Shown here: positions 1-64,000 of the stretch, piece after piece
Position numbering within the stretch: position 1 is the first letter of the stretch
Layout of the letters: each line of letters opens with the position of its first letter
Virus record (IMG/VR): IMGVR_UViG_3300008267_000011
Coordinates: 30,416 to 94,415 of that record
Source: a virus
DNA: 64,000 nucleotides
Reading direction: 5' to 3' (one strand)
The notes under the pieces: generated by a model
The model's database searches: none
Told to the model about the DNA's origin: nothing
Seen by the model: only the letters and a program-made list of their open reading frames with translations
Program-made: the position numbers and the translations under genes

Positions 1-1
1 A

Positions 2-178
2 ACTACAAATCAATATGAGCTTACTGATTTTGCAACAGGATCTGCGTTTAGACCTTACATATCACAAATAGGCTTGTATAATGACAAGGGTAGCTTGGTT
101 GTAGCAGGAAAGCTATCGCAACCAATACGGTTACCAAATAACGTAGATACTACAATAATAGTAAAATTTGACAGATAA
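2..178 (+). CDS. C-terminal end of an unidentified protein (5' truncated)
   Basis: An open frame runs in from the window edge and stops with TAA at 176-178. The visible 58 residues include the motif IGLYNDKGSLVVAGKLSQPI and end in VKFDR. This kind of beta-rich ending is familiar from phage structural proteins, but the fragment is too short to name. Its stop overlaps the next start (TAATG), so it is probably co-transcribed with the endonuclease. Confidence 0.6.
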   Translation, partial: TTNQYELTDFATGSAFRPYISQIGLYNDKGSLVVAGKLSQPIRLPNNVDTTIIVKFDR

Positions 179-582
179 TGGCAAGAAAGGTTACAAAAAA
201 ACAAGCAGCAAAAGCAAAAGGATATCGTAGCGGTCTAGAGGTGGATTTACAAGAATCCCTGGACCGATTAGGCATTAATGGTGAGTACGAAAAACACAAA
301 ATCAAATACACCAAACCAGCAACAGATCACACCTACACCCCAGACTTTAAGTTACCTAATGGTATTTTTATAGAAACTAAAGGTAGGTTTGTTACAGAAG
401 ATAGAAAGAAACATGTGCTAATAAAAAAGCAGTATCCAGAGCTAGACATTCGTTTCATATTTCAAAATTCAAAAAACAAGATTCGTAAAGGATCACCAAC
501 AACCTATGCTGATTGGTGCAATAAACACGGCTTTCTATATGCAGATAAAACAATCCCACAAGAGTGGTTGGATTGTAAATAA
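178..582 (+). CDS. T7-type endonuclease I (Holliday junction resolvase)
   Basis: This 134-residue protein matches T7 gp3 (149 aa) over nearly its whole length. T7 endonuclease I cuts branched DNA, such as Holliday junctions, in the cytoplasm and resolves replication and recombination intermediates before packaging. The four catalytic positions of T7 (E20, D55, E65, K67) are kept as E21 in RSGLE, D56 in YTPDF, and E66 and K68 in IETKG. The conserved RKKH and KGSPT stretches are also present. T4 itself uses the unrelated gp49, so this is a T7-style resolvase in a T4-style genome. It is followed at 20 bases by the primase gene. Confidence 0.93.
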   Translation: MARKVTKKQAAKAKGYRSGLEVDLQESLDRLGINGEYEKHKIKYTKPATDHTYTPDFKLPNGIFIETKGRFVTEDRKKHVLIKKQYPELDIRFIFQNSKNKIRKGSPTTYADWCNKHGFLYADKTIPQEWLDCK

Positions 583-596
583 TCTGGCGTATAGTT
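568..596 (+). promoter_or_regulatory. putative host-type promoter before the primase
   Basis: TTG at 568-570 is separated by 19 bases from TATAGTT at 590-596, immediately before the primase start at 603. The layout resembles the Bacteroidota -33 TTTG / -7 TAnnTTTG promoter. The start codon lies very close, so the transcript would have almost no leader. The match is weak on its own and gains support from similar elements before other replication genes. Confidence 0.3.
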
Positions 597-602
597 AGTT
601 CT

Positions 603-1526
603 ATGGACATAAACCAAGCTCAACTTAAACAGATAGTAGATGGACACTTAGGCGCAGGAACTCCTGGCAATAAGGGAGAAACTGCATACTACTGTCCATT
701 TTGCAGTCATCACAAGAAGAAGCTGCAAGTGAACTTTGTGTTGGAGAAGTTTCACTGTTGGGTATGTAATACTAAGGGAAGCTCTATAGCTAACCTGCTC
801 AAGAAGAGTAATGCAGCCAAGCACCTGATACAGAAGGCAATTGAGCTTGGAACTAGGAGATTTAGTATTCCATTAACAGAAGTTAGATCAACACAATTAA
901 CACTACCAGAAGAGTACATTCCTATGTGGAAAGCGAGTCCAAACAGCCCACACTTTAAGAATGCGCTACACTACCTACTAAACGTAAGAGGCTTGACTAA
1001 GCATGATATTCTCAAGTATCAGATAGGCTACTGCGAGACTGGTGAGTATGGAGGAATGGTTATCATTCCAAGCTACGATGAGCATGGAGTTGTTAACTTC
1101 TTCACAGGAAGAAGCTTCTACCAAGAAGCAGGTCGTAGACACAACAACCCAGACGTATCCAAGGATATCATCGGATTTGAGAACCTAATAGACTGGTCTC
1201 AGCCAATCACCTTAGTAGAAGGTGCATTTGATGCAATATCAACAAAAAGAAATGCAATTCCGTTGTTTGGTAAGATGATTCTTAGTAAACTGCAAATAAA
1301 AATAATTGAACAAAGCGTTAAGCGAATCAACATAGCACTCGATCCAGATGCACTACCAAAGGCTGTAGAGGCTATTGAGTCGTTTATCAATAATGGTGTC
1401 GATGTTCGATTAGTTAAACTAGATGAGGATCCTAATGACACAGGATTTGTGGATATGAGACCAAAGGTCGATGAGGCAACTGCAATCGATTTGTTTGATT
1501 TGATATCGTTAAAAATGGCTATATGA
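603..1526 (+). CDS. 61: DNA primase, DnaG/gp61 type
   Basis: The protein (307 aa) synthesises RNA primers for lagging-strand replication and would act with the gp41-type helicase encoded at 60716. An N-terminal CHC2-like zinc ribbon has cysteines C31, C34, C52 and C55 (YYCPFC and FHCWVC). A Toprim domain follows, with the acidic VEGAFDA motif near residue 205 and ALDPDA near residue 246. Length is close to T4 gp61 (342 aa). The stop overlaps the start of the SbcD-SbcC fusion by 4 bases, so the two are translationally coupled. Confidence 0.88.
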   Translation: MDINQAQLKQIVDGHLGAGTPGNKGETAYYCPFCSHHKKKLQVNFVLEKFHCWVCNTKGSSIANLLKKSNAAKHLIQKAIELGTRRFSIPLTEVRSTQLTLPEEYIPMWKASPNSPHFKNALHYLLNVRGLTKHDILKYQIGYCETGEYGGMVIIPSYDEHGVVNFFTGRSFYQEAGRRHNNPDVSKDIIGFENLIDWSQPITLVEGAFDAISTKRNAIPLFGKMILSKLQIKIIEQSVKRINIALDPDALPKAVEAIESFINNGVDVRLVKLDEDPNDTGFVDMRPKVDEATAIDLFDLISLKMAI

Positions 1527-4500
1527 TTAATAAAGTTAAGACAAGCTTAAAGAAGGTTGACAAAATCCTTCACATTGCGGATGTTCACATTCGTAACTGG
1601 AAGCGCCATAAAGAATACAAGTTGGTATTCGATAAATTATTCGAAGCAGCAAAGCAACTGCCAGAGGATTCCATCATTACTATTGGTGGAGATATTGTAC
1701 ATGCTAAGACCGATATGAGCCCAGAGTTGATTCACATGGTATCTTACCTATTCAACAACTTAGCAGACATCAGACCGACGATAGTAATTTGTGGTAACCA
1801 CGATACCAATCTGAACAATAACAATAGATTAGATGCTTTAACACCTATTATTGAAGCACATGGGCATCCTAACTTGTTTTATTTAAGAGACAGTGGTGCT
1901 CATAAGATTGGTGACGTAATGATCAACATAATGTCGTTACTCGACGATCCAAAGGAGTATAAGTTAGCCGATGCGTTAATAGGAAAAGCTGATACTTTAA
2001 TTGCTATGTACCACGGAACTATTGCAAATAGTAAGGTGGATAGTGGATTAAACATTGCACATGGATTAGACTGGGACACCTTTGCTGGACATGATATAGT
2101 TCTACTTGGAGACATTCACAAAAGACAAATCCTTAGCGACGCTAATCCACTAATATTCTATCCTGGAAGTACTGTTCAGCAGAACTTTGGAGAATCTTAC
2201 GAAGGGCATGGGTATGCCATCGTCGATGTGGCGAGTAGAACGGTTGAGCACTTCGACATTCCAAACGACTACGGATACTTTACATTTGAAATTAAAGACG
2301 GAATTGTACCTGACAACTTACCAATCACATCCAAAACGAGCGTAAGAGCAAAGGTTTACAACACATCACCAGCACAACTGAAAAAGGCACTAGCCGAGGT
2401 AAGAAAGAAGTATAAGAATGGAGAGGTGCTTGTTACCAACATGGACAAAAGTCAGATACAAAATGGTCTTAAAATAGACGATACATTGCATGGTTTAGAT
2501 GTTAGAAATGTAGACTACCAAACGACGCTACTAAAGGAGTACTTGGATCAATTCCACTTAGAGGAGGAGTTGGTTGATAAGATTATTAGCACCAACAAAG
2601 GATTCAACTCAGCTGTAATATCAGGCGAATTAGTGCGTAATGTTGTATGGACTCCAAAGAAGTTTGAGTTTGATAATATGTTCTCATATGGTGAGGGCAA
2701 CGTGATTGGATTTGACAACCTCAATGGCATATGTGGATTGTTTGCACCAAACCATGCAGGTAAGTCAGCTACATTAGATGCATTATGCTTTTGCTTATTT
2801 GACCACTCCTATAGAGCAAGCAAAGCTGAGCAGGTGCTTAATAGAAAGAAAGATGGCTTCTGGTGTCGTTTTAACTTTGAATTAAACGGATTAGACTACT
2901 ATATCGAAAAGAGAGCTGCAAGGTACCAAAAGGGACCTTTGGCTGGAAAATTGCGTGTGGATATTGATTTCTGGTATGTTGACCATGAAGGGCAGAAGCA
3001 TTTACTAAATGGTGAGCAGAGAAAGGACACTAACCGAATCATACAATCGTATGTTGGATCCTTTGACGACTTTATTCTAACAGCATTATCGCTTCAAGGT
3101 AACAACAGTAGCTTCATTGAGAAAACTCAAGGGGAGCGAAAGGATTTGCTAGCAAACTTTTTGGACCTAAAGATTTTTGACAACCTATACGAGTTAGCAA
3201 ACAAGGAAATCAGAACAACAACAGTGCTGTTAGAAGAGTACGAAAAGCAGGACTTTGAGCAATCGTTAGGAGATGCTCAACGATCACTAGAAACTAACGA
3301 GGAGTTGTATAAGGATAAGTTTGCCGAGTATGAAAAGGTACAAGAAGCAATTCAAGACCTAAACGATCAAATCATCAAATTATCCGAGCAAATCAAGCCA
3401 ACTGAAGCAGATGGATTGGATTTACCAAACCTACAAACTCAACAGACCTCTTTGGAGAAAGAAGTTGAGTCCAAGATCAATGACCAACAAACAATACAAG
3501 ACAAGATCAATGCAGTCAATGCAGAAATTGGTAGACTTGACCAGGAATTTAACAAAACCGATGTAGGTGAGGTACAATCAAATTACGCAGACTTCTGCAT
3601 GATGCTGTCACGTAAAACTGAGTTGGATACAAAACTACAGCACTATAAAGTGACAATCTCAACTAAGCTAGATAAGCTTAAGAGATTAGAAGAACACGAG
3701 TACGATCCTAACTGCAAGTACTGCGTCGAGAATGTATTTGTTAAGGATGCAATCAAGACCAAGCAAGAGCTTGATGAGGATAAGAAGCACGTAGCAGAGT
3801 TCCTTAGTGAAAGAAAGCAAGTAGAGGAATATGTCGAAAAGTATAAGGATATCGAAGAGCAGTACAAGTACTTTGAAGGAATAGCGACTGAGAAGCAAAG
3901 GTTGACAAATGGATTGAGTGTTTTAGATTCCAAACTAGAGTCAATTGATAGCCAAATACAGACGTATAGGGCTAAATTAGAGCGGGTAGAATCGAGTATC
4001 AAGACGTACAATGACAACTTAGCTACAATTGAGACAAACAGCTCTTTAAACAAGTCTATTAAGGTTTTACGAGAGCAAGCAACTAAGACCAAACAACAAG
4101 CTGAAACGCTAAATAAGGAGGCTCAAAACTATCACGGAAAGGTAAAAGTTAGTGAGAAGGTAATTAGTGAGTGTGAAAAGAGCATTAGGCATATGCAAGA
4201 GCTATCAGAAAAGCAAATAGCTTACGACTATTACCTAAAAGCAATGGGTCGTGATGGGATACCATATTCTCTAATCAGCAAAGCAATACCATACATCCAA
4301 TCCTACGTCAACAACATCCTAGCTCAGGTAACCGATTTCACAATCGAGATTGAGACTGACGGTAAAAACATCAATGTACATATCTGCTATGACGATAATA
4401 AGTGGCCATTGGAATTAGCTTCTGGAATGGAGAGATTTGTTAGTTCGCTTGCTATTCGTGTAGCTTTGATTAAGATCACCAACCTACCAAAGCCTAACTT

Positions 4501-4690
4501 TATAGCAATTGATGAAGGACTAGGTGTATTGGATAGCAATAATCTCAACTCAATGCATATGTTCTTCAACTACCTAAAGGATACGTTCAAGTTTGGACTA
4601 ATCATTAGTCACATTGACGTGGTGCGCGACATGGTGGATACCATCATTACTATCGATAGAAAGGAGGATTTCAGCTATATTAGATGTTGA
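1523..4690 (+). CDS. SbcD-SbcC (gp47-gp46) fused recombination nuclease/ATPase
   Basis: This 1055-residue protein joins the two subunits of the T4 gp46/gp47 (Rad50/Mre11) complex in one chain. Residues about 12-340 form a calcineurin-like phosphoesterase with D20xH22, GGD57, GNHD (91-94) and a later GDIHK motif. Residues about 385-1055 form a Rad50-type ABC ATPase. Its Walker A is unusual, APNHAGKS with K414 (normally GxNGxGKS). A long coiled coil follows, with a zinc hook CKYC at 731-734, then an SGMERF signature and a Walker B around D997-E998. The family resects DNA ends for recombination-dependent replication. T4 encodes the halves as separate genes. It overlaps the primase gene by 4 bases. 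Confidence 0.9.
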   Translation: MINKVKTSLKKVDKILHIADVHIRNWKRHKEYKLVFDKLFEAAKQLPEDSIITIGGDIVHAKTDMSPELIHMVSYLFNNLADIRPTIVICGNHDTNLNNNNRLDALTPIIEAHGHPNLFYLRDSGAHKIGDVMINIMSLLDDPKEYKLADALIGKADTLIAMYHGTIANSKVDSGLNIAHGLDWDTFAGHDIVLLGDIHKRQILSDANPLIFYPGSTVQQNFGESYEGHGYAIVDVASRTVEHFDIPNDYGYFTFEIKDGIVPDNLPITSKTSVRAKVYNTSPAQLKKALAEVRKKYKNGEVLVTNMDKSQIQNGLKIDDTLHGLDVRNVDYQTTLLKEYLDQFHLEEELVDKIISTNKGFNSAVISGELVRNVVWTPKKFEFDNMFSYGEGNVIGFDNLNGICGLFAPNHAGKSATLDALCFCLFDHSYRASKAEQVLNRKKDGFWCRFNFELNGLDYYIEKRAARYQKGPLAGKLRVDIDFWYVDHEGQKHLLNGEQRKDTNRIIQSYVGSFDDFILTALSLQGNNSSFIEKTQGERKDLLANFLDLKIFDNLYELANKEIRTTTVLLEEYEKQDFEQSLGDAQRSLETNEELYKDKFAEYEKVQEAIQDLNDQIIKLSEQIKPTEADGLDLPNLQTQQTSLEKEVESKINDQQTIQDKINAVNAEIGRLDQEFNKTDVGEVQSNYADFCMMLSRKTELDTKLQHYKVTISTKLDKLKRLEEHEYDPNCKYCVENVFVKDAIKTKQELDEDKKHVAEFLSERKQVEEYVEKYKDIEEQYKYFEGIATEKQRLTNGLSVLDSKLESIDSQIQTYRAKLERVESSIKTYNDNLATIETNSSLNKSIKVLREQATKTKQQAETLNKEAQNYHGKVKVSEKVISECEKSIRHMQELSEKQIAYDYYLKAMGRDGIPYSLISKAIPYIQSYVNNILAQVTDFTIEIETDGKNINVHICYDDNKWPLELASGMERFVSSLAIRVALIKITNLPKPNFIAIDEGLGVLDSNNLNSMHMFFNYLKDTFKFGLIISHIDVVRDMVDTIITIDRKEDFSYIRC

Positions 4691-4694
4691 CAAC

Positions 4695-4701
4695 TATTTA
4701 T
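4695..4701 (+). promoter_or_regulatory. TATTTAT box (putative late promoter)
   Basis: TATTTAT lies 24 bases before the ATG of the large structural protein at 4719, in the short gap after the recombination gene. It marks the switch from replication genes to late genes. Confidence 0.5.
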
Positions 4702-4718
4702 TAGAAAAACAGTTGTAA

Positions 4719-7700
4719 ATGGCAATCGTACAACGTCCCTTTCTAAGGAGAAACTTTACACAATACCAATACGCTGTCGTTGATTCGAGTGAAACTTCGC
4801 CTGATTTCTTCGACATTTCCTTCTTTCCTACTAAGATTGGAGGTGGAAAGAGTGTTATCAAATTCAAAGGAAATCCTAACAACCTAGCGCTGCTAAAGGA
4901 GGTTGAGATTGAGGTAGTAGACGCAGCAGGCAATCCAGTAAAATCTGAGGTTGTTGAGTTAGTTGATAGATTCAACAACTACTTTGCTTCTATTAACGTA
5001 CACGACGACACTGCTGCTGGAACAGGATACGTTTACTTGGTAGGAGTTGCAAATAAGAATTCTACTGGCCAGCCGTTAGATAGATCGAGCTATAACGAGT
5101 TAGGGTATAACTTAATTTGGGGTAGGCCAATAGACATCCAACCATTTGAACGAAACGACTCAGAGCTAATCTTCAACGAAGCTCCAGCAATCCAAGTAGC
5201 ACAGATAATTGCACCAGCCCGTATTAGCTCTAATTTAGTGGCAGAAAGCTTATTCACAGCAACGACTTCATCAAACGCAACAATAACAACTTCAAAGTTC
5301 AGGGGGTTTGATAAGAAGCAATCGACAAGCGTACAAGTTGTCGATAAAAAGCTCAACAGCATAAAGATACAGCCTGATACGCAAGCAACCACTACAAACA
5401 TTGTAGACACTACAATAAGAACAGCAAACCCCGACGTTATAGGAGGCTACCAGGCAAACGACTTAGAGAGATTCAACACAGTAGCAACAACCGCTGTTTC
5501 CTTTTTTAGTAGTAGCCATGTCGGTGGCTACATGCAATTTTTTACACAAAGCTATACGCTACAACCCTCATTACCATCCACATCGCTACTAGCAACAACA
5601 AACCCATACAATAGCTTTGAGGTTAATGGGCTGACGCAATCGATAGACGATCAATTAGGATACTGGAAATCTACAGTAGTTCGTGTACTAAACGACAAGA
5701 CTGCCTATCTCGAAACTCCGGTGCAAGTTAACACTAGAGTTCCTGGAAGATTAGGCTATGTGCAAAACACCCACACGTACAGCAACGTATCCCAGTTCAC
5801 AGCTAGTTTGATATACGTAGACAATTCGAGTCTGTATATAACAAGTAGCCTAATGTCTCAAAGCTATATCCAAGTCACTTGCTACGATTTAAAACCAATT
5901 GCTGGAGAGGTTACTAGAATAAAGACCTATTTCAAAAGGTCATCTGCAACACAAGACTGGACGCTGTTGGGTGACCAGGAAGTCTATCCTCCTGAGTACC
6001 TAACAGACGCTGAAAAGCCTAATCAAGCATCGTACGCACGCACGCTAAGCGACTTCTTGCTAATAGGACACTTTACAGACAACGCAGTACTGCAAGACAA
6101 TTGGAGTTTTATCAATGAGACGCCAACTGGATTTGATAATGCAACGGGATCAATCGTAAACAATCCACTGCAGGATAGTGTACGTTTGCAAACAAGTGGA
6201 TCGACGAATAAGATACTAACGACAAAATACAACCAAAGCTACTTAGAGAGTCAAGTATACACTATAGCATTTGATTGTGTGCTGGATCCGTATACTGATC
6301 TAGAGGTTTACATGAATAGTGATGTGCTAAGCACAACGTTAATATCGCAGGACTTTTTGCCTAAAGCGTATACTAAGTCCAAAAACAAAGAACTGACGCG
6401 TTACCCGGATGGGTACTCGAGGTTTGGTAGATCGATTGGACGTATTGCAAATGCAACCGATCAACAAAAACAATATGGCCGTGTGCTGTTTGATTTCCTT
6501 ACAGATGGAGATGGATTAGGTAAGCCTCTACTTAGATGTGTACCAAATGGAGATGTGACTGGATCAAGCTATATCTCAAAAGTTAATCTAACACCAAGAA
6601 AACTAAACGGATACACACCAGAACTAATACAATTTGCACTACCAGCACCACCAGACTTTAGCTACAACCTTTCAGAGAGCATTGATTACAAATTCGAATA
6701 CTACGACTACTCAGGTAAGCAGTCTGAGTTTATTAGCTACATAAAGGACGAAAACCTAGAACTTGTTTCAGAGATCCAAACAAATAAGTGCCAAGCTGAG
6801 CGTAAAAGCTTCAGCTTTACATCAGACTACTGGATTTCGTCAAGTTACACAATTCCTAACTACATAGTAAGTGGTCGTACCTTGGAGCAAATTACTTCCG
6901 AGAGCTATAGTGCGGATACGAGACTATATCCTATGTTTGTTAACGGTGCTGTAGGCAGTATACTCGGATCGTACGCAGGTGCAGCTGCTAGTAACACACC
7001 AGTAGACGGATGGAATTGCGCAATACCCTACAATTATATGTTCTCTAACTCAGTAACATATTCAAGCTTCCGGTATATATCGGCATCAATATCGACTACA
7101 AACATGACGGTGTATCAAAACGCAGCTGGTCGTGTTACAAGTTCGTGGAGGTGGTTTGATACCTTCACCGACCTATACAACACAGGACCGGGGATTGGGA
7201 CAGCATTGCAAGCTTACGCGTACACTACAGCCTCTATTTCAGCAATCGACAACGCGCGATTCACAACTCACAGCTGTGTTGGAATCAGACGCGACGATGT
7301 ATCACAATCATATGCAGACTACACTAACGCAGCAAGTAATACAGCGCGAACTGTAGCGTTAAAGAAGAGAAGATTGGTTTGGCCAACTGGCGGATCTGTC
7401 ACATCAAGCTACTTTACTGAAAATGGAGGTATATACAACGTTAAGTTCAAACTAAAAAAAGACACAGACTACCTACCCGATACAGGATCGTACTTGATGG
7501 TCTACCTATTCAATGCATACACAGACTATACAACAAGTAGCATAGGAACAGCTGGTTGGTATCCACCATCAAGAAACATAGTAAAGATAGGACATGGATA
7601 CACATCAGGCAGTATCACAACGCCAACTATAACCTGGTACGACAGTGCAACGGGATACTACTACGATGAATACGACATAAACCTAATACAATACGGATCC

Positions 7701-7895
7701 TCAGCGCAATTGGTATTTGAGCCATCTGGTGATGGGGGAAAGTATTTTGGTACGTTGGTTGATGATATAGAATTTTGCAAAGTTGGCGTTACAACAGATC
7801 CGTTGTTCATCAAACCACAATCAGCAGCTAACCTGTCACGTTTTGGTAACATAGCATTTATCCCAAGTCCTGATACTCCAAGCGGTCAAAAATGA
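4719..7895 (+). CDS. large virion structural protein, function unknown
   Basis: A 1058-residue protein without a signal peptide or membrane segment. It is rich in Ser, Thr, Tyr and Asn and looks mostly beta-structured, like fibre, whisker or baseplate components. The N-terminus (MAIVQRPFLRRNFTQ) and the first 150 residues look like a folded attachment domain, and the remainder resembles repeated beta-sandwich modules. I do not recognise a named T4 counterpart. A TATTTAT box immediately upstream and the following coupled gene (4-base overlap) mark it as a late gene. A tail, neck or fibre role is inference from composition and context. Confidence 0.6.
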   Translation: MAIVQRPFLRRNFTQYQYAVVDSSETSPDFFDISFFPTKIGGGKSVIKFKGNPNNLALLKEVEIEVVDAAGNPVKSEVVELVDRFNNYFASINVHDDTAAGTGYVYLVGVANKNSTGQPLDRSSYNELGYNLIWGRPIDIQPFERNDSELIFNEAPAIQVAQIIAPARISSNLVAESLFTATTSSNATITTSKFRGFDKKQSTSVQVVDKKLNSIKIQPDTQATTTNIVDTTIRTANPDVIGGYQANDLERFNTVATTAVSFFSSSHVGGYMQFFTQSYTLQPSLPSTSLLATTNPYNSFEVNGLTQSIDDQLGYWKSTVVRVLNDKTAYLETPVQVNTRVPGRLGYVQNTHTYSNVSQFTASLIYVDNSSLYITSSLMSQSYIQVTCYDLKPIAGEVTRIKTYFKRSSATQDWTLLGDQEVYPPEYLTDAEKPNQASYARTLSDFLLIGHFTDNAVLQDNWSFINETPTGFDNATGSIVNNPLQDSVRLQTSGSTNKILTTKYNQSYLESQVYTIAFDCVLDPYTDLEVYMNSDVLSTTLISQDFLPKAYTKSKNKELTRYPDGYSRFGRSIGRIANATDQQKQYGRVLFDFLTDGDGLGKPLLRCVPNGDVTGSSYISKVNLTPRKLNGYTPELIQFALPAPPDFSYNLSESIDYKFEYYDYSGKQSEFISYIKDENLELVSEIQTNKCQAERKSFSFTSDYWISSSYTIPNYIVSGRTLEQITSESYSADTRLYPMFVNGAVGSILGSYAGAAASNTPVDGWNCAIPYNYMFSNSVTYSSFRYISASISTTNMTVYQNAAGRVTSSWRWFDTFTDLYNTGPGIGTALQAYAYTTASISAIDNARFTTHSCVGIRRDDVSQSYADYTNAASNTARTVALKKRRLVWPTGGSVTSSYFTENGGIYNVKFKLKKDTDYLPDTGSYLMVYLFNAYTDYTTSSIGTAGWYPPSRNIVKIGHGYTSGSITTPTITWYDSATGYYYDEYDINLIQYGSSAQLVFEPSGDGGKYFGTLVDDIEFCKVGVTTDPLFIKPQSAANLSRFGNIAFIPSPDTPSGQK

Positions 7896-8410
7896 TACCA
7901 AGTAGAAACATAAGAAATACTCGTGTAACGATGCCAATTCTCAATATGTTGGTAGATGCACCTTTTTTGGAAAAGACGACGTTAAAAGCCTTGTACCCAC
8001 AGTGGAAGGGAGAATCTATAGCGGAAATAAAAGAGAAGCATAGTGATAATCCGTATAGGGTAAGAATAGGAACGCCAAACACTGATAAAGCGATGCAAGC
8101 GGATCACGCCTTGTTTATACAAAGTTACCTATCGTATAATCCAATCACAAAACAGCTCGAAAAGCGAGAGCTATTACCATATCGTAACGTTGAGAAAGTT
8201 TATATAGGGGAGCAGAGAATAGATGAGCATAATTACGGTAACTACACTCTATTCATAAACGGATCTATTGTAGCGGAGGACCTAATTCTGTTGAATAATA
8301 AGCAATCTTTATTGGAGATAATAAAGAAGTTGACGGAAGAGGTAGCAGAGTTACGGGTAGAAGTTCACAAATTACACACTCAAACCAAACAACAACCTAT
8401 TTATAGATAA
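7892..8410 (+). CDS. hypothetical protein with C-terminal coiled coil
   Basis: A 172-residue protein whose start overlaps the stop of the large structural gene (ATGA). Its middle is a beta-rich region (for example KVYIGEQRIDEHNYGNYTLF). The last 40 residues form a likely coiled coil (LLEIIKKLTEEVAELRVEV) followed by a polar Gln-rich tail. I recognise no family. Coupling to the preceding gene suggests a small partner or attachment protein for it. The TATTTAT box of the next operon lies inside its last codons. Confidence 0.6.
   Translation: MIPSRNIRNTRVTMPILNMLVDAPFLEKTTLKALYPQWKGESIAEIKEKHSDNPYRVRIGTPNTDKAMQADHALFIQSYLSYNPITKQLEKRELLPYRNVEKVYIGEQRIDEHNYGNYTLFINGSIVAEDLILLNNKQSLLEIIKKLTEEVAELRVEVHKLHTQTKQQPIYR
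8398..8404 (+). promoter_or_regulatory. TATTTAT box (putative late promoter)
   Basis: TATTTAT lies in the last codons of the preceding gene, 12 bases before the ATG at 8410. It would drive the accessory cluster from 8410 to about 14.4 kb as a late operon. Confidence 0.5.
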
Positions 8411-10623
8411 TGAGTTCGTTATCAAAATTTATAGTAGAGTCCCTTCTCAAGGAAGCGGGTGAGCAAACAACAGTTCTGTTCCCTGGAGGATTCAAGCCAC
8501 CTCATGGAGGACATCTGGAGTTAGCAACACGCTACGCCGAGCAGCCTAATGTTGGGCAAGTTATCATACTCATTGGCCCTGAGCCAAGAGAAGGTATTAC
8601 TAGAGACCAAAGCATTGCTATATGGAGAGAGTTAACTAAGAACAACAGCAAAATTCTTATCCAAAAAACCGAAGTAAACAGCCCGCTAGCAGCAGCATAT
8701 AAGTTTTTAGAGACAGCTAAACCGGGATCCTATGCACTTGCAGCAAGTTCAAAGGGAGACGACTACAAAAGAGTCCAGCAATTTGTTGCAGGACACCAAC
8801 CTGGAGCAAAGTACGCAAAAGAAGGTGTGGAAGTTGTAGAGCTTCCGTTGGATACTAAACCGTTAGTCTACAAAGATAGGTCACCAAAAGCAGAAAAGTA
8901 TGTACCAGGAAAGAGTGAGAATGGAAAGGGAGTTAGCGCTAGTATTTTGAGAGCTGACTTAAAGAATGGAGATCAAGAAGCTTTTGCAACAAACTATCCA
9001 AACGTAGCAGACAAAGGAACTCTTGATAGAGTGTTTGGTATTTTAAAAAAAAAGCTATCTGAAGAGATCCAACCTAGCGATTTGTTTTCCAAAATGAAAA
9101 TGAGATTTAAAGACTTCCTTCAAAAAGTCAATCAAGAAAAAGAGGAAACAAAGCAAGCATTCACCCTTATCGCACAGGCAGCCCAAGGGAAAAGAAAACT
9201 CACTCCAGAAGAGCAAAAGCAGGTTGGAGAGCAAATGAGAGATGTTCTTAAAACAATGGGAATTGGAGCAGCCACAATGCTACCAGGAGGAACGATATAC
9301 TTCTTAATAATCAAACTATTGAAATTGGAAAAATACACAATGCCATCGTCTTTCATAACCGAAAAGGTGCAATTAAATGAGGGTGGTGGAGCAGGTCACT
9401 TAGCTCATCCGTATGAGGACTTGGAGCTAACCTTCGCAGACATTAAGGAAATGATAAAGGCTGCCTTATCAGGCAAACTAGAATATGCACAAGAAAAGTT
9501 AGACGGTCAAAACCTATTAGTTACTTACAAGGATGGCAGAGTTAGAGCAGCAAGAAACAAAACTGAGCTCAAGAATTATGGCCAAGAAAGTAAGACAATT
9601 GAACAAGTAGCCGAGAAATTTGCAGGTAGAGGAGCTATACAGGCAGCCTTTGTTGAAACTATGCGTGACTTAGAGTCAGCAATTAACAAGCTAGACAAGA
9701 CACAAAAAGAAACTTTCTTCAAGAATGGACAGAGGTTCATGAACTTGGAGATCCTCTATCCCGACACACAAAACGTGATTCCTTATGGAGCAACTTTAAT
9801 TAGAATGCACCACTTTAAGGAGTATGATCAAAATGCAAAAGAGGTTGCAACAGATAACAAAGGCGTAGAGTTGCTTCAAAGAGCATTCGACAATGTACAG
9901 GCACAAGAGTCTGATCAAAAAACCTTTGAAATCGGAGTCACAAACCCAGCAACAATTAAGCAAGATGCAGACTACGCTAGCCAAGAAAAGCAATTCATTG
10001 CCATGGCTGATGACGTTAAGCGAAAATATAACCTTGGCGATGAGACTAAGGTGAGTGAGTATGTTAAAAAATACTGGACTGACTTTGTCAAAGATAACGC
10101 AGAGCGTTACAATTACGAAGTTCCTACAGATGTACTAGATATGGTTGTAAATCGTTGGGCATTTACTGACAAATCCATCTCTTTACCAAACGTAAAAGCT
10201 AAAATAGCTAATGAAGAGTTTGCAAGTTGGTTTATCAACTTTGACAAAGGATCAAACGTAGAAGAGGTTAAAAAAAGAATACTGAGACCTATTGAGCAGT
10301 TGTTCCTAAAATTAGGAGTTAGGGTGTTAAAGAACATTGAGAACCTAACAGCAGTTAACCCAAACGACTCTACAAAAAAGATTAAGCAAAGCGTATCTGC
10401 AGCAATCAGAGGAATCCAAGACGCAATCAACAACGAAACTATTGCAGACAACGATAAGGCAATTAAGTTTTTAAGACGTGAATTGGGAAGATTAAAAGAC
10501 ATTGGAGGCTTTGAAGCTATTGTTCCGACTGAGGGGGTAGTATTTAGATATAAGGGTAAGCTGTATAAGCTTACTGGAGCCTTCGCACCCGTTAACCAAT
10601 TATTAGGCTATTTAAGATTTTAA
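8410..10623 (+). CDS. nucleotidyltransferase-polynucleotide ligase fusion, possible injected head enzyme
   Basis: The 737 residues hold several modules. Residues 1-16 resemble a capsid-targeting tag with cleavage-like sites FIVE/S and LLKE/A. Residues about 20-220 form a HxGH-superfamily nucleotidylyltransferase, with GGFKPPHGGH (H32, H35) and a later VSASILR matching the ISSTxxR motif. Residues about 257-310 contain a hydrophobic segment, IGAATMLPGGTIYFLI, resembling LETM1-like domains. Residues about 335-737 carry covalent nucleotidyltransferase (ligase) motifs: K363-L-D-G (motif I), E447 in FMNLEI (motif III-like), E708-G (motif IV) and K720-L-T-G (motif V). A helical insertion of about 250 residues separates motifs III and IV. 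RNA versus DNA substrate cannot be told. It may repair or modify nucleic acid ends. Confidence 0.75.
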   Translation: MSSLSKFIVESLLKEAGEQTTVLFPGGFKPPHGGHLELATRYAEQPNVGQVIILIGPEPREGITRDQSIAIWRELTKNNSKILIQKTEVNSPLAAAYKFLETAKPGSYALAASSKGDDYKRVQQFVAGHQPGAKYAKEGVEVVELPLDTKPLVYKDRSPKAEKYVPGKSENGKGVSASILRADLKNGDQEAFATNYPNVADKGTLDRVFGILKKKLSEEIQPSDLFSKMKMRFKDFLQKVNQEKEETKQAFTLIAQAAQGKRKLTPEEQKQVGEQMRDVLKTMGIGAATMLPGGTIYFLIIKLLKLEKYTMPSSFITEKVQLNEGGGAGHLAHPYEDLELTFADIKEMIKAALSGKLEYAQEKLDGQNLLVTYKDGRVRAARNKTELKNYGQESKTIEQVAEKFAGRGAIQAAFVETMRDLESAINKLDKTQKETFFKNGQRFMNLEILYPDTQNVIPYGATLIRMHHFKEYDQNAKEVATDNKGVELLQRAFDNVQAQESDQKTFEIGVTNPATIKQDADYASQEKQFIAMADDVKRKYNLGDETKVSEYVKKYWTDFVKDNAERYNYEVPTDVLDMVVNRWAFTDKSISLPNVKAKIANEEFASWFINFDKGSNVEEVKKRILRPIEQLFLKLGVRVLKNIENLTAVNPNDSTKKIKQSVSAAIRGIQDAINNETIADNDKAIKFLRRELGRLKDIGGFEAIVPTEGVVFRYKGKLYKLTGAFAPVNQLLGYLRF

Positions 10624-10624
10624 T

Positions 10625-10930
10625 ATGAAACTAAAAAAATTAATTCCTCTAGAGGAAAAGAAAGAGGCGATAGCCTCATCACCAGCAACTAACCTAACTC
10701 TTCACTTTGACAAAGGCTTTCAAGCTGTAGGTGAAGAAGGTACTCCTGAAGCAAACTTTACTATTAGCATCAGTAGTGTTGGTGGAAAGGAGTTCTTTCG
10801 TGGGGTAGGCGATAGTGCTGAAGCTGATAAAATTACAGAGGGTGTTAAGTTGGAATTACGCAGAGCAATGCGTAAGTTCGATAAACACGTTCAGCATATA
10901 CTAGATAAATACAAGTTTCATACAAGATGA
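10625..10930 (+). CDS. small tagged protein, putative internal head protein
   Basis: A 101-residue protein starting 1 base after the ligase fusion. Its N-terminus MKLKKLIPLEEKK belongs to the tag family seen on many proteins here. The expected LREA cleavage site is changed to LEEK, so processing is less certain. The remainder (FTISISSVGGKEFFRGVG, then a helical, basic C-terminus) matches no family I know. Packaging in the capsid is inference from the tag. Confidence 0.55.
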   Translation: MKLKKLIPLEEKKEAIASSPATNLTLHFDKGFQAVGEEGTPEANFTISISSVGGKEFFRGVGDSAEADKITEGVKLELRRAMRKFDKHVQHILDKYKFHTR

Positions 10931-11415
10931 GTTATTACGTTACGACCAACAAAAAATCCTTTACAGAGCATTCTGAAGGCGAAGTCTGGGAAGAGTCAGG
11001 CAAGACATGGACTATTCGAAATGGTGTCAAGCGCACCGTGTCTAAGATGGAATCTTTCCGCAAACAAATTATTACTCCAATCGCATGTCCACACTGTGGA
11101 ATGAAGATGGAAAGTCCAGTGCACAAGTGGGCTTGGAACACACATAAGATGTGTTTTAATTGCGTTGTAGACATGGAACATGAGATTATGAAGGTAGGTA
11201 GACTTGAGGAGTATCAAAACGCTCTATTTAAGGCAAACATGGAATCTTTCTATGGAGACCTAGAGCAGTTTGTTCAAGAGTTTGCAAAAGAAAAAACAAC
11301 CGTTTTCACCGAAGATGGTGTAAAAGAGAACTGGGTTGATAACAGTGGTAAAGTGATAGAGGAGATAGGTAAGAAAGAATTAGAAGCACTAAAATCAAAA
11401 ATTGAAGAGGTATGA
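10927..11415 (+). CDS. zinc-ribbon protein, unknown function
   Basis: A 162-residue protein overlapping the preceding stop (ATGA). Two cysteine pairs, C54-P-H-C57 and C76-F-N-C79, form a probable zinc ribbon in the middle. The C-terminal third is helical and acidic (LEQFVQEFAKEK, then KKELEALKSKIEEV). It has no capsid-like tag. Small zinc-ribbon proteins in phages often bind nucleic acid or host transcription machinery, but nothing here decides that. Confidence 0.55.
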   Translation: MSYYVTTNKKSFTEHSEGEVWEESGKTWTIRNGVKRTVSKMESFRKQIITPIACPHCGMKMESPVHKWAWNTHKMCFNCVVDMEHEIMKVGRLEEYQNALFKANMESFYGDLEQFVQEFAKEKTTVFTEDGVKENWVDNSGKVIEEIGKKELEALKSKIEEV

Positions 11416-12023
11416 CGGATGCAATTTGGGTTGCAATAATCGGAGGGGTAATTGGGCCCGTAATTGTATTATCTATCAAGTGGTGGTTTGACCATAAGAT
11501 GGGTAAGAAAAAGACTGATATGGTCACTGAGGCGTTGTTAGTTGGAGACTTGATCACTAACAAATTAGACTCAGTTAAGGAAGAGTATGGAGCAGACCGT
11601 GTATGGATTAGTCAATTTCACAACGGTGGTCATTTTTATCCAACCGGAAAGAGCATAGCTAAGTTCAGTATCTTTTATGAGACTGTATCAGCAAACGCAC
11701 CATCTCTCCAACTCAACCTAAAAAACATTCCAGTAGCACTATTCTCAAGAAGCTTCAATCAACTACTATCTCACAACATAATTCACATTGAAGACTTCAA
11801 AGATGAGACTGTAGCAACTTATGGATTAAAGTACTTTGCAGAAGAGTATAAAACAAAGTCGCAATATTTATATGCGATAAAGAGCTTTGAAGGAAAGTTC
11901 ATAGCTATTTTAGGGATTGACTACACAACTAGAAAGCACAAGCTAACCCATGAAGATGATGATGAGCTAATGAGAATTGCAACATCGCTTGGTGGAGTAC
12001 TAGCAGGACATTTAAAGGTATGA
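11412..12023 (+). CDS. membrane-anchored GAF-like domain protein
   Basis: The 203-residue protein begins with one membrane segment (residues about 4-22, AIWVAIIGGVIGPVIVLSI) followed by a basic stretch, predicting an inner-membrane anchor with a cytoplasmic C-terminal domain. That domain (about 45-200) has a GAF/PAS-like pattern: an alternating core around ADRVWISQFHNGG, a middle helix, and a final GVLAGHL helix. GAF domains bind small ligands or mediate dimerisation. No output domain is fused, so sensing or host-membrane interference is speculation. It is translationally coupled on both sides (ATGA overlaps). Confidence 0.5.
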   Translation: MTDAIWVAIIGGVIGPVIVLSIKWWFDHKMGKKKTDMVTEALLVGDLITNKLDSVKEEYGADRVWISQFHNGGHFYPTGKSIAKFSIFYETVSANAPSLQLNLKNIPVALFSRSFNQLLSHNIIHIEDFKDETVATYGLKYFAEEYKTKSQYLYAIKSFEGKFIAILGIDYTTRKHKLTHEDDDELMRIATSLGGVLAGHLKV

Positions 12024-12544
12024 CAAACGAAGAATCAAAAGGGCTTTGGGCAAACATACGAGCTAAAAGAGCACGTGGTGAGAAGCCTGCCCGTAAAGGT
12101 TCAGATGCCTACAACAAAGCAGTAGCAGCTGCTAAAAAGATCAACGCTACAAACGAAGAGCGTGAGGAAGAAAAAGACAGACCAGCACAAACAATTACAA
12201 CTGGAACAAAGGCAGCAATGCCAGTAGGTTGGTACGAAACTACAATGTGCGAGACTTGTGCAATTGCTCTACTAGAAGACATTAAAGCTGGTAAGTTTCC
12301 ACTTACAGAAGCCGAGTACCAAGGACGTAAAGTTCCACTTGGCAAGCCTATGAGAGGCGATGTCAAGAAGTTCAAGGTATATGTCAAGAAGGGAGATAAA
12401 GTTGTTAAAGTTAACTTTGGAGACCCTAACATGAAAATAAAAAAGTCAAATCCAGAAAGACGTAAATCATTCAGAGCAAGACACCGTTGTGCCACTCCAG
12501 GTCCAAGATGGAAAGCTCGTTACTGGTCTTGTAGAAAATGGTAA
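12020..12544 (+). CDS. conserved basic phage protein with Cys/His-rich C-terminus
   Basis: A 174-residue, strongly basic protein coupled to the upstream gene. The N-terminus (LWANIRAKRARGEKPARKGS) is a small basic module common in phage proteins. C77-E-T-C80 and a C-terminal patch with H155, C157 and C171 (RHRCATPG and YWSCRKW) could together form a zinc site. From memory, the C-terminal VNFGDPNMKIKK...SFRARHRC...YWSC pattern recurs in many marine T4-like phages without assigned function. DNA binding or head association is plausible from the charge, but unproven. Confidence 0.55.
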   Translation: MTNEESKGLWANIRAKRARGEKPARKGSDAYNKAVAAAKKINATNEEREEEKDRPAQTITTGTKAAMPVGWYETTMCETCAIALLEDIKAGKFPLTEAEYQGRKVPLGKPMRGDVKKFKVYVKKGDKVVKVNFGDPNMKIKKSNPERRKSFRARHRCATPGPRWKARYWSCRKW

Positions 12545-12550
12545 TCAAAC

Positions 12551-13132
12551 ATGATTAAGTTAGGAAAAATACTACAAGAGGCTTCTAAGACTGGAGCAAT
12601 GACTGGAACGCAGGAAAGAGAGCTTAGCACAGGCTTACGTAGCATACATTGGAAGCATGCGGATTTTGAGCGTTATGCAATAAACAGCTCCACACCTCAC
12701 AGTACTATTAACTTTGGTGGATGTGGTATATTTGCAAAGTTGCTTTATTACAATATGCGCAAATATTTAAACATAACACCAGAAATCATTTGCATTGACC
12801 TAGATGAGCATCAGATAAGTCCAGGGGAAATTAACGATTACAAGACCGTACAGGAGTATAATGAAGACGGCAATATGTGCATACACATAGTGTTAAAGTT
12901 AGGCGATAAGTACATAGACTCATCAGGAATACATGCTTTTTCTTGGTTTGAGCAACAAGTGTATCGTCATCCTCTTTGTCAACAAGAAGGAATGACAATA
13001 CAAACATTAACTAGATGGTGCGCATCAAGCAACAGCTGGAACCCTACATTCAATAGATACAACATCGGAGACATAAATGACGATATGGTCAAAGTGATGA
13101 AATTTGCAAAAAAAAGCGGAATAAAAAAATAA
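12551..13132 (+). CDS. tagged protein with papain/transglutaminase-like Cys-His-Asp pattern
   Basis: A 193-residue protein with N-terminal tag MIKLGKILQEAS; gp21-type cleavage would fall after E10 (LQE/A). The body shows the order expected for a papain- or transglutaminase-fold hydrolase. A Cys sits at the start of a helix (GGC58GIFAKLLYYNM), a strand carries a His (CIH112IVLKLGDKY), and an Asp follows in YID123SSG. If real, it would be a protease, amidase or acyltransferase delivered with the genome. The family call rests on motif order only. Confidence 0.5.
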   Translation: MIKLGKILQEASKTGAMTGTQERELSTGLRSIHWKHADFERYAINSSTPHSTINFGGCGIFAKLLYYNMRKYLNITPEIICIDLDEHQISPGEINDYKTVQEYNEDGNMCIHIVLKLGDKYIDSSGIHAFSWFEQQVYRHPLCQQEGMTIQTLTRWCASSNSWNPTFNRYNIGDINDDMVKVMKFAKKSGIKK

Positions 13133-13138
13133 CTAAAC

Positions 13139-14158
13139 GTGCCATATAAAGTTAAAAAGCAAGGAGACAAGTACGTGGTATACAAAAAAGATACTGGTAA
13201 ACGTGTAGGCGCTACTGCTGGAAACAAAGAAGCATTACGAAAGTATATGGCAGCCTTGCACATAAACACTAAAGAATCGACAATGAAATTAAAAAACCTT
13301 CTTCCCGAAGACGCAGCCACAGACGTCCAAGACCTTATTAAAAACGTATCTAACTACGAAGAGTTTGTTAATAAACTAGGTCAGTTAGCGCAAGACCCTA
13401 AAGTACAAGCTTTCTTGAAATCTGGAAAAGCAGACGGAGATCAGACAGATGATAAGTTTACAGCAACATCGAAAGCGATTCCTGTAAAAGAACTAAGACC
13501 AACTCAAAATGAGATTGACGTAGACGGATCGCTAAAATGGCCTCTAACCAAACCTGACTCACTCAAAAACTGCTTACAGAAAGGACCAATAACAATTAAA
13601 GCACCAGTTGTCACATACAATGGAGAGTTTATTATAGACGGTCACCACAGATGGAGCCAACTGTACGCCATGAACAAAGAAGGGCAGATCAATTGCGTAG
13701 ATTTAACAGGACCTAAGATGGACCCAATCCAAGTACTAAAAGTAGTTCAGCTTGCAATAGCAGCTGACCTAGGTAAGGTACCAGTAGCTACAGTCAAGGG
13801 AAATAACTTACTTAAACTCGATGGTAAGCAAGTAGCAGAGTACGTAAAGAAGACTATTACTGGAGATTGTGTAAAGGTATTTAATACAATGCGTAGTGCT
13901 GCATTAGGCAAACTCGATCCTAACAGCATAGCAGGTAAGGTGATTGTTCCAAACGTCATGGAGATGAAAAAAACATCACAACCAGCACCAGGAGCACCAA
14001 AGAGAGATGTAATGCCTCAGACAGACGATGCTACAAACGCTATGAGTATGATTGCAAAAGGTGCAGTAAACTACAACGATCCTTACGTAGCTGAACAAAA
14101 ATTACGTAGAGCAATTCGCAAAGCAATATTGCAAGAAGTCAAAAGACTAAAAAAATAA
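13139..14158 (+). CDS. ParB/sulfiredoxin-like domain protein with internal tagged start
   Basis: The frame opens with GTG at 13139 and gives 339 residues. Residues 1-48 (MPYKVKKQGDKYVVYKKDTG) form a small basic module often found alone in phages. At M49 (ATG at 13283) a second N-terminus, MKLKNLLPEDA, matches the capsid-tag family. The real product may therefore start at 13283 (291 aa), or the two parts may be fused. The central region has a ParB/Srx nuclease-like signature, IIDGHHRWSQLY near residue 165, typical of ParB-fold proteins that bind nucleotides or cut DNA. The C-terminus is basic and helical (RRAIRKAILQEVKRLKK). No helix-turn-helix partner is visible. Confidence 0.6.
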   Translation: MPYKVKKQGDKYVVYKKDTGKRVGATAGNKEALRKYMAALHINTKESTMKLKNLLPEDAATDVQDLIKNVSNYEEFVNKLGQLAQDPKVQAFLKSGKADGDQTDDKFTATSKAIPVKELRPTQNEIDVDGSLKWPLTKPDSLKNCLQKGPITIKAPVVTYNGEFIIDGHHRWSQLYAMNKEGQINCVDLTGPKMDPIQVLKVVQLAIAADLGKVPVATVKGNNLLKLDGKQVAEYVKKTITGDCVKVFNTMRSAALGKLDPNSIAGKVIVPNVMEMKKTSQPAPGAPKRDVMPQTDDATNAMSMIAKGAVNYNDPYVAEQKLRRAIRKAILQEVKRLKK

Positions 14159-14186
14159 GTTTAACCAAACCCCACGTAAATGGAAG

Positions 14187-14399
14187 GTGATAGTAGACAA
14201 CAAGAAAATATCGAAACAGACCTTAGCGACCTGGTGCATGATGCTGGCTCTATTCTTCAATCCTCTTGGATTCGACGTAGTCCAGTACTGGCTAATTGCC
14301 TTAACTGGGAGTCTATGGAGCGCCAATATTGCTTTGTATTGTGTGGCGGGACTATTCTTTGGGCTATCCATCTTGCTACGCTGTTTATCTAAACAATGA
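14187..14399 (+). CDS. small two-span membrane protein
   Basis: The 70-residue frame starts at GTG 14187 (no in-frame ATG lies between the upstream gene's end and this point). It has two hydrophobic helices, about residues 12-30 (TLATWCMMLALFFNPLGFD) and 45-65 (IALYCVAGLFFGLSILL), joined by a short loop. I recall similar small proteins in marine T4-like phages, without a known role. A competing frame at 14180 (ATG) has no such features and was rejected. It could be holin-like by topology, but nothing else supports lysis. Confidence 0.5.
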   Translation: MIVDNKKISKQTLATWCMMLALFFNPLGFDVVQYWLIALTGSLWSANIALYCVAGLFFGLSILLRCLSKQ

Positions 14400-14400
14400 C

Positions 14401-14407
14401 TATTTAT
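14401..14407 (+). promoter_or_regulatory. TATTTAT box (putative late promoter)
   Basis: TATTTAT lies 11 bases before the ATG at 14412, two bases after the preceding stop. If it is a -10 element, transcription would start at or next to the ATG. Confidence 0.5.
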
Positions 14408-14411
14408 TAAC

Positions 14412-14690
14412 ATGAACACGAACCCAAAAACATTAGTAGCCGTAAAGTGGGCCGACCTAAAGACATCGTCAGACTTAACAGATTTCATATTAGATCAAAT
14501 GCAAGACGGTGATCAAAACGCACAAAGCTATATAACAAGACAATGGTTAGCAGGCACACTCACAGCATTAAAGGATCTTGATTCTACAATTGAAGATGAG
14601 GAAGACTTTGATCCAAAGCTAACAAGAGAGCTTGCGGAAGTAGCAAAGGTCGTTACCGCAAAAGGAATACAAATAATTTTAGTAGAATGA
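14412..14690 (+). CDS. hypothetical acidic protein
   Basis: A 92-residue, helical, acidic protein (TIEDEEDFDPKLTRELAEV) directly behind a TATTTAT box. I see no motif, tag or membrane segment. Its stop overlaps the start of the next, tagged gene (ATGA), so it is the first gene of a small late block with 14687 and 15094. Confidence 0.55.
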   Translation: MNTNPKTLVAVKWADLKTSSDLTDFILDQMQDGDQNAQSYITRQWLAGTLTALKDLDSTIEDEEDFDPKLTRELAEVAKVVTAKGIQIILVE

Positions 14691-15094
14691 AACTGATCAA
14701 CCTAATACCTCTAAGAGAGGCAGACGAGCCAACTTCACCAGAATTGATCGCTACTCCTTACTTCCGTGAATTTCAAACAGCTCATGGATACAAGCCATTG
14801 TTTAAGTACTTAGGTACAAAGAGCGAGGAGATGATCTTTGTTGCTGACTTAACAGAATTTGGCATGCTAGATTTGATCATCAGCGATGCAAAGCTTGTTG
14901 CTAAGATAACGGAGAAGACTGCAATCTTTGGAATCGTATACACTCTAACTGGATTAGAGCGTTTTGATGCAACTGTTTGTGCAATGAAACAAAAGGATGG
15001 TGTTATCGAGCGTATCACATTCGATAACAAAGACAAGAAAAATTTTGGAGCAGCACAAACAAACTTCTTAAAAGTAATTGAAGACCAAAAGTAA
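14687..15094 (+). CDS. tagged protein, putative internal head protein
   Basis: The 135-residue protein starts MKLINLIPLREADEP, the clearest copy of the tag; gp21-type cleavage would fall between E11 and A12 (LRE/A). The mature part would be about 124 residues of mixed alpha/beta structure (EMIFVADLTEFGMLDLII; FGIVYTLTGLERF) with no family I recognise. By analogy with T4 IPI-III it could be packaged in the head and injected. It is translationally coupled to both neighbours. Confidence 0.6.
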   Translation: MKLINLIPLREADEPTSPELIATPYFREFQTAHGYKPLFKYLGTKSEEMIFVADLTEFGMLDLIISDAKLVAKITEKTAIFGIVYTLTGLERFDATVCAMKQKDGVIERITFDNKDKKNFGAAQTNFLKVIEDQK

Positions 15095-15759
15095 TGTTTA
15101 AAGTACTAGACTATAAATTAGTACCACATCCATACATTAGCGAGCCACTACCAGACGAATCAGTATTTGAAAGGTTAGTGGCTCCTGAATTTTTTGATAG
15201 GTTTGGCTACGAGCTAACCTACATCGAAAGCCTCTATCATCAACACAACAACATACCAGGACACGTACTAGTGCCAGGAAGTCCTACAGATGCAGCAGCT
15301 TGCATACAGGACTGGATGATACAGGAACAACAACATCCAAACATTTTCTTAGATCATTGCCATCTTAATACGAGATATGCTTACAAAGGAGAAGCGTTAG
15401 AGCAGTTAAAAAGGCTTAGCAAAAAGTACCCACGGTTGGTAAAGATTCTAAACATTAAACCAAAATACATGGTTGATTTTTGTGTGGATTACATTACGGA
15501 CGGAAAGGTAGTTGAGTTGGTTCACATAGAGCACGACTTCCATGAATTTGAGCAGTACAAGAGCCATATTGCTTTTTGCGAAGTTCTTATAGCGGAGGCA
15601 AATTGGGGTAAGGTCTACAAAGATTTAAAGCCGTTTTTCGAGACAGAATACAACTACGATGAGTATGCACAAGCGCAGTACAAGGCAAAATACTTTGGAT
15701 TTGATAAGCTAGACTACTTACATGAGCCAAAAATGTTATCGTATAAGAAGGTTTACTGA
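15094..15759 (+). CDS. hypothetical protein
   Basis: A 221-residue soluble protein with many aromatic and His residues (for example LYHQHNN, LDHCHLNTRY and VHIEHDFHEFEQY). It has no capsid-type tag, membrane segment or motif that I can assign. The His/Asp/Glu-rich stretches could bind metal, but no known catalytic pattern is complete. It overlaps the previous stop (TAATG) and ends the small late block before the box at 15760. Confidence 0.55.
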   Translation: MFKVLDYKLVPHPYISEPLPDESVFERLVAPEFFDRFGYELTYIESLYHQHNNIPGHVLVPGSPTDAAACIQDWMIQEQQHPNIFLDHCHLNTRYAYKGEALEQLKRLSKKYPRLVKILNIKPKYMVDFCVDYITDGKVVELVHIEHDFHEFEQYKSHIAFCEVLIAEANWGKVYKDLKPFFETEYNYDEYAQAQYKAKYFGFDKLDYLHEPKMLSYKKVY

Positions 15760-15766
15760 TATTTAT
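15760..15766 (+). promoter_or_regulatory. TATTTAT box (putative late promoter)
   Basis: TATTTAT overlaps the preceding TGA region and lies 23 bases before the ATG at 15783. It heads the block 15783, 16097, terminase. Confidence 0.5.
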
Positions 15767-15782
15767 TTAAAAACCACATAAA

Positions 15783-16100
15783 ATGCGTATAAAAGAATCA
15801 CAATTTAGAGCACTTGTTCGTAGAGAGATTAAAGCTCTTTTGGAAGCTAACGAAGAAGAGCCAGAAATGACTGGAGCTCCAGAAGCAGGCGCTGAAGAAC
15901 AACCAGAACCAGAACAAGAAGAGGTTAGCAAAGCTACAAGAATGGCACAAAAGCTTGTTGAGAAGATCAAACAAGATAGCGAACTTACATCAGCTGAGTC
16001 TATCCAGGATATGTTTGTTGTGTTTATTGAATCAATGGGATTCAGCAACGAAACAAAGCTTAGAATTTTACAAAGCGTTAAATCAGAAACGATCCGATGA
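15783..16100 (+). CDS. acidic tagged head-associated protein
   Basis: A 105-residue protein with an amphipathic N-terminal helix (MRIKESQFRALVRREIKALLEA) whose end fits the prohead protease rule (LLE/A after E21). An acidic Glu/Pro linker (about 23-48) and a compact helical domain follow (SIQDMFVVFIESMGFSNETKLRIL). The layout of helix, acidic linker and small domain is typical of prohead core proteins. It lies two genes before the terminase and overlaps the next gene (ATGA). Its exact T4 counterpart is unknown. Confidence 0.55.
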   Translation: MRIKESQFRALVRREIKALLEANEEEPEMTGAPEAGAEEQPEPEQEEVSKATRMAQKLVEKIKQDSELTSAESIQDMFVVFIESMGFSNETKLRILQSVKSETIR

Positions 16101-16468
16101 AAACTTCGCATATAATTAAGCGTCTGCAAGAAGATACAGCTTACCAAGAGTTCTTTAAAAAGGCTATGGATAAGTTTGGTATTAGTTCAATTGGTGATTT
16201 AGATGGAGAAAAGAAAAAGCAATTTTTCAACTACATCGACAAAAACTACACAGCTAAGGTTGAAGAAGGTTATATGCCAAATGATAGCAGTATCTCAAGA
16301 GAGGTACAGGCCGTTGGAAATCAGATCGACACTATACTAGGAGACCTTAGTGCAAGATTTAAAGTACCAAGCCAAGACTTGTCCAAGTTAGCAGATCTTA
16401 TTTGGGACTACGCTGATGTATATGCAGAATCTCGAATTGAAGCCTTAGAAGGCGATAGAAGTTTCTAA
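16097..16468 (+). CDS. putative prohead core-associated protein
   Basis: A 123-residue protein. The N-terminus MKTSHIIKRLQEDTAYQ carries a possible cleavage site (LQE/D at 12/13). It continues with a module, EFFKKAMDKFGISSIGDL then KKKQFFNYIDKNY, that I recall as widespread in T4-like phage proteins. The C-terminal half is helical (SRFKVPSQDL-like, LADLIWDYADVYAESR). The position just upstream of the terminase suggests a head assembly or packaging accessory role. T4 gp16 (small terminase) is an alternative, but no DNA-binding motif supports it. Confidence 0.5.
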   Translation: MKTSHIIKRLQEDTAYQEFFKKAMDKFGISSIGDLDGEKKKQFFNYIDKNYTAKVEEGYMPNDSSISREVQAVGNQIDTILGDLSARFKVPSQDLSKLADLIWDYADVYAESRIEALEGDRSF

Positions 16469-16485
16469 AACAATAACAGTTACGT

Positions 16486-18060
16486 ATGTCAGAAAAGACC
16501 TTAAAAGAGATCATTAAGGAGGAGTACGTTAAGTGCGCTACTAATCCTGGGTACTTTATTAACAAGTACTGCATGATCCAACATCCAACGAGAGGAAAGA
16601 TACCTTTCCACTTATACCCATATCAGGTAACTACGTTGGATGACTTTATGAAGTTCGATAGAACAATCGTACTAAAGTCTCGTCAGCTTGGCATCAGTAC
16701 GCTTATTGCAGCTTATAGTCTATGGTTGATTCTTTTCCATAGCGATAAGAACGTGCTCGTAGTAGCGATTGATCAAAACACATCCAAGAACCTTGTAACA
16801 AAGGTTCGAGTTATGTTTGACAACTTACCAAGTTGGTTAAAGATGAAATGTGTAGAGAGTAATAAACTCTCAATGCGATTATCAAACGGTTCTCAAATTA
16901 AAGCAGTAGCAAGTACAGGAACATCAGGACGTTCAGAGGCACTATCGTTGGTTATTATTGACGAGGCAGCTTTCGTAGATGGAGCTGAAGAGTTGTGGGC
17001 ATCCTTGCAACAAACGCTATCTACTGGAGGACAGGGTATCCTATTATCGACTCCAAATGGTACTGGTAACTTTTTCCATAAGATTTGGATTAAGGCAGAG
17101 GCTGGAGAAAATAAGTTTAAGACTATTCGCCTACCTTGGCAAGTGCATCCAGAAAGAGACCAAGAGTGGAGAGATAGGCAAGACGCTGAGTTGGGTCTCA
17201 GATTAGCAGCACAAGAGTGCGATTGCGACTTTAGTAGTTCGGGTAATACACTAGTGGATCCTGGATTAATACAATGGTACTTGGCAACATATGCACAAGA
17301 ACCAGTAGAGAGGAGAGGTGCAGACCAAAGCTATTGGTTATGGGAACAACCATCAATGAGCAAGAGCTATATTGTAACAGCAGACGTTGCTCGAGGTGAT
17401 GGATCCGATTACTCAGCATTTCATGTAATTGAACCAGAAAGCTTAACTCAAGTAGCGGAGTTTAAAGGCCAATTAACAACAAAGGATTTTGGAAACATGC
17501 TAGTAAACGTAGCTACGGAGTGGAATGATGCATTGCTGGTAATAGAAAATAACAACGTAGGTTGGGCAACCATTCAACAAGTTTTAGATAGAGGCTACAA
17601 AAACCTATACTACACATACAAGAGCGACGTATTAGACTCAGACGTCTTCTTAGCAAAAGGATACGACTTAGTCAGCAAGATTGATATGGTTGCTGGATTT
17701 ACAATGTCACATAAGGTCAGACCACTTGCAATTAGTAAGTTTGATTTGCTAACCCGCGAAAAAAGCATTATATTCAGAAGTAAGCGATTTATGGATGAGT
17801 TAGCTACTTTCATTTGGAAAGAGGGCAAAGCTCAAGCAGCAAATGGATATAATGACGACTTAGTAATGTGTATGTGTCAGGGTATTTGGGTTAGAGATAC
17901 GGCTTTAAGATTAAGACAAGCTGGTATTGATATTACAAAGGCATCTCTTAACGCATCAAAGAGTTCAGCAACGCTTTACTCTGGAACAACGTTCAGGTCA
18001 AGTAACCCATGGAAGCAGAATGTCCAAGGTCGCGATGAAGATTTAACGTGGTTATTGTAA
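16486..18060 (+). CDS. 17: terminase large subunit, gp17
   Basis: The 524-residue DNA-packaging motor has an N-terminal ATPase and a C-terminal RNase H-fold nuclease. The Walker A is KSRQLGIST (64-72) and the Walker B is VIIDEAAF with D159-E160. The nuclease begins at the acidic motif ADVARGDGSDYS (D300), followed by VIENNNVG and the later GYNDDLVM. It binds the portal and pumps DNA into the prohead. Length is slightly shorter than T4 gp17 (610 aa). The start ATG has an A-rich leader (acagttacgt) and no Shine-Dalgarno match. The portal gene follows behind its own late box. Confidence 0.96.
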   Translation: MSEKTLKEIIKEEYVKCATNPGYFINKYCMIQHPTRGKIPFHLYPYQVTTLDDFMKFDRTIVLKSRQLGISTLIAAYSLWLILFHSDKNVLVVAIDQNTSKNLVTKVRVMFDNLPSWLKMKCVESNKLSMRLSNGSQIKAVASTGTSGRSEALSLVIIDEAAFVDGAEELWASLQQTLSTGGQGILLSTPNGTGNFFHKIWIKAEAGENKFKTIRLPWQVHPERDQEWRDRQDAELGLRLAAQECDCDFSSSGNTLVDPGLIQWYLATYAQEPVERRGADQSYWLWEQPSMSKSYIVTADVARGDGSDYSAFHVIEPESLTQVAEFKGQLTTKDFGNMLVNVATEWNDALLVIENNNVGWATIQQVLDRGYKNLYYTYKSDVLDSDVFLAKGYDLVSKIDMVAGFTMSHKVRPLAISKFDLLTREKSIIFRSKRFMDELATFIWKEGKAQAANGYNDDLVMCMCQGIWVRDTALRLRQAGIDITKASLNASKSSATLYSGTTFRSSNPWKQNVQGRDEDLTWLL

Positions 18061-18068
18061 GTACCACA

Positions 18069-18075
18069 TATTTAT
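18069..18075 (+). promoter_or_regulatory. TATTTAT box (putative late promoter)
   Basis: TATTTAT lies 25 bases before the portal ATG at 18094, in the gap after the terminase. Confidence 0.5.
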
Positions 18076-18093
18076 CTAAAAGCGCTTTAAAAT

Positions 18094-19902
18094 ATGGCAG
18101 AGAACAATCCTTCTCTATTTCAGAGGTTACAGAGATTGTTTTCCACCGATGTTATCATTCGTAACGTTGGAGGGAATCAATTAAAAGTTATAGACGTTGA
18201 CAAAGTACAGTCAAGTGGTAACATTGATCAGAATCGACGTGTAGATCGCTTCTCCCGTATGTATCAAAACATGCCGGGATTTTCCTATTATCATGGACAG
18301 CTTCACTTAGCTACTCGTCTAGAGTTGTTTAAGGACTACGAAGCAATGGACACAGATAGTATTATTTCATCCGCTTTGGATTTGTACGCTGATGAGTGTA
18401 CAACAAAAGATGAGATGGGTAATGTTTTAATTATCCGATCTCCAAATGAAAAAGTACAGAAGGTATTGCATAACTTATTTTACGACATTCTAAATGTTGA
18501 ATTTAACTTATGGCCTTGGACTAGAAACCTACTAAAGTACGGAGACTTCTTCTTAAAACTAAACATAGCAGATAAGTACGGTATCATTGGTGTAGAGCCA
18601 ATGGCAGCTTATGAGATCATTCGTGAAGAAAACTTTGATCCAGAGAACCCATCGAGAGTTAGATTCAAGAGAGATTTTTCTGCACTAGCTGCAAGATCTC
18701 ACGTCGTTAACACAGAGACTGAGGAGTTTGAGAACTACGAAGTTGCTCACTTCCGTCTATTAACGGACACAAACTTCTTGCCATACGGACGTTCTCTAAT
18801 TGAACCTGCAAGAAAGGTTTGGAAACAGATCACTCTAATGGAAGATGCGATGTTGATTCACCGTATTATGCGTGCTCCAGACAAGCGTGTATTTAAAATC
18901 GATATCGGAAACATTCCACCAAACGAAGTAGATGCTTACATGGAAGGAATGATCAACCGTATCAAGAAAGTTCCTTTTGTCGATCCTGAGACAGGACAAT
19001 ACAACTTGAAGTACAACATGATGAACCTACTTGAGGACTTCTACTTCCCAGTACGTGGAGGAGAGAGTGCAACAGCTGTAGAGTCTTTGGCGGGTGTACA
19101 ATATGACAGTATCCAAGACATTGAATACCTTAAAGCTCGTTTGTTGGGATCATTGAAGATTCCAAAAGCTTTCCTAGGATTTGAAGAAGACATCTCAGGT
19201 AAGGCAACACTAGCATCACAAGACTTTCGTTTTGCTAGAACAGTTGAGCGTATTCAACGCATTATTGCTAGTGAGCTTTACAAGATAGCAATCATTCACC
19301 TTTACTCACAAGGATTTAACGACCAAGACCTAGTTGATTTTGAACTAGAACTGACTGTAGGATCATCCGTATACGAAAAAGAAAAGGTTGAGATTTGGTC
19401 AAGCAAAGTTACCCTAGCTGGTGATATGGTTGACAAAAAGCTATTTAGTCGTCAATGGGTATATGAAAACCTATTTGGTATGTCCGATGATGAGTTCCTA
19501 AAAGAACAAGAGAGAATGGTTCAAGATTACAAATTACAATTTCGTCTTGAGCAGATTAAAACAGAAGGTAATGATCCAGTTAAGACAGGAATGTCCTTTG
19601 GTACTCCACACGACCTTGCATCACTATATAAAGGTAATGGAGGAGTTCCAGGTGGGTACGATGAGAAGATGCCTGAAGGAGGCTGGCCAGGTGCTGGACG
19701 TCCAGAGGAATCAGGTACATATGGTACACATAAGCACCCATTAGGTTGGGATCCTTTGGGAAACAAAGGAAGAAGGGTTAATGAAGAGTTTACAATGTTT
19801 ATTAGAAATTTGAAAGGGAGTGCATTGAAGCAGACAATTGGTAACACATCTGAAATTTCAGAGCCAGATTTGCTCTCAGAGTCTAACATTTTAAACGATT
19901 AA
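18094..19902 (+). CDS. 20: portal vertex protein, gp20
   Basis: A 602-residue protein matching the T4 gp20 family (524 aa). Twelve copies form the ring through which DNA enters and leaves, and to which terminase and neck attach. Typical segments are visible: the N-terminal crown/wing region with MDTDSIISSALDLYADECT, the clip region near WPWTRNLLKYGDFF, and KIPKAFLGFEEDISGKATLA before the long helix. The C-terminal extension is Gly/Pro-rich (MPEGGWPGAGRPEE), which explains the extra length. It lies in the conserved order terminase, portal, protease, scaffold, capsid. Confidence 0.95.
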   Translation: MAENNPSLFQRLQRLFSTDVIIRNVGGNQLKVIDVDKVQSSGNIDQNRRVDRFSRMYQNMPGFSYYHGQLHLATRLELFKDYEAMDTDSIISSALDLYADECTTKDEMGNVLIIRSPNEKVQKVLHNLFYDILNVEFNLWPWTRNLLKYGDFFLKLNIADKYGIIGVEPMAAYEIIREENFDPENPSRVRFKRDFSALAARSHVVNTETEEFENYEVAHFRLLTDTNFLPYGRSLIEPARKVWKQITLMEDAMLIHRIMRAPDKRVFKIDIGNIPPNEVDAYMEGMINRIKKVPFVDPETGQYNLKYNMMNLLEDFYFPVRGGESATAVESLAGVQYDSIQDIEYLKARLLGSLKIPKAFLGFEEDISGKATLASQDFRFARTVERIQRIIASELYKIAIIHLYSQGFNDQDLVDFELELTVGSSVYEKEKVEIWSSKVTLAGDMVDKKLFSRQWVYENLFGMSDDEFLKEQERMVQDYKLQFRLEQIKTEGNDPVKTGMSFGTPHDLASLYKGNGGVPGGYDEKMPEGGWPGAGRPEESGTYGTHKHPLGWDPLGNKGRRVNEEFTMFIRNLKGSALKQTIGNTSEISEPDLLSESNILND

Positions 19903-19915
19903 CCGAACTAATACA

Positions 19916-19922
19916 TATTTAT
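19916..19922 (+). promoter_or_regulatory. TATTTAT box (putative late promoter)
   Basis: TATTTAT lies 13 bases before the ATG at 19929, after the portal stop. Confidence 0.5.
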
Positions 19923-19928
19923 TACTAG

Positions 19929-20798
19929 ATGAAAAAATCGAGCCACAACAAAATTAAGAATACAATAATCTTGTTTGAGTTGCTTACAAGACAAGTAGCA
20001 TCCGATACGCTGAAGGGTGTCGAAAAGTCGCCTGCATTAACCATCATTAAGAACCACTTCAAGTCCAACTCAGCACTAGGAAAGGAATTGGTAATGTATC
20101 AGACGTTGGTAAACGAAAGCTACAAAAGTAAGGCTAAGGCAACTTCGTTGATGAGTACTGTAGTTGGGTTAAGAAAGAAGCTAACTAACGAATCTCTAAA
20201 AAAAGAGAAGTATGAATTGATCCGCGAGATCAAAAAGCATTACGATCTAGCAGCCTTCTTTAATACTAAGATTCAAAGCTACAAACTATTTGCATCAATA
20301 TACAGAGTATTTGAAGGTGTATCAGTAGCACGTGCAGCTGAGTTAGTCGATAGTCGTTTTACGATTATTGAGCACTTGACTCGAACAAAGCAAAAGACTG
20401 CAGAGGACGGATCAGCTATCGTACTTAATGAGTATAAGAAGCAGGATCAGGATGTTCGTTTACTAGCGTATCAGTTAATGGTTGATAAGTTTAATGCAAA
20501 GTATGCAGACCTTTCACCAAGACAAAGAAACATCCTAAAGGAATACATCAACAACGTATCAAACACTGATAACCTAAGAGAGTTTATGCTTAAGGAAGCA
20601 TACGCTTTGAAGTTGGAATTACAGAAGCAAGCAAAAGCTGTTACTGATAAGGTTGTTAAGATTAAACTTAACGAAGCTGTTGGTTTGATGAAGAAGTACG
20701 AAAAGACAAAGAGTGTTAAAGAGCACAACGTGCTATCACTTTTATTATACCATGAACTACTAAAAGAGCTAAGACATGCGCAAAAAGGATCTAAGTGA
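19929..20798 (+). CDS. hypothetical head-region protein
   Basis: A 289-residue, Lys-rich, almost entirely helical protein with no capsid-type tag. It contains LLTRQVASDTLKG near the N-terminus and a long helical C-terminus (YALKLELQKQAKAVTDKVVK). Its place between portal and protease matches genes for prohead core or accessory proteins in other T4-like phages (T4 has gp67 and gp68 there), but length and sequence give no clear match. It overlaps the next gene by 23 bases. Confidence 0.55.
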   Translation: MKKSSHNKIKNTIILFELLTRQVASDTLKGVEKSPALTIIKNHFKSNSALGKELVMYQTLVNESYKSKAKATSLMSTVVGLRKKLTNESLKKEKYELIREIKKHYDLAAFFNTKIQSYKLFASIYRVFEGVSVARAAELVDSRFTIIEHLTRTKQKTAEDGSAIVLNEYKKQDQDVRLLAYQLMVDKFNAKYADLSPRQRNILKEYINNVSNTDNLREFMLKEAYALKLELQKQAKAVTDKVVKIKLNEAVGLMKKYEKTKSVKEHNVLSLLLYHELLKELRHAQKGSK

Positions 20799-21525
20799 AG
20801 TACAGGCGTTTGTTAAAGAGCTGAACAAAAAGCTTAAAGAAGGTAGTACTACTGATGGAGCTGGTGGTTATCCAACTCCTAAAGCTTTTGTAGGTGATGA
20901 GGATGCTGAAGGAAGTAAGAAAGGCTTAGATGCCTCTACAGCATTTACTGTCAAGCCACCAAAGAAAAAAAAGTTCTTCATCGGATATAAGGACCAGGGA
21001 GTTCACTTATCCGATATCAAAGAAGCAAACTACAGACAATTCAAAGAGGATGCTTCTATTCCAAACCACAAGAAAATCAATCAAGCCATTCTTGAGATCA
21101 ATCGCAAGATTTCCGAAATTAATAAGCTATTTGAACACTCCATAAAGCTAAAAACAGAAACTCAAGTAGGAGATGAAAAATTGTGGAAGAAAACTAACGA
21201 AGCTTTGCTTAAGATTCATAGAAGATTAAACGAAGCAACTAAGCGTGTAAGAAACGTTGCAAATCTCAAAGAGATAGAAGTCAATACAGCTAAGGACAAG
21301 TTTCTAAAGATTTTTATGAGAGCTGGTATGACTATCGATGCACAAGACGTTGAGATAGTAAAGCAAGGCAACACCCACATTATCGATGTGATGATAAATG
21401 GGGAACCTTCTGGATTTGATCTAGAAAACGACATCCTAACTTATCAAGGCTTTGATAAAGAAGTTGAGCTGGGAAATATTAACAGAGAACAAGAGGTTGC
21501 CGACAAGCTTAAAACAATATTCTGA
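20776..21525 (+). CDS. putative prohead core protein with protease site
   Basis: A 249-residue basic and helical protein. After an N-terminal helix (MRKKDLSEVQAFVKELNKKL) the sequence LKE/G at residues 20-23 fits gp21 cleavage and is followed by a flexible Gly/Thr/Pro stretch. The middle is helical (KKINQAILEINRKISEINKLF). The C-terminal domain looks beta-rich (DVEIVKQGNTHIIDVMINGE). It lies directly upstream of the protease gene, where core proteins are normally encoded. An internal core component cleaved during maturation is the likeliest role. Confidence 0.5.
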   Translation: MRKKDLSEVQAFVKELNKKLKEGSTTDGAGGYPTPKAFVGDEDAEGSKKGLDASTAFTVKPPKKKKFFIGYKDQGVHLSDIKEANYRQFKEDASIPNHKKINQAILEINRKISEINKLFEHSIKLKTETQVGDEKLWKKTNEALLKIHRRLNEATKRVRNVANLKEIEVNTAKDKFLKIFMRAGMTIDAQDVEIVKQGNTHIIDVMINGEPSGFDLENDILTYQGFDKEVELGNINREQEVADKLKTIF

Positions 21526-21532
21526 TATTTAT
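21526..21532 (+). promoter_or_regulatory. TATTTAT box (putative late promoter)
   Basis: TATTTAT lies 11 bases before the ATG of the prohead protease at 21537. Confidence 0.5.
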
Positions 21533-21536
21533 TAAC

Positions 21537-22136
21537 ATGAAAACATTACTTATAGATTCAATCGGATGCCTCTCTGTAACCCCAGAGCAGATCAACGAGT
21601 CTATGCAACAAAACAACGGAAAGGTTATTCTATCCGGAGTTATGCAAAGAGCAGATGCCACTAACCAAAATGGCAGACAATACCCTGAGGATATCCTACG
21701 TCGTGAAGCTGACAAGTATAAGCAAGTATTTGTAACAGAGCGTAGAGCATTAGGAGAATTAGATCATCCAGACTCATCCGTAGTGAACCTACAAAACGTA
21801 TCGCATAACGTAGTTGATCTATGGTGGAATGGTGGTGATTTAATGGGTAAGATAGAAATCCTAAGCACCCCATCAGGAAACATTGCAAAAGAGTTGCTAA
21901 AGTCCGGTATCCGTTTAGGAATCAGCTCTCGTGGCATGGGTAGTGTTAAAAATATTGGAGAAGGAAAGGTAGAAGTTCAAGACGACTTTGAAATTGTTTG
22001 TTGGGACTTGGTATCTAATCCATCTACACACGGTGCATTTATGTCACCACTTAACGAATCGGTATCTCACGACAACAAGCAAAACAAGTACACAAAGGTA
22101 CACTCATTGATAAACGATATAATCTCAGTAATGTAA
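21537..22136 (+). CDS. 21: prohead core protease, gp21
   Basis: The 199-residue serine protease matches T4 gp21 (212 aa). It is built into the prohead core and cleaves scaffold, core proteins, capsid protein and tagged internal proteins after Glu in L/I-x-E sites. The family's His box is GELDH77P and the Ser box is GIS130-S131-RGMG. The typical NQNGRQYP and WDLVSNPSTHGA segments are also present. It lies between core-type genes and scaffold gp22. Its specificity explains the shared L/I-x-E ends on the tags of neighbouring proteins. Confidence 0.93.
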   Translation: MKTLLIDSIGCLSVTPEQINESMQQNNGKVILSGVMQRADATNQNGRQYPEDILRREADKYKQVFVTERRALGELDHPDSSVVNLQNVSHNVVDLWWNGGDLMGKIEILSTPSGNIAKELLKSGIRLGISSRGMGSVKNIGEGKVEVQDDFEIVCWDLVSNPSTHGAFMSPLNESVSHDNKQNKYTKVHSLINDIISVM

Positions 22137-22137
22137 T

Positions 22138-22503
22138 ATGAAACTCAAGAAATTATTAGAAGGACTAGAAGGAGATTCCCCTAAAAAGACCACAAACGAA
22201 AAGGCTGCGTTCATTCAGGAAGTGAAAAAGTTTAACGAATACGGATCGGTAATCTATCGTACTGAGGATCTACGTCGTGTTGCTGAGGAGATCAATGAGC
22301 TTGTGACTAAAGCAGAAGCAGTAACCCTACAAGAAACTCAAGACTGGTTTGACGAGATTACGGTAAAGCGTAATCTAAAGACTTTGCGTGAAGGCAATAA
22401 GCAGTTTGGACAAACTGTGAAGGAAATCTCTAAACTACAACAACGTTTAGAATCTTTGTACGAAGAAATGGGTCACAATCTATCAAGATACTATGAGCTT
22501 TAA
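22138..22503 (+). CDS. tagged helical protein, putative prohead core component
   Basis: The 121-residue protein begins MKLKKLLEGLEGD, a tag copy with a cleavage-like LLE/G at residues 6-9. The rest is helical with a C-terminal coiled coil (EISKLQQRLESLYEEMG). It starts 1 base after the protease stop and overlaps the following tagged gene, so protease and tagged proteins are made together. A core or internal head protein is inferred from context. No specific T4 match is visible. Confidence 0.6.
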   Translation: MKLKKLLEGLEGDSPKKTTNEKAAFIQEVKKFNEYGSVIYRTEDLRRVAEEINELVTKAEAVTLQETQDWFDEITVKRNLKTLREGNKQFGQTVKEISKLQQRLESLYEEMGHNLSRYYEL

Positions 22504-22894
22504 AATACTCAAACTAAAAGACTTAATACCACTTCGTGAAGCTGAAGGTGACGAAGAGGAAGCTGGTGGTGGAAATCCATTTGCTGCTGCTGGAGGAGAC
22601 GAGGGTGGTGCTGAAGGTGGTGACGATGCTGCTGCTGCAGATGATGCAGGAGGTGATGAAGCCGGTGCTGAAGGTGGAGAAGAAGGAGGCGAAGAGGAAA
22701 CGGGAGATGCTAAGAAGCAGCCTGATTTAAAGTACCCTATTAAGTTCAATATTGGTAGAGTAAAAAAATACAACAATGCTGATTTTATTAGCAACCAAGG
22801 AGAATTAAAGAGCATCAACAGCAAGGGAATGACTGTAACAGTTCAACCAGACAATGTAGATGTGTTTGTGAATTTTAACGATATTATCGACTAA
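22493..22894 (+). CDS. tagged acidic low-complexity protein, prohead core-like
   Basis: The 133-residue protein carries a full tag, KLKDLIPLREAEGD, with a predicted cut at LRE/A after E16. Residues about 18-75 are almost only Gly, Ala, Glu and Asp, an acidic spacer like those of phage core and scaffold proteins. The C-terminal domain (about 78-133; KFNIGRVKKYNNADFIS and VDVFVNFNDI) is a small beta-rich fold I recall from other T4-like phages. A gp67/gp68-like core role is possible. Confidence 0.6.
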   Translation: MSFKILKLKDLIPLREAEGDEEEAGGGNPFAAAGGDEGGAEGGDDAAAADDAGGDEAGAEGGEEGGEEETGDAKKQPDLKYPIKFNIGRVKKYNNADFISNQGELKSINSKGMTVTVQPDNVDVFVNFNDIID

Positions 22895-23550
22895 TGAAAC
22901 TGCAACCAATACTAGAAGGAATCCTTAGAGAGGAAGAAGATAAGAAGCAAATTGCAGCCATGGACCAAGCTATGCAATCAGCAGCTGCTGAACTTGCTAA
23001 GTTGTATAAGGATAATGAGGCTGAGATTAAACAAGATGTTGAGCAATCAGAAGAAGAGCTCAATGAGTCTTTAGGAGCAGTAGCTATTATTGGATTTATC
23101 CTAGCTCTACCTAAAGTAGTGGAGTTGCTAGTTAAGGGAATAGGTAAAATCGTAGCTGTTTGGAAAAAGCTAGTTAAACCAGGACAAGCTAAGGGTAACG
23201 AAGAGGAGTTTGCTCATAACATTATTGAGTTTACGCACAAATGGCACAAGACCTACATTAAAGGATTGAAATGGATTCTACAGATGTCAGGAGTATTTAA
23301 GAAAGCAAACATTACTGGAGATGCTGCACAGATGAAAGCAGCAGAAGCAATATACTATACAATTATTGCAGGACTAGCAATTTACTCCGGAGTGGGTGCA
23401 GTAGGCGCATTTAAAGCAGCAGCTCAAGGAGCAGCACATGGCGGTAGCTTTTCGCTAGGAGCATTTGAAGCAGCTATGGCTTCTGTTAAGACGGGAGAAG
23501 TTGGAGAGTTTCTTGGGAAACTTGGACTAAAGGCTGCAAAAGCTGCATAA
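22894..23550 (+). CDS. tagged protein with hydrophobic helices, putative internal head protein
   Basis: The 218-residue protein starts MKLQPILEGILREEED, a tag with cleavage-like ILE/G (residues 6-9) and a second possible site ELNE/S near residue 57. Three hydrophobic stretches follow: AVAIIGFILALPKVVELLV, a middle helix around YIKGLKWILQM, and YYTIIAGLAIYSGVGAVGAF. The C-terminus is Ala/Gly-rich. A membrane-active protein stored in the capsid and released at infection is one reading. A structural core protein is another. It is the last gene of the protease block and overlaps the preceding stop by one base. Confidence 0.55.
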   Translation: MKLQPILEGILREEEDKKQIAAMDQAMQSAAAELAKLYKDNEAEIKQDVEQSEEELNESLGAVAIIGFILALPKVVELLVKGIGKIVAVWKKLVKPGQAKGNEEEFAHNIIEFTHKWHKTYIKGLKWILQMSGVFKKANITGDAAQMKAAEAIYYTIIAGLAIYSGVGAVGAFKAAAQGAAHGGSFSLGAFEAAMASVKTGEVGEFLGKLGLKAAKAA

Positions 23551-23692
23551 TTTCTGGAAAATTTTATCGTTTGGTGGTTTTATAGACTACCTATAGAGGA
23601 ATACGTCATCATCTATATGGCGTTGCTTTAATATAATCGAATTGTGGCTCCCAATCTAATAGCCGCACAAAACCAAAAAACATTTATTAAAA
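23551..23692 (+). other. 142-base intergenic leader before the scaffold gene
   Basis: This is the longest gap in the head region. I see no open frame of useful size and no tRNA. It contains short inverted matches (GGCT/AGCC around 23645-23664) and ends in the CATTTAT box 11 bases before the scaffold ATG. It may hold promoter or leader signals for the highly expressed scaffold and capsid genes. Confidence 0.35.
23682..23687 (+). promoter_or_regulatory. ATTTAT box (variant late promoter) before scaffold
   Basis: CATTTAT differs from the usual TATTTAT in the first base only. It is 11 bases before the ATG at 23693 and is the only such box upstream of the scaffold and capsid pair. Confidence 0.4.
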
Positions 23693-24715
23693 ATGAACAA
23701 ATTGCTTAAAGACGCAATCGCAGACGCTAAAGCCGTACGCGAAACCGCCTTGGCTAACGCTAAACTAGCATTGGAAGAAGCATTTGCTCCAAAACTCCAA
23801 AACATGGTATCTGCAAAGATCCGTGAAGAAATGGACGAAGAAGAGCCAATGGGAACTGAAGATGAGATGATGGCTGGTCAAGACGAAGAAACCCGCATGA
23901 AAGAGCTTGCTGGAATTTCTGAAGAAGATGAAGACTACTCTGAAGAGGGTGGTGAAGAAGACTTCGGAGGAGAAGAAGGTGGAGAAGAAGATTTCGGCGG
24001 TGAAGAAGACTACTCCGACGAAGGAGAAGAGGACTTTTCAGATGAAGGTGGAGAAGAAGACTTCTCTGACGAAAGCGACGAGGACCTAGAAGAAATTCTA
24101 CGCGAACTAGACGCTGAAGGATCTTCAGAAGAAGAGGAAATGATGGAAGGTGAAGGCGAAGAAGAAGAAATGGATCTTGATGAAATCATCAACGCACTTC
24201 GTGAAGAAGAGGGCGAAGAAGAGGACAAAGAGGAAATGGACGAAGAAATCGACCTTAACGAACTACTAAACTCTTTGAACGAAGAGGAAGGTGAAGAAGA
24301 AGAGAAAGAAGAGATGGAAGAAGGCAAAATGAAGATGAAGAAGAAAATGAACAAAATGGAGGAAGAGCTTAACGAAGCTTACTCTGCTGTTAAATTCTTG
24401 CGCACTAAGCTTTCTGAAGTTAATCTTTTGAACGCTAAACTTCTTTATGTGAACAAATTGTTCCGTAACAACCTAACCGAAGCTCAAAAGGTTAAGATCA
24501 TTGAAACATTTGATCGTGCTAAGACTGTAAGAGAAGCTAAACTTGTTTTTGCAACTCTATCAGAATCAATCAAAGTAAATGTTTCTACAAAAACAAACAA
24601 CAAAAAGTCTGTTATGGAAGGATACGCTTCTAAGCCAACCAAGAAAACTAACACTGTGTTGACTGAAGGAAACGATATTGCAAACAGATTTAAAAAGTTA
24701 GCAGGTATTATTTAA
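23693..24715 (+). CDS. 22: prohead scaffold core protein, gp22-like
   Basis: The 340-residue protein has the layout of T4 gp22 (269 aa), the main core scaffold that is chewed up by gp21. The helical N-terminus (LANAKLALEEAFAPKLQNM) contains an LEE/A site. A very acidic Glu/Asp/Gly region of about 130 residues follows, then a helical coiled C-terminal domain (AYSAVKFLRTKLSEVNLLNAKLLYVNKLF) that binds capsid protein in T4-like phages. The acidic expansion makes it longer than T4's. It lies directly before the major capsid gene, as in T4. Confidence 0.85.
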   Translation: MNKLLKDAIADAKAVRETALANAKLALEEAFAPKLQNMVSAKIREEMDEEEPMGTEDEMMAGQDEETRMKELAGISEEDEDYSEEGGEEDFGGEEGGEEDFGGEEDYSDEGEEDFSDEGGEEDFSDESDEDLEEILRELDAEGSSEEEEMMEGEGEEEEMDLDEIINALREEEGEEEDKEEMDEEIDLNELLNSLNEEEGEEEEKEEMEEGKMKMKKKMNKMEEELNEAYSAVKFLRTKLSEVNLLNAKLLYVNKLFRNNLTEAQKVKIIETFDRAKTVREAKLVFATLSESIKVNVSTKTNNKKSVMEGYASKPTKKTNTVLTEGNDIANRFKKLAGII

Positions 24716-24742
24716 AAACAAAAACTCTAAAAACTCAAAAAA

Positions 24743-26359
24743 ATGAATTTATTCGAAAACATTCAAGAGCCAAACAGAGGACAAGAAAACCGCGCCTTAG
24801 TAGGTAAGTGGAAGAAGTCTGGTCTTTTGGAAGGCTTGAAAGGTACAGAACAAGCAACTGTTGCTGTCCTTTTGGAAAATCAAGCAAAGCAGTTGATTAA
24901 GGAAGGTAACGCTTCTTCTGCTGGTACAGCTGGTGCTGGATTTGAACAATGGCACGGTGTTGCTTTGCCTTTGATCCGTCGTGTATTTGCTGAGATCTCT
25001 GCAAAAGAGTTCGTCAGCGTACAACCAATGAACCTACCTTCTGGTCTAGTATTCTATTTGGATTTCAAATATGGTACTAACAAAGGACCACAAGGATTTG
25101 CACCTGGTGCTAAGAACCAAACTGGTACTTTGCAAGGTATCACTTCACAGTCTGGAGCTCCAACCGACGGTCTTTATGGCGCTGGTCGTTTTGGATATTC
25201 TGCAAACAACAAAGCTAACACAGGAGTGTTGACAACTACCGGTTCTACGAGCTTAGGTGATGTAAACTACGACGGAGCTTTCACAGCTTCAGTAAACACA
25301 GCAACTGGGTACAAGACAGTAGCGGTAACTTTGCCAACTGACGCAGATGCTTTGGCCGTTCGTTCATTCCGTTTGTTCTCTGGATCAACTGAATTGACTG
25401 CAGGAACTCAATACTTCCCAGCATTCACCAAGGTTGCAGGTGGCAATGTGCAATTCGTAATTACTGCATCTGCAGTAACTACTGGATCTTTCACAGCTGC
25501 AATTTCCTACTCTATCCAACCAACTAACGATGCTCGTACAGACTTTGAATACGCTGCAAATCGTGTAAGCGATTCTAGCTCATTGAGCCTAGACACTGAC
25601 CTTAACATCCCAGAAATCGAATTGCAAATGCGTTCAATTCCTGTGACTGCTAAGACTCGTAAGTTGAAAGCAAGCTGGACTCCAGAATTTGCTCAAGACC
25701 TTAACGCTTACCATTCAGTAGATGCTGAAGCAGAATTGACTGCTATGTTGTCTGAGTACGTTTCTATGGAAATTGACTTGGAAATCTTAGATATGTTGAT
25801 TTCTTCTGCTGCTACTACTGAGTACTGGTCAGCTGAGGTTGGTAAGAACTACAATGCTGCAACACAAGCGTTTGAAACTTCTGGATTCAGTGGTCAAGCT
25901 TATATTCAAGGTACTTGGTTTGCTACATTGGGAACAAAACTACAAAAAGTTTCTAACCAAATCCACGCTAAGACCCTTCGTGGTGGTGCTAACTTCCTAG
26001 TATGTTCTCCAGACGTATCTACTATCCTTGAGTCTATCCCAGGATATGCTGCAGATGGTGATGGTGAAAAAGTTAAGTATGCAATGGGTGTACAGAAAGT
26101 GGGTGCTTTGACTAGCCGCTACACAGTGTACAAGAACCCATACATGCAAGAGAACACTGTATTGATGGGATTCCGTGGATCTCAGTTCTTGGAAACAGGT
26201 GCTGTGTACGCTCCATACATTCCATTGATGTTGACTCCACTTGTATACGATCCTGCTAACTTCATCCCACGTCGTGGTGTGATGACACGTTACGCTAAGA
26301 TCGTCACTCGTCCAGAGTTCTACGGTAAGGTGTATGTAGCTGGTTTAGCTCAATACTAA
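24743..26359 (+). CDS. 23: major capsid protein, gp23
   Basis: The 538-residue protein matches T4 gp23 (521 aa), with the HK97 fold. T4 gp23 loses its first 65 residues to gp21. The equivalent site here is QLIKE54/G55, which would leave a mature protein of about 484 residues. Family hallmarks include the N-terminal LFENIQEPN, FGYSANN-type insertion regions, ARTDFEYAANRVS and the C-terminal FIPRRGVMTRYAKIVTRPEFYG. The start has an A-rich leader (ctcaaaaaaatg) with no Shine-Dalgarno sequence although it must be very highly expressed. A strong terminator follows. Confidence 0.96.
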   Translation: MNLFENIQEPNRGQENRALVGKWKKSGLLEGLKGTEQATVAVLLENQAKQLIKEGNASSAGTAGAGFEQWHGVALPLIRRVFAEISAKEFVSVQPMNLPSGLVFYLDFKYGTNKGPQGFAPGAKNQTGTLQGITSQSGAPTDGLYGAGRFGYSANNKANTGVLTTTGSTSLGDVNYDGAFTASVNTATGYKTVAVTLPTDADALAVRSFRLFSGSTELTAGTQYFPAFTKVAGGNVQFVITASAVTTGSFTAAISYSIQPTNDARTDFEYAANRVSDSSSLSLDTDLNIPEIELQMRSIPVTAKTRKLKASWTPEFAQDLNAYHSVDAEAELTAMLSEYVSMEIDLEILDMLISSAATTEYWSAEVGKNYNAATQAFETSGFSGQAYIQGTWFATLGTKLQKVSNQIHAKTLRGGANFLVCSPDVSTILESIPGYAADGDGEKVKYAMGVQKVGALTSRYTVYKNPYMQENTVLMGFRGSQFLETGAVYAPYIPLMLTPLVYDPANFIPRRGVMTRYAKIVTRPEFYGKVYVAGLAQY

Positions 26360-26380
26360 TCCGCAATAGCGAATAATTAA

Positions 26381-26407
26381 AAAGCCCCTCCATGTGAGGG
26401 GTTTTTT
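26381..26407 (+). terminator. rho-independent terminator after the capsid gene
   Basis: A six-pair GC-rich stem (CCCCTC and GAGGGG, loop CATGT) is extended by A/T pairs and followed by a run of six T. It lies 22 bases after the capsid stop and insulates the capsid transcript from PhoH. Confidence 0.9.
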
Positions 26408-26419
26408 GTTTTTGCAATC

Positions 26420-26426
26420 TATTTAT
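26420..26426 (+). promoter_or_regulatory. TATTTAT box (putative late promoter)
   Basis: TATTTAT lies 21 bases before the PhoH ATG at 26441 and directly after the capsid terminator, as expected for a new transcription unit. Confidence 0.55.
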
Positions 26427-26440
26427 AGGAAACAATATCT

Positions 26441-27109
26441 ATGGAAGAAGTTACGGGCAAGCGTAAGCCAAAGGGCCCAATCAAGTTTCAAGTCACTCTG
26501 ACTGATGAACAGAAGCAAGCAAAAGCAACCATCCTAGACAGCACAATCACAGTGCTAAAGGGATCGGCAGGAAGCGGAAAGTCTATGGTAGCTGCACAAG
26601 TGGCATTAGATTTATTATTCCGTAGAGAAATTCAAAAGATCGTACTAACAAGGCCAGCAGTCACCTCAGGTGAAGAAATTGGATTTTTGCCCGGTGATAA
26701 GGATGCAAAACTAGCTCCATACACTGCTGCAATATATGACAATATGTATCGTCTGTATAAAAAGGATCTTATCGATAAACACATTGCTGAAGGTAACATC
26801 GAAGTGATTCCATTAGCGTTTATGAGAGGTAGAAACTTATCAGACTGCTTAGTTGTAGTTGATGAAGCACAAAATATCACTCACAGACAAATGGAGCTTC
26901 TTTTAGGTCGCTTATGCACTGGAGCTAGAATGATCCTATGCGGAGACGTAGCACAGATTGACTTGAGAGATAAAAAGCAATCTGGATTTGACTTTGTAGT
27001 AAAAAGACTAACAGTCATCCCAGGATTCTCAGTAATTACGCTAAAGACAAACCACAGACACGAAATCGTAGAGCCTATCCTAAATGTTTACAATGAATAT
27101 CGCGATTAA
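26441..27109 (+). CDS. phoH: PhoH-like P-loop ATPase
   Basis: A 222-residue PhoH-domain protein. The Walker A is GSAGSGKS (41-48) and the Walker B is VVVDEAQN. Family motifs TRPAVTSGEEIGFLPGD and the C-terminal LKTNHRH are present. PhoH proteins are predicted RNA helicase or ribonuclease-associated ATPases and are very common in marine phages, but their role in infection is unresolved. It has its own late box and is placed between capsid and neck genes. Confidence 0.92.
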   Translation: MEEVTGKRKPKGPIKFQVTLTDEQKQAKATILDSTITVLKGSAGSGKSMVAAQVALDLLFRREIQKIVLTRPAVTSGEEIGFLPGDKDAKLAPYTAAIYDNMYRLYKKDLIDKHIAEGNIEVIPLAFMRGRNLSDCLVVVDEAQNITHRQMELLLGRLCTGARMILCGDVAQIDLRDKKQSGFDFVVKRLTVIPGFSVITLKTNHRHEIVEPILNVYNEYRD

Positions 27110-27114
27110 CGTGA

Positions 27115-27121
27115 TATTTAT
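27115..27121 (+). promoter_or_regulatory. TATTTAT box (putative late promoter)
   Basis: TATTTAT lies 22 bases before the neck-protein ATG at 27137. No further box is seen until 39820, so it may serve the whole neck and fibre block. Confidence 0.5.
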
Positions 27122-27136
27122 ATGAAAACTTAGTGA

Positions 27137-28321
27137 ATGGCAAATATACCTATCTGGCCTGGTTCAAGTTCCTTTGTACTGGCTTCAGCTTCATACTACA
27201 ATACTCCGTCTACTGGTTCTAGACCAACACCATTTGGCTATTACGATAACGATAGTACTTTTAAGACAGATGCAGATAGTGTTGCAACATTCTGCGCAGT
27301 TAAGTTAGGATATCCTATCCTTGAGGTAGAGATGCAAGATCGTAACTTCTGGGCTTGCTTAGAAGAGGCTGTGACAGAGTTTTCTACTCAAGTTAATATG
27401 TACAATGCTAAGGATTATATGCTATCCTTAGTTGGTGCATCAAATCAAACAAACTTGACAGGAAACGTAGTTACTCCAAACCTAGGACGTATAATCGACT
27501 TAGCGCACAACTACGGTAGTGAGGTTGGAAGTGGTGGAGATGTAGATTGGAAGAAGGGCTACATAGACATGGTACCAGGATCACAAAGCTACGATCTAGA
27601 TGTACTATGGGCAAATGTGAGTGAGAGTGGTAATAGAATTGAAGTGAAGCGTGTGTATCACGACTTCTCCCCAGCAATCTCAAGATACTTTGACCCGTAT
27701 GTAGGAACAGGAGCTGGAACTCAGCAATTACTGGATGGCTTTGGTTGGGGATCGTATTCACCTGCAGTAAACTTCTTAGTAATGCCTTTATACGCGGATT
27801 TGCTGCGTATACAAGCGATAGAAATGAACGACCAGATAAGGAAGTCATCTTACACTTTTGAACTGCGTAATAACAAGTTAAATCTGTTTCCAATCCCAAC
27901 TGTAGCAGTTCGAATGTGGTTTGAGTATGTGGTAGTTGAGGATAGAAATAACCCAGTAAAAGTGAGTGGATCAAATTATATCACAGACCTTAGCAATGTT
28001 CCTTACAATAGAATAGAGTACACTAACATTAACCACATTGGAAAGCAATGGATATACAAGTATGCTCAGGCGTGTGCTAAGGAGTTGCAAGGAGTTATCC
28101 GAAGCAAATACTCAACAGTTCCAATCCCAGGAGCCGAAGTAACGCTTAATGGAACTGATTTGATTGCACAAGGCAGAGAGGATAAGACAAACCTACTGAC
28201 AGAGCTTAAGGAATTGCTTCAAGGAATGACAAGACAAGGTCAGTTTGAGCAAGAGCAAGCAGTAGCAACTGCTATGAATTACCAATTAGGAAAAGTACCT
28301 TTACCAATATACATTAAGTAA
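27137..28321 (+). CDS. 13: neck protein, gp13-like
   Basis: The 394-residue protein resembles the T4 gp13 family (309 aa), which closes the filled head and joins it to the tail. The start region after residue 40 has the family pattern (TFCAVKLGYPILEVEMQDRNF), followed by a helical segment with LEEAVTEFSTQVN and the later RIEYTNINHIGKQWIYKYAQA. Order gp13, gp14, gp15 follows directly. The first 40 residues are a Ser/Tyr/Pro-rich extension. Confidence 0.75.
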   Translation: MANIPIWPGSSSFVLASASYYNTPSTGSRPTPFGYYDNDSTFKTDADSVATFCAVKLGYPILEVEMQDRNFWACLEEAVTEFSTQVNMYNAKDYMLSLVGASNQTNLTGNVVTPNLGRIIDLAHNYGSEVGSGGDVDWKKGYIDMVPGSQSYDLDVLWANVSESGNRIEVKRVYHDFSPAISRYFDPYVGTGAGTQQLLDGFGWGSYSPAVNFLVMPLYADLLRIQAIEMNDQIRKSSYTFELRNNKLNLFPIPTVAVRMWFEYVVVEDRNNPVKVSGSNYITDLSNVPYNRIEYTNINHIGKQWIYKYAQACAKELQGVIRSKYSTVPIPGAEVTLNGTDLIAQGREDKTNLLTELKELLQGMTRQGQFEQEQAVATAMNYQLGKVPLPIYIK

Positions 28322-28322
28322 C

Positions 28323-28817
28323 ATGGCATTATTTGGAAGTAGTAGGGATATTAGCTTTATCAAGAAGATAAATAGTGAGTTGATCGACAACGTAATTCAG
28401 CAAGAGGTAGATTACTACGTCTTGTCGCTAAAGGATACGACAAAGAATCTTTACGGAGAAGCATCAGCTGGAAAAACTTACTACGCACCAGTCCGAGTTA
28501 CCTGCTTACTAGAAAGAGGAGATCAGACCTATGTGGCAGATGACCAATTTGGTTCTGATGTAACGCAGCAAATGACCTTCAAATTCCTAAAACCAAAGTT
28601 GAGAGAGCTTAATCTGATACCAGAGGCAGGGGATATTGTTGAGGTTAGAGGAATTTACTACGAGATTGATCAAATCAATGAGAATCAATTTGTTGTAGGT
28701 AAAGATAACGACTATGGAAAGAGTGTAGGGTCTGAGTTTGGTGAAAGTTTGAGTATAGTCGCTATAGGACACCATGCACGAGTTACACGACTTCAAATAG
28801 AAAAAGCTAGACCATGA
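28323..28817 (+). CDS. 14: neck protein, gp14-like
   Basis: A 164-residue protein shorter than T4 gp14 (256 aa) but with its pattern: an N-terminal helix with VIQQEVDYYVLSL, then NLYGEA, the FGSDV segment, and a late PEAGDIVEVRGIYYEIDQI strand pair. With gp13 it forms the head-closing neck. It begins 1 base after the gp13-like stop and overlaps the next start (ATGA). Confidence 0.7.
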   Translation: MALFGSSRDISFIKKINSELIDNVIQQEVDYYVLSLKDTTKNLYGEASAGKTYYAPVRVTCLLERGDQTYVADDQFGSDVTQQMTFKFLKPKLRELNLIPEAGDIVEVRGIYYEIDQINENQFVVGKDNDYGKSVGSEFGESLSIVAIGHHARVTRLQIEKARP

Positions 28818-29989
28818 GCACTAAATCTAAATCCGCAAACCAAAAAGAAATACTTGCAGGTCAAGATGCGCCAACTTACAATCGAGCCAACGATGTTCGG
28901 ATGGATGATGGGTTGAAAGGTTTGACTATTGGCTTAAAGGATTTAGATTACACAATCAAGTACTACTTTGATGAGGTAATTCGACCAACAATAGATGACT
29001 TTGGGTCAAGACGAGCAGTACCGGTGATATACGGATCTCCTGAAAGATGGAAAAACATTCAAGAGGATGGTTATTTTCGTGATAGAGAGGGAAAGATTCT
29101 AGCACCAATAGTTGCTTACAAGAGAACCGGAGTAGCTAAAAACAGAATGTTGGGTAGTAAGGTTGATGGCAATCACCCACAAGTATACTACACCCAGCAG
29201 ATCAAGTACAATCAAGAAAATAGATACGATCAATTTAGCAGACTAACAAATAGATCACCACTCAAGCGTTATGTTAATACGGTGATGGCTGATTACGTTG
29301 ACATTACATACGAAGTAGTCATTTGGACAGACTTTGTTGATCAGATGAATGAGATAGTGGAAGCAGTATTGTACTCAGAGGGAAGCTTTTGGGGAGAGAA
29401 GGATCGTTTTAAGTTTAGAACTAAGATTGATAGCTTTACAAACACAACAGACGCTTTGCAAGATAATGAGCGTATTGTGAGAACTAACTTCACAATTACT
29501 TTATTTGGTTATATTGTACCTGACGTTACTGTGAAACATTTGAGCGAGAAGCTAGCAGATAATACACTTAGCATAGCGCAAATCAATACGGAAATTGAAA
29601 GTGACGCAATTCTCGAAACGACAACCACATCACAACAACCAGCACAAGCAATAGCAGCGACACCACCGCCAAATAGAGTAACTACAACAGTAGACAATTC
29701 AGTGGTAGTCTACATAGGAACCAACAGAGCATTAAGTGCAAATCCAACAAACACAAACACAGTGGTATTCAACCCAGCGACGTTCTTAGAAGCACCACAT
29801 CCACTATCGGCAACAGACAAGACATCGTTTACGTACTTTATTAATGGGCAACTAATAGAACCAGCTGCAGTGTCTGATTTCGTAGACAACGGAAACGATA
29901 CTTGTACGCTTACAATCGACATAGCGCAATTAGGATTCACACTAGCTACTAGCGATGAGGTAGTTGCAATCGGTAAATTTACAATATAA
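28814..29989 (+). CDS. 15: tail terminator / sheath stabiliser gp15-like, with C-terminal extension
   Basis: The 391-residue protein has a central region that lines up with T4 gp15 (272 aa): a segment of LKRYVNTVMADYVDITYEVVI type, then WTDFVDQMNEIVEAVLYS and a final TNFTITLFGYIVPD. gp15 caps the tail tube and sheath and binds the neck. Residues about 290-391 are additional: a Thr/Pro linker and a beta-rich module (TSFTYFINGQLIEPAAVSDF) that looks like an exposed decoration domain. It directly follows gp13- and gp14-like genes. Confidence 0.65.
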   Translation: MSTKSKSANQKEILAGQDAPTYNRANDVRMDDGLKGLTIGLKDLDYTIKYYFDEVIRPTIDDFGSRRAVPVIYGSPERWKNIQEDGYFRDREGKILAPIVAYKRTGVAKNRMLGSKVDGNHPQVYYTQQIKYNQENRYDQFSRLTNRSPLKRYVNTVMADYVDITYEVVIWTDFVDQMNEIVEAVLYSEGSFWGEKDRFKFRTKIDSFTNTTDALQDNERIVRTNFTITLFGYIVPDVTVKHLSEKLADNTLSIAQINTEIESDAILETTTTSQQPAQAIAATPPPNRVTTTVDNSVVVYIGTNRALSANPTNTNTVVFNPATFLEAPHPLSATDKTSFTYFINGQLIEPAAVSDFVDNGNDTCTLTIDIAQLGFTLATSDEVVAIGKFTI

Positions 29990-30813
29990 TGAGCTTAATA
30001 AGAGGAGTGCAATTAAGAGAGGCAACTGGTAGCTATGCAACTACTGGAAGTAATGTGTTTGTAGGTAATCAAATTGTTACTGGAAGTTTGTTTACAACTG
30101 GATCAAATACGCTAATAGGCTCCACTACACTAACTGGATCATTTAGCGTATCAGGCTCTACCTTACAAACGGGCAACAATACTCTAATTGGAAATACGGT
30201 ATTAAGTGGTAGTATAGAGGTAAGTGGGTCCTCAAACTTCCATAACAGCTCATTCACTGTTACTGGATCAAGTAACTTTTTAGGAAACATCAACTTTGAC
30301 GGCAATGTTAATGTAGTTTATTCATCTTCATTTTATCATTGGGGGAATAAGCTGTTTAACTACGGAGCATTCTCAGACACAACATCTCAATCAGGATCAG
30401 CTAATACGGCTTATCCAATGACATTTAACACTAACGATGTTGTTGGTTATGGTATTAACATAGTATCACAATCTAGAATTACGATTGATCACACAGGACT
30501 ATATAATCTACAATTCTCAGCACAATTAAATAGAGTAGCTAGCTCAGGACATGCTGATGTTTCTATATGGTTACGAGTTACTGGAAGTGATGTTGCAAAT
30601 AGCTGTACTGACGTATCATTAAATGGCAATGCTAGCCAAGCTGCTGTAGTAGCTGCATGGAACTTTGTATTCCCAATGTCCGCAAGTCAGTACTGTGAGT
30701 TGGTATGGAGCACTACAGATCCTAACATAAACATCTCATCTATATCCACACGCACTGACCCAGTACGTCCAGCAGTACCCTCTATAATTTTAACAGTTAC
30801 CCAAGTAGCATAA
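29989..30813 (+). CDS. short tail-fibre-like protein
   Basis: The 274-residue protein has an N-terminal run of repeated short beta strands with TGS or SGS turns every 10-14 residues (residues about 10-110), like trimeric fibre shafts. A C-terminal globular domain follows (about 115-274; ITIDHTGLYNLQFSAQLNR) with a C1q/TNF-like jelly-roll pattern. Such proteins bind receptors or decorate the virion. It overlaps the preceding stop by one base. Specificity cannot be told. Confidence 0.6.
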   Translation: MSLIRGVQLREATGSYATTGSNVFVGNQIVTGSLFTTGSNTLIGSTTLTGSFSVSGSTLQTGNNTLIGNTVLSGSIEVSGSSNFHNSSFTVTGSSNFLGNINFDGNVNVVYSSSFYHWGNKLFNYGAFSDTTSQSGSANTAYPMTFNTNDVVGYGINIVSQSRITIDHTGLYNLQFSAQLNRVASSGHADVSIWLRVTGSDVANSCTDVSLNGNASQAAVVAAWNFVFPMSASQYCELVWSTTDPNINISSISTRTDPVRPAVPSIILTVTQVA

Positions 30814-31127
30814 TGGCAACAAGAATACCCTTTACCTGGAACAATGCCAACTTTGCTTGGAACAACAATCCTTACCTATGGGAAGATTGTGCTTTAGTAG
30901 AAGAGCTAGCAGCAGCATTAGGAGGGCATGGAACAGCTGGTGTATACAAAGAAGTACAAAAGGTTCTCAAGGATAAGGAAAAGAAAAAGCGGTTTATTAA
31001 ACTCCTATGTAAAGTAAAAGGTGTAGAACACGAAGAACAGAAGGAAATCAAGAACTTCAAGATAGTTATATCAGACGTGGAGTTGGTTGTTAATGAGGTA
31101 ATGAGTAGCGTAAAAATTCTGATATAA
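30813..31127 (+). CDS. hypothetical protein in the fibre region
   Basis: A 104-residue protein starting with a Trp/Asn-rich segment (FTWNNANFAWNNNPYLWED) and continuing with a basic, helical body (YKEVQKVLKDKEKKKRF). No family recognised. It overlaps the stops and starts of its neighbours by one base. The aromatic N-terminus could be a docking peptide for a virion component. Confidence 0.5.
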   Translation: MATRIPFTWNNANFAWNNNPYLWEDCALVEELAAALGGHGTAGVYKEVQKVLKDKEKKKRFIKLLCKVKGVEHEEQKEIKNFKIVISDVELVVNEVMSSVKILI

Positions 31128-31729
31128 TGTACAAACTATTTACAGACAAAGTAGAACTTTTTGAATGCGATGTTAAGCTAGAAGGAGCTTCCTTAAAGAA
31201 TAGCGTAGCGAGAATTGTAATAGAGTCTGAGGATGTTAATCTTCTATTTAATGGAGAGATCACCTCGGAAGGAAAGTGTAAAATTCCTATTAAGAAACTA
31301 AGAGGCCTATTGGGTGAAAACACAAAAGGAACTCTCAAACTGGAAATTATAGCAGAAGACACGTACTTTGTTCCATGGACTTCTGAGTTTGCAGTGCAAG
31401 CAGCTAAGAAGGTAACAGTGGAGATCAAATCACAAGCAGCAACTAAGATAGTTGAAAGTGCAACTCCTGCAGTAAAAGTGACCTCTGTAAAGGGTCAAGT
31501 AAAAGAAAACAAACAACCAATCAAAAATAAACGCGTACCACTGTCGGTTCAAGAGCATATTGTGCGTATAGTGAAGTTATTAGTGCGAGAGGATATAAAG
31601 CTAAGCAATCTAAAGATTAAGAAAGATAGATTGAATAATATCATGGCTGTATATACTCGTAGATGCGCTATAAACGAAAATCAAACTTCACAAATAATTG
31701 AAGGTATATTGAAAAATCTACCAAAGTAA
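31127..31729 (+). CDS. hypothetical structural-region protein
   Basis: The 200-residue protein has an N-terminal beta-sandwich-like domain (about 1-95; FECDVKLEGASLKN, KLEIIAEDTYFVPW), a Lys/Thr/Val-rich linker (about 96-140), and a C-terminal helical domain (IKLSNLKIKKDRLNNIMAVY). I recall similar proteins from marine T4-like phages beside fibre genes. No function is known to me. Confidence 0.5.
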   Translation: MYKLFTDKVELFECDVKLEGASLKNSVARIVIESEDVNLLFNGEITSEGKCKIPIKKLRGLLGENTKGTLKLEIIAEDTYFVPWTSEFAVQAAKKVTVEIKSQAATKIVESATPAVKVTSVKGQVKENKQPIKNKRVPLSVQEHIVRIVKLLVREDIKLSNLKIKKDRLNNIMAVYTRRCAINENQTSQIIEGILKNLPK

Positions 31730-31737
31730 TTTAGGTT

Positions 31738-34700
31738 ATGGCAGGACCTCTAGATTTCACAGGTCAAAATATTGAAGACAGTTATCAACGGGTCTTACAG
31801 ACTGATGGTCTCATCATTACTGATGGAACTGGGTCTTTTGTAAATTTACAATTTACTGGATCATTTTCTGGGTCCCTTGAAGGAACAGCAACAACAGCAT
31901 CTTACGTACAACAAGCTGAATCAGCTAGCTATGTGACAATTAATCAAGGAGACGGTATTACTGTTTCCGGAATGACTATATCGGCTAACTTACGTAGCGT
32001 AAATGGAAACTTGCCTGATGGAAGTGGCAATGTATCTGTGTCCTTAGCAGCAGTGTTGACAGGAACTTCTGCATCACTTGCCTCGTATGCAACTGGTGGA
32101 TTGGCCGAAGGTACTGTTTGGATTGTGTCTGGAGACGCTGCTCCCGAAAAGAATGGAACCTCATACGTCTACGATTCCGGCTCTGTTGGAGTATGGTATC
32201 AAATAGCACCGCTAGATCAAACAGCAGCAGATGCTAGATATGCGAGGATAAACACAACGACAGTTCAAAACCTAACTAGCAGCTTTGCTACGACAGCATC
32301 CTATGCAGCTAATGGAGGTGTTACGCGGATACTAGCCGGTAGTGGAATATCCTTATCGCCAACAAATGGACTAGGAGCTGTAACCATTACAAGCACAGGA
32401 GGAGGCGGTGGAGGAACTTTTCCATTCTCTGGAAGTGCTGTAATTACCGGATCTTTAGTAGTTTCTAGCTCTACCCCAACTATTAACGGGCTTACAATAA
32501 GTCCAATAAAAAACACGACTACAAACATATCGATAGGCCTTGGTGCGCTTCTCACCGTAAGTAGTGGTGTGCGTAACATAGGGATTGGATCCGGATCACT
32601 TCAAGGAGGTAATCAGTCAGACAATGTGGCTATAGGAATATCTGCTATGGCCAACTCTGGAAACACCGGCTACAACGGAGTAGCTATAGGAAGTTACGCG
32701 CTACAAAATGGCACAGGTGCATCAAACACAGTAGTCGGATACTCAGCAATGAGGTATGCAACAAGCTGGGCAAGCTGCTTAGCTGTTGGATTTGAGGCTG
32801 GATTGTACTTAACTGGATCTAATAATACACTACTTGGTGTAGGAGCAGGAAGGACTTTTGTTGGCGATCGAAGTGTGCTTATAGGTGGTGCAGCGGGAGA
32901 ACGTGGAGCCGGATCTTCAACTGGCAACAGAGGTAATGTTGCAATAGGAGCTCTTGCTTTAGCGGGAGATAACGTGTTACCTCCCAGAAGCATAACTGGT
33001 CAGTATAACTTTGCTATGGGATATCGTGCTATGGGCCAAGGTCATAATGGAGCAGGTAACACCGCCATCGGTACAGAAGCCCTATTAGAACTAGCCACGG
33101 GATCATACAACGTCGCTCTAGGATATAGAGCATCACAGGCGCTTGTAAATGGTACCAGTAACTTTTATATGGGCTACGATGCCGGTACTACTAACAGATA
33201 TGGCAATGGTACTATTGCAATAGGAAATAGTGCTGCTAGAGCGTTATTTTACGACCCTGCCTTTCTAGGTGTGAACACTAGAACGATTGCAATCGGAGCT
33301 TCGGCTTTACGAGCAAGTAGTACACTTAACGTATCTGTAGACAATATTGCAATTGGAGAAAGCTCGATGACCCTACACGTATCAGGCTCAGGCAACATTT
33401 CAATTGGAGTAGAATCGCTAAACGCACATACCTCTGGAAGCGGTAACGTGGCAATTGGACACCAAGCCATGAAGAATAGTCCAGTTAGCTCGATAATAGA
33501 AAACAACGTAGCTATAGGACTTACAGCTGGTCAGTATCTCTCCGGAAGCAACAACACAATACTAGGAGCTAATGGTACAAACAATCCTTCCGGAGCATCT
33601 ATAAAGATACTCACAAACGTAGTTGCAGTTGGCGCAAATGCTGGTAGAAGTATTGCAACTCTTTCTCGTGGTAGTGTTGTAATAGGACCAGGAGCTGGAC
33701 CGTCATCAAACACTGTAATCACCGATCGTTTGTTTATAGCCTCTGGATCGGGTAATCCGTTGATAGGAGGAGACTTTGCAAATAAGACTGTAACCATTTC
33801 TGGATCAATCTACATTAGTGGATCAATTATACCAAACGCTGATGCGACGCTAACGTCTTCTTTTGAGCTAGGATCTCCCACAGCAGCATGGAATAGAATT
33901 TGGGTTCGTTCTTCGTCTATCCACTTTGTAGACGACTTAGGAAACGAACTAGCAAAGATATCAGCTAATCCAGCAGGTGCTATTGAGATGCCCAACATCT
34001 ACACCTCTGGAACATTCACAGCCCAGACCTTTGTTACGCAATCAACAACTACAATTATTGAGATTTACCACGCCACCGGCTCAAATATATTTGGATCAAG
34101 TAGTTTAGATACACACCAATTTACCGGTAGCGTTTATATATCAGGAGGATTGGAGCAAGTAGCTGGAACTTCTGCTCTCAGAAACGTGTCGATTAGCAAC
34201 GAACTTAGCACAGCAGGAGATGTCTATCTAACTAACCTCCAAGACTCTAATCAGAGTTATTTAGTATCGATAAACCCAGGAACTGGACAGCTTTACTATA
34301 CAGCCTCAAGTGCTTTCACCCCCATCAACCCAGACTTATCTAACTATGCACTGCTAAACGGAGGAAACACCTTTGCTGGAGGGCAGTTGGTGTACGACGA
34401 GTCGAGTGTAGTATCTATACAGTCAAACCAAACGACTAGACAGCTCTACGATAATAGCGGACTGGCAAGTGTAGATTGGGGAACACGTCGTTTAATTGAC
34501 GACGCAGGATTCGAAGCATTCGACTTTCAGGCTCGACAACTATTTGATCAGACGCAGGTGCCTGTACTTGAGTTAGTTGATAGTAACGCTGTATTTCCAC
34601 AAGGAGTTCGATTGACAGGAGTTGCGATAGACGACACAAACATTGCAAGCTCGGTAGTCATCTTAGACCCAGCAACTGGACAACTCTACACCACTTCATC

Positions 34701-36633
34701 AACAGCTTTTGTAACAAACATAGGAGACGTTACGACCTATCTAGGACCATTAAACGATTTCAGTGCTTCGGTATTAGCATTTACCTCATCCATTCAAACT
34801 CAAGTAAATAATTTAACTTCTGCAACTTCAAGCTACGTGCTAAATAGTGCTACTAGTTCAATGTCGGTATTAAGTAGCTCATATGCCTTAACTGCGTCGT
34901 ATGCTCTAAACGTTCCTACCGTAGACACATCAGCATTAGTAGGCACTGCATCATTCAACTCATTCACTAGCTCAATACAAAGTCAAGTAGATAATTTAAC
35001 ATCCGCTACTTCTAGCTATGTGTTGAATAGTGCTACTGGATCTATGTTAGCTCCATACGTATTGAGTAGTGCAACGGCGTCAATGCTTAGCCCCTACGTA
35101 CTAACTTCTAGTACAAGTTCAATGAGCGTACTAAGTAGTTCGTACTCGTTAACGTCATCCTACACAAGCGCTACTTTGCAGACTATAACAGATAACGATA
35201 CCACATCATCACATGATATAAGCGTCAATAGCATAGGCGTGTACGACGGAGCAAACTCAGGATACACGAAAATCGAAGGCACTGACGGAGGGGTAGTTAT
35301 CAGCACTGCAACTGCTCAACCGCTTCTTACTATACAGCAGGATAATATAACACTTTACGATGCGTCTGGTAACTATGCTTCTTTGCAAAATGCACTATTA
35401 ACTGGAAATCGTAGCTACAATCTACCTGATCAATCGGGAACTATTGCATTAGTGTCAGGCTCAATATACGGAACAGCTAGTTGGGCCATCAACGCTCAGA
35501 CAGCCAGCAACGTGACTCAGCTTAATCAAGATGTAACCATTGTTGGTAACTTGAATGTGATTGGAACAGCCTCATACAACTACATAACAGCATCTCAACT
35601 AGATGTAGGGACTAATTTTATATCAGTCAACATTGGTGAGCCTGCTGAGAGGTTTGGAGGGTTGAAGGTTTATGATTCAGGATCATTATCGCACCAAGCA
35701 ACTGCAAGTCTTGCCTGGGACTCTTTAAACAACCATTGGATTTACCAAAATGCATCAGGATCGATGTATTCCGGTGGTATGCTTCTTTCAGGTCCTCGCA
35801 ACACCGGTTCTTTAGGAGATGAGCCTAGCTTAACAAAGTGGTTTATTCCAAGATCAGATGGAGGAGATCATTTAGACAACTCGCGAATATACAGCAGCGC
35901 TTCTATCCATATAGCCACAGGAAGCTTTACAGCTACCTCATTTACTGGATCAATTCGCGGTCACGTTACTACAAGTAGCATAGACACCACGCAATACGTT
36001 CTAAAAAATAGCAGCGGAGTTAATGCAATCAACTGGGAAACTGGAACTATAGGACACCCCGACACAAGATCAATCGATTGGATAAATCGATATCTAATTG
36101 ACGGCAGCGACATCGCAGTTGTCGATTGGTTTAGTAAGCAGCTGTACGATGTGTGGGGTAGTATTGCTTTGGATTGGTCAGTAGACAGAGCTTTCAATGC
36201 CTCTTACAAGTACCATCAGCAGATTACCGATCTTGACAGACAAGAAGAGCTATCAGCAGCGCCGTTGCAATACTCTGGACACAATATCGCAGGAGGAGGC
36301 CCAATCACGACCGGCCAGCTATGTTATTTGGAGACTGATGGTAAATGGTACGACGTTGATCAAACGACAGACACCTCTACAAAAATGCTAGGAATTGCAG
36401 TAGCTGGTAAAGAGGTCGTACTAGAGGGAGACGTTGTTTTGGATAATATACAAGGAGCTAACTATGGATTGCCTGTCTATATTAGAGAGGGTACTAGTGC
36501 TGGAGACCTATCAACAACCATTCCAACATCGGGGTACGTAAGAGTGATAGGACATTGCTACTACGACAACGCAGGTACACCTGGTCAATGGATACTGAAA
36601 CTTAGACCTTCAAACGATTGGTATAGAATATGA
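31738..36633 (+). CDS. giant tail fibre with YadA-head-like repeats
   Basis: A 1631-residue fibre. Residues about 1-230 form a TGSF/TASY-rich N-terminal part. Residues about 255-680 repeat the pattern NxAIGxxAL and related G-S-x-N motifs, the signature of the YadA/Hep-Hag left-handed beta-roll of trimeric adhesins. The middle and later part (about 690-1480) alternates coiled-coil-like SSYVLNSATSSM blocks with knob modules. The C-terminal domain (about 1490-1631) contains TTGQLCYLETDGKWYDVD and VVLEGDVVL. Its length and modular build suggest a long receptor-binding fibre. It overlaps the next gene (ATGA). Confidence 0.75.
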   Translation: MAGPLDFTGQNIEDSYQRVLQTDGLIITDGTGSFVNLQFTGSFSGSLEGTATTASYVQQAESASYVTINQGDGITVSGMTISANLRSVNGNLPDGSGNVSVSLAAVLTGTSASLASYATGGLAEGTVWIVSGDAAPEKNGTSYVYDSGSVGVWYQIAPLDQTAADARYARINTTTVQNLTSSFATTASYAANGGVTRILAGSGISLSPTNGLGAVTITSTGGGGGGTFPFSGSAVITGSLVVSSSTPTINGLTISPIKNTTTNISIGLGALLTVSSGVRNIGIGSGSLQGGNQSDNVAIGISAMANSGNTGYNGVAIGSYALQNGTGASNTVVGYSAMRYATSWASCLAVGFEAGLYLTGSNNTLLGVGAGRTFVGDRSVLIGGAAGERGAGSSTGNRGNVAIGALALAGDNVLPPRSITGQYNFAMGYRAMGQGHNGAGNTAIGTEALLELATGSYNVALGYRASQALVNGTSNFYMGYDAGTTNRYGNGTIAIGNSAARALFYDPAFLGVNTRTIAIGASALRASSTLNVSVDNIAIGESSMTLHVSGSGNISIGVESLNAHTSGSGNVAIGHQAMKNSPVSSIIENNVAIGLTAGQYLSGSNNTILGANGTNNPSGASIKILTNVVAVGANAGRSIATLSRGSVVIGPGAGPSSNTVITDRLFIASGSGNPLIGGDFANKTVTISGSIYISGSIIPNADATLTSSFELGSPTAAWNRIWVRSSSIHFVDDLGNELAKISANPAGAIEMPNIYTSGTFTAQTFVTQSTTTIIEIYHATGSNIFGSSSLDTHQFTGSVYISGGLEQVAGTSALRNVSISNELSTAGDVYLTNLQDSNQSYLVSINPGTGQLYYTASSAFTPINPDLSNYALLNGGNTFAGGQLVYDESSVVSIQSNQTTRQLYDNSGLASVDWGTRRLIDDAGFEAFDFQARQLFDQTQVPVLELVDSNAVFPQGVRLTGVAIDDTNIASSVVILDPATGQLYTTSSTAFVTNIGDVTTYLGPLNDFSASVLAFTSSIQTQVNNLTSATSSYVLNSATSSMSVLSSSYALTASYALNVPTVDTSALVGTASFNSFTSSIQSQVDNLTSATSSYVLNSATGSMLAPYVLSSATASMLSPYVLTSSTSSMSVLSSSYSLTSSYTSATLQTITDNDTTSSHDISVNSIGVYDGANSGYTKIEGTDGGVVISTATAQPLLTIQQDNITLYDASGNYASLQNALLTGNRSYNLPDQSGTIALVSGSIYGTASWAINAQTASNVTQLNQDVTIVGNLNVIGTASYNYITASQLDVGTNFISVNIGEPAERFGGLKVYDSGSLSHQATASLAWDSLNNHWIYQNASGSMYSGGMLLSGPRNTGSLGDEPSLTKWFIPRSDGGDHLDNSRIYSSASIHIATGSFTATSFTGSIRGHVTTSSIDTTQYVLKNSSGVNAINWETGTIGHPDTRSIDWINRYLIDGSDIAVVDWFSKQLYDVWGSIALDWSVDRAFNASYKYHQQITDLDRQEELSAAPLQYSGHNIAGGGPITTGQLCYLETDGKWYDVDQTTDTSTKMLGIAVAGKEVVLEGDVVLDNIQGANYGLPVYIREGTSAGDLSTTIPTSGYVRVIGHCYYDNAGTPGQWILKLRPSNDWYRI

Positions 36634-37082
36634 GCAACATAACGCAAATAAATGGATTAGAGATAACAGCTGCAACTGCTAGCTACATTGATCCAACGTT
36701 CATCTCAGCATCAGCTGCTGCAAGTGGCTTTGGATCCGGAGGAGGATCAAGTACTGCAGCAACAGCGTCGTTAGCATTAACAGTATCGCAATCACAAGCT
36801 GGTAGTGGTAGCAGTGGCAATGGAACACATCGAGTAGCGCTACTAGACCCAGGATCAGGTGGATCTCAAGTAGACTCGCCAATATACTACGACCATAATG
36901 GAATAACATATAACACACTCACAAACACCTTAACGGTTGGTGGTCCTATAACAGCTAGCTCTGGTTTATATGGAACAGCTAGTTGGGCTGTAACAGCATC
37001 ATACGCTCTATCAAGTCCAGGAGGTGGAGGTGGAGGATTGACATTTCAACAAACGCAAATGATAGCATTTTTAGGTTCATAA
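36630..37082 (+). CDS. small Gly/Ser-rich fibre-associated protein
   Basis: The 150-residue protein starts MSNITQINGLEITAATASY and alternates Ala/Ser/Thr strands with poly-Gly/Ser linkers (residues about 53-60 and 135-141). It contains a small module, HRVALLDPGSGGSQVDS, and fibre-like YGTASWAVTASYAL repeats shared with the giant fibre upstream. It is translationally coupled to that fibre and is probably a tip or joint subunit. Confidence 0.55.
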   Translation: MSNITQINGLEITAATASYIDPTFISASAAASGFGSGGGSSTAATASLALTVSQSQAGSGSSGNGTHRVALLDPGSGGSQVDSPIYYDHNGITYNTLTNTLTVGGPITASSGLYGTASWAVTASYALSSPGGGGGGLTFQQTQMIAFLGS

Positions 37083-37086
37083 AGTT

Positions 37087-37920
37087 ATGATTATACTATC
37101 AACAACATCAGATCAAATACAAGTAGTTCTGGATTCTAGCGTTACCACAACGCAGCTGCAATGCTACGCTTGTTATCGTGATACAACCACAACAAGCATA
37201 ACGCCTGGGAGAAAAGCAATAGCTACAAACAACACTACGGCAGCCGAGTTGGTAGGAAGCCCAGCATCTTCAACACAGAGGGTTGTAGAGTATATAAGTG
37301 TGTATAATAAGGATACAGCAAACGCTACAGTAACTTTGAGTTTGTATATTTCAACAACGCTTTATACGCTTTTAAAAACAACTCTACAACCTGGAGATAG
37401 ATTAGAGTATCAACAAGGTAGTGGATTTAGAGTTTTGGCTTCTGATGGTGCCATAAGAGAGGTTCCAAATCAGACAGGAGCAAATATTACAAGCAATTTG
37501 CAATATGCTTACGTGTCAACAGACCAAACAATAAGCTCAACAAGCTACGTAGACATTACAGACTTGAATTTTGCCGTTAAAGCAAACAGAAGGTATTACT
37601 TTAACTTCATAATGCCATACTCATCACCACAAACCTTCCAAGGAGTAAAGTTTTCAATAAATGGTCCTAGTTCAAGTTATGTAGCTTATTACTCAATCTA
37701 TCCCTCATCAACTACAGCAGTAACGTACAACAATGGAATACCAGCATACGATTTACCATCTACCGTATTCGGTAATACTACGTTAGCTGGTATTGCTAAG
37801 CTTGAGGGCATAGTACACATAACAGCGGATGGTACGTTAACCGGTAGATGTGGTGGCGAGGTCGCTAACACTATAGTGGTCAAAAAAGGAGCGGTAGTAT
37901 TTTATAGTGAATTAAATTAA
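37087..37920 (+). CDS. fibre/adhesin paralogue A
   Basis: The 277-residue protein is the first of three tandem paralogues. The N-terminal domain (1-125) shares the pattern TTSDQIQVVLDSSVTTTQL, CYRDTTTTSITPGR, then GSPASSTQRVVEYISVYN with the next two. The C-terminal domain (about 150-277) has a beta-sandwich pattern ending KKGAVVFYSELN, and resembles that of paralogue C but not B. It is probably an exposed virion protein with exchangeable C-terminal heads. Confidence 0.6.
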   Translation: MIILSTTSDQIQVVLDSSVTTTQLQCYACYRDTTTTSITPGRKAIATNNTTAAELVGSPASSTQRVVEYISVYNKDTANATVTLSLYISTTLYTLLKTTLQPGDRLEYQQGSGFRVLASDGAIREVPNQTGANITSNLQYAYVSTDQTISSTSYVDITDLNFAVKANRRYYFNFIMPYSSPQTFQGVKFSINGPSSSYVAYYSIYPSSTTAVTYNNGIPAYDLPSTVFGNTTLAGIAKLEGIVHITADGTLTGRCGGEVANTIVVKKGAVVFYSELN

Positions 37921-37927
37921 CACAATC

Positions 37928-38071
37928 ATGTATAACATAGGCGATAAGTTGCAAATAAATAACTCAGAATTTACGATATGGCTCATAGAAGATGGACTCT
38001 ATCATCTAATAAACGACCAGGGATTAGGAATATGTTGCGACGAGGAGTATTTAATAGCAAACTCTCAATAG
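37928..38071 (+). CDS. 47-residue small protein between fibre paralogues
   Basis: ATG at 37928 opens a 47-codon frame (MYNIGDKLQI, then FTIWLIEDGLYHLI) that stops at 38071, one base before the next gene. Spacing on both sides (7 bases and 1 base) fits the dense gene packing here, and the pattern of short strands looks like a small beta-barrel. I recognise no function. Confidence 0.5.
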   Translation: MYNIGDKLQINNSEFTIWLIEDGLYHLINDQGLGICCDEEYLIANSQ

Positions 38072-38072
38072 T

Positions 38073-38930
38073 ATGATAACGTTAAATAGTACTACAGATA
38101 AGATACAGGTTCTTTTAGACGGATCGGTTACGACAGCACAACTTATATGTGCCTCTATATATAGAGACACTACCACAACATCAATCGCACCAAGTAGAAA
38201 CGTAACATTAACAAACAATACTACAGCAGTTGATTTAGTAGGAAGCCCTGCTTCCTCAACACAACGACTAGTGGAATACCTGAGCGTACATAACTCAGAT
38301 ACCAACGGAGCGAGAGTAACAGTAAGGTTCTCGGACAATGGAACATATTACACACTGCATAGCTGTATTTTAGAAGTTGGTGATAAATTAGAGTATGTTG
38401 ACAAGGAAGGATTTAGAGTAATTACCAACGTTGGCAGTACAAGAGGTGTGTTTAACTACCAACCATCACAGCTAGCTGCTTCTGGATTTAGTACGTTAGC
38501 TCTTCCTGACGACATTACAATACAGAGCTACGCAACAATGCCTAAAAAAGCTTATGGGTTTGGATTTCCAACAAAAGCAGGAAAGTGCTACCACTTTAAG
38601 TATCTTTTGTTTTTTGACGTGGATGCTACTACAACAGGAACTAAGTGGAATGTCAATTTTCCCACTTGGTCAACGCTATTATGTGTCCAAATATGGCAAT
38701 CGCTAACTACTACCGGTTTTACGGTGACAAACGCAGTATCTCTACCAACAACACCAACAACAGCTAACGCAACATCACCAGCAACGTCTGGAAATGAAGT
38801 TTTTATAGAGGGAGTCATTTTTGCAGAAGACAATGATTTCATCGACATCTCCTTTGCAGCAGAAGTAGCGTCCCCAGCATACGTCACACTAAAAGCAGGA
38901 TCTTTTTTAATCTATAATGAAGTTTACTAA
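38073..38930 (+). CDS. fibre/adhesin paralogue B
   Basis: The 285-residue second paralogue. The N-terminal domain (1-125) is clearly related to A and C (TTDKIQVLLDGSVTTAQL; GSPASSTQRLVEYLSVHN). The C-terminal half (about 145-285; KAYGFGFPTKAGKCYHFKYLLFF) has the same general strand order but a very different sequence, suggesting domain swapping or rapid change. One 47-base stretch matches paralogue C with a single difference. Confidence 0.6.
   Translation: MITLNSTTDKIQVLLDGSVTTAQLICASIYRDTTTTSIAPSRNVTLTNNTTAVDLVGSPASSTQRLVEYLSVHNSDTNGARVTVRFSDNGTYYTLHSCILEVGDKLEYVDKEGFRVITNVGSTRGVFNYQPSQLAASGFSTLALPDDITIQSYATMPKKAYGFGFPTKAGKCYHFKYLLFFDVDATTTGTKWNVNFPTWSTLLCVQIWQSLTTTGFTVTNAVSLPTTPTTANATSPATSGNEVFIEGVIFAEDNDFIDISFAAEVASPAYVTLKAGSFLIYNEVY
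38223..38269 (+). repeat. 47-base near-identical repeat in paralogue B
   Basis: This stretch, coding for the GSPASSTQR region, differs from 39084-39130 in paralogue C at only one base, although flanking sequence has diverged. It points to recent duplication or gene conversion. Confidence 0.75.
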
Positions 38931-38933
38931 GTT

Positions 38934-39794
38934 ATGATAACACTAACACAGACGACAGATAAGATACAAGTTAAATTAAGCGGTACTGTTACTGCAAACC
39001 AACTTCAATGCTATGCATCGTATCGAGACACAACAACATCAAGTATAACACCTGGAAGGAGTGTTGTGTTGACGAATAATACCACAGCAGTTGATTTAGT
39101 AGGAAGCTCTGCTTCCTCAACACAACGACTTATAGAACGTATCAGCATTTACAACTCAGATACTGCAGCTGCTACCGTAACAATCCTATTCAACGACAAT
39201 GGTACCACGTATGAATTAGCTGTGGTTCCTTTAGCTTTTGGAGAGATTTTAGAATATCAAGAAGGTGCTGGCTTTAAAACGTCCGATAGGTTTGGATCGT
39301 TAAAAAAACAAGCATACTATCCGAGCTTAGACTTTAATTCAAGCTTTAGCACAACAATACTAGCCAATGACGTTGTAAATAACAACGCAGTAGCGAATAC
39401 AATAGCAGATATAACGGGATTAAGTTTTTCTGTTACATCTGGAAAAACATACTACTTTAGCTTTACAATAGCTTACACATCAGTTGCGACAACTACCGGA
39501 GCCAGATTCTCCATAAACGGACCTGCAGCAACTTACTTAAACTACTGGACTCGATTTCCTAACGCCACCAACTCAGTCAACACCTATTTAGGACTAACAT
39601 CCTATGACCTTCCAGCAGCAGCAAGCACCACATCCCCTGCAGCATCTGCAACAATTGGAGGAGTTGCCAATATAGAGGGATTTGTAACGCCATCAGCCAG
39701 TGGTACGTTAATTGGAAGGTTTGCATCTGAAGTAGCAAACTCAGCAATCACCGCAAAAAAAGGATCTGTAGTGTATTACAAGCAGCTGGATTAA
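38934..39794 (+). CDS. fibre/adhesin paralogue C
   Basis: The 286-residue third paralogue. The N-terminal domain (TTDKIQVKLSGTVTANQL; GSSASSTQRLIERISIYN) is shared with A and B. The C-terminal domain (about 150-286) follows paralogue A in FSINGPAATY, YDLPAA and KKGSVVYYKQLD. It closes the paralogue array before a late box and a second long fibre gene. Confidence 0.6.
   Translation: MITLTQTTDKIQVKLSGTVTANQLQCYASYRDTTTSSITPGRSVVLTNNTTAVDLVGSSASSTQRLIERISIYNSDTAAATVTILFNDNGTTYELAVVPLAFGEILEYQEGAGFKTSDRFGSLKKQAYYPSLDFNSSFSTTILANDVVNNNAVANTIADITGLSFSVTSGKTYYFSFTIAYTSVATTTGARFSINGPAATYLNYWTRFPNATNSVNTYLGLTSYDLPAAASTTSPAASATIGGVANIEGFVTPSASGTLIGRFASEVANSAITAKKGSVVYYKQLD
39084..39130 (+). repeat. 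47-base near-identical repeat in paralogue C
   Basis: Partner of 38223-38269; one mismatch (C to T in the codon for the residue after GS). Confidence 0.75.
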
Positions 39795-39819
39795 CCGCTT
39801 TAGTTTGTTGATGTTTAAC

Positions 39820-39826
39820 TATTTAT
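39820..39826 (+). promoter_or_regulatory. TATTTAT box (putative late promoter)
   Basis: TATTTAT lies 12 bases before the ATG of the second long fibre at 39832. Confidence 0.5.
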
Positions 39827-39831
39827 AGACA

Positions 39832-42800
39832 ATGGCAATATTCGTACCAAATAATCCGTTAGCAGGGTTTAACGTAAGCACAGGATCACTACAAGGTCCT
39901 TCCATCGTATTAGATGAATTAACCAAAACATCCATACCTAGTTTTTTAATAAACGGAGGAGCCGTTGGTAATGAATTTTTCATATCATCATCCAACTTCA
40001 ACGTAAAAGCAAACGGAGATATATCGGCAAGCAATGCGTTATTAGCAGGAACTATCACAGCAACAGCTGGTTTTATAGGAGGTTGGACAATTGGAAGTAC
40101 TACGCTAACTGGGGGTAATGTTGTATTAGACTCTACCGGTAAGATAAGAACAGCTACAAACTTTACTACTGGAAATGGCTTTTACTTTGACGATCAAGCT
40201 ACTAATAACTTCCGTGTAGGTTTAGCAGGAGGTTCTCGTCTGCAATTTACAGGAACTAATATAGAAATATACTCATCAAATAATAGGGTTGTAAGTCTAG
40301 GAACCACCAACGAGATTGCTGGATTCGGACTAACACCAGCCGCAATATCATCATCAAACAACCAGCTAGTACTTAGAAGTAATGGACAGATAACCGGATC
40401 GAGTGTTTTATTCGATGGCGGTAAAATTGGCGGATGGTCCATAGATGGTAACAAACTAAGCTCAGGAAACGTAACACTAAACGCTACCAATCAACAAATA
40501 TTCCTAGGCGATACAACATACGATGCTGCTGAAATTGCTTTTACTGGTTCTGGTATTGGTAAATTTGGTAGCATTAATATAAATGGAGTAGCAGGTGCTT
40601 TAAACGGCGGTATTGCATTTTTAGATACGTTTAACGGTACAGAGTTAGACTCTACGTTATGGTATAATAATAGCAGCGACGCTGGAGAGAAGGCTAGAAT
40701 AGTAAGTGGAGCTCTTCGTTTGGAAAATGGGAATGGAGCCTGGGATTATGCTATTGTAGGTAAAAAAGCATTTCAACGAGCCAACTCACCGGTGTTTGAG
40801 TTTCATACAAAAGTACTACAAACTGGCGGTACAGAAACACTACCTAGAATGATGCTAGGCGTTACCGAAGATGCAGGAACTACCAACTACGCCGGTAACG
40901 TGCACGCTTTTTATTTTTCAAATACGGGAATGTCTATATACGAAGGCGCAACAAGTCGTGGAGCAGTTTCCGGATTTGCGGCTGCAGTAGGTGATACGTT
41001 CAAGCTGGTAATGAAACCACAATCATCTGGTATACAGTACGAAGTTTACAAAAATGAAGACTACACGACTGCATACAAAACCGGTACCATCGGCTCCAGT
41101 AACTCAGCAAGCTTATACCCAGCTATATGGACATTGCCAACAGCATCGACAATGGAATTTTATTCTGTTGCTGCATACGATTCTACAACACCTGGAGCGT
41201 TTGATTTAAAAGGCGGAGGTAGTTTTGGTCTTATAGACAATTCTGGAAGTCGTTTAACTTTTACTCGTGGCGGATTTTCGTTATCAAGTCCAAATGTAGA
41301 TATATCTGGTAGATCAATTCGTATAGGTGATGCATTTAAGTTTGATGGATCTAATTTAACAGTATCAGGATCATCTGCTAGAATATTAACACCAAGCTTC
41401 TTTTTGGGAGGCACCAACCAATACATTTCCGGATCTGGTGGTCTATTAAGAATATCATCCAGTAACTTTCACTTAGATACGTCAGGTAATGTTACTATGG
41501 CTGGTACTATTACAGCACAAGCAGGTACTATAGGAGGTTGGTCAATTGGATCCACTTACCTATCCTCAAGTAATTTGATTATTGATAGTGCTGGTAATCT
41601 ACAAACAGCAAACTATGCATCGGACTTAACCGGATGGAAAATCTCATCAGCCGGAAATGGATTTGCTGAGTTTGAAAACGTAAAAGTAAGAGGAACACTA
41701 TCGACAGCTGTGTTTGAAAAGCAATCAGTTAATGCTGTAGGTGGGCAACTATACGTAGCAAATTCCACAATACTAACAGGATCAGGAGAGGCCGGTGCAA
41801 GTACCAATGGTCAATACACAGCTACTCAGACAACTATGTCGGTTGAAAACGTTACTGGATTTGAGAATGGGGAGATCATTACTGCAAAGAAGTTTTCTGG
41901 CACAGGGTTTGGTACTGAGTATATGAGAATCAACTCAGCATCGCGTGCTAATCCTAGTAGTGATACCGATTTTAGTGGTCGTATATATGTAACGAGAGGA
42001 TACGGTAGTGGTACAACAGGCAACTCTGGCTCGTTGGGAGAAACCCCAGGAGCCGGTCAGACCTACTCAGGATCTCAAGTAATTGTATCGACTGGTAAAT
42101 TAGGAACTGGGTTTATACGAATAAATGCTAGTCCAAGTGACCAAGCAACTCCATATATTGATATTGTTGAAAGAACGGGCAGTGGTATTTACGACGTAGC
42201 ACTAAAGGCTCGATTAGGAGACTTATCAGGCCTTGCAAATAGCAGCTACGTGTTTGGTAACAGTAATCCTGGGTTTGGATTGGCAACTGATAACGTGTTT
42301 TTGCAAGGAGGTATAGTTGCTAATACCGGTAGTATAGGTGGCATCAGTATGCAGTCTAGTAAACTATTTACCGGAACCGGCACTTTTAACAACAGTAATA
42401 CAGGATTTTACCTAGATAGTAGCGGACAATTCTCGCTTAAAAGTGCCTTATCGTGGGATGGTACTAACTTGTTGGTGTCTGGATCTACAACAAGAGTGCT
42501 TACTCCATCGTTTTTCCTTGGAGGCACCAACCAATACATTTCCGGATCAAACGGAACTATTAGAATATCATCTAGTAACTTCCATTTAGACACTGCGGGC
42601 AACGTTACCATGGCAGGTACAGTTTCTGCTACTGCGGGTACTATTGGAGGATTTGCAATAACTTCTACTGCAATATCATCATCAAACGATGATTTGATAC
42701 TAAGAAGCAATGGCCAAATTACAGGATCGAATATACTATTGGATGGGGGGAGGATAGGTGGATTTAACCTAGATAGTAATAGACTATACTCAACAACAAA

Positions 42801-43464
42801 CCTACCAGCCACAAGCATACCAGCAATCGATATCAACGGAACTACTGGCGCCATATCAGGTTCAAGTGTACTACTAAGGCGTAGGATAAGTGGCACCACC
42901 TACACTCTAATGGACACTGAAGAGGGCGTTGCTGATTTTAGAAACATTGGAAGGCAGGTTATTGCCGATGCCACAGAGTATGCGAGAACTAGTACCAGCG
43001 ACGAGACCACCAACTACACAGACTTAGCTGAATGGTCGTTTAACGTGCTGCCAGGAGAAACAAATCTACTTATAGGATGGAATTGGTTAACACATTCGGC
43101 AACTTATAGCGCAGTATCACGACTAAGGTGGCAATTAGCTTATCTATCAGCTGCGCAGTCAGGATCATCTACTACATCGGCTGCATACTACAACGCTTGG
43201 ACATCGGGTAGCACTAGTACGCACACAATTTCAATTTCTGCTAATAACAGCGGATCTGCGTGGGAAGTGCCAAATAGTACAATTGGTAGAGATGGAGCTA
43301 ACTTTACCATTAGCTCCTACGAAGGAAGTATTATTAGAATAAGACTACAGCTTGCAAACGACATTGCAAATGCAACAGGAAACATGACAACAAAGGTAAG
43401 AGACGTGTGTGCATACACAACTCGAACATACGGAGTAGCAGCTGCTGGAGGTGTAGTTAAATAG
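39832..43464 (+). CDS. long tail fibre with lectin-like domain and GGW repeats
   Basis: A 1210-residue fibre. Repeated modules of about 35-45 residues with the pattern AGTIGGWxI, SSSN and LRSNGQITGS occur at about 75-230, 520-620 and 820-1010. These are shaft units common in marine phage fibres. Residues about 260-450 form a concanavalin/LamG-like beta-sandwich (LDTFNGTELDSTLWYNN; LMKPQSSG-like strands) that could bind glycans. The C-terminal region (about 1035-1210; YTLMDTEEGVADFRN) looks like a receptor-binding tip. It has its own late box. Confidence 0.7.
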   Translation: MAIFVPNNPLAGFNVSTGSLQGPSIVLDELTKTSIPSFLINGGAVGNEFFISSSNFNVKANGDISASNALLAGTITATAGFIGGWTIGSTTLTGGNVVLDSTGKIRTATNFTTGNGFYFDDQATNNFRVGLAGGSRLQFTGTNIEIYSSNNRVVSLGTTNEIAGFGLTPAAISSSNNQLVLRSNGQITGSSVLFDGGKIGGWSIDGNKLSSGNVTLNATNQQIFLGDTTYDAAEIAFTGSGIGKFGSININGVAGALNGGIAFLDTFNGTELDSTLWYNNSSDAGEKARIVSGALRLENGNGAWDYAIVGKKAFQRANSPVFEFHTKVLQTGGTETLPRMMLGVTEDAGTTNYAGNVHAFYFSNTGMSIYEGATSRGAVSGFAAAVGDTFKLVMKPQSSGIQYEVYKNEDYTTAYKTGTIGSSNSASLYPAIWTLPTASTMEFYSVAAYDSTTPGAFDLKGGGSFGLIDNSGSRLTFTRGGFSLSSPNVDISGRSIRIGDAFKFDGSNLTVSGSSARILTPSFFLGGTNQYISGSGGLLRISSSNFHLDTSGNVTMAGTITAQAGTIGGWSIGSTYLSSSNLIIDSAGNLQTANYASDLTGWKISSAGNGFAEFENVKVRGTLSTAVFEKQSVNAVGGQLYVANSTILTGSGEAGASTNGQYTATQTTMSVENVTGFENGEIITAKKFSGTGFGTEYMRINSASRANPSSDTDFSGRIYVTRGYGSGTTGNSGSLGETPGAGQTYSGSQVIVSTGKLGTGFIRINASPSDQATPYIDIVERTGSGIYDVALKARLGDLSGLANSSYVFGNSNPGFGLATDNVFLQGGIVANTGSIGGISMQSSKLFTGTGTFNNSNTGFYLDSSGQFSLKSALSWDGTNLLVSGSTTRVLTPSFFLGGTNQYISGSNGTIRISSSNFHLDTAGNVTMAGTVSATAGTIGGFAITSTAISSSNDDLILRSNGQITGSNILLDGGRIGGFNLDSNRLYSTTNLPATSIPAIDINGTTGAISGSSVLLRRRISGTTYTLMDTEEGVADFRNIGRQVIADATEYARTSTSDETTNYTDLAEWSFNVLPGETNLLIGWNWLTHSATYSAVSRLRWQLAYLSAAQSGSSTTSAAYYNAWTSGSTSTHTISISANNSGSAWEVPNSTIGRDGANFTISSYEGSIIRIRLQLANDIANATGNMTTKVRDVCAYTTRTYGVAAAGGVVK
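41407..41435 (+). repeat. 29-base perfect direct repeat, copy 1
   Basis: This copy is identical to 42520-42548 within the same fibre gene, inside a longer block (about 41390-41550) that is similar but diverged at synonymous sites. It codes for part of GGTNQYISGS. Confidence 0.85.
42520..42548 (+). repeat. 29-base perfect direct repeat, copy 2
   Basis: Identical to 41407-41435. Recombination between the copies would delete about 1.1 kb in frame (the distance, 1113 bases, is a multiple of three), removing one shaft segment. Confidence 0.85.
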
Positions 43465-43467
43465 AGC

Positions 43468-43498
43468 TTGTTTTTTTGCAAAAAAGCCGTATACTTAT
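43468..43498 (+). promoter_or_regulatory. putative promoter TTG-N19-TATACTTAT
   Basis: TTG at 43468-43470 and TATACTT at 43490-43496 are 19 bases apart, about 20 bases before the ATG at 43518. The TACTTAT part (43492-43498) could also be a variant late box. Almost the same string occurs before the gp26-type gene at 46832. Confidence 0.35.
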
Positions 43499-43517
43499 AT
43501 AAAACAAAGTTACTAAT

Positions 43518-43793
43518 ATGTCAGAACAAATTAAGTTTACAGAAGAGGAAATCCAAGAGATCCGTCAAACACAAGCAAACTATCAAACTATTGGATTAGA
43601 GTTGGTGCAAATCAAACTAGCATTAGCAAGTGCACAAAGCCAGCTAGAAGCTTTGCAAATGGAAGAAAAGCTACTAACTGAACGCATTAGCGATGTAAAT
43701 GGGAAAGAAAAAGAGCTTGCTAGAGCCTTAGAGACTAAGTACGGCAAAGGAGAGATTGACTTAGAAAGCGGAATGTTTACTCCACTATCTTAA
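43518..43793 (+). CDS. small coiled-coil protein
   Basis: A 91-residue, nearly all-helical protein (TEEEIQEIRQTQANYQTIGLE; LEALQMEEKLLTERISDVN) forming a probable coiled coil, with a short polar end. I recall comparable small coiled-coil proteins in other T4-like phages, without a known role. It has its own promoter-like element and sits directly before the sheath gene. Confidence 0.6.
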   Translation: MSEQIKFTEEEIQEIRQTQANYQTIGLELVQIKLALASAQSQLEALQMEEKLLTERISDVNGKEKELARALETKYGKGEIDLESGMFTPLS

Positions 43794-43827
43794 TCTAGAT
43801 TCTTAGGGTTTTCGGGTTACGTTGTAC

Positions 43828-43834
43828 TATTTAT
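43828..43834 (+). promoter_or_regulatory. TATTTAT box (putative late promoter)
   Basis: TATTTAT lies 33 bases before the sheath ATG at 43861, the longest spacing of the set. Confidence 0.5.
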
Positions 43835-43860
43835 ATGTAAATTAAACAACTAATATAACG

Positions 43861-46254
43861 ATGGCCGAAAAAATAGTTAGCCCAGGAGTCTTTACCACAG
43901 AGAAAGACTTATCATTTTTACCAGCGGGAATTGCTGCCATTGGAGCAGCTATCGTTGGTCCTACAACAAAAGGTCCTGCCTTTGTACCAACAGTAGTAAC
44001 AAGCTTCGATGACTTTACTGCTAAGTTTGGCGGATTGAGCGAAGAGACTTATGTACCATACGCAGTTAAGAGTTACTTGAAGAACGCAAGTGCTGTTACT
44101 GTAGTTCGTATTCTACAAGAAGGCGGATATAATGTAAACGGAGCATTTGCTCTTATCCACTCTGCATCAGGAACTGGATTTAATGTAGTTGGTGTTGCAA
44201 TCCCAAGCCAAAAAGCAAATAGCGGTGCTGGTATCGATGGAGTTAACTTGACTGGATCAACCATCACATCATCAGCTGGTGTAGCTGGAAGCGGTAGTGC
44301 TAGCGGATCTATGAAGATGACTTTTGTAGGAGGTGGTGTAACTAGCTTCACAGTAAGTGCATCGGCAGTTCCAACAGCAGCAGATAGCTTAGACAAGGTA
44401 CTTGGAACCAGCATTAAGTCAAATAAAGAGGCTTACACTTACATTTGGTTCTCTGATTTCTTAACATCAAACTACAACGTTGCAGGAGCAACAATCTCAG
44501 CATCCGTAGCAACAAGCTTAAACTTGTCAGGATCAACTGATGGAGCTTATCGAGGTGCAACAACTCCATGGATTACTTCACAGAATCTTTCTGGTCAAAA
44601 CCCAGCAAACCTGTTCCGCTTTGTGACATTGGCACATGGAACTGACACAAATACTTCTTACAAAGTTAGCATTGTTAACCAAACATTACCAACTTCAACA
44701 GCGTACGGAACCTTCACAGTATTGGTTCGTGAGTATAATGACACAGACCAACGTCCAGTTGTTCTTGAGTCTTATAGCAATGTAAACTTAGATCCAAACT
44801 CACCTGACTTTATTGCTCGTCGAATTGGAGATAAGTACTATCAAGTTAACAGTGCTGGAGATGCAATAACAATTACCGGTGACTACAATAACGTAAGTAA
44901 GTATGTTCGTGTGGATGTTGATAGTGATGTTAAGGCTGGTGGAACACCAATCACATACTACCCAAAAGGATTTGCAGCAGTTAAGCAGCCATTCCAACAC
45001 GCTACCTACACTTTACCATCTGCAAGCTATATCACTCAAAACGTTGTAATCAACGGAGAGTATAGCAAGAGAGCTTATTATGGTTGGAACTTTGCTAGCA
45101 CAGATAACAACAACTACGCTAAACCACTCCCAAGTAGTGCAGGTGTAGGAGCAAACGTAGTGTTTAACCTAGACAACTGCTTTATACACCCAAGTGCATC
45201 CGGCACATTTACTGCAGGAGCGTCTATCTCAGGATCAACTTTAACAGGATTGGATATTTCTAATGTATTGAAGTTTAGCGTACCATTCCAAGATGGATTC
45301 GATGGTGATGATGCTGGTAAGAAGAAGTTAATGGGAAGCTCTATCGTATCAACCAACACCCAAGGTTTGGATTGTAGCACAGCTAGCGCAAAGGGATCTA
45401 GAGCTTATTCAAAAGCATTGACAATTCTATCAAACCAAGACGAGTATGATATGAACCTACTAGTAACACCTGGTGTAACTATAGCAAACCACTCAAGCGT
45501 TGTTAATAAAGCAATTGATACAGTTGAATCTAGAGGAGATGCTTTCTACATTGCAGACCCAGTAATCCAAGGAGGATCAGCAGCTAGCGCAATCGCAGCA
45601 GTAGCAAGCTCAGGAATTGATAGCTCATATGTTGGAACTTACTGGCCATGGGTTAAGATCATCGATACCGACAAGAACAAGCCAGTATGGGTACCACCAA
45701 GTGTTGTACTACCAAATATCTACGCTTACAATGATAACGTAGCGTTTGAATGGTTCGCACCTGCAGGTCTAAATCGTGGAGGAATCACTGAAGCTGTAGA
45801 CGTAGAGTTGAAACTAAGCTTTGCTAATCGTGACAGCTTGTATGAGAATAAGATCAACCCAATTGCAACATTCCCTGGACAAGGAATCTGTGTATGGGGT
45901 CAAAAGACTCTACAAGTTAAATCTTCAGCATTGGATCGTGTAAACGTACGTCGTCTATTGATTGCTTTGAAGAAGTTTATCGCAAGCTCTACTCGCTACT
46001 TGGTATTCGAAAACAATACTACTGAAACTCGTCAACGTTTCTTGAACATTGTTAACCCATACTTAGAGAGAGTAAAAGGACGTCAAGGATTATATGCCTT
46101 CCGTGTAGTGATGGACGAGACTAACAACACACCAGATGTAATCGACAGAAACATCATGTACGGTCAAATCTACCTACAACCAGCTAAGACTGCAGAATTT
46201 ATTGTGTTGGATTTCAACATCTTACCTACTGGAGCTTCTTTTGAAAACGCATAA
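43861..46254 (+). CDS. 18: contractile tail sheath protein, gp18
   Basis: The 797-residue protein matches T4 gp18 (659 aa). The N-terminal signature is SPGVFTTEKDL then GPTTKGPAFVPT. The C-terminal domain that contacts the tube holds the LERVKGRQGLYAFRVVMDE, NTPDVIDRN and TAEFIVLDFNI motifs. The middle of the protein (about 110-400) carries larger surface domains, explaining the extra length. The sheath contracts to drive the tube through the host envelope. It is followed by the tube gene as in T4. Confidence 0.95.
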   Translation: MAEKIVSPGVFTTEKDLSFLPAGIAAIGAAIVGPTTKGPAFVPTVVTSFDDFTAKFGGLSEETYVPYAVKSYLKNASAVTVVRILQEGGYNVNGAFALIHSASGTGFNVVGVAIPSQKANSGAGIDGVNLTGSTITSSAGVAGSGSASGSMKMTFVGGGVTSFTVSASAVPTAADSLDKVLGTSIKSNKEAYTYIWFSDFLTSNYNVAGATISASVATSLNLSGSTDGAYRGATTPWITSQNLSGQNPANLFRFVTLAHGTDTNTSYKVSIVNQTLPTSTAYGTFTVLVREYNDTDQRPVVLESYSNVNLDPNSPDFIARRIGDKYYQVNSAGDAITITGDYNNVSKYVRVDVDSDVKAGGTPITYYPKGFAAVKQPFQHATYTLPSASYITQNVVINGEYSKRAYYGWNFASTDNNNYAKPLPSSAGVGANVVFNLDNCFIHPSASGTFTAGASISGSTLTGLDISNVLKFSVPFQDGFDGDDAGKKKLMGSSIVSTNTQGLDCSTASAKGSRAYSKALTILSNQDEYDMNLLVTPGVTIANHSSVVNKAIDTVESRGDAFYIADPVIQGGSAASAIAAVASSGIDSSYVGTYWPWVKIIDTDKNKPVWVPPSVVLPNIYAYNDNVAFEWFAPAGLNRGGITEAVDVELKLSFANRDSLYENKINPIATFPGQGICVWGQKTLQVKSSALDRVNVRRLLIALKKFIASSTRYLVFENNTTETRQRFLNIVNPYLERVKGRQGLYAFRVVMDETNNTPDVIDRNIMYGQIYLQPAKTAEFIVLDFNILPTGASFENA

Positions 46255-46260
46255 TAACGA

Positions 46261-46267
46261 TACTTAT
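46261..46267 (+). promoter_or_regulatory. TACTTAT box (variant late promoter)
   Basis: TACTTAT differs from TATTTAT at one position and lies 22 bases before the tube ATG at 46283. Confidence 0.35.
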
Positions 46268-46282
46268 AGTAAATAAAGCACA

Positions 46283-46771
46283 ATGGCAAACCTAATAGAA
46301 AACGACAAAATGTTCTACACACCTTACGAACCTAAGGTGCAGAACAGATTCATACTACAAGTTGATGGTATACCTTCTTTCATTATGAAGAAGGTATCCC
46401 GTCCACAAATTGAATGTGGAGAAGTAGTATTGGACCACATTAACATTATCCGTAAAGTAAAAGGAAAATGTAAGTGGGGAGATATCACAATGACACTTTA
46501 CGATCCAATCGTACCATCAGGTGCCCAAGCTGTAATGGAGTGGGTACGTACTCAACACGAATCAGTAACTGGTCGTGATGGATATGCAGACTTCTACAAG
46601 AAGGACTTTGATATCTTCGTATTGGGTCCTGTTGGAGATAAGATCGAGAACTGGAAAGTTAAAGGTGCCTACATCAAGACTGCTCAGTTTGGTGATTTAG
46701 ACTGGTCTACTGAGACTCAAGTTGAGATTCAATTGACCTTAGCGGTAGACTACTGCGTACTAGAGTACTAA
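46283..46771 (+). CDS. 19: tail tube protein, gp19
   Basis: The 162-residue protein matches T4 gp19 (163 aa) over its whole length: NRFILQVDGIPSFIMKKVSRP at the start, MTLYDPIVPSGAQAVMEW in the middle and the DLDWSTETQVEIQLTLAVDY ending. Stacked hexamers form the DNA conduit inside the sheath. A strong terminator follows. Confidence 0.95.
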   Translation: MANLIENDKMFYTPYEPKVQNRFILQVDGIPSFIMKKVSRPQIECGEVVLDHINIIRKVKGKCKWGDITMTLYDPIVPSGAQAVMEWVRTQHESVTGRDGYADFYKKDFDIFVLGPVGDKIENWKVKGAYIKTAQFGDLDWSTETQVEIQLTLAVDYCVLEY

Positions 46772-46790
46772 TAGTAGAAAATATTATCAT

Positions 46791-46826
46791 GTAAAGCCAG
46801 CAGAGATGTTGGCTTTACTTTTTTTA
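46791..46826 (+). terminator. rho-independent terminator after the tail tube gene
   Basis: A nine-pair perfect stem (GTAAAGCCA with TGGCTTTAC) encloses a 10-base loop and is followed by seven T. It ends the sheath/tube transcript. The right arm also overlaps the -33-like TTG of the next promoter candidate. Confidence 0.92.
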
Positions 46827-46840
46827 TTGCGTATACTTAT
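46809..46840 (+). promoter_or_regulatory. putative promoter TTG-N20-TATACTTAT
   Basis: TTG at 46809-46811 and TATACTTAT at 46832-46840 are 20 bases apart, before the ATG at 46859. The core CGTATACTTATATA is almost the same as that before 43518. Confidence 0.35.
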
Positions 46841-46858
46841 ATATAAACAGTTATTAAC

Positions 46859-47722
46859 ATGAGCAACAAAGTTGTAAACGATGCTTACCCAAGCAGACCA
46901 GTAGTTACAGACGAGGACCTAAAGGCCCAATTCACTCAAGACTACGTTACCGAAATCAATACAAAATACGATGGTCCAACAGAGATCATTGATTTACCAT
47001 CCAGAGGATACTTTTATCCAGCAGGACATCCACTAGCAGAAGGAAAGATTGAGATCAAGTACATGACAGCTAAGGAAGAGGATATCCTTTCTTCTCAAAC
47101 TTTAATCAAACAAGGAGTCGTTATTGACAAGCTGTTGCAATCGTTGATTGTTACTAAGGTTAAGTACGATGATTTGCTTCTGGTAGACAAAAATGCAATT
47201 TTCATTGCAGCTCGTGTATTAGCATACGGAAATGATTATCCAGTAGACGTAACATGCCCTGCATGCGAGTCTAAGCAAAGCGATCACGTTGATTTATCTA
47301 GCTTTGAAGAGAAGCAAATTGACTGGAGTCAGTTTGAGAAGGGTAAGACTACCTTTGAATTTACCTTACCGGTAACTAAGAAGGTTTTAACCTTGAAGTT
47401 CTTGACTCACGGAGATGATAAGCAAATCACAGAAAACCTTAAAGCAGCTAAGAAAGTTTCTAAGATGACTGGAGTTGATCCAGAGTTAACAACACGTCTA
47501 CGTCAAATGATTGTTGCCATTGATGGAAATGAGGATAAAGCTGAGATTCACAAGTTCTCACAGAACATGCTCTCTCGTGATAGCCTAGCTCTTCGAGAGT
47601 ACATGAAGTCCATAACTCCAGACATCGACACCACATTCCACTATGAGTGCGGTAACTGCGGACATGAGGTACCAAAGATGGCTATGCCCATCACGGTGCA
47701 GTTTTTTTGGCCTGGGGTCTGA
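46859..47722 (+). CDS. 26: gp26-type baseplate hub / tail assembly protein (zero-frame product)
   Basis: The 287-residue protein fits the T4 gp26-type baseplate family: LPSRGYFYPAGHPLAEGKIEIKYMTAKEEDIL near residues 47-77 and DKNAIFIAARVLAYGNDYP near residue 110. A zinc-like CPAC (with a second CGNCGHE near the C-terminus) could form a four-Cys site. In synteny it lies between tube and tape measure, where many tailed phages encode tail assembly chaperones. The frame ends at TGA 47720-47722, shortly after a run of seven T at 47702-47708. The natural continuation of the family lies in the +1 frame, so a frameshift is likely. Confidence 0.75.
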   Translation: MSNKVVNDAYPSRPVVTDEDLKAQFTQDYVTEINTKYDGPTEIIDLPSRGYFYPAGHPLAEGKIEIKYMTAKEEDILSSQTLIKQGVVIDKLLQSLIVTKVKYDDLLLVDKNAIFIAARVLAYGNDYPVDVTCPACESKQSDHVDLSSFEEKQIDWSQFEKGKTTFEFTLPVTKKVLTLKFLTHGDDKQITENLKAAKKVSKMTGVDPELTTRLRQMIVAIDGNEDKAEIHKFSQNMLSRDSLALREYMKSITPDIDTTFHYECGNCGHEVPKMAMPITVQFFWPGV

Positions 47723-47912
47723 TTATCGGCCCCTAATCTACGACCAGATCTTTGATCTGATGTATTTTGGCAAAATGGGATTCACTTACACTGAGTTGTA
47801 CCATATGCCAGTGTTCCAGAGAAGGTACTATTACACTAAGTTAACAGACTATCTCAAAAAACAAAACGAAGCAGAGCAAGCAGCTGCTAACAAAGCTAAA
47901 AGAGGAAGATAA
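47643..47912 (+). CDS. frameshifted C-terminal extension of the gp26-type protein
   Basis: This frame is +1 to the upstream gene and overlaps its last 80 bases. The protein-like part begins right after the T7 run (SDYRPLIYDQIFDLMYFGKMG, then YHMPVFQRRYYYTKL) and ends in a Lys/Ala-rich tail, about 65 residues in all. The upstream part of the frame reads as noise, so translation probably enters by a +1 or -2 ribosomal slip at TTTTTTT (47702-47708), giving a product of about 350 residues. Alternatives are reinitiation at an internal ATG near 47760, or a homopolymer sequencing error. A terminator follows directly. Confidence 0.65.
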   Translation: MSAVTADMRYQRWLCPSRCSFFGLGSDYRPLIYDQIFDLMYFGKMGFTYTELYHMPVFQRRYYYTKLTDYLKKQNEAEQAAANKAKRGR

Positions 47913-47940
47913 GCCGGTATAGTACTGGCTTTTCTTTTTA
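47911..47940 (+). terminator. probable terminator after the gp26-type extension
   Basis: AAGCC and GGCTT form a stem with an inner GTA/TAC part and a single mismatch, followed by TTTTCTTTTT. It overlaps the stop codon at 47910-47912. Confidence 0.65.
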
Positions 47941-47945
47941 ATTGA

Positions 47946-47952
47946 TATTTAT
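47946..47952 (+). promoter_or_regulatory. TATTTAT box (putative late promoter)
   Basis: TATTTAT lies 23 bases before the ATG at 47969 and just after the terminator. It heads the tape measure and baseplate block. Confidence 0.55.
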
Positions 47953-47968
47953 AGTAAAGTCATTTTGC

Positions 47969-48280
47969 ATGAAAAAATCCGATTTGCATAGAATAATACG
48001 AGAAGAGATTCAAGACCATCTCATCGAAGAGGGAATTGTCAACTGGCTAATCGATAAGGCAGAGACTTTCGTAGTTAATGCGCTGAATCATAAAGCAGAC
48101 TATCAATACGCTCGCTTAATGAACAGCCCAGACTTCAGAGCTCTGCATAAAAAATTTGGAATGAGAGAGGATGAGTTTTTGCGTAAAGCTAAGGAGATGG
48201 TAAAAAGAGATCCAGACAAGTTTGCAAAACTCCTTGCGTTTGACGCATCTAAGAGTAAATGGGCTAAATTCATAAAGTAA
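47969..48280 (+). CDS. small basic protein with tag-like N-terminus
   Basis: The ATG at 47969 is chosen over an upstream TTG at 47942, which would overlap the TATTTAT box. The 103-residue product starts MKKSDLHRIIREEIQDHLIEEG, an amphipathic helix with I/L-x-E sites (IRE/E, LIE/E) that resembles 15783's N-terminus. The remainder is helical and basic (RKAKEMVKRDPDKFAKLLAF). Its position before the tape measure would suit a tail or chaperone role, or it may be another head-tagged protein. Undecided. Confidence 0.5.
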   Translation: MKKSDLHRIIREEIQDHLIEEGIVNWLIDKAETFVVNALNHKADYQYARLMNSPDFRALHKKFGMREDEFLRKAKEMVKRDPDKFAKLLAFDASKSKWAKFIK

Positions 48281-48284
48281 TTAG

Positions 48285-50939
48285 GTGAGCAAGAAAGCAA
48301 AAATAAACGCTGATCAAGTTGATTTTACAGACCTTGGTGCTGGTCTAGCTAAAGTAGTAGCTGACGCCTTTCAAAAAGGAGCAACTAAGGGAGCAAAAGC
48401 AATGTCGAGCGCTCTATCAGGAGAGGGCGACTTGCTAAAGTCTATTAACGACGAAATTGACAAAATTAACAAGAAAAAGCAAGATGAGCTAAAGACGGAG
48501 AAGATACTAGCTAAAGCCCTTCAAGATAAGATATCAGCAGAGCGTGCAGCACTGCAGTTGGCTATTGAAGAAGAAAAGCAGGCAAACCTAGCAGCAATAG
48601 CACAGACAAAAATGAATGCAGCTGTTGCTAAGCGTCTAATGCTAAATGCTGAGATAATGGGTAACATGAAAGCCTTTTATGGCTATCAAGAACGTATGTC
48701 TCAATTAGAAGCAGATATCACAGGACTTGAGGATCGTAACACCGCTTTAGAGCAGCAAGGAAAGTTGTTGGATGACCTCATGGACAAGGAGGAGAAGAGG
48801 GATGCGTTAGAAGAGAAGAGGGAAAAAGTCCTAGAGAAGATGAAGGAGGTAAAGCACCATCTAAAAGAACAAATAGGATATACACAAGAACTAGCGGACC
48901 TACTCAAGACTCCAGAGCTGGCCAAAGCTCTTTTTGCAGAGCAAATGGCTGAAAAGCTTCACGAAGCTTACGAGGGAATGGAGGAGTTTAAAAAAGAGGG
49001 ACTATCAGCAGGTCAAGCTATACAGGCACAATTTAAAGGATTGAGTCTGAAATCAATGATGGGCTTATCAGACACTAAGGGAGCTCTTAAGGGATTTGCA
49101 CAAGAATACGGCTCTATAGGTGGAATTTCAAAAGAAGTAGTCAACGAAGTCGGTATAATGGCTCACCACTTTGGTATTAGTGGTGAAGAAGCCGCTAAAC
49201 TCAATGCAAGCCTATCAAAAATACCAGGAGAAACTTCCGAATCCGCTGCACATGCAATGGAGATGACCGGTCACTTAGCTGAAATGCAAGGAATAGCTCC
49301 TGGTAAGATTATGAAGGATATGGCTGGTAATACAGCTGAGATGGCTCGCGCAGGAGGCAAGGGAGCGGAGGCATTTGGAAAGAGTGTTATCAATCTACAC
49401 AAGATGGGAGTTGAGATGTCAACCGCTAGTAAAATAGCAGATGGCTTGTTGGATTTTGAATCTAGGATAAATAACCAAATGGAGGCTTCAGTCTTACTAG
49501 GTAGAGAAATAAATCTAGATAAGGCTGCTGAGTTGGCGTTGCACAACGACTTAGAAGGGGCTACTGCGGAAGTTTTAAAAAACATAGGAGGGGCTGCTGA
49601 GTTTACAAAAATGAACCGTCTTGAACAAGATGCTCTAGCCAAAGCGGCAGGAATGACTGTTGAAGAGATGAATAAGGCGCTTGATGCGGCAGAAGAGCAG
49701 AACAAGTATTTTGGCGAGCAATCTAGCACACTCGACAACATAATAGGCCAGACTATGGAAATTGGAGGTGGAATTACTAAGTTTGCAAAAGAGAATGCTG
49801 TGTGGATGCTCTCCACTGTACAACTATTAGGCCAAATGAATTTAGGAAAGATTAAGCAATACGCCTTAGATATAGCACATTGGGCCAAAGAAAAGGCTCA
49901 GTGGGCCGCAGAGAAGGCGCATTGGCTTTGGAAAAGAGCCCAAGCTGCTATGGGTCTTGGTGGAGGAGGAGCAGCAGCCGCAGGAGGAGCAGCAGCCAAA
50001 GTGGCAGGAGGAGCAGCAGAGACAGCAGGCAAGCTAGGAGCTGCAGCAAAAACAGCACCATCACCAGCCGCAGGAGCAGGTGTAGCAGGATTTTTAACTG
50101 GATTAGCAACAGGCTTAAAGGCTTTTGATGGGAAAGCTCTCAAAGGAGCGGCGTTTATGGCAGGAGCTGCGGTGTTGTTTGGAGCTGGTATAGCGGCATT
50201 AGCTTACGGACTATCATTCATCCCATTACCAGACCTATTGGTAGCAGCAGTGGCGTTGCCAGTATTTGCAGGTGGATTCTTCTTACTGTCCAAGGTAATG
50301 GGTAAAATAAATGTTGGAGCTGTGGCACAAGGGTCATTGGCGTTAATCCTTCTAGGAGCAGCGCTAATTCCAGCAGCCTTTGCCTTTAGTTTATTAAAAG
50401 GTGTGGATGTTGGATCGATAATAGCCTTTAGCATAGCACTACCATTGCTAGCATTGGCAGCAGCTGGACTTGGATTCTTATTCCCATTCATAGCTGCCGG
50501 AGCAGCTTCGTTGGCACTATTAGGAATCGGAATGATTGCAGTAGGAGCTGGATTGTTGGTGTTGCAAAGTGCTCAAGGAGGTTTGGAGGTGTTTGGCAAA
50601 TTAACCGAGCTTGCATCAGGAGCAATGGGATTAGGTAGTGTAGCAATGGCGTTAATGGGAATTGGAGCAGGCTTAGGATCAATAGCAATTGCGGGATTTA
50701 CAGCAATGCCAATCTTAGGAATGTTAATTGGATTAGCAGCTGCAGCCCCAGCACTAACTGGATTAGCAAGTGCTTTAATGGGAGGTGGCGGTGAAGGTGA
50801 GAAGAGCGATAAGATGGATGAACTCATAGCTGAGGTAAAGTCTCTAAAAGCAGAGATGGCAAACATAACAGTGAACTTAGATGGTAAGAAAGTAGGAGAA
50901 GCGTTACGTGGATCAATGAACACAAGTAGAATTAGATAA
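48285..50939 (+). CDS. tail tape measure protein
   Basis: The 884-residue protein starts at GTG 48285. Residues about 35-230 form long coiled coils (EEKQANLAAIAQTKMNAAVAKR; EKREKVLEKMKEVKHHLKEQ). Residues about 240-530 are helical with Ala/Gly/Met-rich segments. Residues about 555-850 are strongly hydrophobic Ala/Gly/Leu helices (ALPVFAGGFFLLSKVMG; SLALLGIGMIAVGAGLLV). A short coiled end follows. This layout and the place after tube and chaperone-type genes are typical of tape measures, which set tail length and enter the host envelope. It is longer than T4 gp29 (590 aa). Confidence 0.8.
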   Translation: MSKKAKINADQVDFTDLGAGLAKVVADAFQKGATKGAKAMSSALSGEGDLLKSINDEIDKINKKKQDELKTEKILAKALQDKISAERAALQLAIEEEKQANLAAIAQTKMNAAVAKRLMLNAEIMGNMKAFYGYQERMSQLEADITGLEDRNTALEQQGKLLDDLMDKEEKRDALEEKREKVLEKMKEVKHHLKEQIGYTQELADLLKTPELAKALFAEQMAEKLHEAYEGMEEFKKEGLSAGQAIQAQFKGLSLKSMMGLSDTKGALKGFAQEYGSIGGISKEVVNEVGIMAHHFGISGEEAAKLNASLSKIPGETSESAAHAMEMTGHLAEMQGIAPGKIMKDMAGNTAEMARAGGKGAEAFGKSVINLHKMGVEMSTASKIADGLLDFESRINNQMEASVLLGREINLDKAAELALHNDLEGATAEVLKNIGGAAEFTKMNRLEQDALAKAAGMTVEEMNKALDAAEEQNKYFGEQSSTLDNIIGQTMEIGGGITKFAKENAVWMLSTVQLLGQMNLGKIKQYALDIAHWAKEKAQWAAEKAHWLWKRAQAAMGLGGGGAAAAGGAAAKVAGGAAETAGKLGAAAKTAPSPAAGAGVAGFLTGLATGLKAFDGKALKGAAFMAGAAVLFGAGIAALAYGLSFIPLPDLLVAAVALPVFAGGFFLLSKVMGKINVGAVAQGSLALILLGAALIPAAFAFSLLKGVDVGSIIAFSIALPLLALAAAGLGFLFPFIAAGAASLALLGIGMIAVGAGLLVLQSAQGGLEVFGKLTELASGAMGLGSVAMALMGIGAGLGSIAIAGFTAMPILGMLIGLAAAAPALTGLASALMGGGGEGEKSDKMDELIAEVKSLKAEMANITVNLDGKKVGEALRGSMNTSRIR

Positions 50940-52936
50940 TGGCAGCAAATAAACCATTCGCAAATTTAGACAGATTAAGTAAGCTTGTAACGCCTACCCC
51001 ACAGCCTTTTGACTATAAACCAGAACAGGGGTCTTCAAAAGTGAGACTAGATTTTGCTCAAAGCATTAGCCTTGAAGACCGTTTAAAGCAAACTAGCTTA
51101 AAAACAACCAATCACCTAGCACAATATGTTCTATCGGATCAAAACGTAGGATATATAAAAATTAAAGGCACTTCTGTTATCGAAGGAAAAAGCACAGTGC
51201 AGATAAACAGCAGTGTTGAATCAGTCGATCAAGGATCGATTATTTTACCACCACATAACGTCGATATAAACCAAGGTAGTGTTGATTTGAGGGTAAGAGT
51301 CATTGACTCTCTTTTAAGGCAAGGAGCCGTTGTTTCTGAAGGAATTTACGCAAGTTATACGACCGTTCAAAGTCCAAGTAGCTTATTGCAATCGACAACG
51401 AGACAAGGTACGTTCACAACTAACCAAACTACGTTTAGTTTAATGCAAGTTGAAGATCCTAAGCAGAATCTTAATCAAGGTTCTGTTGTTATTAACAAAA
51501 TACTTGCTACGCCTAATCAAGGATCGAGTACTGTTGGAAATGTGGTAACAATCGGTACCATAGAAAACAGACAAGGTATTCGTAGATTTAACCAGAAAGT
51601 TGTTTCTAGCATTGAGCCTACCATACCAACAAAGGATATTGAGATTGTGGTACCACAACCAATTTTGATTCCAAAAAAGGCAACACAATCTGAGCAACAG
51701 GTTCCAAACTCGATAACGATAGTGTCAGCTAAGCCAGCAGGTGCGTTTACCGATAACCAAAATGTACAGATACAGACGTTAGGTTATTTAGCAGATAAAG
51801 CGTCTAACGTACTGTTTCCAACGCTAAACCATGGAGGTGAGTTACCGCATAACAAGGGACTCGTCGCCGTAAACGGCACAACACCACACGCAATCGTCGA
51901 TTCGACTTCCGCACTTATTAACGATATCTTGCTAGGAGATGACGCCTTTCTTGATGTACTTAATCCTGGAAATGTTAGTAAAGTGGGACCTAACAACAAC
52001 AGCGAAACCACTACGCAGACTAAAAGCGCAATTAAGGTACTAAGTGGAGCATTGTCAGCCAATCAACTACAGGCAGCTATGCAAGGATTAGGAAAGGGAG
52101 ACTCTGCGGTAGTGGATTATAATGAGCTCCAAAATAGTCGTGATGGGGAATTAGAGGATGCACACTACTTTACTGTTCAAACTATACAAGGCGTAGATGG
52201 ACTTAGCAATAACCCAAACATTATTTACGGAAAGGCGTTGTCTACGGAAGATGGAGATGAGTTAGGAGGGTTTGTTAGTAACAACGTTGACATTAGCAAG
52301 CAAAAAGGATCGGTTTACAAAAAAGAGAGGAATAGTTGGAACAATAGCAACAATCGTCGAAAATATGCAGAGATCAACAGCTACTCACAACTACAGAATG
52401 TTGTTAGCGATAAGGCAAAAAATCCAACTCCAAACTCTGTAACAGAATACGTCGTTAGCTTGTCGAGCATCAACGGAAGTGTATCGTTTACTGCATTCTT
52501 AACATCGTTCAGCGATAGTTTTACAGCCAACTGGACAGACTACAATCACGTCGGTCAAATGGACACTTTTAAAGTATACAAAGGCGCTACTCGTCAATTA
52601 AGTGTAGCATTCAAGGTAGTAGCAGGATTAGGAGAATTCGAGAGCACGCCAGATTCAGCAGCAGGTGCAGTAGCTAAGCTAAATACGCTAGTAAACACAG
52701 CCATTGTTGGTAAGTACGAAGGAAACTATATACAAGGACCTGTAGTAGATCTTACGATTGCAGGACTCGTGAAGAATATAAAATGCGCTATAGGTAGCGT
52801 AAAAATCGATACTGATGTGGCAGAAACTGGTTGGAGTGACGGAAAACCTCACGTATATTCCGTATCATTGGATGCAGCAGTACTCGGACACAAGCAGGGT
52901 AACTTATTTGCTCCAACAACTACTTATTTAGGATAA
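50939..52936 (+). CDS. baseplate/tail-tube-proximal structural protein
   Basis: The 665-residue protein has an N-terminal polar region with repeated NQGS/RQG motifs (residues about 90-210) and a middle linker. The C-terminal domain (about 510-665) has a tube-like beta pattern (FLTSFSDSFTANWTDYNHVGQMD; FKVYKGATRQLSVAFKVVA; LNTLVNTAIVGKYEG) as in baseplate proteins that join tube to hub (T4 gp48/gp54 role). It overlaps tape measure and LysM genes by one base each. The T4 equivalence is inference. Confidence 0.55.
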   Translation: MAANKPFANLDRLSKLVTPTPQPFDYKPEQGSSKVRLDFAQSISLEDRLKQTSLKTTNHLAQYVLSDQNVGYIKIKGTSVIEGKSTVQINSSVESVDQGSIILPPHNVDINQGSVDLRVRVIDSLLRQGAVVSEGIYASYTTVQSPSSLLQSTTRQGTFTTNQTTFSLMQVEDPKQNLNQGSVVINKILATPNQGSSTVGNVVTIGTIENRQGIRRFNQKVVSSIEPTIPTKDIEIVVPQPILIPKKATQSEQQVPNSITIVSAKPAGAFTDNQNVQIQTLGYLADKASNVLFPTLNHGGELPHNKGLVAVNGTTPHAIVDSTSALINDILLGDDAFLDVLNPGNVSKVGPNNNSETTTQTKSAIKVLSGALSANQLQAAMQGLGKGDSAVVDYNELQNSRDGELEDAHYFTVQTIQGVDGLSNNPNIIYGKALSTEDGDELGGFVSNNVDISKQKGSVYKKERNSWNNSNNRRKYAEINSYSQLQNVVSDKAKNPTPNSVTEYVVSLSSINGSVSFTAFLTSFSDSFTANWTDYNHVGQMDTFKVYKGATRQLSVAFKVVAGLGEFESTPDSAAGAVAKLNTLVNTAIVGKYEGNYIQGPVVDLTIAGLVKNIKCAIGSVKIDTDVAETGWSDGKPHVYSVSLDAAVLGHKQGNLFAPTTTYLG

Positions 52937-53232
52937 TGAAAAGATACGAACGCATACCAATAGTCCGAGATGAAAACGGAAGGAGGCACTATAAAAGCAC
53001 TCTCATCCAACCAATCCCATACTCAGCAGACGATATTTGGGTGATGACAGGTCCTGGCGATAGACTAGATACGCTAGCTTATCAATTCTACGGAGAGGTT
53101 AAGTATTGGTGGGTAATAGCGGCTGCAAACAAGCTTGGACTTGGGTCTGTAGCAGTACCTCCAGCAACACAACTTAGAATACCATCCAATCCATTTCAAA
53201 AAGTTACAGATTACAATAACAACAATCAATGA
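52936..53232 (+). CDS. LysM-like baseplate protein, gp53-like
   Basis: The 98-residue protein has a LysM-type core (VMTGPGDRLDTLAYQFYGEVKYWWVIAAAN, read as two parts; then PPATQLRIP). The YWWVIAAAN motif is typical of T4 gp53 and P2 gpX-type tail proteins. These sit in the baseplate near the hub and wedge. T4 gp53 is longer (196 aa), so P2 gpX-like is equally possible. It overlaps the hub gene start (ATGAG). Confidence 0.65.
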   Translation: MKRYERIPIVRDENGRRHYKSTLIQPIPYSADDIWVMTGPGDRLDTLAYQFYGEVKYWWVIAAANKLGLGSVAVPPATQLRIPSNPFQKVTDYNNNNQ

Positions 53233-55142
53233 GTTTCGCTGAAGATATTTTCTCGACCAAGTCGGTACCTAGTAGAGTGAAGACCGAGTTAGATGCTCGA
53301 GCTAGTAGTGTGTTTCAGTACGGTATGTCTGGCCAAAAAACTTGGTGCCATATCATGTCAATGGCAGAGGGTAGTCCTTATCCCATAAGCACATACAAAA
53401 CATTCTCAGAAGCCTACCCAACAGCAAACAGACCAAATATTCTAGTACAGAGTTTGGATGTAAAATCTCATGGTGAATATGGTACCATGCGTAGAGCCGG
53501 CATAAAGCTAAAGGTGTTTACAGATGCTGGAATGGAAGAGCTAGCAAAGGCTTACTTCATACCAAACATGAGCGTACGAATCCAATTTGGATGGTCTATT
53601 GCTCTGAAGGCATCACCAATACAACCAGTAACAGATATATTGAGCGATGGAGACGCTAACAAGAAGATACGAGAGCAGTCTCAAAGCAATCCTACCTATG
53701 ATGGATTTCAAGGTAGAGTTGTATCGTGGGAGTTTAATTTAGCTGATGATCAATCTTGGGACGTCACTTTGGATATGATTGGCGCAGCTGCTGCAGTAGC
53801 GAACATACCAGTAAACGATGAAAGTACGTCTTGCTATTGTGAACAAAAGTCACCAGCACAACCAACTCCGGGAGGAGAAGCTCCTCCAGAAGACGAGGAG
53901 GAAGCCAAGACAAAAACGAGCGCACTACAATCAGCACTAATACGTCTAATAGACGAACCAGGACAGGCAGGAGCAGTTGCTACGGAATTAGGTATCACCC
54001 AAGGCCTTTATGTAGATAGGCTCAAGTTTAATGGATATGAGAGAGATCAGGCTGGTACTGAGGACACTTCATCCCCGTGGTATACTTTTGGATTTGGTGA
54101 TCCTTCTGTAGGAACCGAGGAGTCGTTTATCAACTTTGGATCGTTGTGTCGGTTAATTGAAAGAACTTGCGCACAACCTTGGGGTCCTGACGGTAAGCCT
54201 ACTGTATTGGAGATTGATTGTGATAACATGGATATCTCCAACTACGGTTTTACACTATGGAGTGCAGATCCTAGAGTATGCGCATTGCAAGGTAGCCCTT
54301 ACACTTTGGAAGGAGGAGGAATCAACTACGACGGCAAGTTGAGTAATATTTATGTAAACTGCATACATGCGTTAAGGGTTACAAAGAATTTGCGTGACAA
54401 AGACGATGGGGTTGTAACATTACTGACGGCAATACTACGAGACATAAACAACGTTTGCGGGAATGGTTGGGAGTTTGATTTTGTTGACGTGTCTGATAAA
54501 GGTACAACAGGTGTTCCTTCAGGAACCAGAATAACCATTGTTGATTTAAACCTCTATAAACCAGGCAATGAGGCGTATGAGTTTAAGTCTGGCGTTAATG
54601 GTAAAAGTAATGTACGATCTGTTGAGATGAGTTTGAAACCAACAGAAGCTATGAAAACCCTTGCTCTTTACAGCAACTCAAGCAAAGACACTGCACCAGC
54701 AAGCGTACAAGGTTGTTCCGATCGATTTATACGATATGCTGAAGCGGGTAGTATAGTAAACTTGGCAGATGCTAAGGGAAGTGGTGAGAAGCCAAAGCCT
54801 TGTGGAGGTGATAAGTGTTCAGAAGAGCCAGAGGCACAAGACGATCCATTGACAGCTTTGCAAAAAGAAGTGAACGATAAGACAGTGGCTAGCGCTAAGT
54901 CATATCAAGTTGAGCAGAGAAGAAAGCAGGACGATGATGTTTGCAATAAGGCAGTGATGCCATTCCAACTTGGTTTAACTATCACCGGTATAGGAGGATT
55001 TGCATTTGGACAGCTAGTTACCCTAGACAGACTACCTGGGACATTAAAGTCAAAAATAAACTACCAAGTAACAGCGGTAGAGCACTCAATAACACCAGAT
55101 GACTGGACAACCAAAATTAACACAGTAGGTAGATTAAAATAA
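53229..55142 (+). CDS. baseplate hub protein, gp27-like
   Basis: The 637-residue protein resembles phage hub proteins: an N-terminal beta domain with LVQSLDVKSHGEYGTMRRAGIK-like strands (about 70-95), a FIPNMSVRIQFGWS segment near 120, and FQGRVVSWEFNLADDQSWDVTLDM near 160. The C-terminal strand set ends DDWTTKINTVGRLK, a typical ending of gp27/hub families. Two Cys-rich or acidic linkers (about 205-230 and 500-545; CYCEQK, CGGDKC) are unusual. The assignment rests on position and strand pattern. Confidence 0.55.
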   Translation: MSFAEDIFSTKSVPSRVKTELDARASSVFQYGMSGQKTWCHIMSMAEGSPYPISTYKTFSEAYPTANRPNILVQSLDVKSHGEYGTMRRAGIKLKVFTDAGMEELAKAYFIPNMSVRIQFGWSIALKASPIQPVTDILSDGDANKKIREQSQSNPTYDGFQGRVVSWEFNLADDQSWDVTLDMIGAAAAVANIPVNDESTSCYCEQKSPAQPTPGGEAPPEDEEEAKTKTSALQSALIRLIDEPGQAGAVATELGITQGLYVDRLKFNGYERDQAGTEDTSSPWYTFGFGDPSVGTEESFINFGSLCRLIERTCAQPWGPDGKPTVLEIDCDNMDISNYGFTLWSADPRVCALQGSPYTLEGGGINYDGKLSNIYVNCIHALRVTKNLRDKDDGVVTLLTAILRDINNVCGNGWEFDFVDVSDKGTTGVPSGTRITIVDLNLYKPGNEAYEFKSGVNGKSNVRSVEMSLKPTEAMKTLALYSNSSKDTAPASVQGCSDRFIRYAEAGSIVNLADAKGSGEKPKPCGGDKCSEEPEAQDDPLTALQKEVNDKTVASAKSYQVEQRRKQDDDVCNKAVMPFQLGLTITGIGGFAFGQLVTLDRLPGTLKSKINYQVTAVEHSITPDDWTTKINTVGRLK

Positions 55143-55792
55143 TGGCTAAGCGTAGTGTATATTCAATATTGTATCCTGAGAATACCTTTTATACCAAAGG
55201 GTTTGAGTATAGCTTAGATGGGGAAAACTACATTGGAGAGTACCACGTGGTGGATGGTCAAGCCTACACAGGTCCTCCGAAGATTGGTGCTAATTACCGC
55301 AAGCCGTTAACTAAATACTACGACAACGCTAGCGTATATGCGTACGACAAGCTTAAAAACTTCAATAAAGTAGAGAGTACGTACAGAACGCCAATCTACA
55401 TAAGACCGGAACCAACTACAGCCGATTACAAAAGTGGATACACAACAAGATACTTACTACAATACACCTTGGATAGAAGCCAGGTTCCAATTGAAATAGG
55501 ATCAGCTGGAAATAGTTTGTATGGAAAAAAGAAAGGGTATGATGCAGGATTATACGATTTGATCATACTCAAGTGGCAGATATCAGGACCTTTGTACGAT
55601 TACAAAACAATGATGTCAGGTCAAAAGCAGATTGTGAATGGTGAAGAGGTCCTACTAAGACCTCGCGAGCATGTTATTCCTGGAATAATAGATGCAAACA
55701 AAAGAGCGGTTGGAGCCTATTCAGATAGATACCCATCCTTGCCATACGCTTTTAAAAATTACCAAGAATTTGCTCAACCAACAGTTTTGTAG
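55142..55792 (+). CDS. hypothetical virion-region protein
   Basis: A 216-residue Tyr/Lys-rich soluble protein (SLDGENYIGEYHVVDGQAYTG; YRTPIYIRPEPTTADYKSG). It overlaps the hub stop by one base, so it is probably a baseplate or tail component. From memory, proteins of this type occur beside hub genes in other large myoviruses, but no function is known to me. It is the last gene of the late block. Confidence 0.5.
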   Translation: MAKRSVYSILYPENTFYTKGFEYSLDGENYIGEYHVVDGQAYTGPPKIGANYRKPLTKYYDNASVYAYDKLKNFNKVESTYRTPIYIRPEPTTADYKSGYTTRYLLQYTLDRSQVPIEIGSAGNSLYGKKKGYDAGLYDLIILKWQISGPLYDYKTMMSGQKQIVNGEEVLLRPREHVIPGIIDANKRAVGAYSDRYPSLPYAFKNYQEFAQPTVL

Positions 55793-55799
55793 TATATTG
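55769..55799 (+). promoter_or_regulatory. putative host-type promoter TTTG-N20-TATATTG
   Basis: TTTG at 55769-55772 and TATATTG at 55793-55799 are 20 bases apart, just before the ATG at 55805. This matches the Bacteroidota -33/-7 layout well and starts the replication block. Confidence 0.45.
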
Positions 55800-55804
55800 T
55801 CTAC

Positions 55805-57094
55805 ATGATCGTAGACTCCACAGCACAATATTCAGACTACAAAAAGCAAATTACAAACCAACACGTTGTATGCTGTGCTATTACTCTACACCCTCAAAAA
55901 CATTTAATTGATAACACTATTATTGGTTGGTACATTAAGATTATTCAAGGACCAGAGTTTACGATCTTCATAGAACACCCGGAGGCCTTGTTGAAGGATG
56001 ATGCTTTCAAAACTTTTGACAAGGCCGAAAGGTGTTACATTGTTGACTTCGATACGCTAGCATATGCTGGATACAAGCCGCTTCCTAATATGGAAGATGC
56101 CTTAATCAATAGCTATCTGTCATATGGAACAATACCAGAGCAAGAATACAACCCACAAATCAACTTCTATAGAAAGAGAGTGGGGTCAGCATGCTCTAAC
56201 TTCTTAGTTGATCCTATGAAGATTCAACAACACTATCGTGAGTTAGTTGACAAGCTACCAATTGACAAAGACAACACCAACAAATTCTACCAAGCTGTTA
56301 AACGAGTGTACCATACGATTGAAAAGAACGGAATAGCAATTAACGAGCTTTTATACAAAGAGGCGTTTGGCGATAGCGGTTATGTGAAGAATGGTAAGGC
56401 TTATACCAAGTATAATCTATACACATCAACAGGAAGACCAAGTAATCGTTTTGCTGGAGTAAACTACGCAGCTTTGAATAAGGAGGATGGCACACGTGAG
56501 TGCTTTGTATCTAGGTATCCTAATGGTAAGTTAGTTGAAATCGACTTCACCTCTTATCACCCAAGGATCCTAGCCAGCATAACCAAGTACGTTATATCAG
56601 ATGAGGAGAACATCTATGAGCATTTGGCTAAGGAGTACTTTGGTGACAATCCTACACAAGATCAAATATCTCAAGCAAAGGAGATGACGTTTAGGCAATT
56701 ATATGGGGGTATCAATAGACAGTACCTACATATAGAATACTTTGCAAGAATACAGATGATGACAGATATGTTGTGGAACCTATACAAGCAACAAGGGTAT
56801 GTAACCAGTATTATATCTAAGCGTAAGATTCATAATATAGAAGACGCATCACCAACCAAAGTACTTAACTACTTCATTCAGCTACACGAGACTGAGCAGA
56901 ACGTACAGCTACTAGCTCAACTATTTGCAGAGCTACCACAAGACGTACTGCCAGTGTTATATACTTATGATAGCATATTGTTCGATGTACCACAAGGAAA
57001 GGAGAGTCAACTACTAGATACTATACGTGCAATTATCCCTAGCAAATTTCCCTTTAAGGTCAAGACAGGAGATAATTATAGTCATATAGACTAG
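55805..57094 (+). CDS. divergent family A-like DNA polymerase
   Basis: The 429-residue protein shows the polymerase palm motifs in order. Motif A is EID247FTSYHPR254IL (Asp with Arg seven later, as in family A). Motif B is K292EMTF296RQLY300G (K-x3-F-x3-YG, family A). Motif C is TYD389SILFDV, where HDE is usual. Catalytic aspartates D247 and D389 are kept, but the motif A Glu and the motif C His/Glu are replaced. The first 180 residues may be a decayed exonuclease domain; no exonuclease motifs are seen. At 429 residues it is much shorter than T7 gp5 (704). T4's own polymerase is family B and is not in this window. Confidence 0.6.
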   Translation: MIVDSTAQYSDYKKQITNQHVVCCAITLHPQKHLIDNTIIGWYIKIIQGPEFTIFIEHPEALLKDDAFKTFDKAERCYIVDFDTLAYAGYKPLPNMEDALINSYLSYGTIPEQEYNPQINFYRKRVGSACSNFLVDPMKIQQHYRELVDKLPIDKDNTNKFYQAVKRVYHTIEKNGIAINELLYKEAFGDSGYVKNGKAYTKYNLYTSTGRPSNRFAGVNYAALNKEDGTRECFVSRYPNGKLVEIDFTSYHPRILASITKYVISDEENIYEHLAKEYFGDNPTQDQISQAKEMTFRQLYGGINRQYLHIEYFARIQMMTDMLWNLYKQQGYVTSIISKRKIHNIEDASPTKVLNYFIQLHETEQNVQLLAQLFAELPQDVLPVLYTYDSILFDVPQGKESQLLDTIRAIIPSKFPFKVKTGDNYSHID

Positions 57095-57097
57095 TCC

Positions 57098-57307
57098 ATG
57101 AAAAATAAAGAAATTGATTACTCAGCCATTGATTACAAGGCATTTGGAAAAATGCTTAATGAGCTAGAGAGTGCTGTAGGCGCTGCAGATGAAGAGAAGG
57201 CAGCCAAGCTTCAGCAAGACAAAGCTAAGATAGATCAACAAATCGCACAACTACAACAAAAGAAAGCTGCCCTTCAGAAGCAGATAGATCAGATCGAGAA
57301 GAAGTAA
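57098..57307 (+). CDS. small coiled-coil protein
   Basis: The 69-residue protein is helical, with a clear heptad pattern in the last 35 residues (QQIAQLQQKKAALQKQIDQI). It starts 3 bases after the polymerase-like gene and ends 1 base before the next, so it is a member of the replication operon. It may be an oligomeric accessory factor; no family recognised. Confidence 0.55.
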   Translation: MKNKEIDYSAIDYKAFGKMLNELESAVGAADEEKAAKLQQDKAKIDQQIAQLQQKKAALQKQIDQIEKK

Positions 57308-57308
57308 G

Positions 57309-57689
57309 ATGAGACCACAATTATTGTGCACATTCACAACCCTACAAGATTTACCTTATTGCATTGGCAATATTCATAAGTCTTATGACAATGATGTTGC
57401 TAATTTGAAATGTTATGCGTATGTTCACGATAACAATAGCATCGTATGCATCTACAATGTATACAACGCTACCAAGCGAATGAAGGATACCATTTCAATC
57501 AACAGAAAAAAAGAAACCAATACGCTATACAGTATCAATGCTCTTAATGCTTTGATCATGGCGTTAAACTATGGGGTGTTGGATAAGTCCTTTGTGATCA
57601 ACTGGAACGATTACAGAGATTGTATGCTTCTATCGCAAGGTCCAGATGGATATAAAACAATTCTAATAAAAGAGTTGTCTCATCCATAA
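57309..57689 (+). CDS. hypothetical protein of the replication region
   Basis: A 126-residue soluble protein (LQDLPYCIGNIHKSYDND; SINRKKETNTLYSINALNALI; GVLDKSFVINWNDYRD). I recall relatives near gp32 in other marine T4-like phages but no function. It contains three cysteines without a metal-site pattern. It ends 43 bases before gp32, which has its own promoter. Confidence 0.5.
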   Translation: MRPQLLCTFTTLQDLPYCIGNIHKSYDNDVANLKCYAYVHDNNSIVCIYNVYNATKRMKDTISINRKKETNTLYSINALNALIMALNYGVLDKSFVINWNDYRDCMLLSQGPDGYKTILIKELSHP

Positions 57690-57705
57690 AAGTTTCGTAT
57701 ATTAG
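57675..57705 (+). promoter_or_regulatory. putative host-type promoter TTG-N20-TATATTAG
   Basis: TTG at 57675-57677 and TATATTAG at 57698-57705 are 20 bases apart. TATATTAG matches TAnnTTTG in five of six fixed positions. It lies 27 bases before the gp32 start, a gene expected to be strongly expressed. Confidence 0.5.
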
Positions 57706-57731
57706 TATAAATAAATAAACAGTTACACAAT

Positions 57732-58511
57732 ATGGCAATCAATTTAGATGCAATTAAAAGCCGTTTGCAACAAATGCAAAAAAGCGCTAATTCAGGTGGT
57801 GGATCAGGTGTCGCAGAACACTTATGGAAACCACCAGTAGGAAAAAGTCAAGTTCGTATCGTTCCTTACGCCTTCGACAAAGACAACCCTTTCATTGAGA
57901 TGTACTTCCACTATGAGATTGGAAAGCGTACTATGGTATCGCCAACCTCATTTGGTCGTCCTGACCCAATTGTAGAGTTTGCTGAGAAGTTGAAGCGTTC
58001 TGGTAATAAAGAGGATTGGAAGTTAGGTAAGAAGATCGAGCCAAAGTTCCGTTGCTTTGTGCCAGTAATCGTTCGCGGAGAGGAAGAAAAGGGAGTTCGC
58101 TTCTGGAGCTTTGGTAAGCAAATTTACCAAGAGTTGTTGGGAGTTATTGCTGACCCTGACTACGGTGACATCACTGACTTGATGAATGGTCGTGATTTGA
58201 CAGTAGAGCACGTTGCTGCAGAGAAAGAAGGAGCTTTCCCAAGCTACACAGTTAGACCAAAACCTAACCAAACTCCAGCTACAACTGACAAGGAAGTTGC
58301 AAGTAAGATCGTTAATGATCAGAAGCAAATCACCGAGTTGTACTCAGAGTTGAGCTATGAGGAAATGACTTCAGCATTAGAGAAGTGGTTGAACCCAGAC
58401 ACTAATGCAGATGCACCAGCAGGAAAGTCTGAGTCGCAAATCAAAACAGCTACAACAGCTACTAAGGTTGACGATATCAACTCAGCATTTGACGAACTTT
58501 TTAACTCCTAA
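57732..58511 (+). CDS. 32: single-stranded DNA-binding protein, gp32
   Basis: The 259-residue protein matches gp32 of T4-like phages (T4 301 aa). It coats single-stranded DNA during replication and recombination. The basic N-terminal arm (DAIKSRLQQMQK) mediates cooperativity, and the OB-fold core starts at HLWKPPVGKSQVRIVPY. The acidic C-terminal tail (KVDDINSAFDELF) recruits partners such as UvsX and the helicase. The zinc-binding Cys/His set of T4 gp32 is not visible; only one Cys (KFRCFVP) is present. It is followed at 5 bases by uvsX. Confidence 0.93.
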   Translation: MAINLDAIKSRLQQMQKSANSGGGSGVAEHLWKPPVGKSQVRIVPYAFDKDNPFIEMYFHYEIGKRTMVSPTSFGRPDPIVEFAEKLKRSGNKEDWKLGKKIEPKFRCFVPVIVRGEEEKGVRFWSFGKQIYQELLGVIADPDYGDITDLMNGRDLTVEHVAAEKEGAFPSYTVRPKPNQTPATTDKEVASKIVNDQKQITELYSELSYEEMTSALEKWLNPDTNADAPAGKSESQIKTATTATKVDDINSAFDELFNS

Positions 58512-58516
58512 TCCTC

Positions 58517-59662
58517 ATGGCAAAGAAGTCAGTAACACCGGATGAGATTTCCGGAAGAGATGAGCTTGCATCATTGTTAGCAGATAGTCTCAACAAAAAG
58601 TTTAAAGACTTCAAAGCTGCCCATTTTCTTAATGGGCAAGAGGAAACTCCAACCGATTTAACAGAGTGGGTCTCAACCGGATCCACTTTGTTAGACTTGG
58701 CTATCTCAAACAGACCTAACGGAGGATTTCCAGTAGGTCGTATTGTAGAGTTGCAAGGGATGGAGGCTTCAGGAAAAAGCTTGATCATGGCACACGTATT
58801 GGCTAACACACAAAAGAAAGGTGGATTGGCTGTGTACATTGACACTGAGAATGCTTTAAGTGAAGAGTTCTTAAAGGCTATTGGAGTAGACGTAAACAAC
58901 ATGCTTTACATCCCATTGGAAACAATTGAGGATATCTTTGAAGCAGTTGAGAACATTATCGAAACAGTTCGTAAGAGTTCCAAAGACAGATTGGTTTCAA
59001 TCGTTATTGATTCTGTATCAGCAGCTACAACTAAAATTGAGCAAGATGCAGATTACGATAAGGATGGATGGGCAACAGCCAAAGCAATCGTAATGTCGAA
59101 AGCTATGCGTAAGATCACTAACGTGATTGGAAAGCAGAGAGTTTTACTACTATGCGCATCACAGCTTCGTGAGAAGATGGGTGTAATGTTTGGAGACAAG
59201 TACACTACCTCTGGTGGTAAGGCTTTAGGATTCCATGCAAGTTGTAGAGTAAGGCTTAAAGGAGTCGGTAAGTTGAAGAGCGGTTCGGGTAAGACTGAAC
59301 AGATCATTGGTGTGCAAACCGAAGCTCAAGTTATCAAAAACAGGATGGGACCTCCATTCAAGAAAGCCACATTCGATATCTATTTCAATTCAGGAATCGA
59401 TGATCAGAATAGCTGGTTAGCTTTGATGAAGGACTACGGAGTCGTTAGTACCTCAGGATCCTACTACACCTTAGTAAACGAAGAGACTGGAGAAGTTCAT
59501 CGCTTCATGTCTAAAGAGTGGAAGGAGCTATTGGCAACTAACCAAACTCTCTACGACTACTCGTATAGAAAGATATGCGATATCTTCATTATGAAGTACA
59601 AGGGAGACAATGACATTGATCCAGACAGTGTAACAGTTGATGACGATGAGCTCGCAGACTAA
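58517..59662 (+). CDS. uvsX: UvsX recombinase (RecA-like)
   Basis: The 381-residue protein matches T4 UvsX (391 aa) and RecA. It forms filaments on single-stranded DNA and drives strand exchange for recombination-dependent replication and repair. The Walker A is GMEASGKS with K87-S88, the Walker B region is VSIVIDSVSA, and the family motifs DTENAL, LLCASQLREKMG and YTTSGGKALGFHA (loop 2 region) are present. The C-terminus is acidic (DPDSVTVDDDELAD). It lies directly after gp32 and overlaps the exonuclease gene. Confidence 0.95.
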   Translation: MAKKSVTPDEISGRDELASLLADSLNKKFKDFKAAHFLNGQEETPTDLTEWVSTGSTLLDLAISNRPNGGFPVGRIVELQGMEASGKSLIMAHVLANTQKKGGLAVYIDTENALSEEFLKAIGVDVNNMLYIPLETIEDIFEAVENIIETVRKSSKDRLVSIVIDSVSAATTKIEQDADYDKDGWATAKAIVMSKAMRKITNVIGKQRVLLLCASQLREKMGVMFGDKYTTSGGKALGFHASCRVRLKGVGKLKSGSGKTEQIIGVQTEAQVIKNRMGPPFKKATFDIYFNSGIDDQNSWLALMKDYGVVSTSGSYYTLVNEETGEVHRFMSKEWKELLATNQTLYDYSYRKICDIFIMKYKGDNDIDPDSVTVDDDELAD

Positions 59663-60695
59663 TTATCTAGCTCTTCTAAACGAACTACGAACAAGAGGAC
59701 CCGAAGATAACCTGCACCTTAATTCAAGGGTGCTGGTTATTGACGGCCTTAATACTTTCATTCGTAGTTATGCAGCGAGTCCTGTGACCAATAGTGACGG
59801 AGAGCACGTTGGCGGAATCTCAGGAACACTACTAAGCATAGGCCATGCCATTAAGAATATCGCACCTACAAGGGTGATTATGGTATTTGATGGCAAGAAT
59901 GGCTCTGCTAAAAGACGACAAATCTACCCAGAGTACAAAGCAAACAGAAAATTCAAGATTAGATTGAATCGATCAGAAGTGGTTGATAAACAAGACAATC
60001 AACTTGAGCAACTTATACGAGTAATCCAATACTTGGAGAACCTACCAATTACGGTTATTACAGCAGAAGCAACAGAAGCAGATGATGTGATTGCGTATAT
60101 TGCAAATGACTACCTTGCACAGAAGCAGGATAGTCAGGTGTTCATCATGTCCTCAGATAAGGATTTCTACCAGTTAGTAAACGATAGAATCCACATTTGG
60201 AGTCCTACCAAGAAGAGATTCTACTACACAGAGGATGTTCATACTGAGTATGGAATATACCCACGTAATTTTGCTTTATATCGCGCTTTACTTGGTGATA
60301 AAAGCGATAACATAGGAGGAGTGGATGGAATTGGTGAGAAGACTGTACAAAGCAAATTTAACCTTCTAACAGAGGATAAACAGGTATCTTTACAGGAGCT
60401 AAAAGACTTCGCATCCGCGCAACCACCTAAGGTTAAAATCTACCAAAAGTTTCTTGAAGCCGAAGAGCTAATAGAACGCAACATTCAGTTAATGCAGCTT
60501 TCAGAGAGCAACATTAACACCACAGTCAAATTGAGAATCATTGACACACTAGAGCAAGAGATTCCAAGATGCAATAAAATAGCAATCCATAAGATGATCC
60601 TTGAAGACAAGATGTCTGGAGCAATTAAGAATCCAGATACTTGGCTAAGAGAGGTGTTTCAAAAATTAGATGGATTTGCTTTGCAATCACAATAG
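59646..60695 (+). CDS. rnh: 5'-3' exonuclease / RNase H (FEN family)
   Basis: The product (349 aa from ATG 59646; ATG 59640 and TTG 59637 also possible) is a FEN-type flap nuclease like T4 RNase H (305 aa), which removes RNA primers on the lagging strand. The acidic motifs are VIDGLNTF, VFDGKNGSAKRR, EATEADDVIAYI, SSDKDFYQL and LLGDKSDNIGGVDGIG (helix-hairpin-helix-like). It overlaps the uvsX end by 17 bases and lies before the helicase. Confidence 0.9.
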   Translation: MSSQTNYLALLNELRTRGPEDNLHLNSRVLVIDGLNTFIRSYAASPVTNSDGEHVGGISGTLLSIGHAIKNIAPTRVIMVFDGKNGSAKRRQIYPEYKANRKFKIRLNRSEVVDKQDNQLEQLIRVIQYLENLPITVITAEATEADDVIAYIANDYLAQKQDSQVFIMSSDKDFYQLVNDRIHIWSPTKKRFYYTEDVHTEYGIYPRNFALYRALLGDKSDNIGGVDGIGEKTVQSKFNLLTEDKQVSLQELKDFASAQPPKVKIYQKFLEAEELIERNIQLMQLSESNINTTVKLRIIDTLEQEIPRCNKIAIHKMILEDKMSGAIKNPDTWLREVFQKLDGFALQSQ

Positions 60696-60711
60696 TTTTA
60701 GACTATATTAA
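60680..60711 (+). promoter_or_regulatory. putative host-type promoter TTTG-N20-TATATTA
   Basis: TTTG at 60680-60683 and TATATTA at 60704-60710 are 20 bases apart, inside the end of the exonuclease gene and just before the helicase ATG at 60716. Confidence 0.4.
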
Positions 60712-60715
60712 AGTT

Positions 60716-62080
60716 ATGAGTTCAGACACAATACAAAGATACGGAACAAGCTTCCAAGCAAAGGTTTTGGCAGTCCTAATGAAGGATAAGCCATTCTTGC
60801 AGCAGATCAGCGATTTGCTTGATCCCGACTATATGAGCTCCGATGCTTCAAAGTGGATAGCAAGAACGATACTAGAGTACCATAAGCAATACAAAACGAC
60901 ACCTACATTAGATGCGTTGAAGGTCCATGTGGAGTCTATTGAAGTTGACGTATTGAAAGCAGCTGTAGTAATGCAGTTGAAAGACATTATGTCCTATCTA
61001 GATGCTGATGATGTGCAGTTTGTTAAGGACCAGTTCCTAAACTTCTGTAAGAATCAAAAGCTAAAGAATGCTATCTTAGAAAGTGTTGAGTTGTTGAAAG
61101 GTGGTAAGTACGATGAGATTAAGGCTAACATTGATAATGCAATGAAAGCTGGAAGTGATCGTAACATTGGCCACGAATACAACGAAGACGTTGATGCACG
61201 ATACGAAGCTAATGTACGACATCCAGTAGAAACTCCATGGGAAGTTGTTAACGAGATCATGGATGGTGGATTAGGAAAGGGTGAGTTGGGAGTGTTTGTA
61301 GCACCAGCTGGTATTGGTAAGTCTATGGCATTAGTCAGTATTGCTGCAGCAGCAGTTGAAAGAGGGCTTAATGTCGTATACTACACAATGGAGTTGGCAG
61401 AAGGGTATGTTGGATCTCGATTCGACTCCTACTACACAAACATTCCTTCACAAGACCTCAAGTTTCATATCGATGAAGTTAAGGATGCTGTTGGTAAGCT
61501 GAAAGGTAATCTAATCATCAAGTACTATCCTACTAAGACGGCTACAGTTGGTACACTAACTGCCCACTTAGAGAAGTGCTTGATGCAAGGATTCAAACCA
61601 GATATTGTGCTTGTTGACTACGCTGACTTGTTAAGAGAAACAAACGTAAGCTCTAACAAAAGACATGACCAGGCATTAGGAAGTATCTATGAAGACCTTA
61701 GAGGTTTATCAGGTACTTACGGATTCCCAGTATGGACAGCATCACAAGCAAACAGATCAGCTTTGGAAGATGACATCATTGGTGCAGAGAAGATTGCAGA
61801 ATCTTATTCTAAGGTAATGATTGCCGACTTTGTAGTGTCTCTGTCTCGTAAAACTACTGATAAGATTAGTGGTACAGGAAGATGGCACGTTATTAAGAAT
61901 CGTTTTGGTCCTGATGGACTTACGTTCCCAAGTAAGATGAACATGAGTGTGTGTAAGATTAACATATTTGCAGAGAACACAATTGAAGGAATCGACACAA
62001 AAAAGACAATGGCAAATCACGAAGAAGTATTAAAGAGTACATTAAGAAACAAGTTCCAAGAATTGCAAGGATTAGTATAA
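60716..62080 (+). CDS. 41: replicative DNA helicase, gp41 (DnaB-like)
   Basis: The ATG at 60716 (MSSDTIQRYG) is chosen because the upstream part of the open frame overlaps the exonuclease gene and reads as noise. The 454-residue protein matches T4 gp41 (475 aa). The N-terminal helical domain (1-160) is followed by the RecA-like motor. The Walker A is APAGIGKSM with K202-S203, then YYTMELAEGYVGSRFDS, Walker B DIVLVDYADLL and WTASQANRSALE. The hexamer unwinds DNA ahead of the fork and works with the gp61-type primase at 603. Confidence 0.92.
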   Translation: MSSDTIQRYGTSFQAKVLAVLMKDKPFLQQISDLLDPDYMSSDASKWIARTILEYHKQYKTTPTLDALKVHVESIEVDVLKAAVVMQLKDIMSYLDADDVQFVKDQFLNFCKNQKLKNAILESVELLKGGKYDEIKANIDNAMKAGSDRNIGHEYNEDVDARYEANVRHPVETPWEVVNEIMDGGLGKGELGVFVAPAGIGKSMALVSIAAAAVERGLNVVYYTMELAEGYVGSRFDSYYTNIPSQDLKFHIDEVKDAVGKLKGNLIIKYYPTKTATVGTLTAHLEKCLMQGFKPDIVLVDYADLLRETNVSSNKRHDQALGSIYEDLRGLSGTYGFPVWTASQANRSALEDDIIGAEKIAESYSKVMIADFVVSLSRKTTDKISGTGRWHVIKNRFGPDGLTFPSKMNMSVCKINIFAENTIEGIDTKKTMANHEEVLKSTLRNKFQELQGLV

Positions 62081-62178
62081 AAAATTTAATATAGAACAGC
62101 ATTTCATCGAGAGCATGTGAGGTATTTATCCCTACAGCATCTATGAGAAAGTTCACAATATAAACCCCAATAACCATT
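62081..62178 (+). other. 98-base gap before the ribonucleotide reductase gene
   Basis: The gap holds a TATTTAT string (62123-62129), 56 bases before the next ATG, further than at late genes. A weak TTG-N21-TAATATAG arrangement also spans 62063-62094. No RNA gene is seen. Confidence 0.3.
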
Positions 62179-63399
62179 ATGAAAGAAATAAGCAATGAGA
62201 TCCTCAGTGATATTACTGTCTTCATGAAGTACAGCAAGTATATCCCTGAGTTACAGAGAAGAGAAACGTGGGACGAGTTAGTAGCTCGTAACAAGGAAAT
62301 GCACGTTAAAAAGTTTCCACAATTGAAAGAAGAGATAGAGCATGCCTATGACTTTGTCTTGAACAAGAAGATCCTACCTTCAATGCGTAGTATGCAGTTT
62401 GCTGGTAAGCCTATTGAGATTAGTCCTAATCGTGTTTACAACTGCGCTTACATGCCTATTGACGATTGGAGAGCATTTGGTGAAGCTATGTTCCTATTGT
62501 TGGGAGGTACTGGAGTAGGATACTCAGTACAAAAGCACCACGTAGAAAAGTTACCAGAAATCCGTAAGCCTAACACTAAGCGTACAAAAAGATTCCTCAT
62601 TGCTGATAGTATTGAAGGTTGGGCAGATGCAGTAAAAGCATTGGTTAAGAGTTACTTCACTGGATCATCCAGATTAGATTTTGACTTCTCTGACATTAGA
62701 GCTAAGGGAGCTCGATTAGTTACATCCGGAGGAAAGGCACCAGGTCCTCAACCTCTAAAGGAATGTTTAATTAAAGTTCAAGGTATTTTAGATGCAAAAA
62801 ATGATGGCGACAGGTTATCGCCGATTGAAGTGCACGACATGGTTTGTCATATTGCTGACGCTGTACTTGCTGGCGGTATTCGTCGTGCAGCCCTTATATC
62901 GCTTTTTTCAGCGGATGATGATGAGATGATCGCTTGCAAATCAGGTAACTGGTGGGAAAACAATCCACAGAGAGGACGTGCAAACAACTCAGCAGCATTG
63001 CTACGTCATAAGATGACTAAGGAGTTCTTCTTGGACTTGTGGAAGCGTGTAGAATTAAGTGGTGCAGGTGAGCCTGGTATCTACTTGACAAACGATAAGG
63101 ATTGGGGAACTAATCCATGCTGTGAGATTGCTTTACGTCCATTCCAGTTCTGTAACCTATGCGAAGTAAACGTATCAGACGTTGAGTCGCAAGAGGATCT
63201 AAACGAGAGAGTTAAAGCAGCTGCATTCATTGGAACACTACAAGCAAGTTACACAGACTTCCACTACCTACGTGATGTATGGAAACGTACTACTGAAAAG
63301 GATGCGTTGATTGGAGTGTCTATGACTGGTATTGGTTCTGGTGTAGTTCTAGGATTGGATATGGCTGAGGCAGCTAATTATCCATGCTTGGCACAATGA
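62179..63399 (+). CDS. nrdJ: class II (B12-dependent) ribonucleotide reductase, N-terminal part of a broken gene
   Basis: The 406-residue frame is the front part of an adenosylcobalamin-dependent reductase that makes deoxynucleotides. Segments VYNCAYMPIDDWRAFGEAMF, LLGGTGVGYSVQ, GGIRRAALISLFS, TNPCCEIALRPFQFCN (active-site Cys region) and GVSMTGIGSG are all present. After DMAEAAN (about 63378) the frame slips and ends in five unrelated residues at TGA. The expected following segment, about 50 residues with the conserved VKP(A/S)GT loop, is missing. The continuation is in another frame at 63380-63922. Confidence 0.85.
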   Translation: MKEISNEILSDITVFMKYSKYIPELQRRETWDELVARNKEMHVKKFPQLKEEIEHAYDFVLNKKILPSMRSMQFAGKPIEISPNRVYNCAYMPIDDWRAFGEAMFLLLGGTGVGYSVQKHHVEKLPEIRKPNTKRTKRFLIADSIEGWADAVKALVKSYFTGSSRLDFDFSDIRAKGARLVTSGGKAPGPQPLKECLIKVQGILDAKNDGDRLSPIEVHDMVCHIADAVLAGGIRRAALISLFSADDDEMIACKSGNWWENNPQRGRANNSAALLRHKMTKEFFLDLWKRVELSGAGEPGIYLTNDKDWGTNPCCEIALRPFQFCNLCEVNVSDVESQEDLNERVKAAAFIGTLQASYTDFHYLRDVWKRTTEKDALIGVSMTGIGSGVVLGLDMAEAANYPCLAQ

Positions 63400-63922
63400 C
63401 TACTATGTCAGACGTGTACGTGTAGGAAAGAACGAAGCAATCTATACTTACCTAGCAATCAATCACCCAGAACTAATTGAAGATGAGTATTTCCGTCCGC
63501 ATGATACAGCAGTAATCTCAATTCCACAAAAAGCACCAGCAGGAGCTATTTTGAGAAACGAAAGTCCAATTGACTTACTTGAGCGTATCAAGCGAGTACA
63601 CCAAGAGTGGATCAAGCCAGGACATAGATCAGGTCAAAACTCTCACAATGTGTCAGCTACTGTTTCTATTAAAGAGGAAGAGTGGGGAGCAGTTGGAGAG
63701 TGGATGTGGACTAATCGTAAGCACTACAACGGATTGTCTGTATTGAACTACGATGGTGGTACATACATTCAAGCACCTTTCGAGGATTGCACAGAAGAAA
63801 AGTATAACGAAATGATGGCACATCTAACCAATATAGATTTGAGTAAGGTTATTGAGTTAGAAGACGTTACCAACCTCAAAGGTGAAGCAGCATGTGCTGG
63901 AGGAGCTTGTGAGATTGTGTAA
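63380..63922 (+). pseudogene. nrdJ: C-terminal part of the broken class II ribonucleotide reductase
   Basis: Reading from ATC at 63380 gives IHAWHNDYYVRRVRVGKNEA and the full usual C-terminus: FRPHDTAVISIPQKAPAGAIL, KPGHRSGQNSHNVSA, NYDGGTYIQAPFED and the redox tail CAGGAC. The frame differs by one from the N-terminal part, and no good start codon exists at its beginning (the first usable one is TTG at 63551). This is therefore a fragment of the same gene, separated by a deletion-plus-frameshift rather than a separate gene. True inactivation, natural variation or an assembly error cannot be told apart here. Confidence 0.8.
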
Positions 63923-64000
63923 TGGATAGTAGAGATTGGATATTTCAACAATATGTTAAGGAGCTTGCGTCTAAAAAGCGCAAGCCCTTAACTTCTAAAC
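63922..64000 (+). CDS. start of an unidentified protein (3' truncated)
   Basis: ATG at 63922 overlaps the reductase stop (TAATG) and opens a frame that runs out of the window. The visible 26 residues (MDSRDWIFQQYVKELASKKR) are helical and basic. Too short to name; the overlap suggests co-transcription with the reductase. Confidence 0.5.
   Translation, partial: MDSRDWIFQQYVKELASKKRKPLTSK

Follow-up and report, generated by a model that had tools for sequence, protein, structure and literature searches.

Short N-terminal tags ending in L/I-x-E on unrelated head-module proteins of a T4-like virus resemble capsid-targeting propeptides

The window, a 64,000-nucleotide stretch of a 94 kb viral record, is part of a T4-like myovirus whose relatives include Flavobacterium phage immuto, Microcystis phage Mel-JY01 and many IMG/VR contigs. 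Its head genes, all on the + strand, include the prohead protease gp21 (21537..22136), which the first-pass annotation had placed there and which was confirmed as a Peptidase_S77 (Pfam PF03420, 7e-29, 101 bits vs cut-off 27). They also include a scaffold gp22-like protein (23693..24715; position before the capsid gene, net charge -65) with 15 L/I-x-E sites vs 9.9 expected, and the major capsid protein gp23 (24743..26359), which is 54.5% identical to that of immuto. The cleavage-type site noted earlier in the capsid protein is present (LIKE/G; here and below the slash marks the predicted cut), and [LIV]-x-E was found in 27/27 distinct sequences compared, counting our own; some have V at P3.

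Between the portal and scaffold genes lie four genes with tags or tag-like starts, whose products are probable core parts. For the weak tag of 20776 (20776..20841, ..NKKLKE/GST), even the most conserved hydrophobic-x-E column is shared by only 67% of relatives. The tag of 22138 (22138..22161, MKLKKLLE/GL; gene to 22503) keeps L/I-x-E in 17/17 non-redundant tags. In the acidic core-type protein 22493 (gene to 22894), the tag MSFKILKLKDLIPLRE/AE (22493..22540) belongs to a family in which 20 tags with under 60% mutual identity precede the body, L/I-x-E being present in all 20. The tag of 22894 (22894..22932, MKLQPILEGILRE/EE; gene to 23550) keeps L/I-x-E in 8/8 non-redundant tags, and the +3 and +5 spacings are kept there as well. 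Further L/I-x-E sites within these proteins exceeded shuffles in 20776 (6 vs 3.1, P 0.056) and 22138 (5 vs 2.3, P 0.044), which might fit core proteins that get cut up; there was no excess in 22493 (0 vs 1.0) or 22894 (2 vs 3.0).

The second group, from 8410 to 16097, lies before the terminase and is probably cargo. Its largest member, 8410 (8410..10623), is a 737-aa tagged, putative two-enzyme protein, delineated from a 17-member alignment and a structure model as tag, nucleotidyltransferase (NMNAT/PPAT-like), helical linker and ligase-like domain. The tag, MSSLSKFIVESLLKE/AG (8410..8454), has L/I at position 13 and E at 15 in 17/17 sequences, position 14 being variable, and is modeled with a pLDDT of about 44-52. 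For the tag of 10625 (10625..10657, MKLKKLIPLEE/KK; gene to 10930), all 7 non-redundant tags carry L/I-x-E ahead of KK[EQ][AV]I. Gene 12551 (tag MIKLGKILQE/AS, 12551..12580; gene to 13132) encodes a candidate Cys-His-Asp hydrolase in which C58, H112 and D123 are invariant in 3/3 sequences. Structure comparison of its model (pLDDT 70, built from those 3 sequences) gave no clear fold: matches were weak, the best being protein-glutaminase 8z3i (Z 5.7, rmsd 3.9, 112 aligned). In the ORF 13139-14158, tag-like MKLKNLLPE/D (13283..13309) stands after a small 47-aa MPYKVKK domain that is shared by relatives; a sequence search of the PDB with 13283 returned one match, at E 0.18, which is not meaningful. 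The tag of 14687 (14687..14719, MKLINLIPLRE/AD; gene to 15094) belongs to an alignment in which, read by eye, L/I-x-E occurs in all 20 sequences and shifts position. The tag of 15783 is MRIKESQFRALVRREIKALLE/AN (15783..15845; gene to 16100), and its relatives' tags end in ..LLEA, ..IMEAD, ..VLREE and ..MLKEG. Finally, 16097 begins with tag-like MKTSHIIKRLQE/DT (16097..16132; gene to 16468), with L-x-E in 18/18 relatives. PHROGs and Pfam gave weak matches or none for the window's tagged bodies.

The N-termini on which the first-pass annotation built its proposal are all present at the positions it gave, and L/I-x-E falls inside the first 25 residues of all 12 listed proteins. Its further statement that A, G, S, D or E follows the motif holds for 11/12, the exception being 10625 (K). 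The shared MKLKxLIPLREA-like sequence survived in part: a strict MKLxxLIPLxE was found in 10625, 14687 and inside the 22493 N-terminus (LKLKDLIPLRE), but not elsewhere. The part that 22138 and 22894 have in common with the strict tag is only MKLxxL, with L-x-E further on; the form in 13283 is MKLKNLLPE, and the remaining listed proteins are looser. When unrelated proteins of the 94 kb record were compared in pairs, their N-termini were not clearly more alike than in composition-preserving shuffles (four pairs scoring at least 30 vs a mean of 1.9 and a maximum of 5 in 12 shuffles), and this near-shuffle level led us to reject pairwise similarity as within-record proof.

A site-anchored tag profile trained on relatives, with the virus's own record excluded and the threshold set at 99% of shuffles, detected 10/81 genes of the record vs 0.8 expected. 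Nine of these ten fall in 8410-23550, and in an 82-gene set this corresponds to 9/20 genes in the region vs 1/62 elsewhere (p = 5e-6), 7 of the 9 coming from families used in training. In a leave-family-out test, each gene's own family was removed from the profile and 1000 shuffles were made per gene. The resulting p values were 0.001 for 8410 and 14687; 0.005 for each of 10625, 12551 and 22493; 0.035 for 20776; 0.068 for 15783; 0.075 for 22894; 0.09 for 13283; 0.20 for 22138; 0.35 for 47969; and 0.84 for 16097. By these values five genes stand alone and 3/12 listed genes fail outright; accordingly, the case for 16097 and 22138 comes from conservation among members of their own families. The internal tag claimed for 13283 is present as a tag-like stretch but reaches only p 0.09, and 47969, which had been put forward as a possible member of the set, is not above chance and was dropped as a tagged protein.

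Across relatives, the end motif is what persists. L/I-x-E was kept in 67/67 non-redundant tags from six families vs 29.9 in shuffles, a count made after removal of rows that lacked the body anchor (one for 22493, four for 22138, and those of 14687, 10625 and 22894), and it was retained even where the preceding tag sequence was unrelated. Other spacings stayed at or below shuffle level (+1, 19 vs 31.4; +3, 28 vs 28.7; +4, 26 vs 27.1) except for +5, which was also enriched (46 vs 25.8) and is accounted for only in part by the leucine register. In 22138, 22493 and 8410, P3 and P1 are fixed and P2 is variable. Judged from these alignments, the tag sequence would be free to vary, with the end motif as its conserved part. 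The gp21 and 19929 families, too, have L/I-x-E close to their starts, and the mere presence of the motif is therefore not diagnostic. The tags are also modular: a single 11-residue tag was found in IMG/VR on six body clusters, with at least two copies at each of eight loci, and the reversed pattern had 0 matches in 14 records. The earlier suggestion that one tag sits on unrelated bodies was thereby borne out. In the 5'-nucleotidases of a relative, L032, and of immuto, the tag precedes the NT5C profile, which begins at residue 17 and 24, respectively.

Within genomes, the tags are confined largely to the head module. The profile found 99/310 genes upstream of the terminase, 92 of the 99 belonging to training families, vs 1/191 downstream of the capsid gene. 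The first-pass annotation had held that a motif equally common in early genes would refute its proposal; taken as genes outside the head module, this criterion did not refute it in immuto. In immuto, on which the profile was not trained, it was concentrated in the head module (12/28 genes vs 9/182 elsewhere, p = 4e-7), but in Mel-JY01 the difference was not significant (4/18 head genes vs 17/209 elsewhere, p = 0.07). Pairwise tests gave no significant result in Mel-JY01 (24 vs 19.4) and no tag enrichment in RM378 (14 vs 8.2 at scores of at least 30, shuffle maximum 14). The tagged bodies before the terminase vary between relatives.

The kind of system is already known, and the tags, their cargo and their layout are new variations on it. 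The T4 CTS has 10-19 residues and an L/I-X-E end (PMC9026906). Like that of IPI, IPII, IPIII and Alt, which gp21 cleaves, the tag described here is a short N-terminal propeptide with an L/I-x-E end on unrelated bodies, encoded along with a homologous S77 protease; cutting is here predicted from the motif. Unlike in T4, many of the tagged genes precede the terminase, and the cargo would include a nucleotidyltransferase-ligase with a possible internal cut and, in relatives, 5'-nucleotidases. The tag sequences themselves are unlike: T4 ipI, ipII and ipIII, chosen as positive controls, were not recovered by the profile, their best scores of 2.2, -2.5 and 0.3 lying away from the known tag end. The profile is therefore specific to this clade, and the lack of similarity bears on the descent of the tag, not on its mode of action. 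In SPN3US/phiKZ-type phages, a gp21-related protease likewise recognizes a motif with E at its end and cuts behind it, and inner head proteins are ejected, but the SPN3US motif is A-x-E and most propeptides exceed 100 residues. An N-terminal signal alone brings a reporter into the head in phage P1 DarB; that signal has 30 residues and belongs to another head lineage, and the sections of the source at hand do not describe an L/I-x-E tag family. Our literature search yielded no virion proteome for the clade or its relatives and no prior description of such tags in the clade, which is not proof of their absence in print.

Phage-injected proteins are hard to predict, as their bodies evolve fast. 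About a dozen unrelated proteins of this virus of aquatic bacteria appear to bear short, removable head-loading labels, comparable to those with which phage T4 packs proteins for later injection into the cell. The tags are real, capsid targeting by them is well supported, and we regard the N-termini as probable T4-type capsid-targeting propeptides. The tag would dock its protein on the prohead core through a short amphipathic segment, and the phage's own S77 protease (gp21) would cut after L/I-x-E, releasing the body within the head. Users of the tag would fall into two classes: core or scaffold parts encoded around gp21 (20776, 22138, 22493 and 22894), and cargo encoded before the terminase (8410, 10625, 12551, 14687 and probably 13283, 15783 and 16097), which probably enters the cell together with the DNA. 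The set was first described as internal, co-injected head proteins; the concentration of modular tags in the head/packaging module agrees with this, but the set mixes probable core with probable cargo. A sequence-readable tag of this kind offers a ranked candidate list from the unknown genes of a group of mostly uncultured aquatic phages, and might double as a delivery module; immuto is an isolate in which the idea can be examined. Its genes at 112261, 117631, 118632 and 109856, the last encoding the 5'-nucleotidase, have predicted mature N-termini AKEAIED, GSDYGYE, NSNTRSA and ESDFMPK.

A reading without any protein tag, in which AT-rich, Lys/Leu-rich gene starts or a translation signal would give rise to the shared N-termini, is very improbable: gene starts are A-rich and pairwise similarity within the record is near shuffle level, but the L/I-x-E spacing is held at the protein level while tag sequence and length differ, and the tag is nearly absent downstream of the capsid gene. 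A tagged set made up entirely of prohead core or assembly factors, degraded or retained and with no injected cargo, deserves more weight, although we consider it unlikely. It would suit the four genes between portal and scaffold and the internal L/I-x-E excess in 20776, 22138 and the gp22-like protein, and gp21 cuts T4 core proteins into fragments. It sits poorly with tagged 5'-nucleotidases, with bodies before the terminase that differ among relatives, and with 8410, whose domains are enzyme-like and whose internal L/I-x-E sites are fewer than in shuffles (4 vs 8.3, P 0.058). Three of these four sites lie in low-confidence linkers of the model.

Under the capsid-targeting reading, 8410 may, judging by its sequence, be a polyprotein with a second cleavage site, at which nucleotidyltransferase and ligase would be separated in the prohead; it would then be matured within the phage head. 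Mel-JY01 has a 639-aa homologue, for which the two predicted cuts would leave the N-termini LRLHIF and GGLGGHM. The protein has no Pfam match and no PDB match by sequence; we take GGFKPPHxGH and KLDG to be its nucleotidyltransferase and ligase motifs. Foldseek comparison of the model with the PDB gave PPAT and ATP sulfurylase as best matches (prob 1.00, E 3.2e-3; none at E <= 0.001) and RNA ligase 8uch at prob 0.72, E 0.046. More speculatively, and at rather less than even chances, gp21 would remove the tag and split a nucleotide (perhaps NAD)-forming enzyme from a nucleic-acid ligase, both brought into the prohead by one tag and injected with the genome as a first-minute repair kit against defenses that deplete nucleotides or cleave RNA or DNA, with the same tag system letting other cargo be swapped in and out.

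The candidate internal site, LNE/GGG (9373..9381), lies before the ligase domain, with the cut predicted after residue 324, and L/I-x-E/GG is found there in 30/31 distinct contexts, our own included (the miss is L102), or 30/32 sequences when L253, which also lacks it, is counted. It could instead be an element of the ligase fold, a reading we rate as a substantial minority chance. E, G, G and the next H are invariant in 17/17, and L102 retains GG despite replacement of E (LLLC/GG), so that at least the GG might have a structural role. Against this, loss of E is evidently possible in L102, eight different residues occur at P2 while all 30 have L or I at P3, and the preceding linker, low-confidence in the model, ranges from 30 to 310 residues (12 measured). 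In L254, a stand-alone ligase begins with a tag-like stretch ending ILE/GG.

The capsid protein (24743; bare numbers are gene starts) of this virus, whose 94,415-base record is covered here from base 30416 to 94415, shares 54.5% identity with its counterpart in Flavobacterium phage immuto and 52.1% with the one in Microcystis phage Mel-JY01. The first-pass annotation had placed the prohead protease gp21 at 21537, and the match of its product to Peptidase_S77 bore this out; terminase (16486), portal (18094) and a gp22-like scaffold-type protein (23693) take their names from the corresponding gene order in the annotated record of immuto. The genes from 8410 to 16097, mostly small, are followed by 16486, 18094, 19929, 20776, 21537, 22138, 22493, 22894, 23693 and 24743. 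At 14180-14399 two small frames overlap; by eye, one seemingly matches a protein that is small and membrane-like in relatives (MxALFFNPLGFD..) and the other resembles an out-of-frame shadow. A search of IMG/VR gave 179 related gp21 loci, of which 80 were retained.

The N-termini listed in the first-pass annotation, short tags ending in L/I-x-E, were present as described. Plain N-terminal similarity among unrelated proteins of the record was unconvincing, with four pairs scoring at least 30, where shuffles gave 1.9 on average and 5 at most. The pairwise test gave a clear excess in immuto (23 pairs at 35 or above versus 1.4) because of two tag types specific to this phage, FDLKKFLVENKLT and MKKSQLRxIIKE, together with pairs resembling secretion signals and fibre proteins.

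The claim that one tag sits on unrelated bodies held when an 11-residue tag was searched as DNA in IMG/VR, which returned at least 119 stretches. Among the matches listed (119 loci) the tag was hit 128 times, and 124 of these hits lay in frames of at least 40 residues. The 124 represent 95 distinct proteins and form six body clusters that show no BLAST similarity among themselves (48, 34, 21, 17, 3 and 1). The first 80 loci listed gave clusters of 31, 24, 13, 12, 2 and 1, and 53 of them carried at least one of six clade marker genes within the stretch available. At least eight loci hold two or more copies of the tag. Locus L170 has neighbouring genes with different bodies behind near-identical tags; some tag loci duplicate contigs already in the relative set. 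The reversed pattern had no hits in 14 records, nine of which contained the forward pattern. The body of the largest cluster (L158 4429-6882 and related loci; 48 of the 124 hits among the matches listed) reaches 818 aa, is repeated in some genomes, can carry another tag, in frame, 405 residues into the chain, and had no family match above the curated cut-off.

L/I-x-E was kept in orthologues of the tagged genes and not kept in many other families. The motif alone is not diagnostic, since it also lies near the start in the families of gp21 (95%), 19929 (100%), the gp22-like protein (90%) and terminase (62%). Once the tags had been thinned to below 60% mutual identity, it was present in 67/67 tags of six families, where shuffles of the same residues predicted 29.9. 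Other spacings were at or below expectation (+1, 19 versus 31.4; +3, 28 versus 28.7; +4, 26 versus 27.1), and +5 was raised (46 versus 25.8), in part because the tag leucines stand in fixed register. Behind 20 tags of the 22493 family (<60% identical, several plainly unrelated) lies one acidic body, and all 20 end in a hydrophobic residue, any residue and E, then mostly A. In 14687 the motif was kept in 20/20 although the site shifts between residues 10 and 14; in 20776 it was poorly kept (67%).

A site-anchored profile trained on IMG/VR tags, with thresholds at 95% and 99% of shuffles, placed 10 of the record's 81 genes above the 99% threshold, nine of them inside 8410-23550; the remaining one, 29989, is probably a false positive. 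With the own family left out of training, five genes of the proposed tagged set remained at p <= 0.005 and others weakened, while 16097, 22138 and 47969 dropped out. An equal frequency of the motif outside head genes, named earlier as grounds for abandoning the idea, was not seen in the complete immuto genome, which lay outside training: 12/28 head-module genes passed the 95% threshold versus 9/182 others (p 4e-7), and 7/28 versus 3/182 passed at 99% (p 3e-5). Mel-JY01 gave 4/18 versus 17/209 (p 0.07); we set the head-module limits in both phages. Across 47 loci, own included, 99/310 genes upstream of terminase passed (92 from five training families, 7 from five non-training families) versus 1/191 downstream of the capsid gene. 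Two tail-region genes, 47969-48280 here (below the 95% threshold) and L085 31525-31944 in immuto (between the 95% and 99% thresholds), have IREE/IKEA helices at their N-termini.

The tags are real, and we consider it quite likely that they serve in capsid targeting. T4 proteins reach the prohead core by means of capsid-targeting propeptides 10-19 residues long, and gp21 makes its cut behind L/I-X-E (PMC9026906); the internal proteins of T4 enter the host by injection, and one of them, IPI, acts against a restriction system (PMC3012670, PMC9391042). This mechanism, with tag sequences of this clade's own, is the most economical reading here: the tag would dock a protein on the prohead core, gp21 would cut after L/I-x-E, and the freed bodies would be packaged in the head and then injected. 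The annotation had treated the tagged proteins as a single set, which is better divided into a core type, encoded in the vicinity of gp21, and a cargo type, encoded ahead of terminase. Internal L/I-x-E sites were in excess in 20776, 22138 and the gp22-like protein and fewer than expected in 8410 (single proteins, modest p-values), with no excess in 22493 and 22894 (also single proteins). The conserved basic protein at 19929-20798, between portal and 20776, has 9 sites versus 3.9 expected (P 0.012) and looks core-like, a candidate core protein. For the pre-terminase set, the T4 analogy tips the balance towards injection.

A structure model and structural matches suggested that 8410 joins a nucleotidyltransferase to a ligase-like domain, its low-confidence tag preceding the first strand. 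By eye, its helical linker looks LETM1-like, and a link to NAD-depletion defences may exist. The product of 12551 may be a Cys-His-Asp hydrolase, a weak candidate. The 5'-nucleotidases (PF06941) of L032 (above the curated cut-off) and immuto (just below it) carry tags ahead of the domain start, and tagged proteins at 1072 and 2021 of L081 matched no family. A 47-aa domain (MPYKVKK...AALHIN, 13139-13280) precedes the 13283 tag; of the 18 such proteins listed, own included, seven have a methionine at the beginning of the tag-like stretch, and in others a basic helix closes the domain. The tagged part may have its own start or arise by processing.

The N-terminal site of 8410 was kept in 17/17 alignment rows and in L123 and Mel-JY01. 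A second site, [LI]-x-E↓GG (arrow, candidate gp21 cut point), lies directly before the ligase domain in all but one of 31 distinct sequences, the virus's own among them, chosen by downstream H[ML]xHP[YF] and K[LIV]DG motifs, independently of L/I-x-E. Across the 30, L or I at P3 is combined with eight different residues at P2. In the 12 alignment rows measured, the upstream linker spans 30 to 310 residues. The one exception, L102 (LLLC↓GG), lends itself to asking if the two enzymes remain one chain in that relative. The L253 protein of a 484 kb phage fell outside the selection and lacks the site (total 30/32). In its single chain, nucleotidyltransferase and ligase are accompanied by a domain that looks, by eye, like part of 13283. 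The Mel-JY01 tag contains LSE and its internal site reads IAE↓GG, and a stand-alone ligase in L254 (462 kb phage) begins with a stretch ending ILE↓GG. In the window, LNE↓GGG falls within a stretch (309-330) of pLDDT below 50. We regard as bold and rather doubtful the reading of 8410 as a polyprotein that is packaged in the head, processed there and then injected. Adjoining L254 genes at 51-914 and 1474-2739 have tag-like starts, ..SILE↓A and MKFLKSYEEFLNENLILE↓GG, the latter resembling a T4 tag. Immuto gp088 (L086 8131-10851), perhaps another polyprotein, is a 907-aa chain in which, by eye, a nucleotidyltransferase-like N-terminal part is followed by LAE↓A ahead of an NMNAT-like part and, beyond it, two HExxH-like motifs.

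Follow-up and report, generated by a model that had tools for sequence, protein, structure and literature searches.

In phage lambda, the tail assembly chaperones gpG and gpGT arise through a −1 frameshift, and phage Mu is reported to use a −2 shift. The lambda gene and its −1 counterparts in long-tailed phages lie between the tube and tape measure genes and give a short form plus a frameshift-extended form with a small C-terminal extension. T4 has the hub assembly chaperones gp26 (short) and gp51 (long), homologous to the family studied here, as two separate genes in opposite orientation, and we found no open −1 continuation in the T4 gp26 gene. Separate short and long chaperone genes in T4-like phages have been published by Vladimirov et al. 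2022 (cited in PMC10885494 and PMC12846349), who are also credited with poly-T −1 signals in T4-like phages (PMC12846349). We had considered the separate T4 genes as an unreported finding and dropped this, as they are already in that study. In the literature, with Vladimirov et al. 2022 covered through the papers citing it, we found no report of a +1 clade or of a switch in direction. As for +1 shifts, the chaperone of the haloarchaeal myovirus HSTV-2 very likely uses one, and UUU_Ynn has been described as especially +1-prone in bacteria, the RF2 site being CUU_U (PMC5009743).

The locus described here belongs to a T4-like water phage and lies in a window of 64,000 nt, which is the whole stretch of DNA analysed. 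It very probably encodes a T4-type tail assembly chaperone made in two forms through a +1 slip at a run of seven T. Where T4 has two genes, one gene here would yield both forms. The features, all on the + strand, are as follows.

46283 to 46771, + strand, tail tube gene (gp19-like), the upstream neighbour (PF06841, E=1e-6; phrog_4542, E=1e-28)
46859 to 47722, + strand, ORF1, the short form (TAC-N, gp26-like), 287 aa (PF12322, phrog_150, AF2 model)
47702 to 47713, + strand, putative slippery site TTT TTT TGG CCT, nearly invariant over 75 distinct loci
47709 to 47912, + strand, ORF2, the predicted C-terminal (T) extension in the +1 frame, 67 aa (+1 frame kept in 77 of 80 relatives)
47714 to 47733, + strand, RNA hairpin GGGGUC (47714 to 47719) / GGCCCC (47728 to 47733) (fold z, compensatory changes in relatives)
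48285 to 50939, + strand, probable tape measure protein, 884 aa, GTG start, the downstream neighbour (position, size, hydrophobic/coiled-coil make-up)

ORF1 matched PF12322 (T4_baseplate) with E=5e-14 (52.9 bits, curated cut-off 24.5) and phrog_150 'baseplate hub' with E=4e-17; PF12322 also matched 44 of 48 aligned long-form relatives at E <= 0.01. Its zero frame ends CAG TTT TTT TGG CCT GGG GTC TGA, with the T run at 47702 to 47708 and the stop codon at 47720 to 47722, in agreement with the preliminary description. The continuation that it had placed in the +1 frame from the T run reads ..SFFGLGSDYRPLIYDQIFDLMYFGKMGF... and stays open until 47912, and translation of the fused ORF1 and ORF2 gives a long form of 350 aa. 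ORF2 had a weak match to phrog_634 'baseplate hub assembly catalyst' (E=0.13). The string TTTTTTTGGCC occurs once across the 94-kb IMG/VR virus record containing the window, and an Rfam search around the slip site returned no relevant match. The position between tube and tape measure genes, also proposed earlier, stands on the tube side by PF06841; the 884-aa ORF had no family match among phrog and Pfam profiles, so that its label as tape measure gene is probable from its position, size and make-up. A small ORF (MKKSDLHRIIREEIQDHL...) lies at 47970 to 48280, between the extension and this gene. Elsewhere in the window, two long ORFs (59637 to 60695 and 60641 to 62080) have TTG as the listed start codon and run into the genes before them; their true starts may be downstream.

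The two halves were modelled separately and confidently by AF2, with pLDDT of 88.5 (ORF1) and 86.7 (ORF2), the latter as three helices. In the structure search the ORF1 model resembled many predicted phage gp26/baseplate hub proteins. It had no significant match among solved structures, the HK97 chaperone 2OB9 being listed at E=3.1 and probability 0.18, and a sequence-based search of solved structures found no relative. The ORF1 family PF12322, with zinc-ribbon-like motifs, differs from the lambda type. All matches of the ORF2 model were weak; among them was the 'tape measure chaperone' of phage Moogle (E=2.1).

The preliminary description had proposed consulting homologues on whether the split and the T run are conserved, and they are. 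Scanning IMG/VR resulted in 80 relatives, all 80 split at the same conserved FF motif, with the extension in the +1 frame in 77 and in the −1 frame in three (L066, L073 and L079). Using tblastn, the same arrangement was recovered in isolate phages (Microcystis phage Mel-JY01, Flavobacterium phages immuto, Rhodothermus phage RM378, Bacillus SP-15, Listeria LIS04 and Streptococcus GXN1), all with a +1 extension immediately after the conserved Phe-Phe (Phe-Leu in immuto). A scan of genome contigs added the +1 form on four bacterial-genome contigs, which are probably phage, and one GC-rich −1 locus. IMG/VR scans with the Paride, SP-15 and RM378 proteins as queries gave few or no new lineages. In immuto (L002, 3136 to 3246) and SP-15 (L005, 3755 to 3874), small hypothetical proteins are annotated within the extension region.

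The junction was characterised over the 75 distinct +1 loci. Upstream of it, codons vary most at phase 2, the zero-frame wobble (H=1.87 bits at −30 to −6), and downstream at phase 0, the +1-frame wobble, with phase 2 the least variable. The flip takes place at TTTTTTTGGCCT, which is itself nearly invariant. The first +1 codon after the run is GGC in 69 loci, ACC in five and ATC in one, and the second is always CTN. Pairwise identity in the +1 frame is 17 % upstream of the T run vs 43 % after it, in line with the earlier remark that the overlapping start of this frame reads as noise. Because the +1 frame is not conserved there, the ATG at 47643 is incidental.

The site itself reads TTTTTT|TGGCCT in 62 loci, TTTTTT|TACCCT in five and TTTCTT|TGGCCT in four, while TTCTTT, CTTTTT, GCTTTT and TTTTTT|TATCCT occur once each. 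YUU followed by U is present in all 75 loci, the outgroups retain UUU_Y (UUU_C in L003 to L005, UUU_U in RM378), and at the LIS04 site, TTT TTT AGT, re-pairing one base downstream is possible at the first UUU only. The sites have in common a P-site YUU with U or C after it, so that a tRNA can re-pair one base downstream. At both Phe codons the wobble base is T in 99 to 100 % of the +1 loci, with TTT making up 78 % of Phe codons elsewhere. The T at −6 to −4 are 97 to 99 % conserved, more than a single +1 slip at the second codon requires; on seven T, slipping at either UUU would lead to one and the same protein, a possible reason for both codons remaining UUU.

In 27 of the 75 loci, the window and 26 others, a GC-rich hairpin follows the T run by 6 to 7 nt; in the window its loop holds the UGA stop codon of ORF1. 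The segment 47708 to 47767 folds with z=−1.9. Five of the seven stem pairs show double compensatory changes among 17 loci with a 7-bp stem and a 4-nt loop. The covariation score of these loci was 0.499 vs 0.229 ± 0.032 for shuffled and 0.013 to 0.113 for slid alignments, and as the loci were selected for having the hairpin, it speaks of covariation among them and not of prevalence. Across the +1 loci, the region just downstream had a mean z of −1.2 against shuffles, with z below −2 in 29 % of loci vs 3 % upstream. Folding downstream of the cyanophage loci is stronger (mean z −2.4). A search of the +1 group for a Shine-Dalgarno-like stimulator found none; a strong Shine-Dalgarno-like stretch lies 8 to 16 nt before the heptamer of the cyanophage −1 loci. 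In L107 to L186, 54 of 69 Glu codons of the EGL motif are GAG, vs 30 % GAG elsewhere, giving a Shine-Dalgarno-like GAGGG before the −1 site.

Relatives with −1 extensions allow a comparison of direction. The cyanophage-type loci have U_UUU_UUC with a −1 extension in 80 of 80 cases, and so do the jumbo phages Atu_ph07, GAP32, 121Q, RaK2 and Paride and Vibrio EniLVp02; in the jumbo phages XacN1 and CM1 the extension is also −1 and the heptamer ends in UUU. At our locus no canonical −1 heptamer (X XXY YYZ) with ORF2 in −1 was found, ORF2 being in +1 and the base before the run not being T. Position −7, just before the run, is T in none of the 75 +1 loci, where amino acid and codon usage would predict 30.7, and the count is still zero after clustering at 60 % identity (26 clusters). 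A T there would create the −1 heptamer U UUU UUU. The only members of the +1 clade with T at this place are the three nested −1 members (L066, L073 and L079), whose site is AAT TTC TTC. These three and L193 (near 3160 to 3205) have a −1 extension even though TTC TTC is a non-canonical −1 heptamer. A quick ML tree on the ORF1 part (79 rows) required two changes between +1 and −1, the first separating the large groups and the second a nested switch to −1, with deep placements unsure because of long branches (RM378, LR756511 and EniLVp02).

In the same tree the T4-type gp51 sequences form one group. Aligned by hhalign, the T4-type gp51 family matched the cyanophage fused long form over its full length (probability 99.2 %, E=1e-19), the first part of gp51 matched the gp26 family (99.3 %), and T4 gp26 matched the first part of the cyanophage fused form. 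All long forms pooled matched gp51 along its length (98.4 %), and the +1 group of the window alone only weakly (47 %, E=2e-4). The gene that S-PM2 and EniLVp02 list as gp51 or 'baseplate hub assembly catalyst' corresponds to gp26 extended in −1, being that extension itself. Cyanophage gp51 is annotated as a separate 57-aa gene in S-PM2 (L106, 13191 to 13364) and L107 to L186, but 21 of the 58 distinct loci have no ATG in that frame near its beginning, and it looks like a mis-annotated −1 extension of gp26.

Other explanations of the split have to be weighed against a +1 slip. One is a sequencing or assembly error or an inactivating frameshift, homopolymers being error-prone. The identical split, seen in all 80 contigs from IMG/VR as well as in isolate genomes of several laboratories, some of them without a homopolymer, excludes chance or homopolymer error and leaves that reading a practically negligible probability; the split gene is, as far as the sequences tell, a conserved genetic signal. 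Hardly more credible is that ORF2 is a small gene of its own, with its own start or coupled reinitiation. An ATG in the ORF2 frame does occur at some loci, and S-PM2 is so annotated. However, 38 of the 75 +1 loci have no ATG, GTG or TTG for ORF2, neither in the upstream open stretch nor in the first 12 codons, which makes an independent start unavailable there, and 13 of 58 cyanophage loci likewise have none in reach. Moreover, conservation starts at the slip site, the slippery bases are constrained, and T4 gp51 is a full-length long form.

RNA polymerase slippage would produce mRNAs minus one base or plus two. We consider it very unlikely, if marginally less so than a separate gene. Most loci do have a homopolymer run, but seven T are shorter than the runs usually needed, and the frame relation is kept at sites with an interrupted or short run (TTTCTTT, TTCTTTT, GCTTTTT, AACTTTC and TTCTTTC). 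Slippage of the polymerase also fails to account for why T is avoided at −7, where it would extend the run, and for the covariation in the hairpin. A −2 slip of the Mu type, reaching the same frame with one Phe added, is the strongest of these rivals and still improbable. Seven T would let the P-site UUU re-pair two bases upstream, and the conservation at −6 to −4 would suit this. However, re-pairing would meet TCT in L028 (TTC TTT T) and L004 (TTC TTT C), CTT in L063 (GCT TTT T) and ACT in L003 (AAC TTT C), all with the frame relation unchanged, which argues against −2; the nearly universal shared core is YUU_Y. The earlier alternative of a +1 or −2 shift thus tilts to +1, −2 lacking good re-pairing in these four variants.

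A programmed frameshift in this gp26-type gene, suspected before, is strongly supported by the conservation, the phase switch, the constrained site, the missing starts and the covarying hairpin; from sequence alone, little stronger support could be had. We infer that slippage occurs, its +1 direction and efficiency, the roles of the stimulators and the function in assembly, along the following lines. Most ribosomes would make the short form of 287 aa. A minority with tRNA-Phe on UUU in the P site would slip +1, from 47705–47707 to 47706–47708, and the first UUU (47702 to 47704) would be equally able to slip, giving the same protein. Slow decoding of the next codon, UGG, and the hairpin 6 nt downstream are probable stimulators. 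The slipped ribosomes would read GGC CUG... and add the 67-residue helical T extension. By analogy with gpG and gpGT, the short part may coat the tape measure protein and the extension may recruit tube subunits.

The lambda analogy, already drawn in the preliminary description, is apt, with the difference that lambda shifts −1 and the shift here is into the +1 frame at UUU_U. HSTV-2 likewise would shift +1 into its T extension, but is an archaeal virus. With the RF2 (prfB) site CUU_UGA and with UUU_Ynn the locus shares a P-site YUU that would slip +1 onto UUU or UUC, and five of our loci have CUU_UGG; unlike at RF2, the A site holds a sense codon, no Shine-Dalgarno-like stretch directly precedes the site, and some loci have a downstream hairpin instead. 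As far as the citing papers describe them, the poly-T −1 sites of other T4-like phages are likewise at the 3′ end of the short-form gene. With these sites and the short and long genes of T4 already described, frameshifting in a T4-like gp26-type gene, which had been thought notable, is not in itself without precedent. The difference is that those sites are −1, and here the shift is +1 with the −7 base excluding a −1 heptamer.

We regard it as an even chance that the +1 loci carry a distinct cassette, consisting of UUU UUU U, a hairpin in part of the clade and exclusion of U before the run, and that direction has switched in evolution. The exclusion of U would then suppress −1 shifting, and the family would have −1 shifting in cyanophages and jumbo phages, +1 shifting in our clade with a return to −1 in one group nested within it, and two genes as a replacement in T4.

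By its sequence features the locus appears to use a +1 variant of the known G/GT mechanism of tail assembly chaperones, and its T4-like clade has −1 relatives for comparison. This also corrects the annotation of many T4-like phages, whose records divide the long chaperone between a 'baseplate hub' gene and one called 'hypothetical' or 'gp51'. With 75 distinct sites of the +1 kind and 58 of the −1 kind, one gene family offers a large and diverse natural series. As direction changes while the FF motif of the protein stays, the long-standing question of what determines the direction and efficiency of slippage at UUU codons becomes directly testable.
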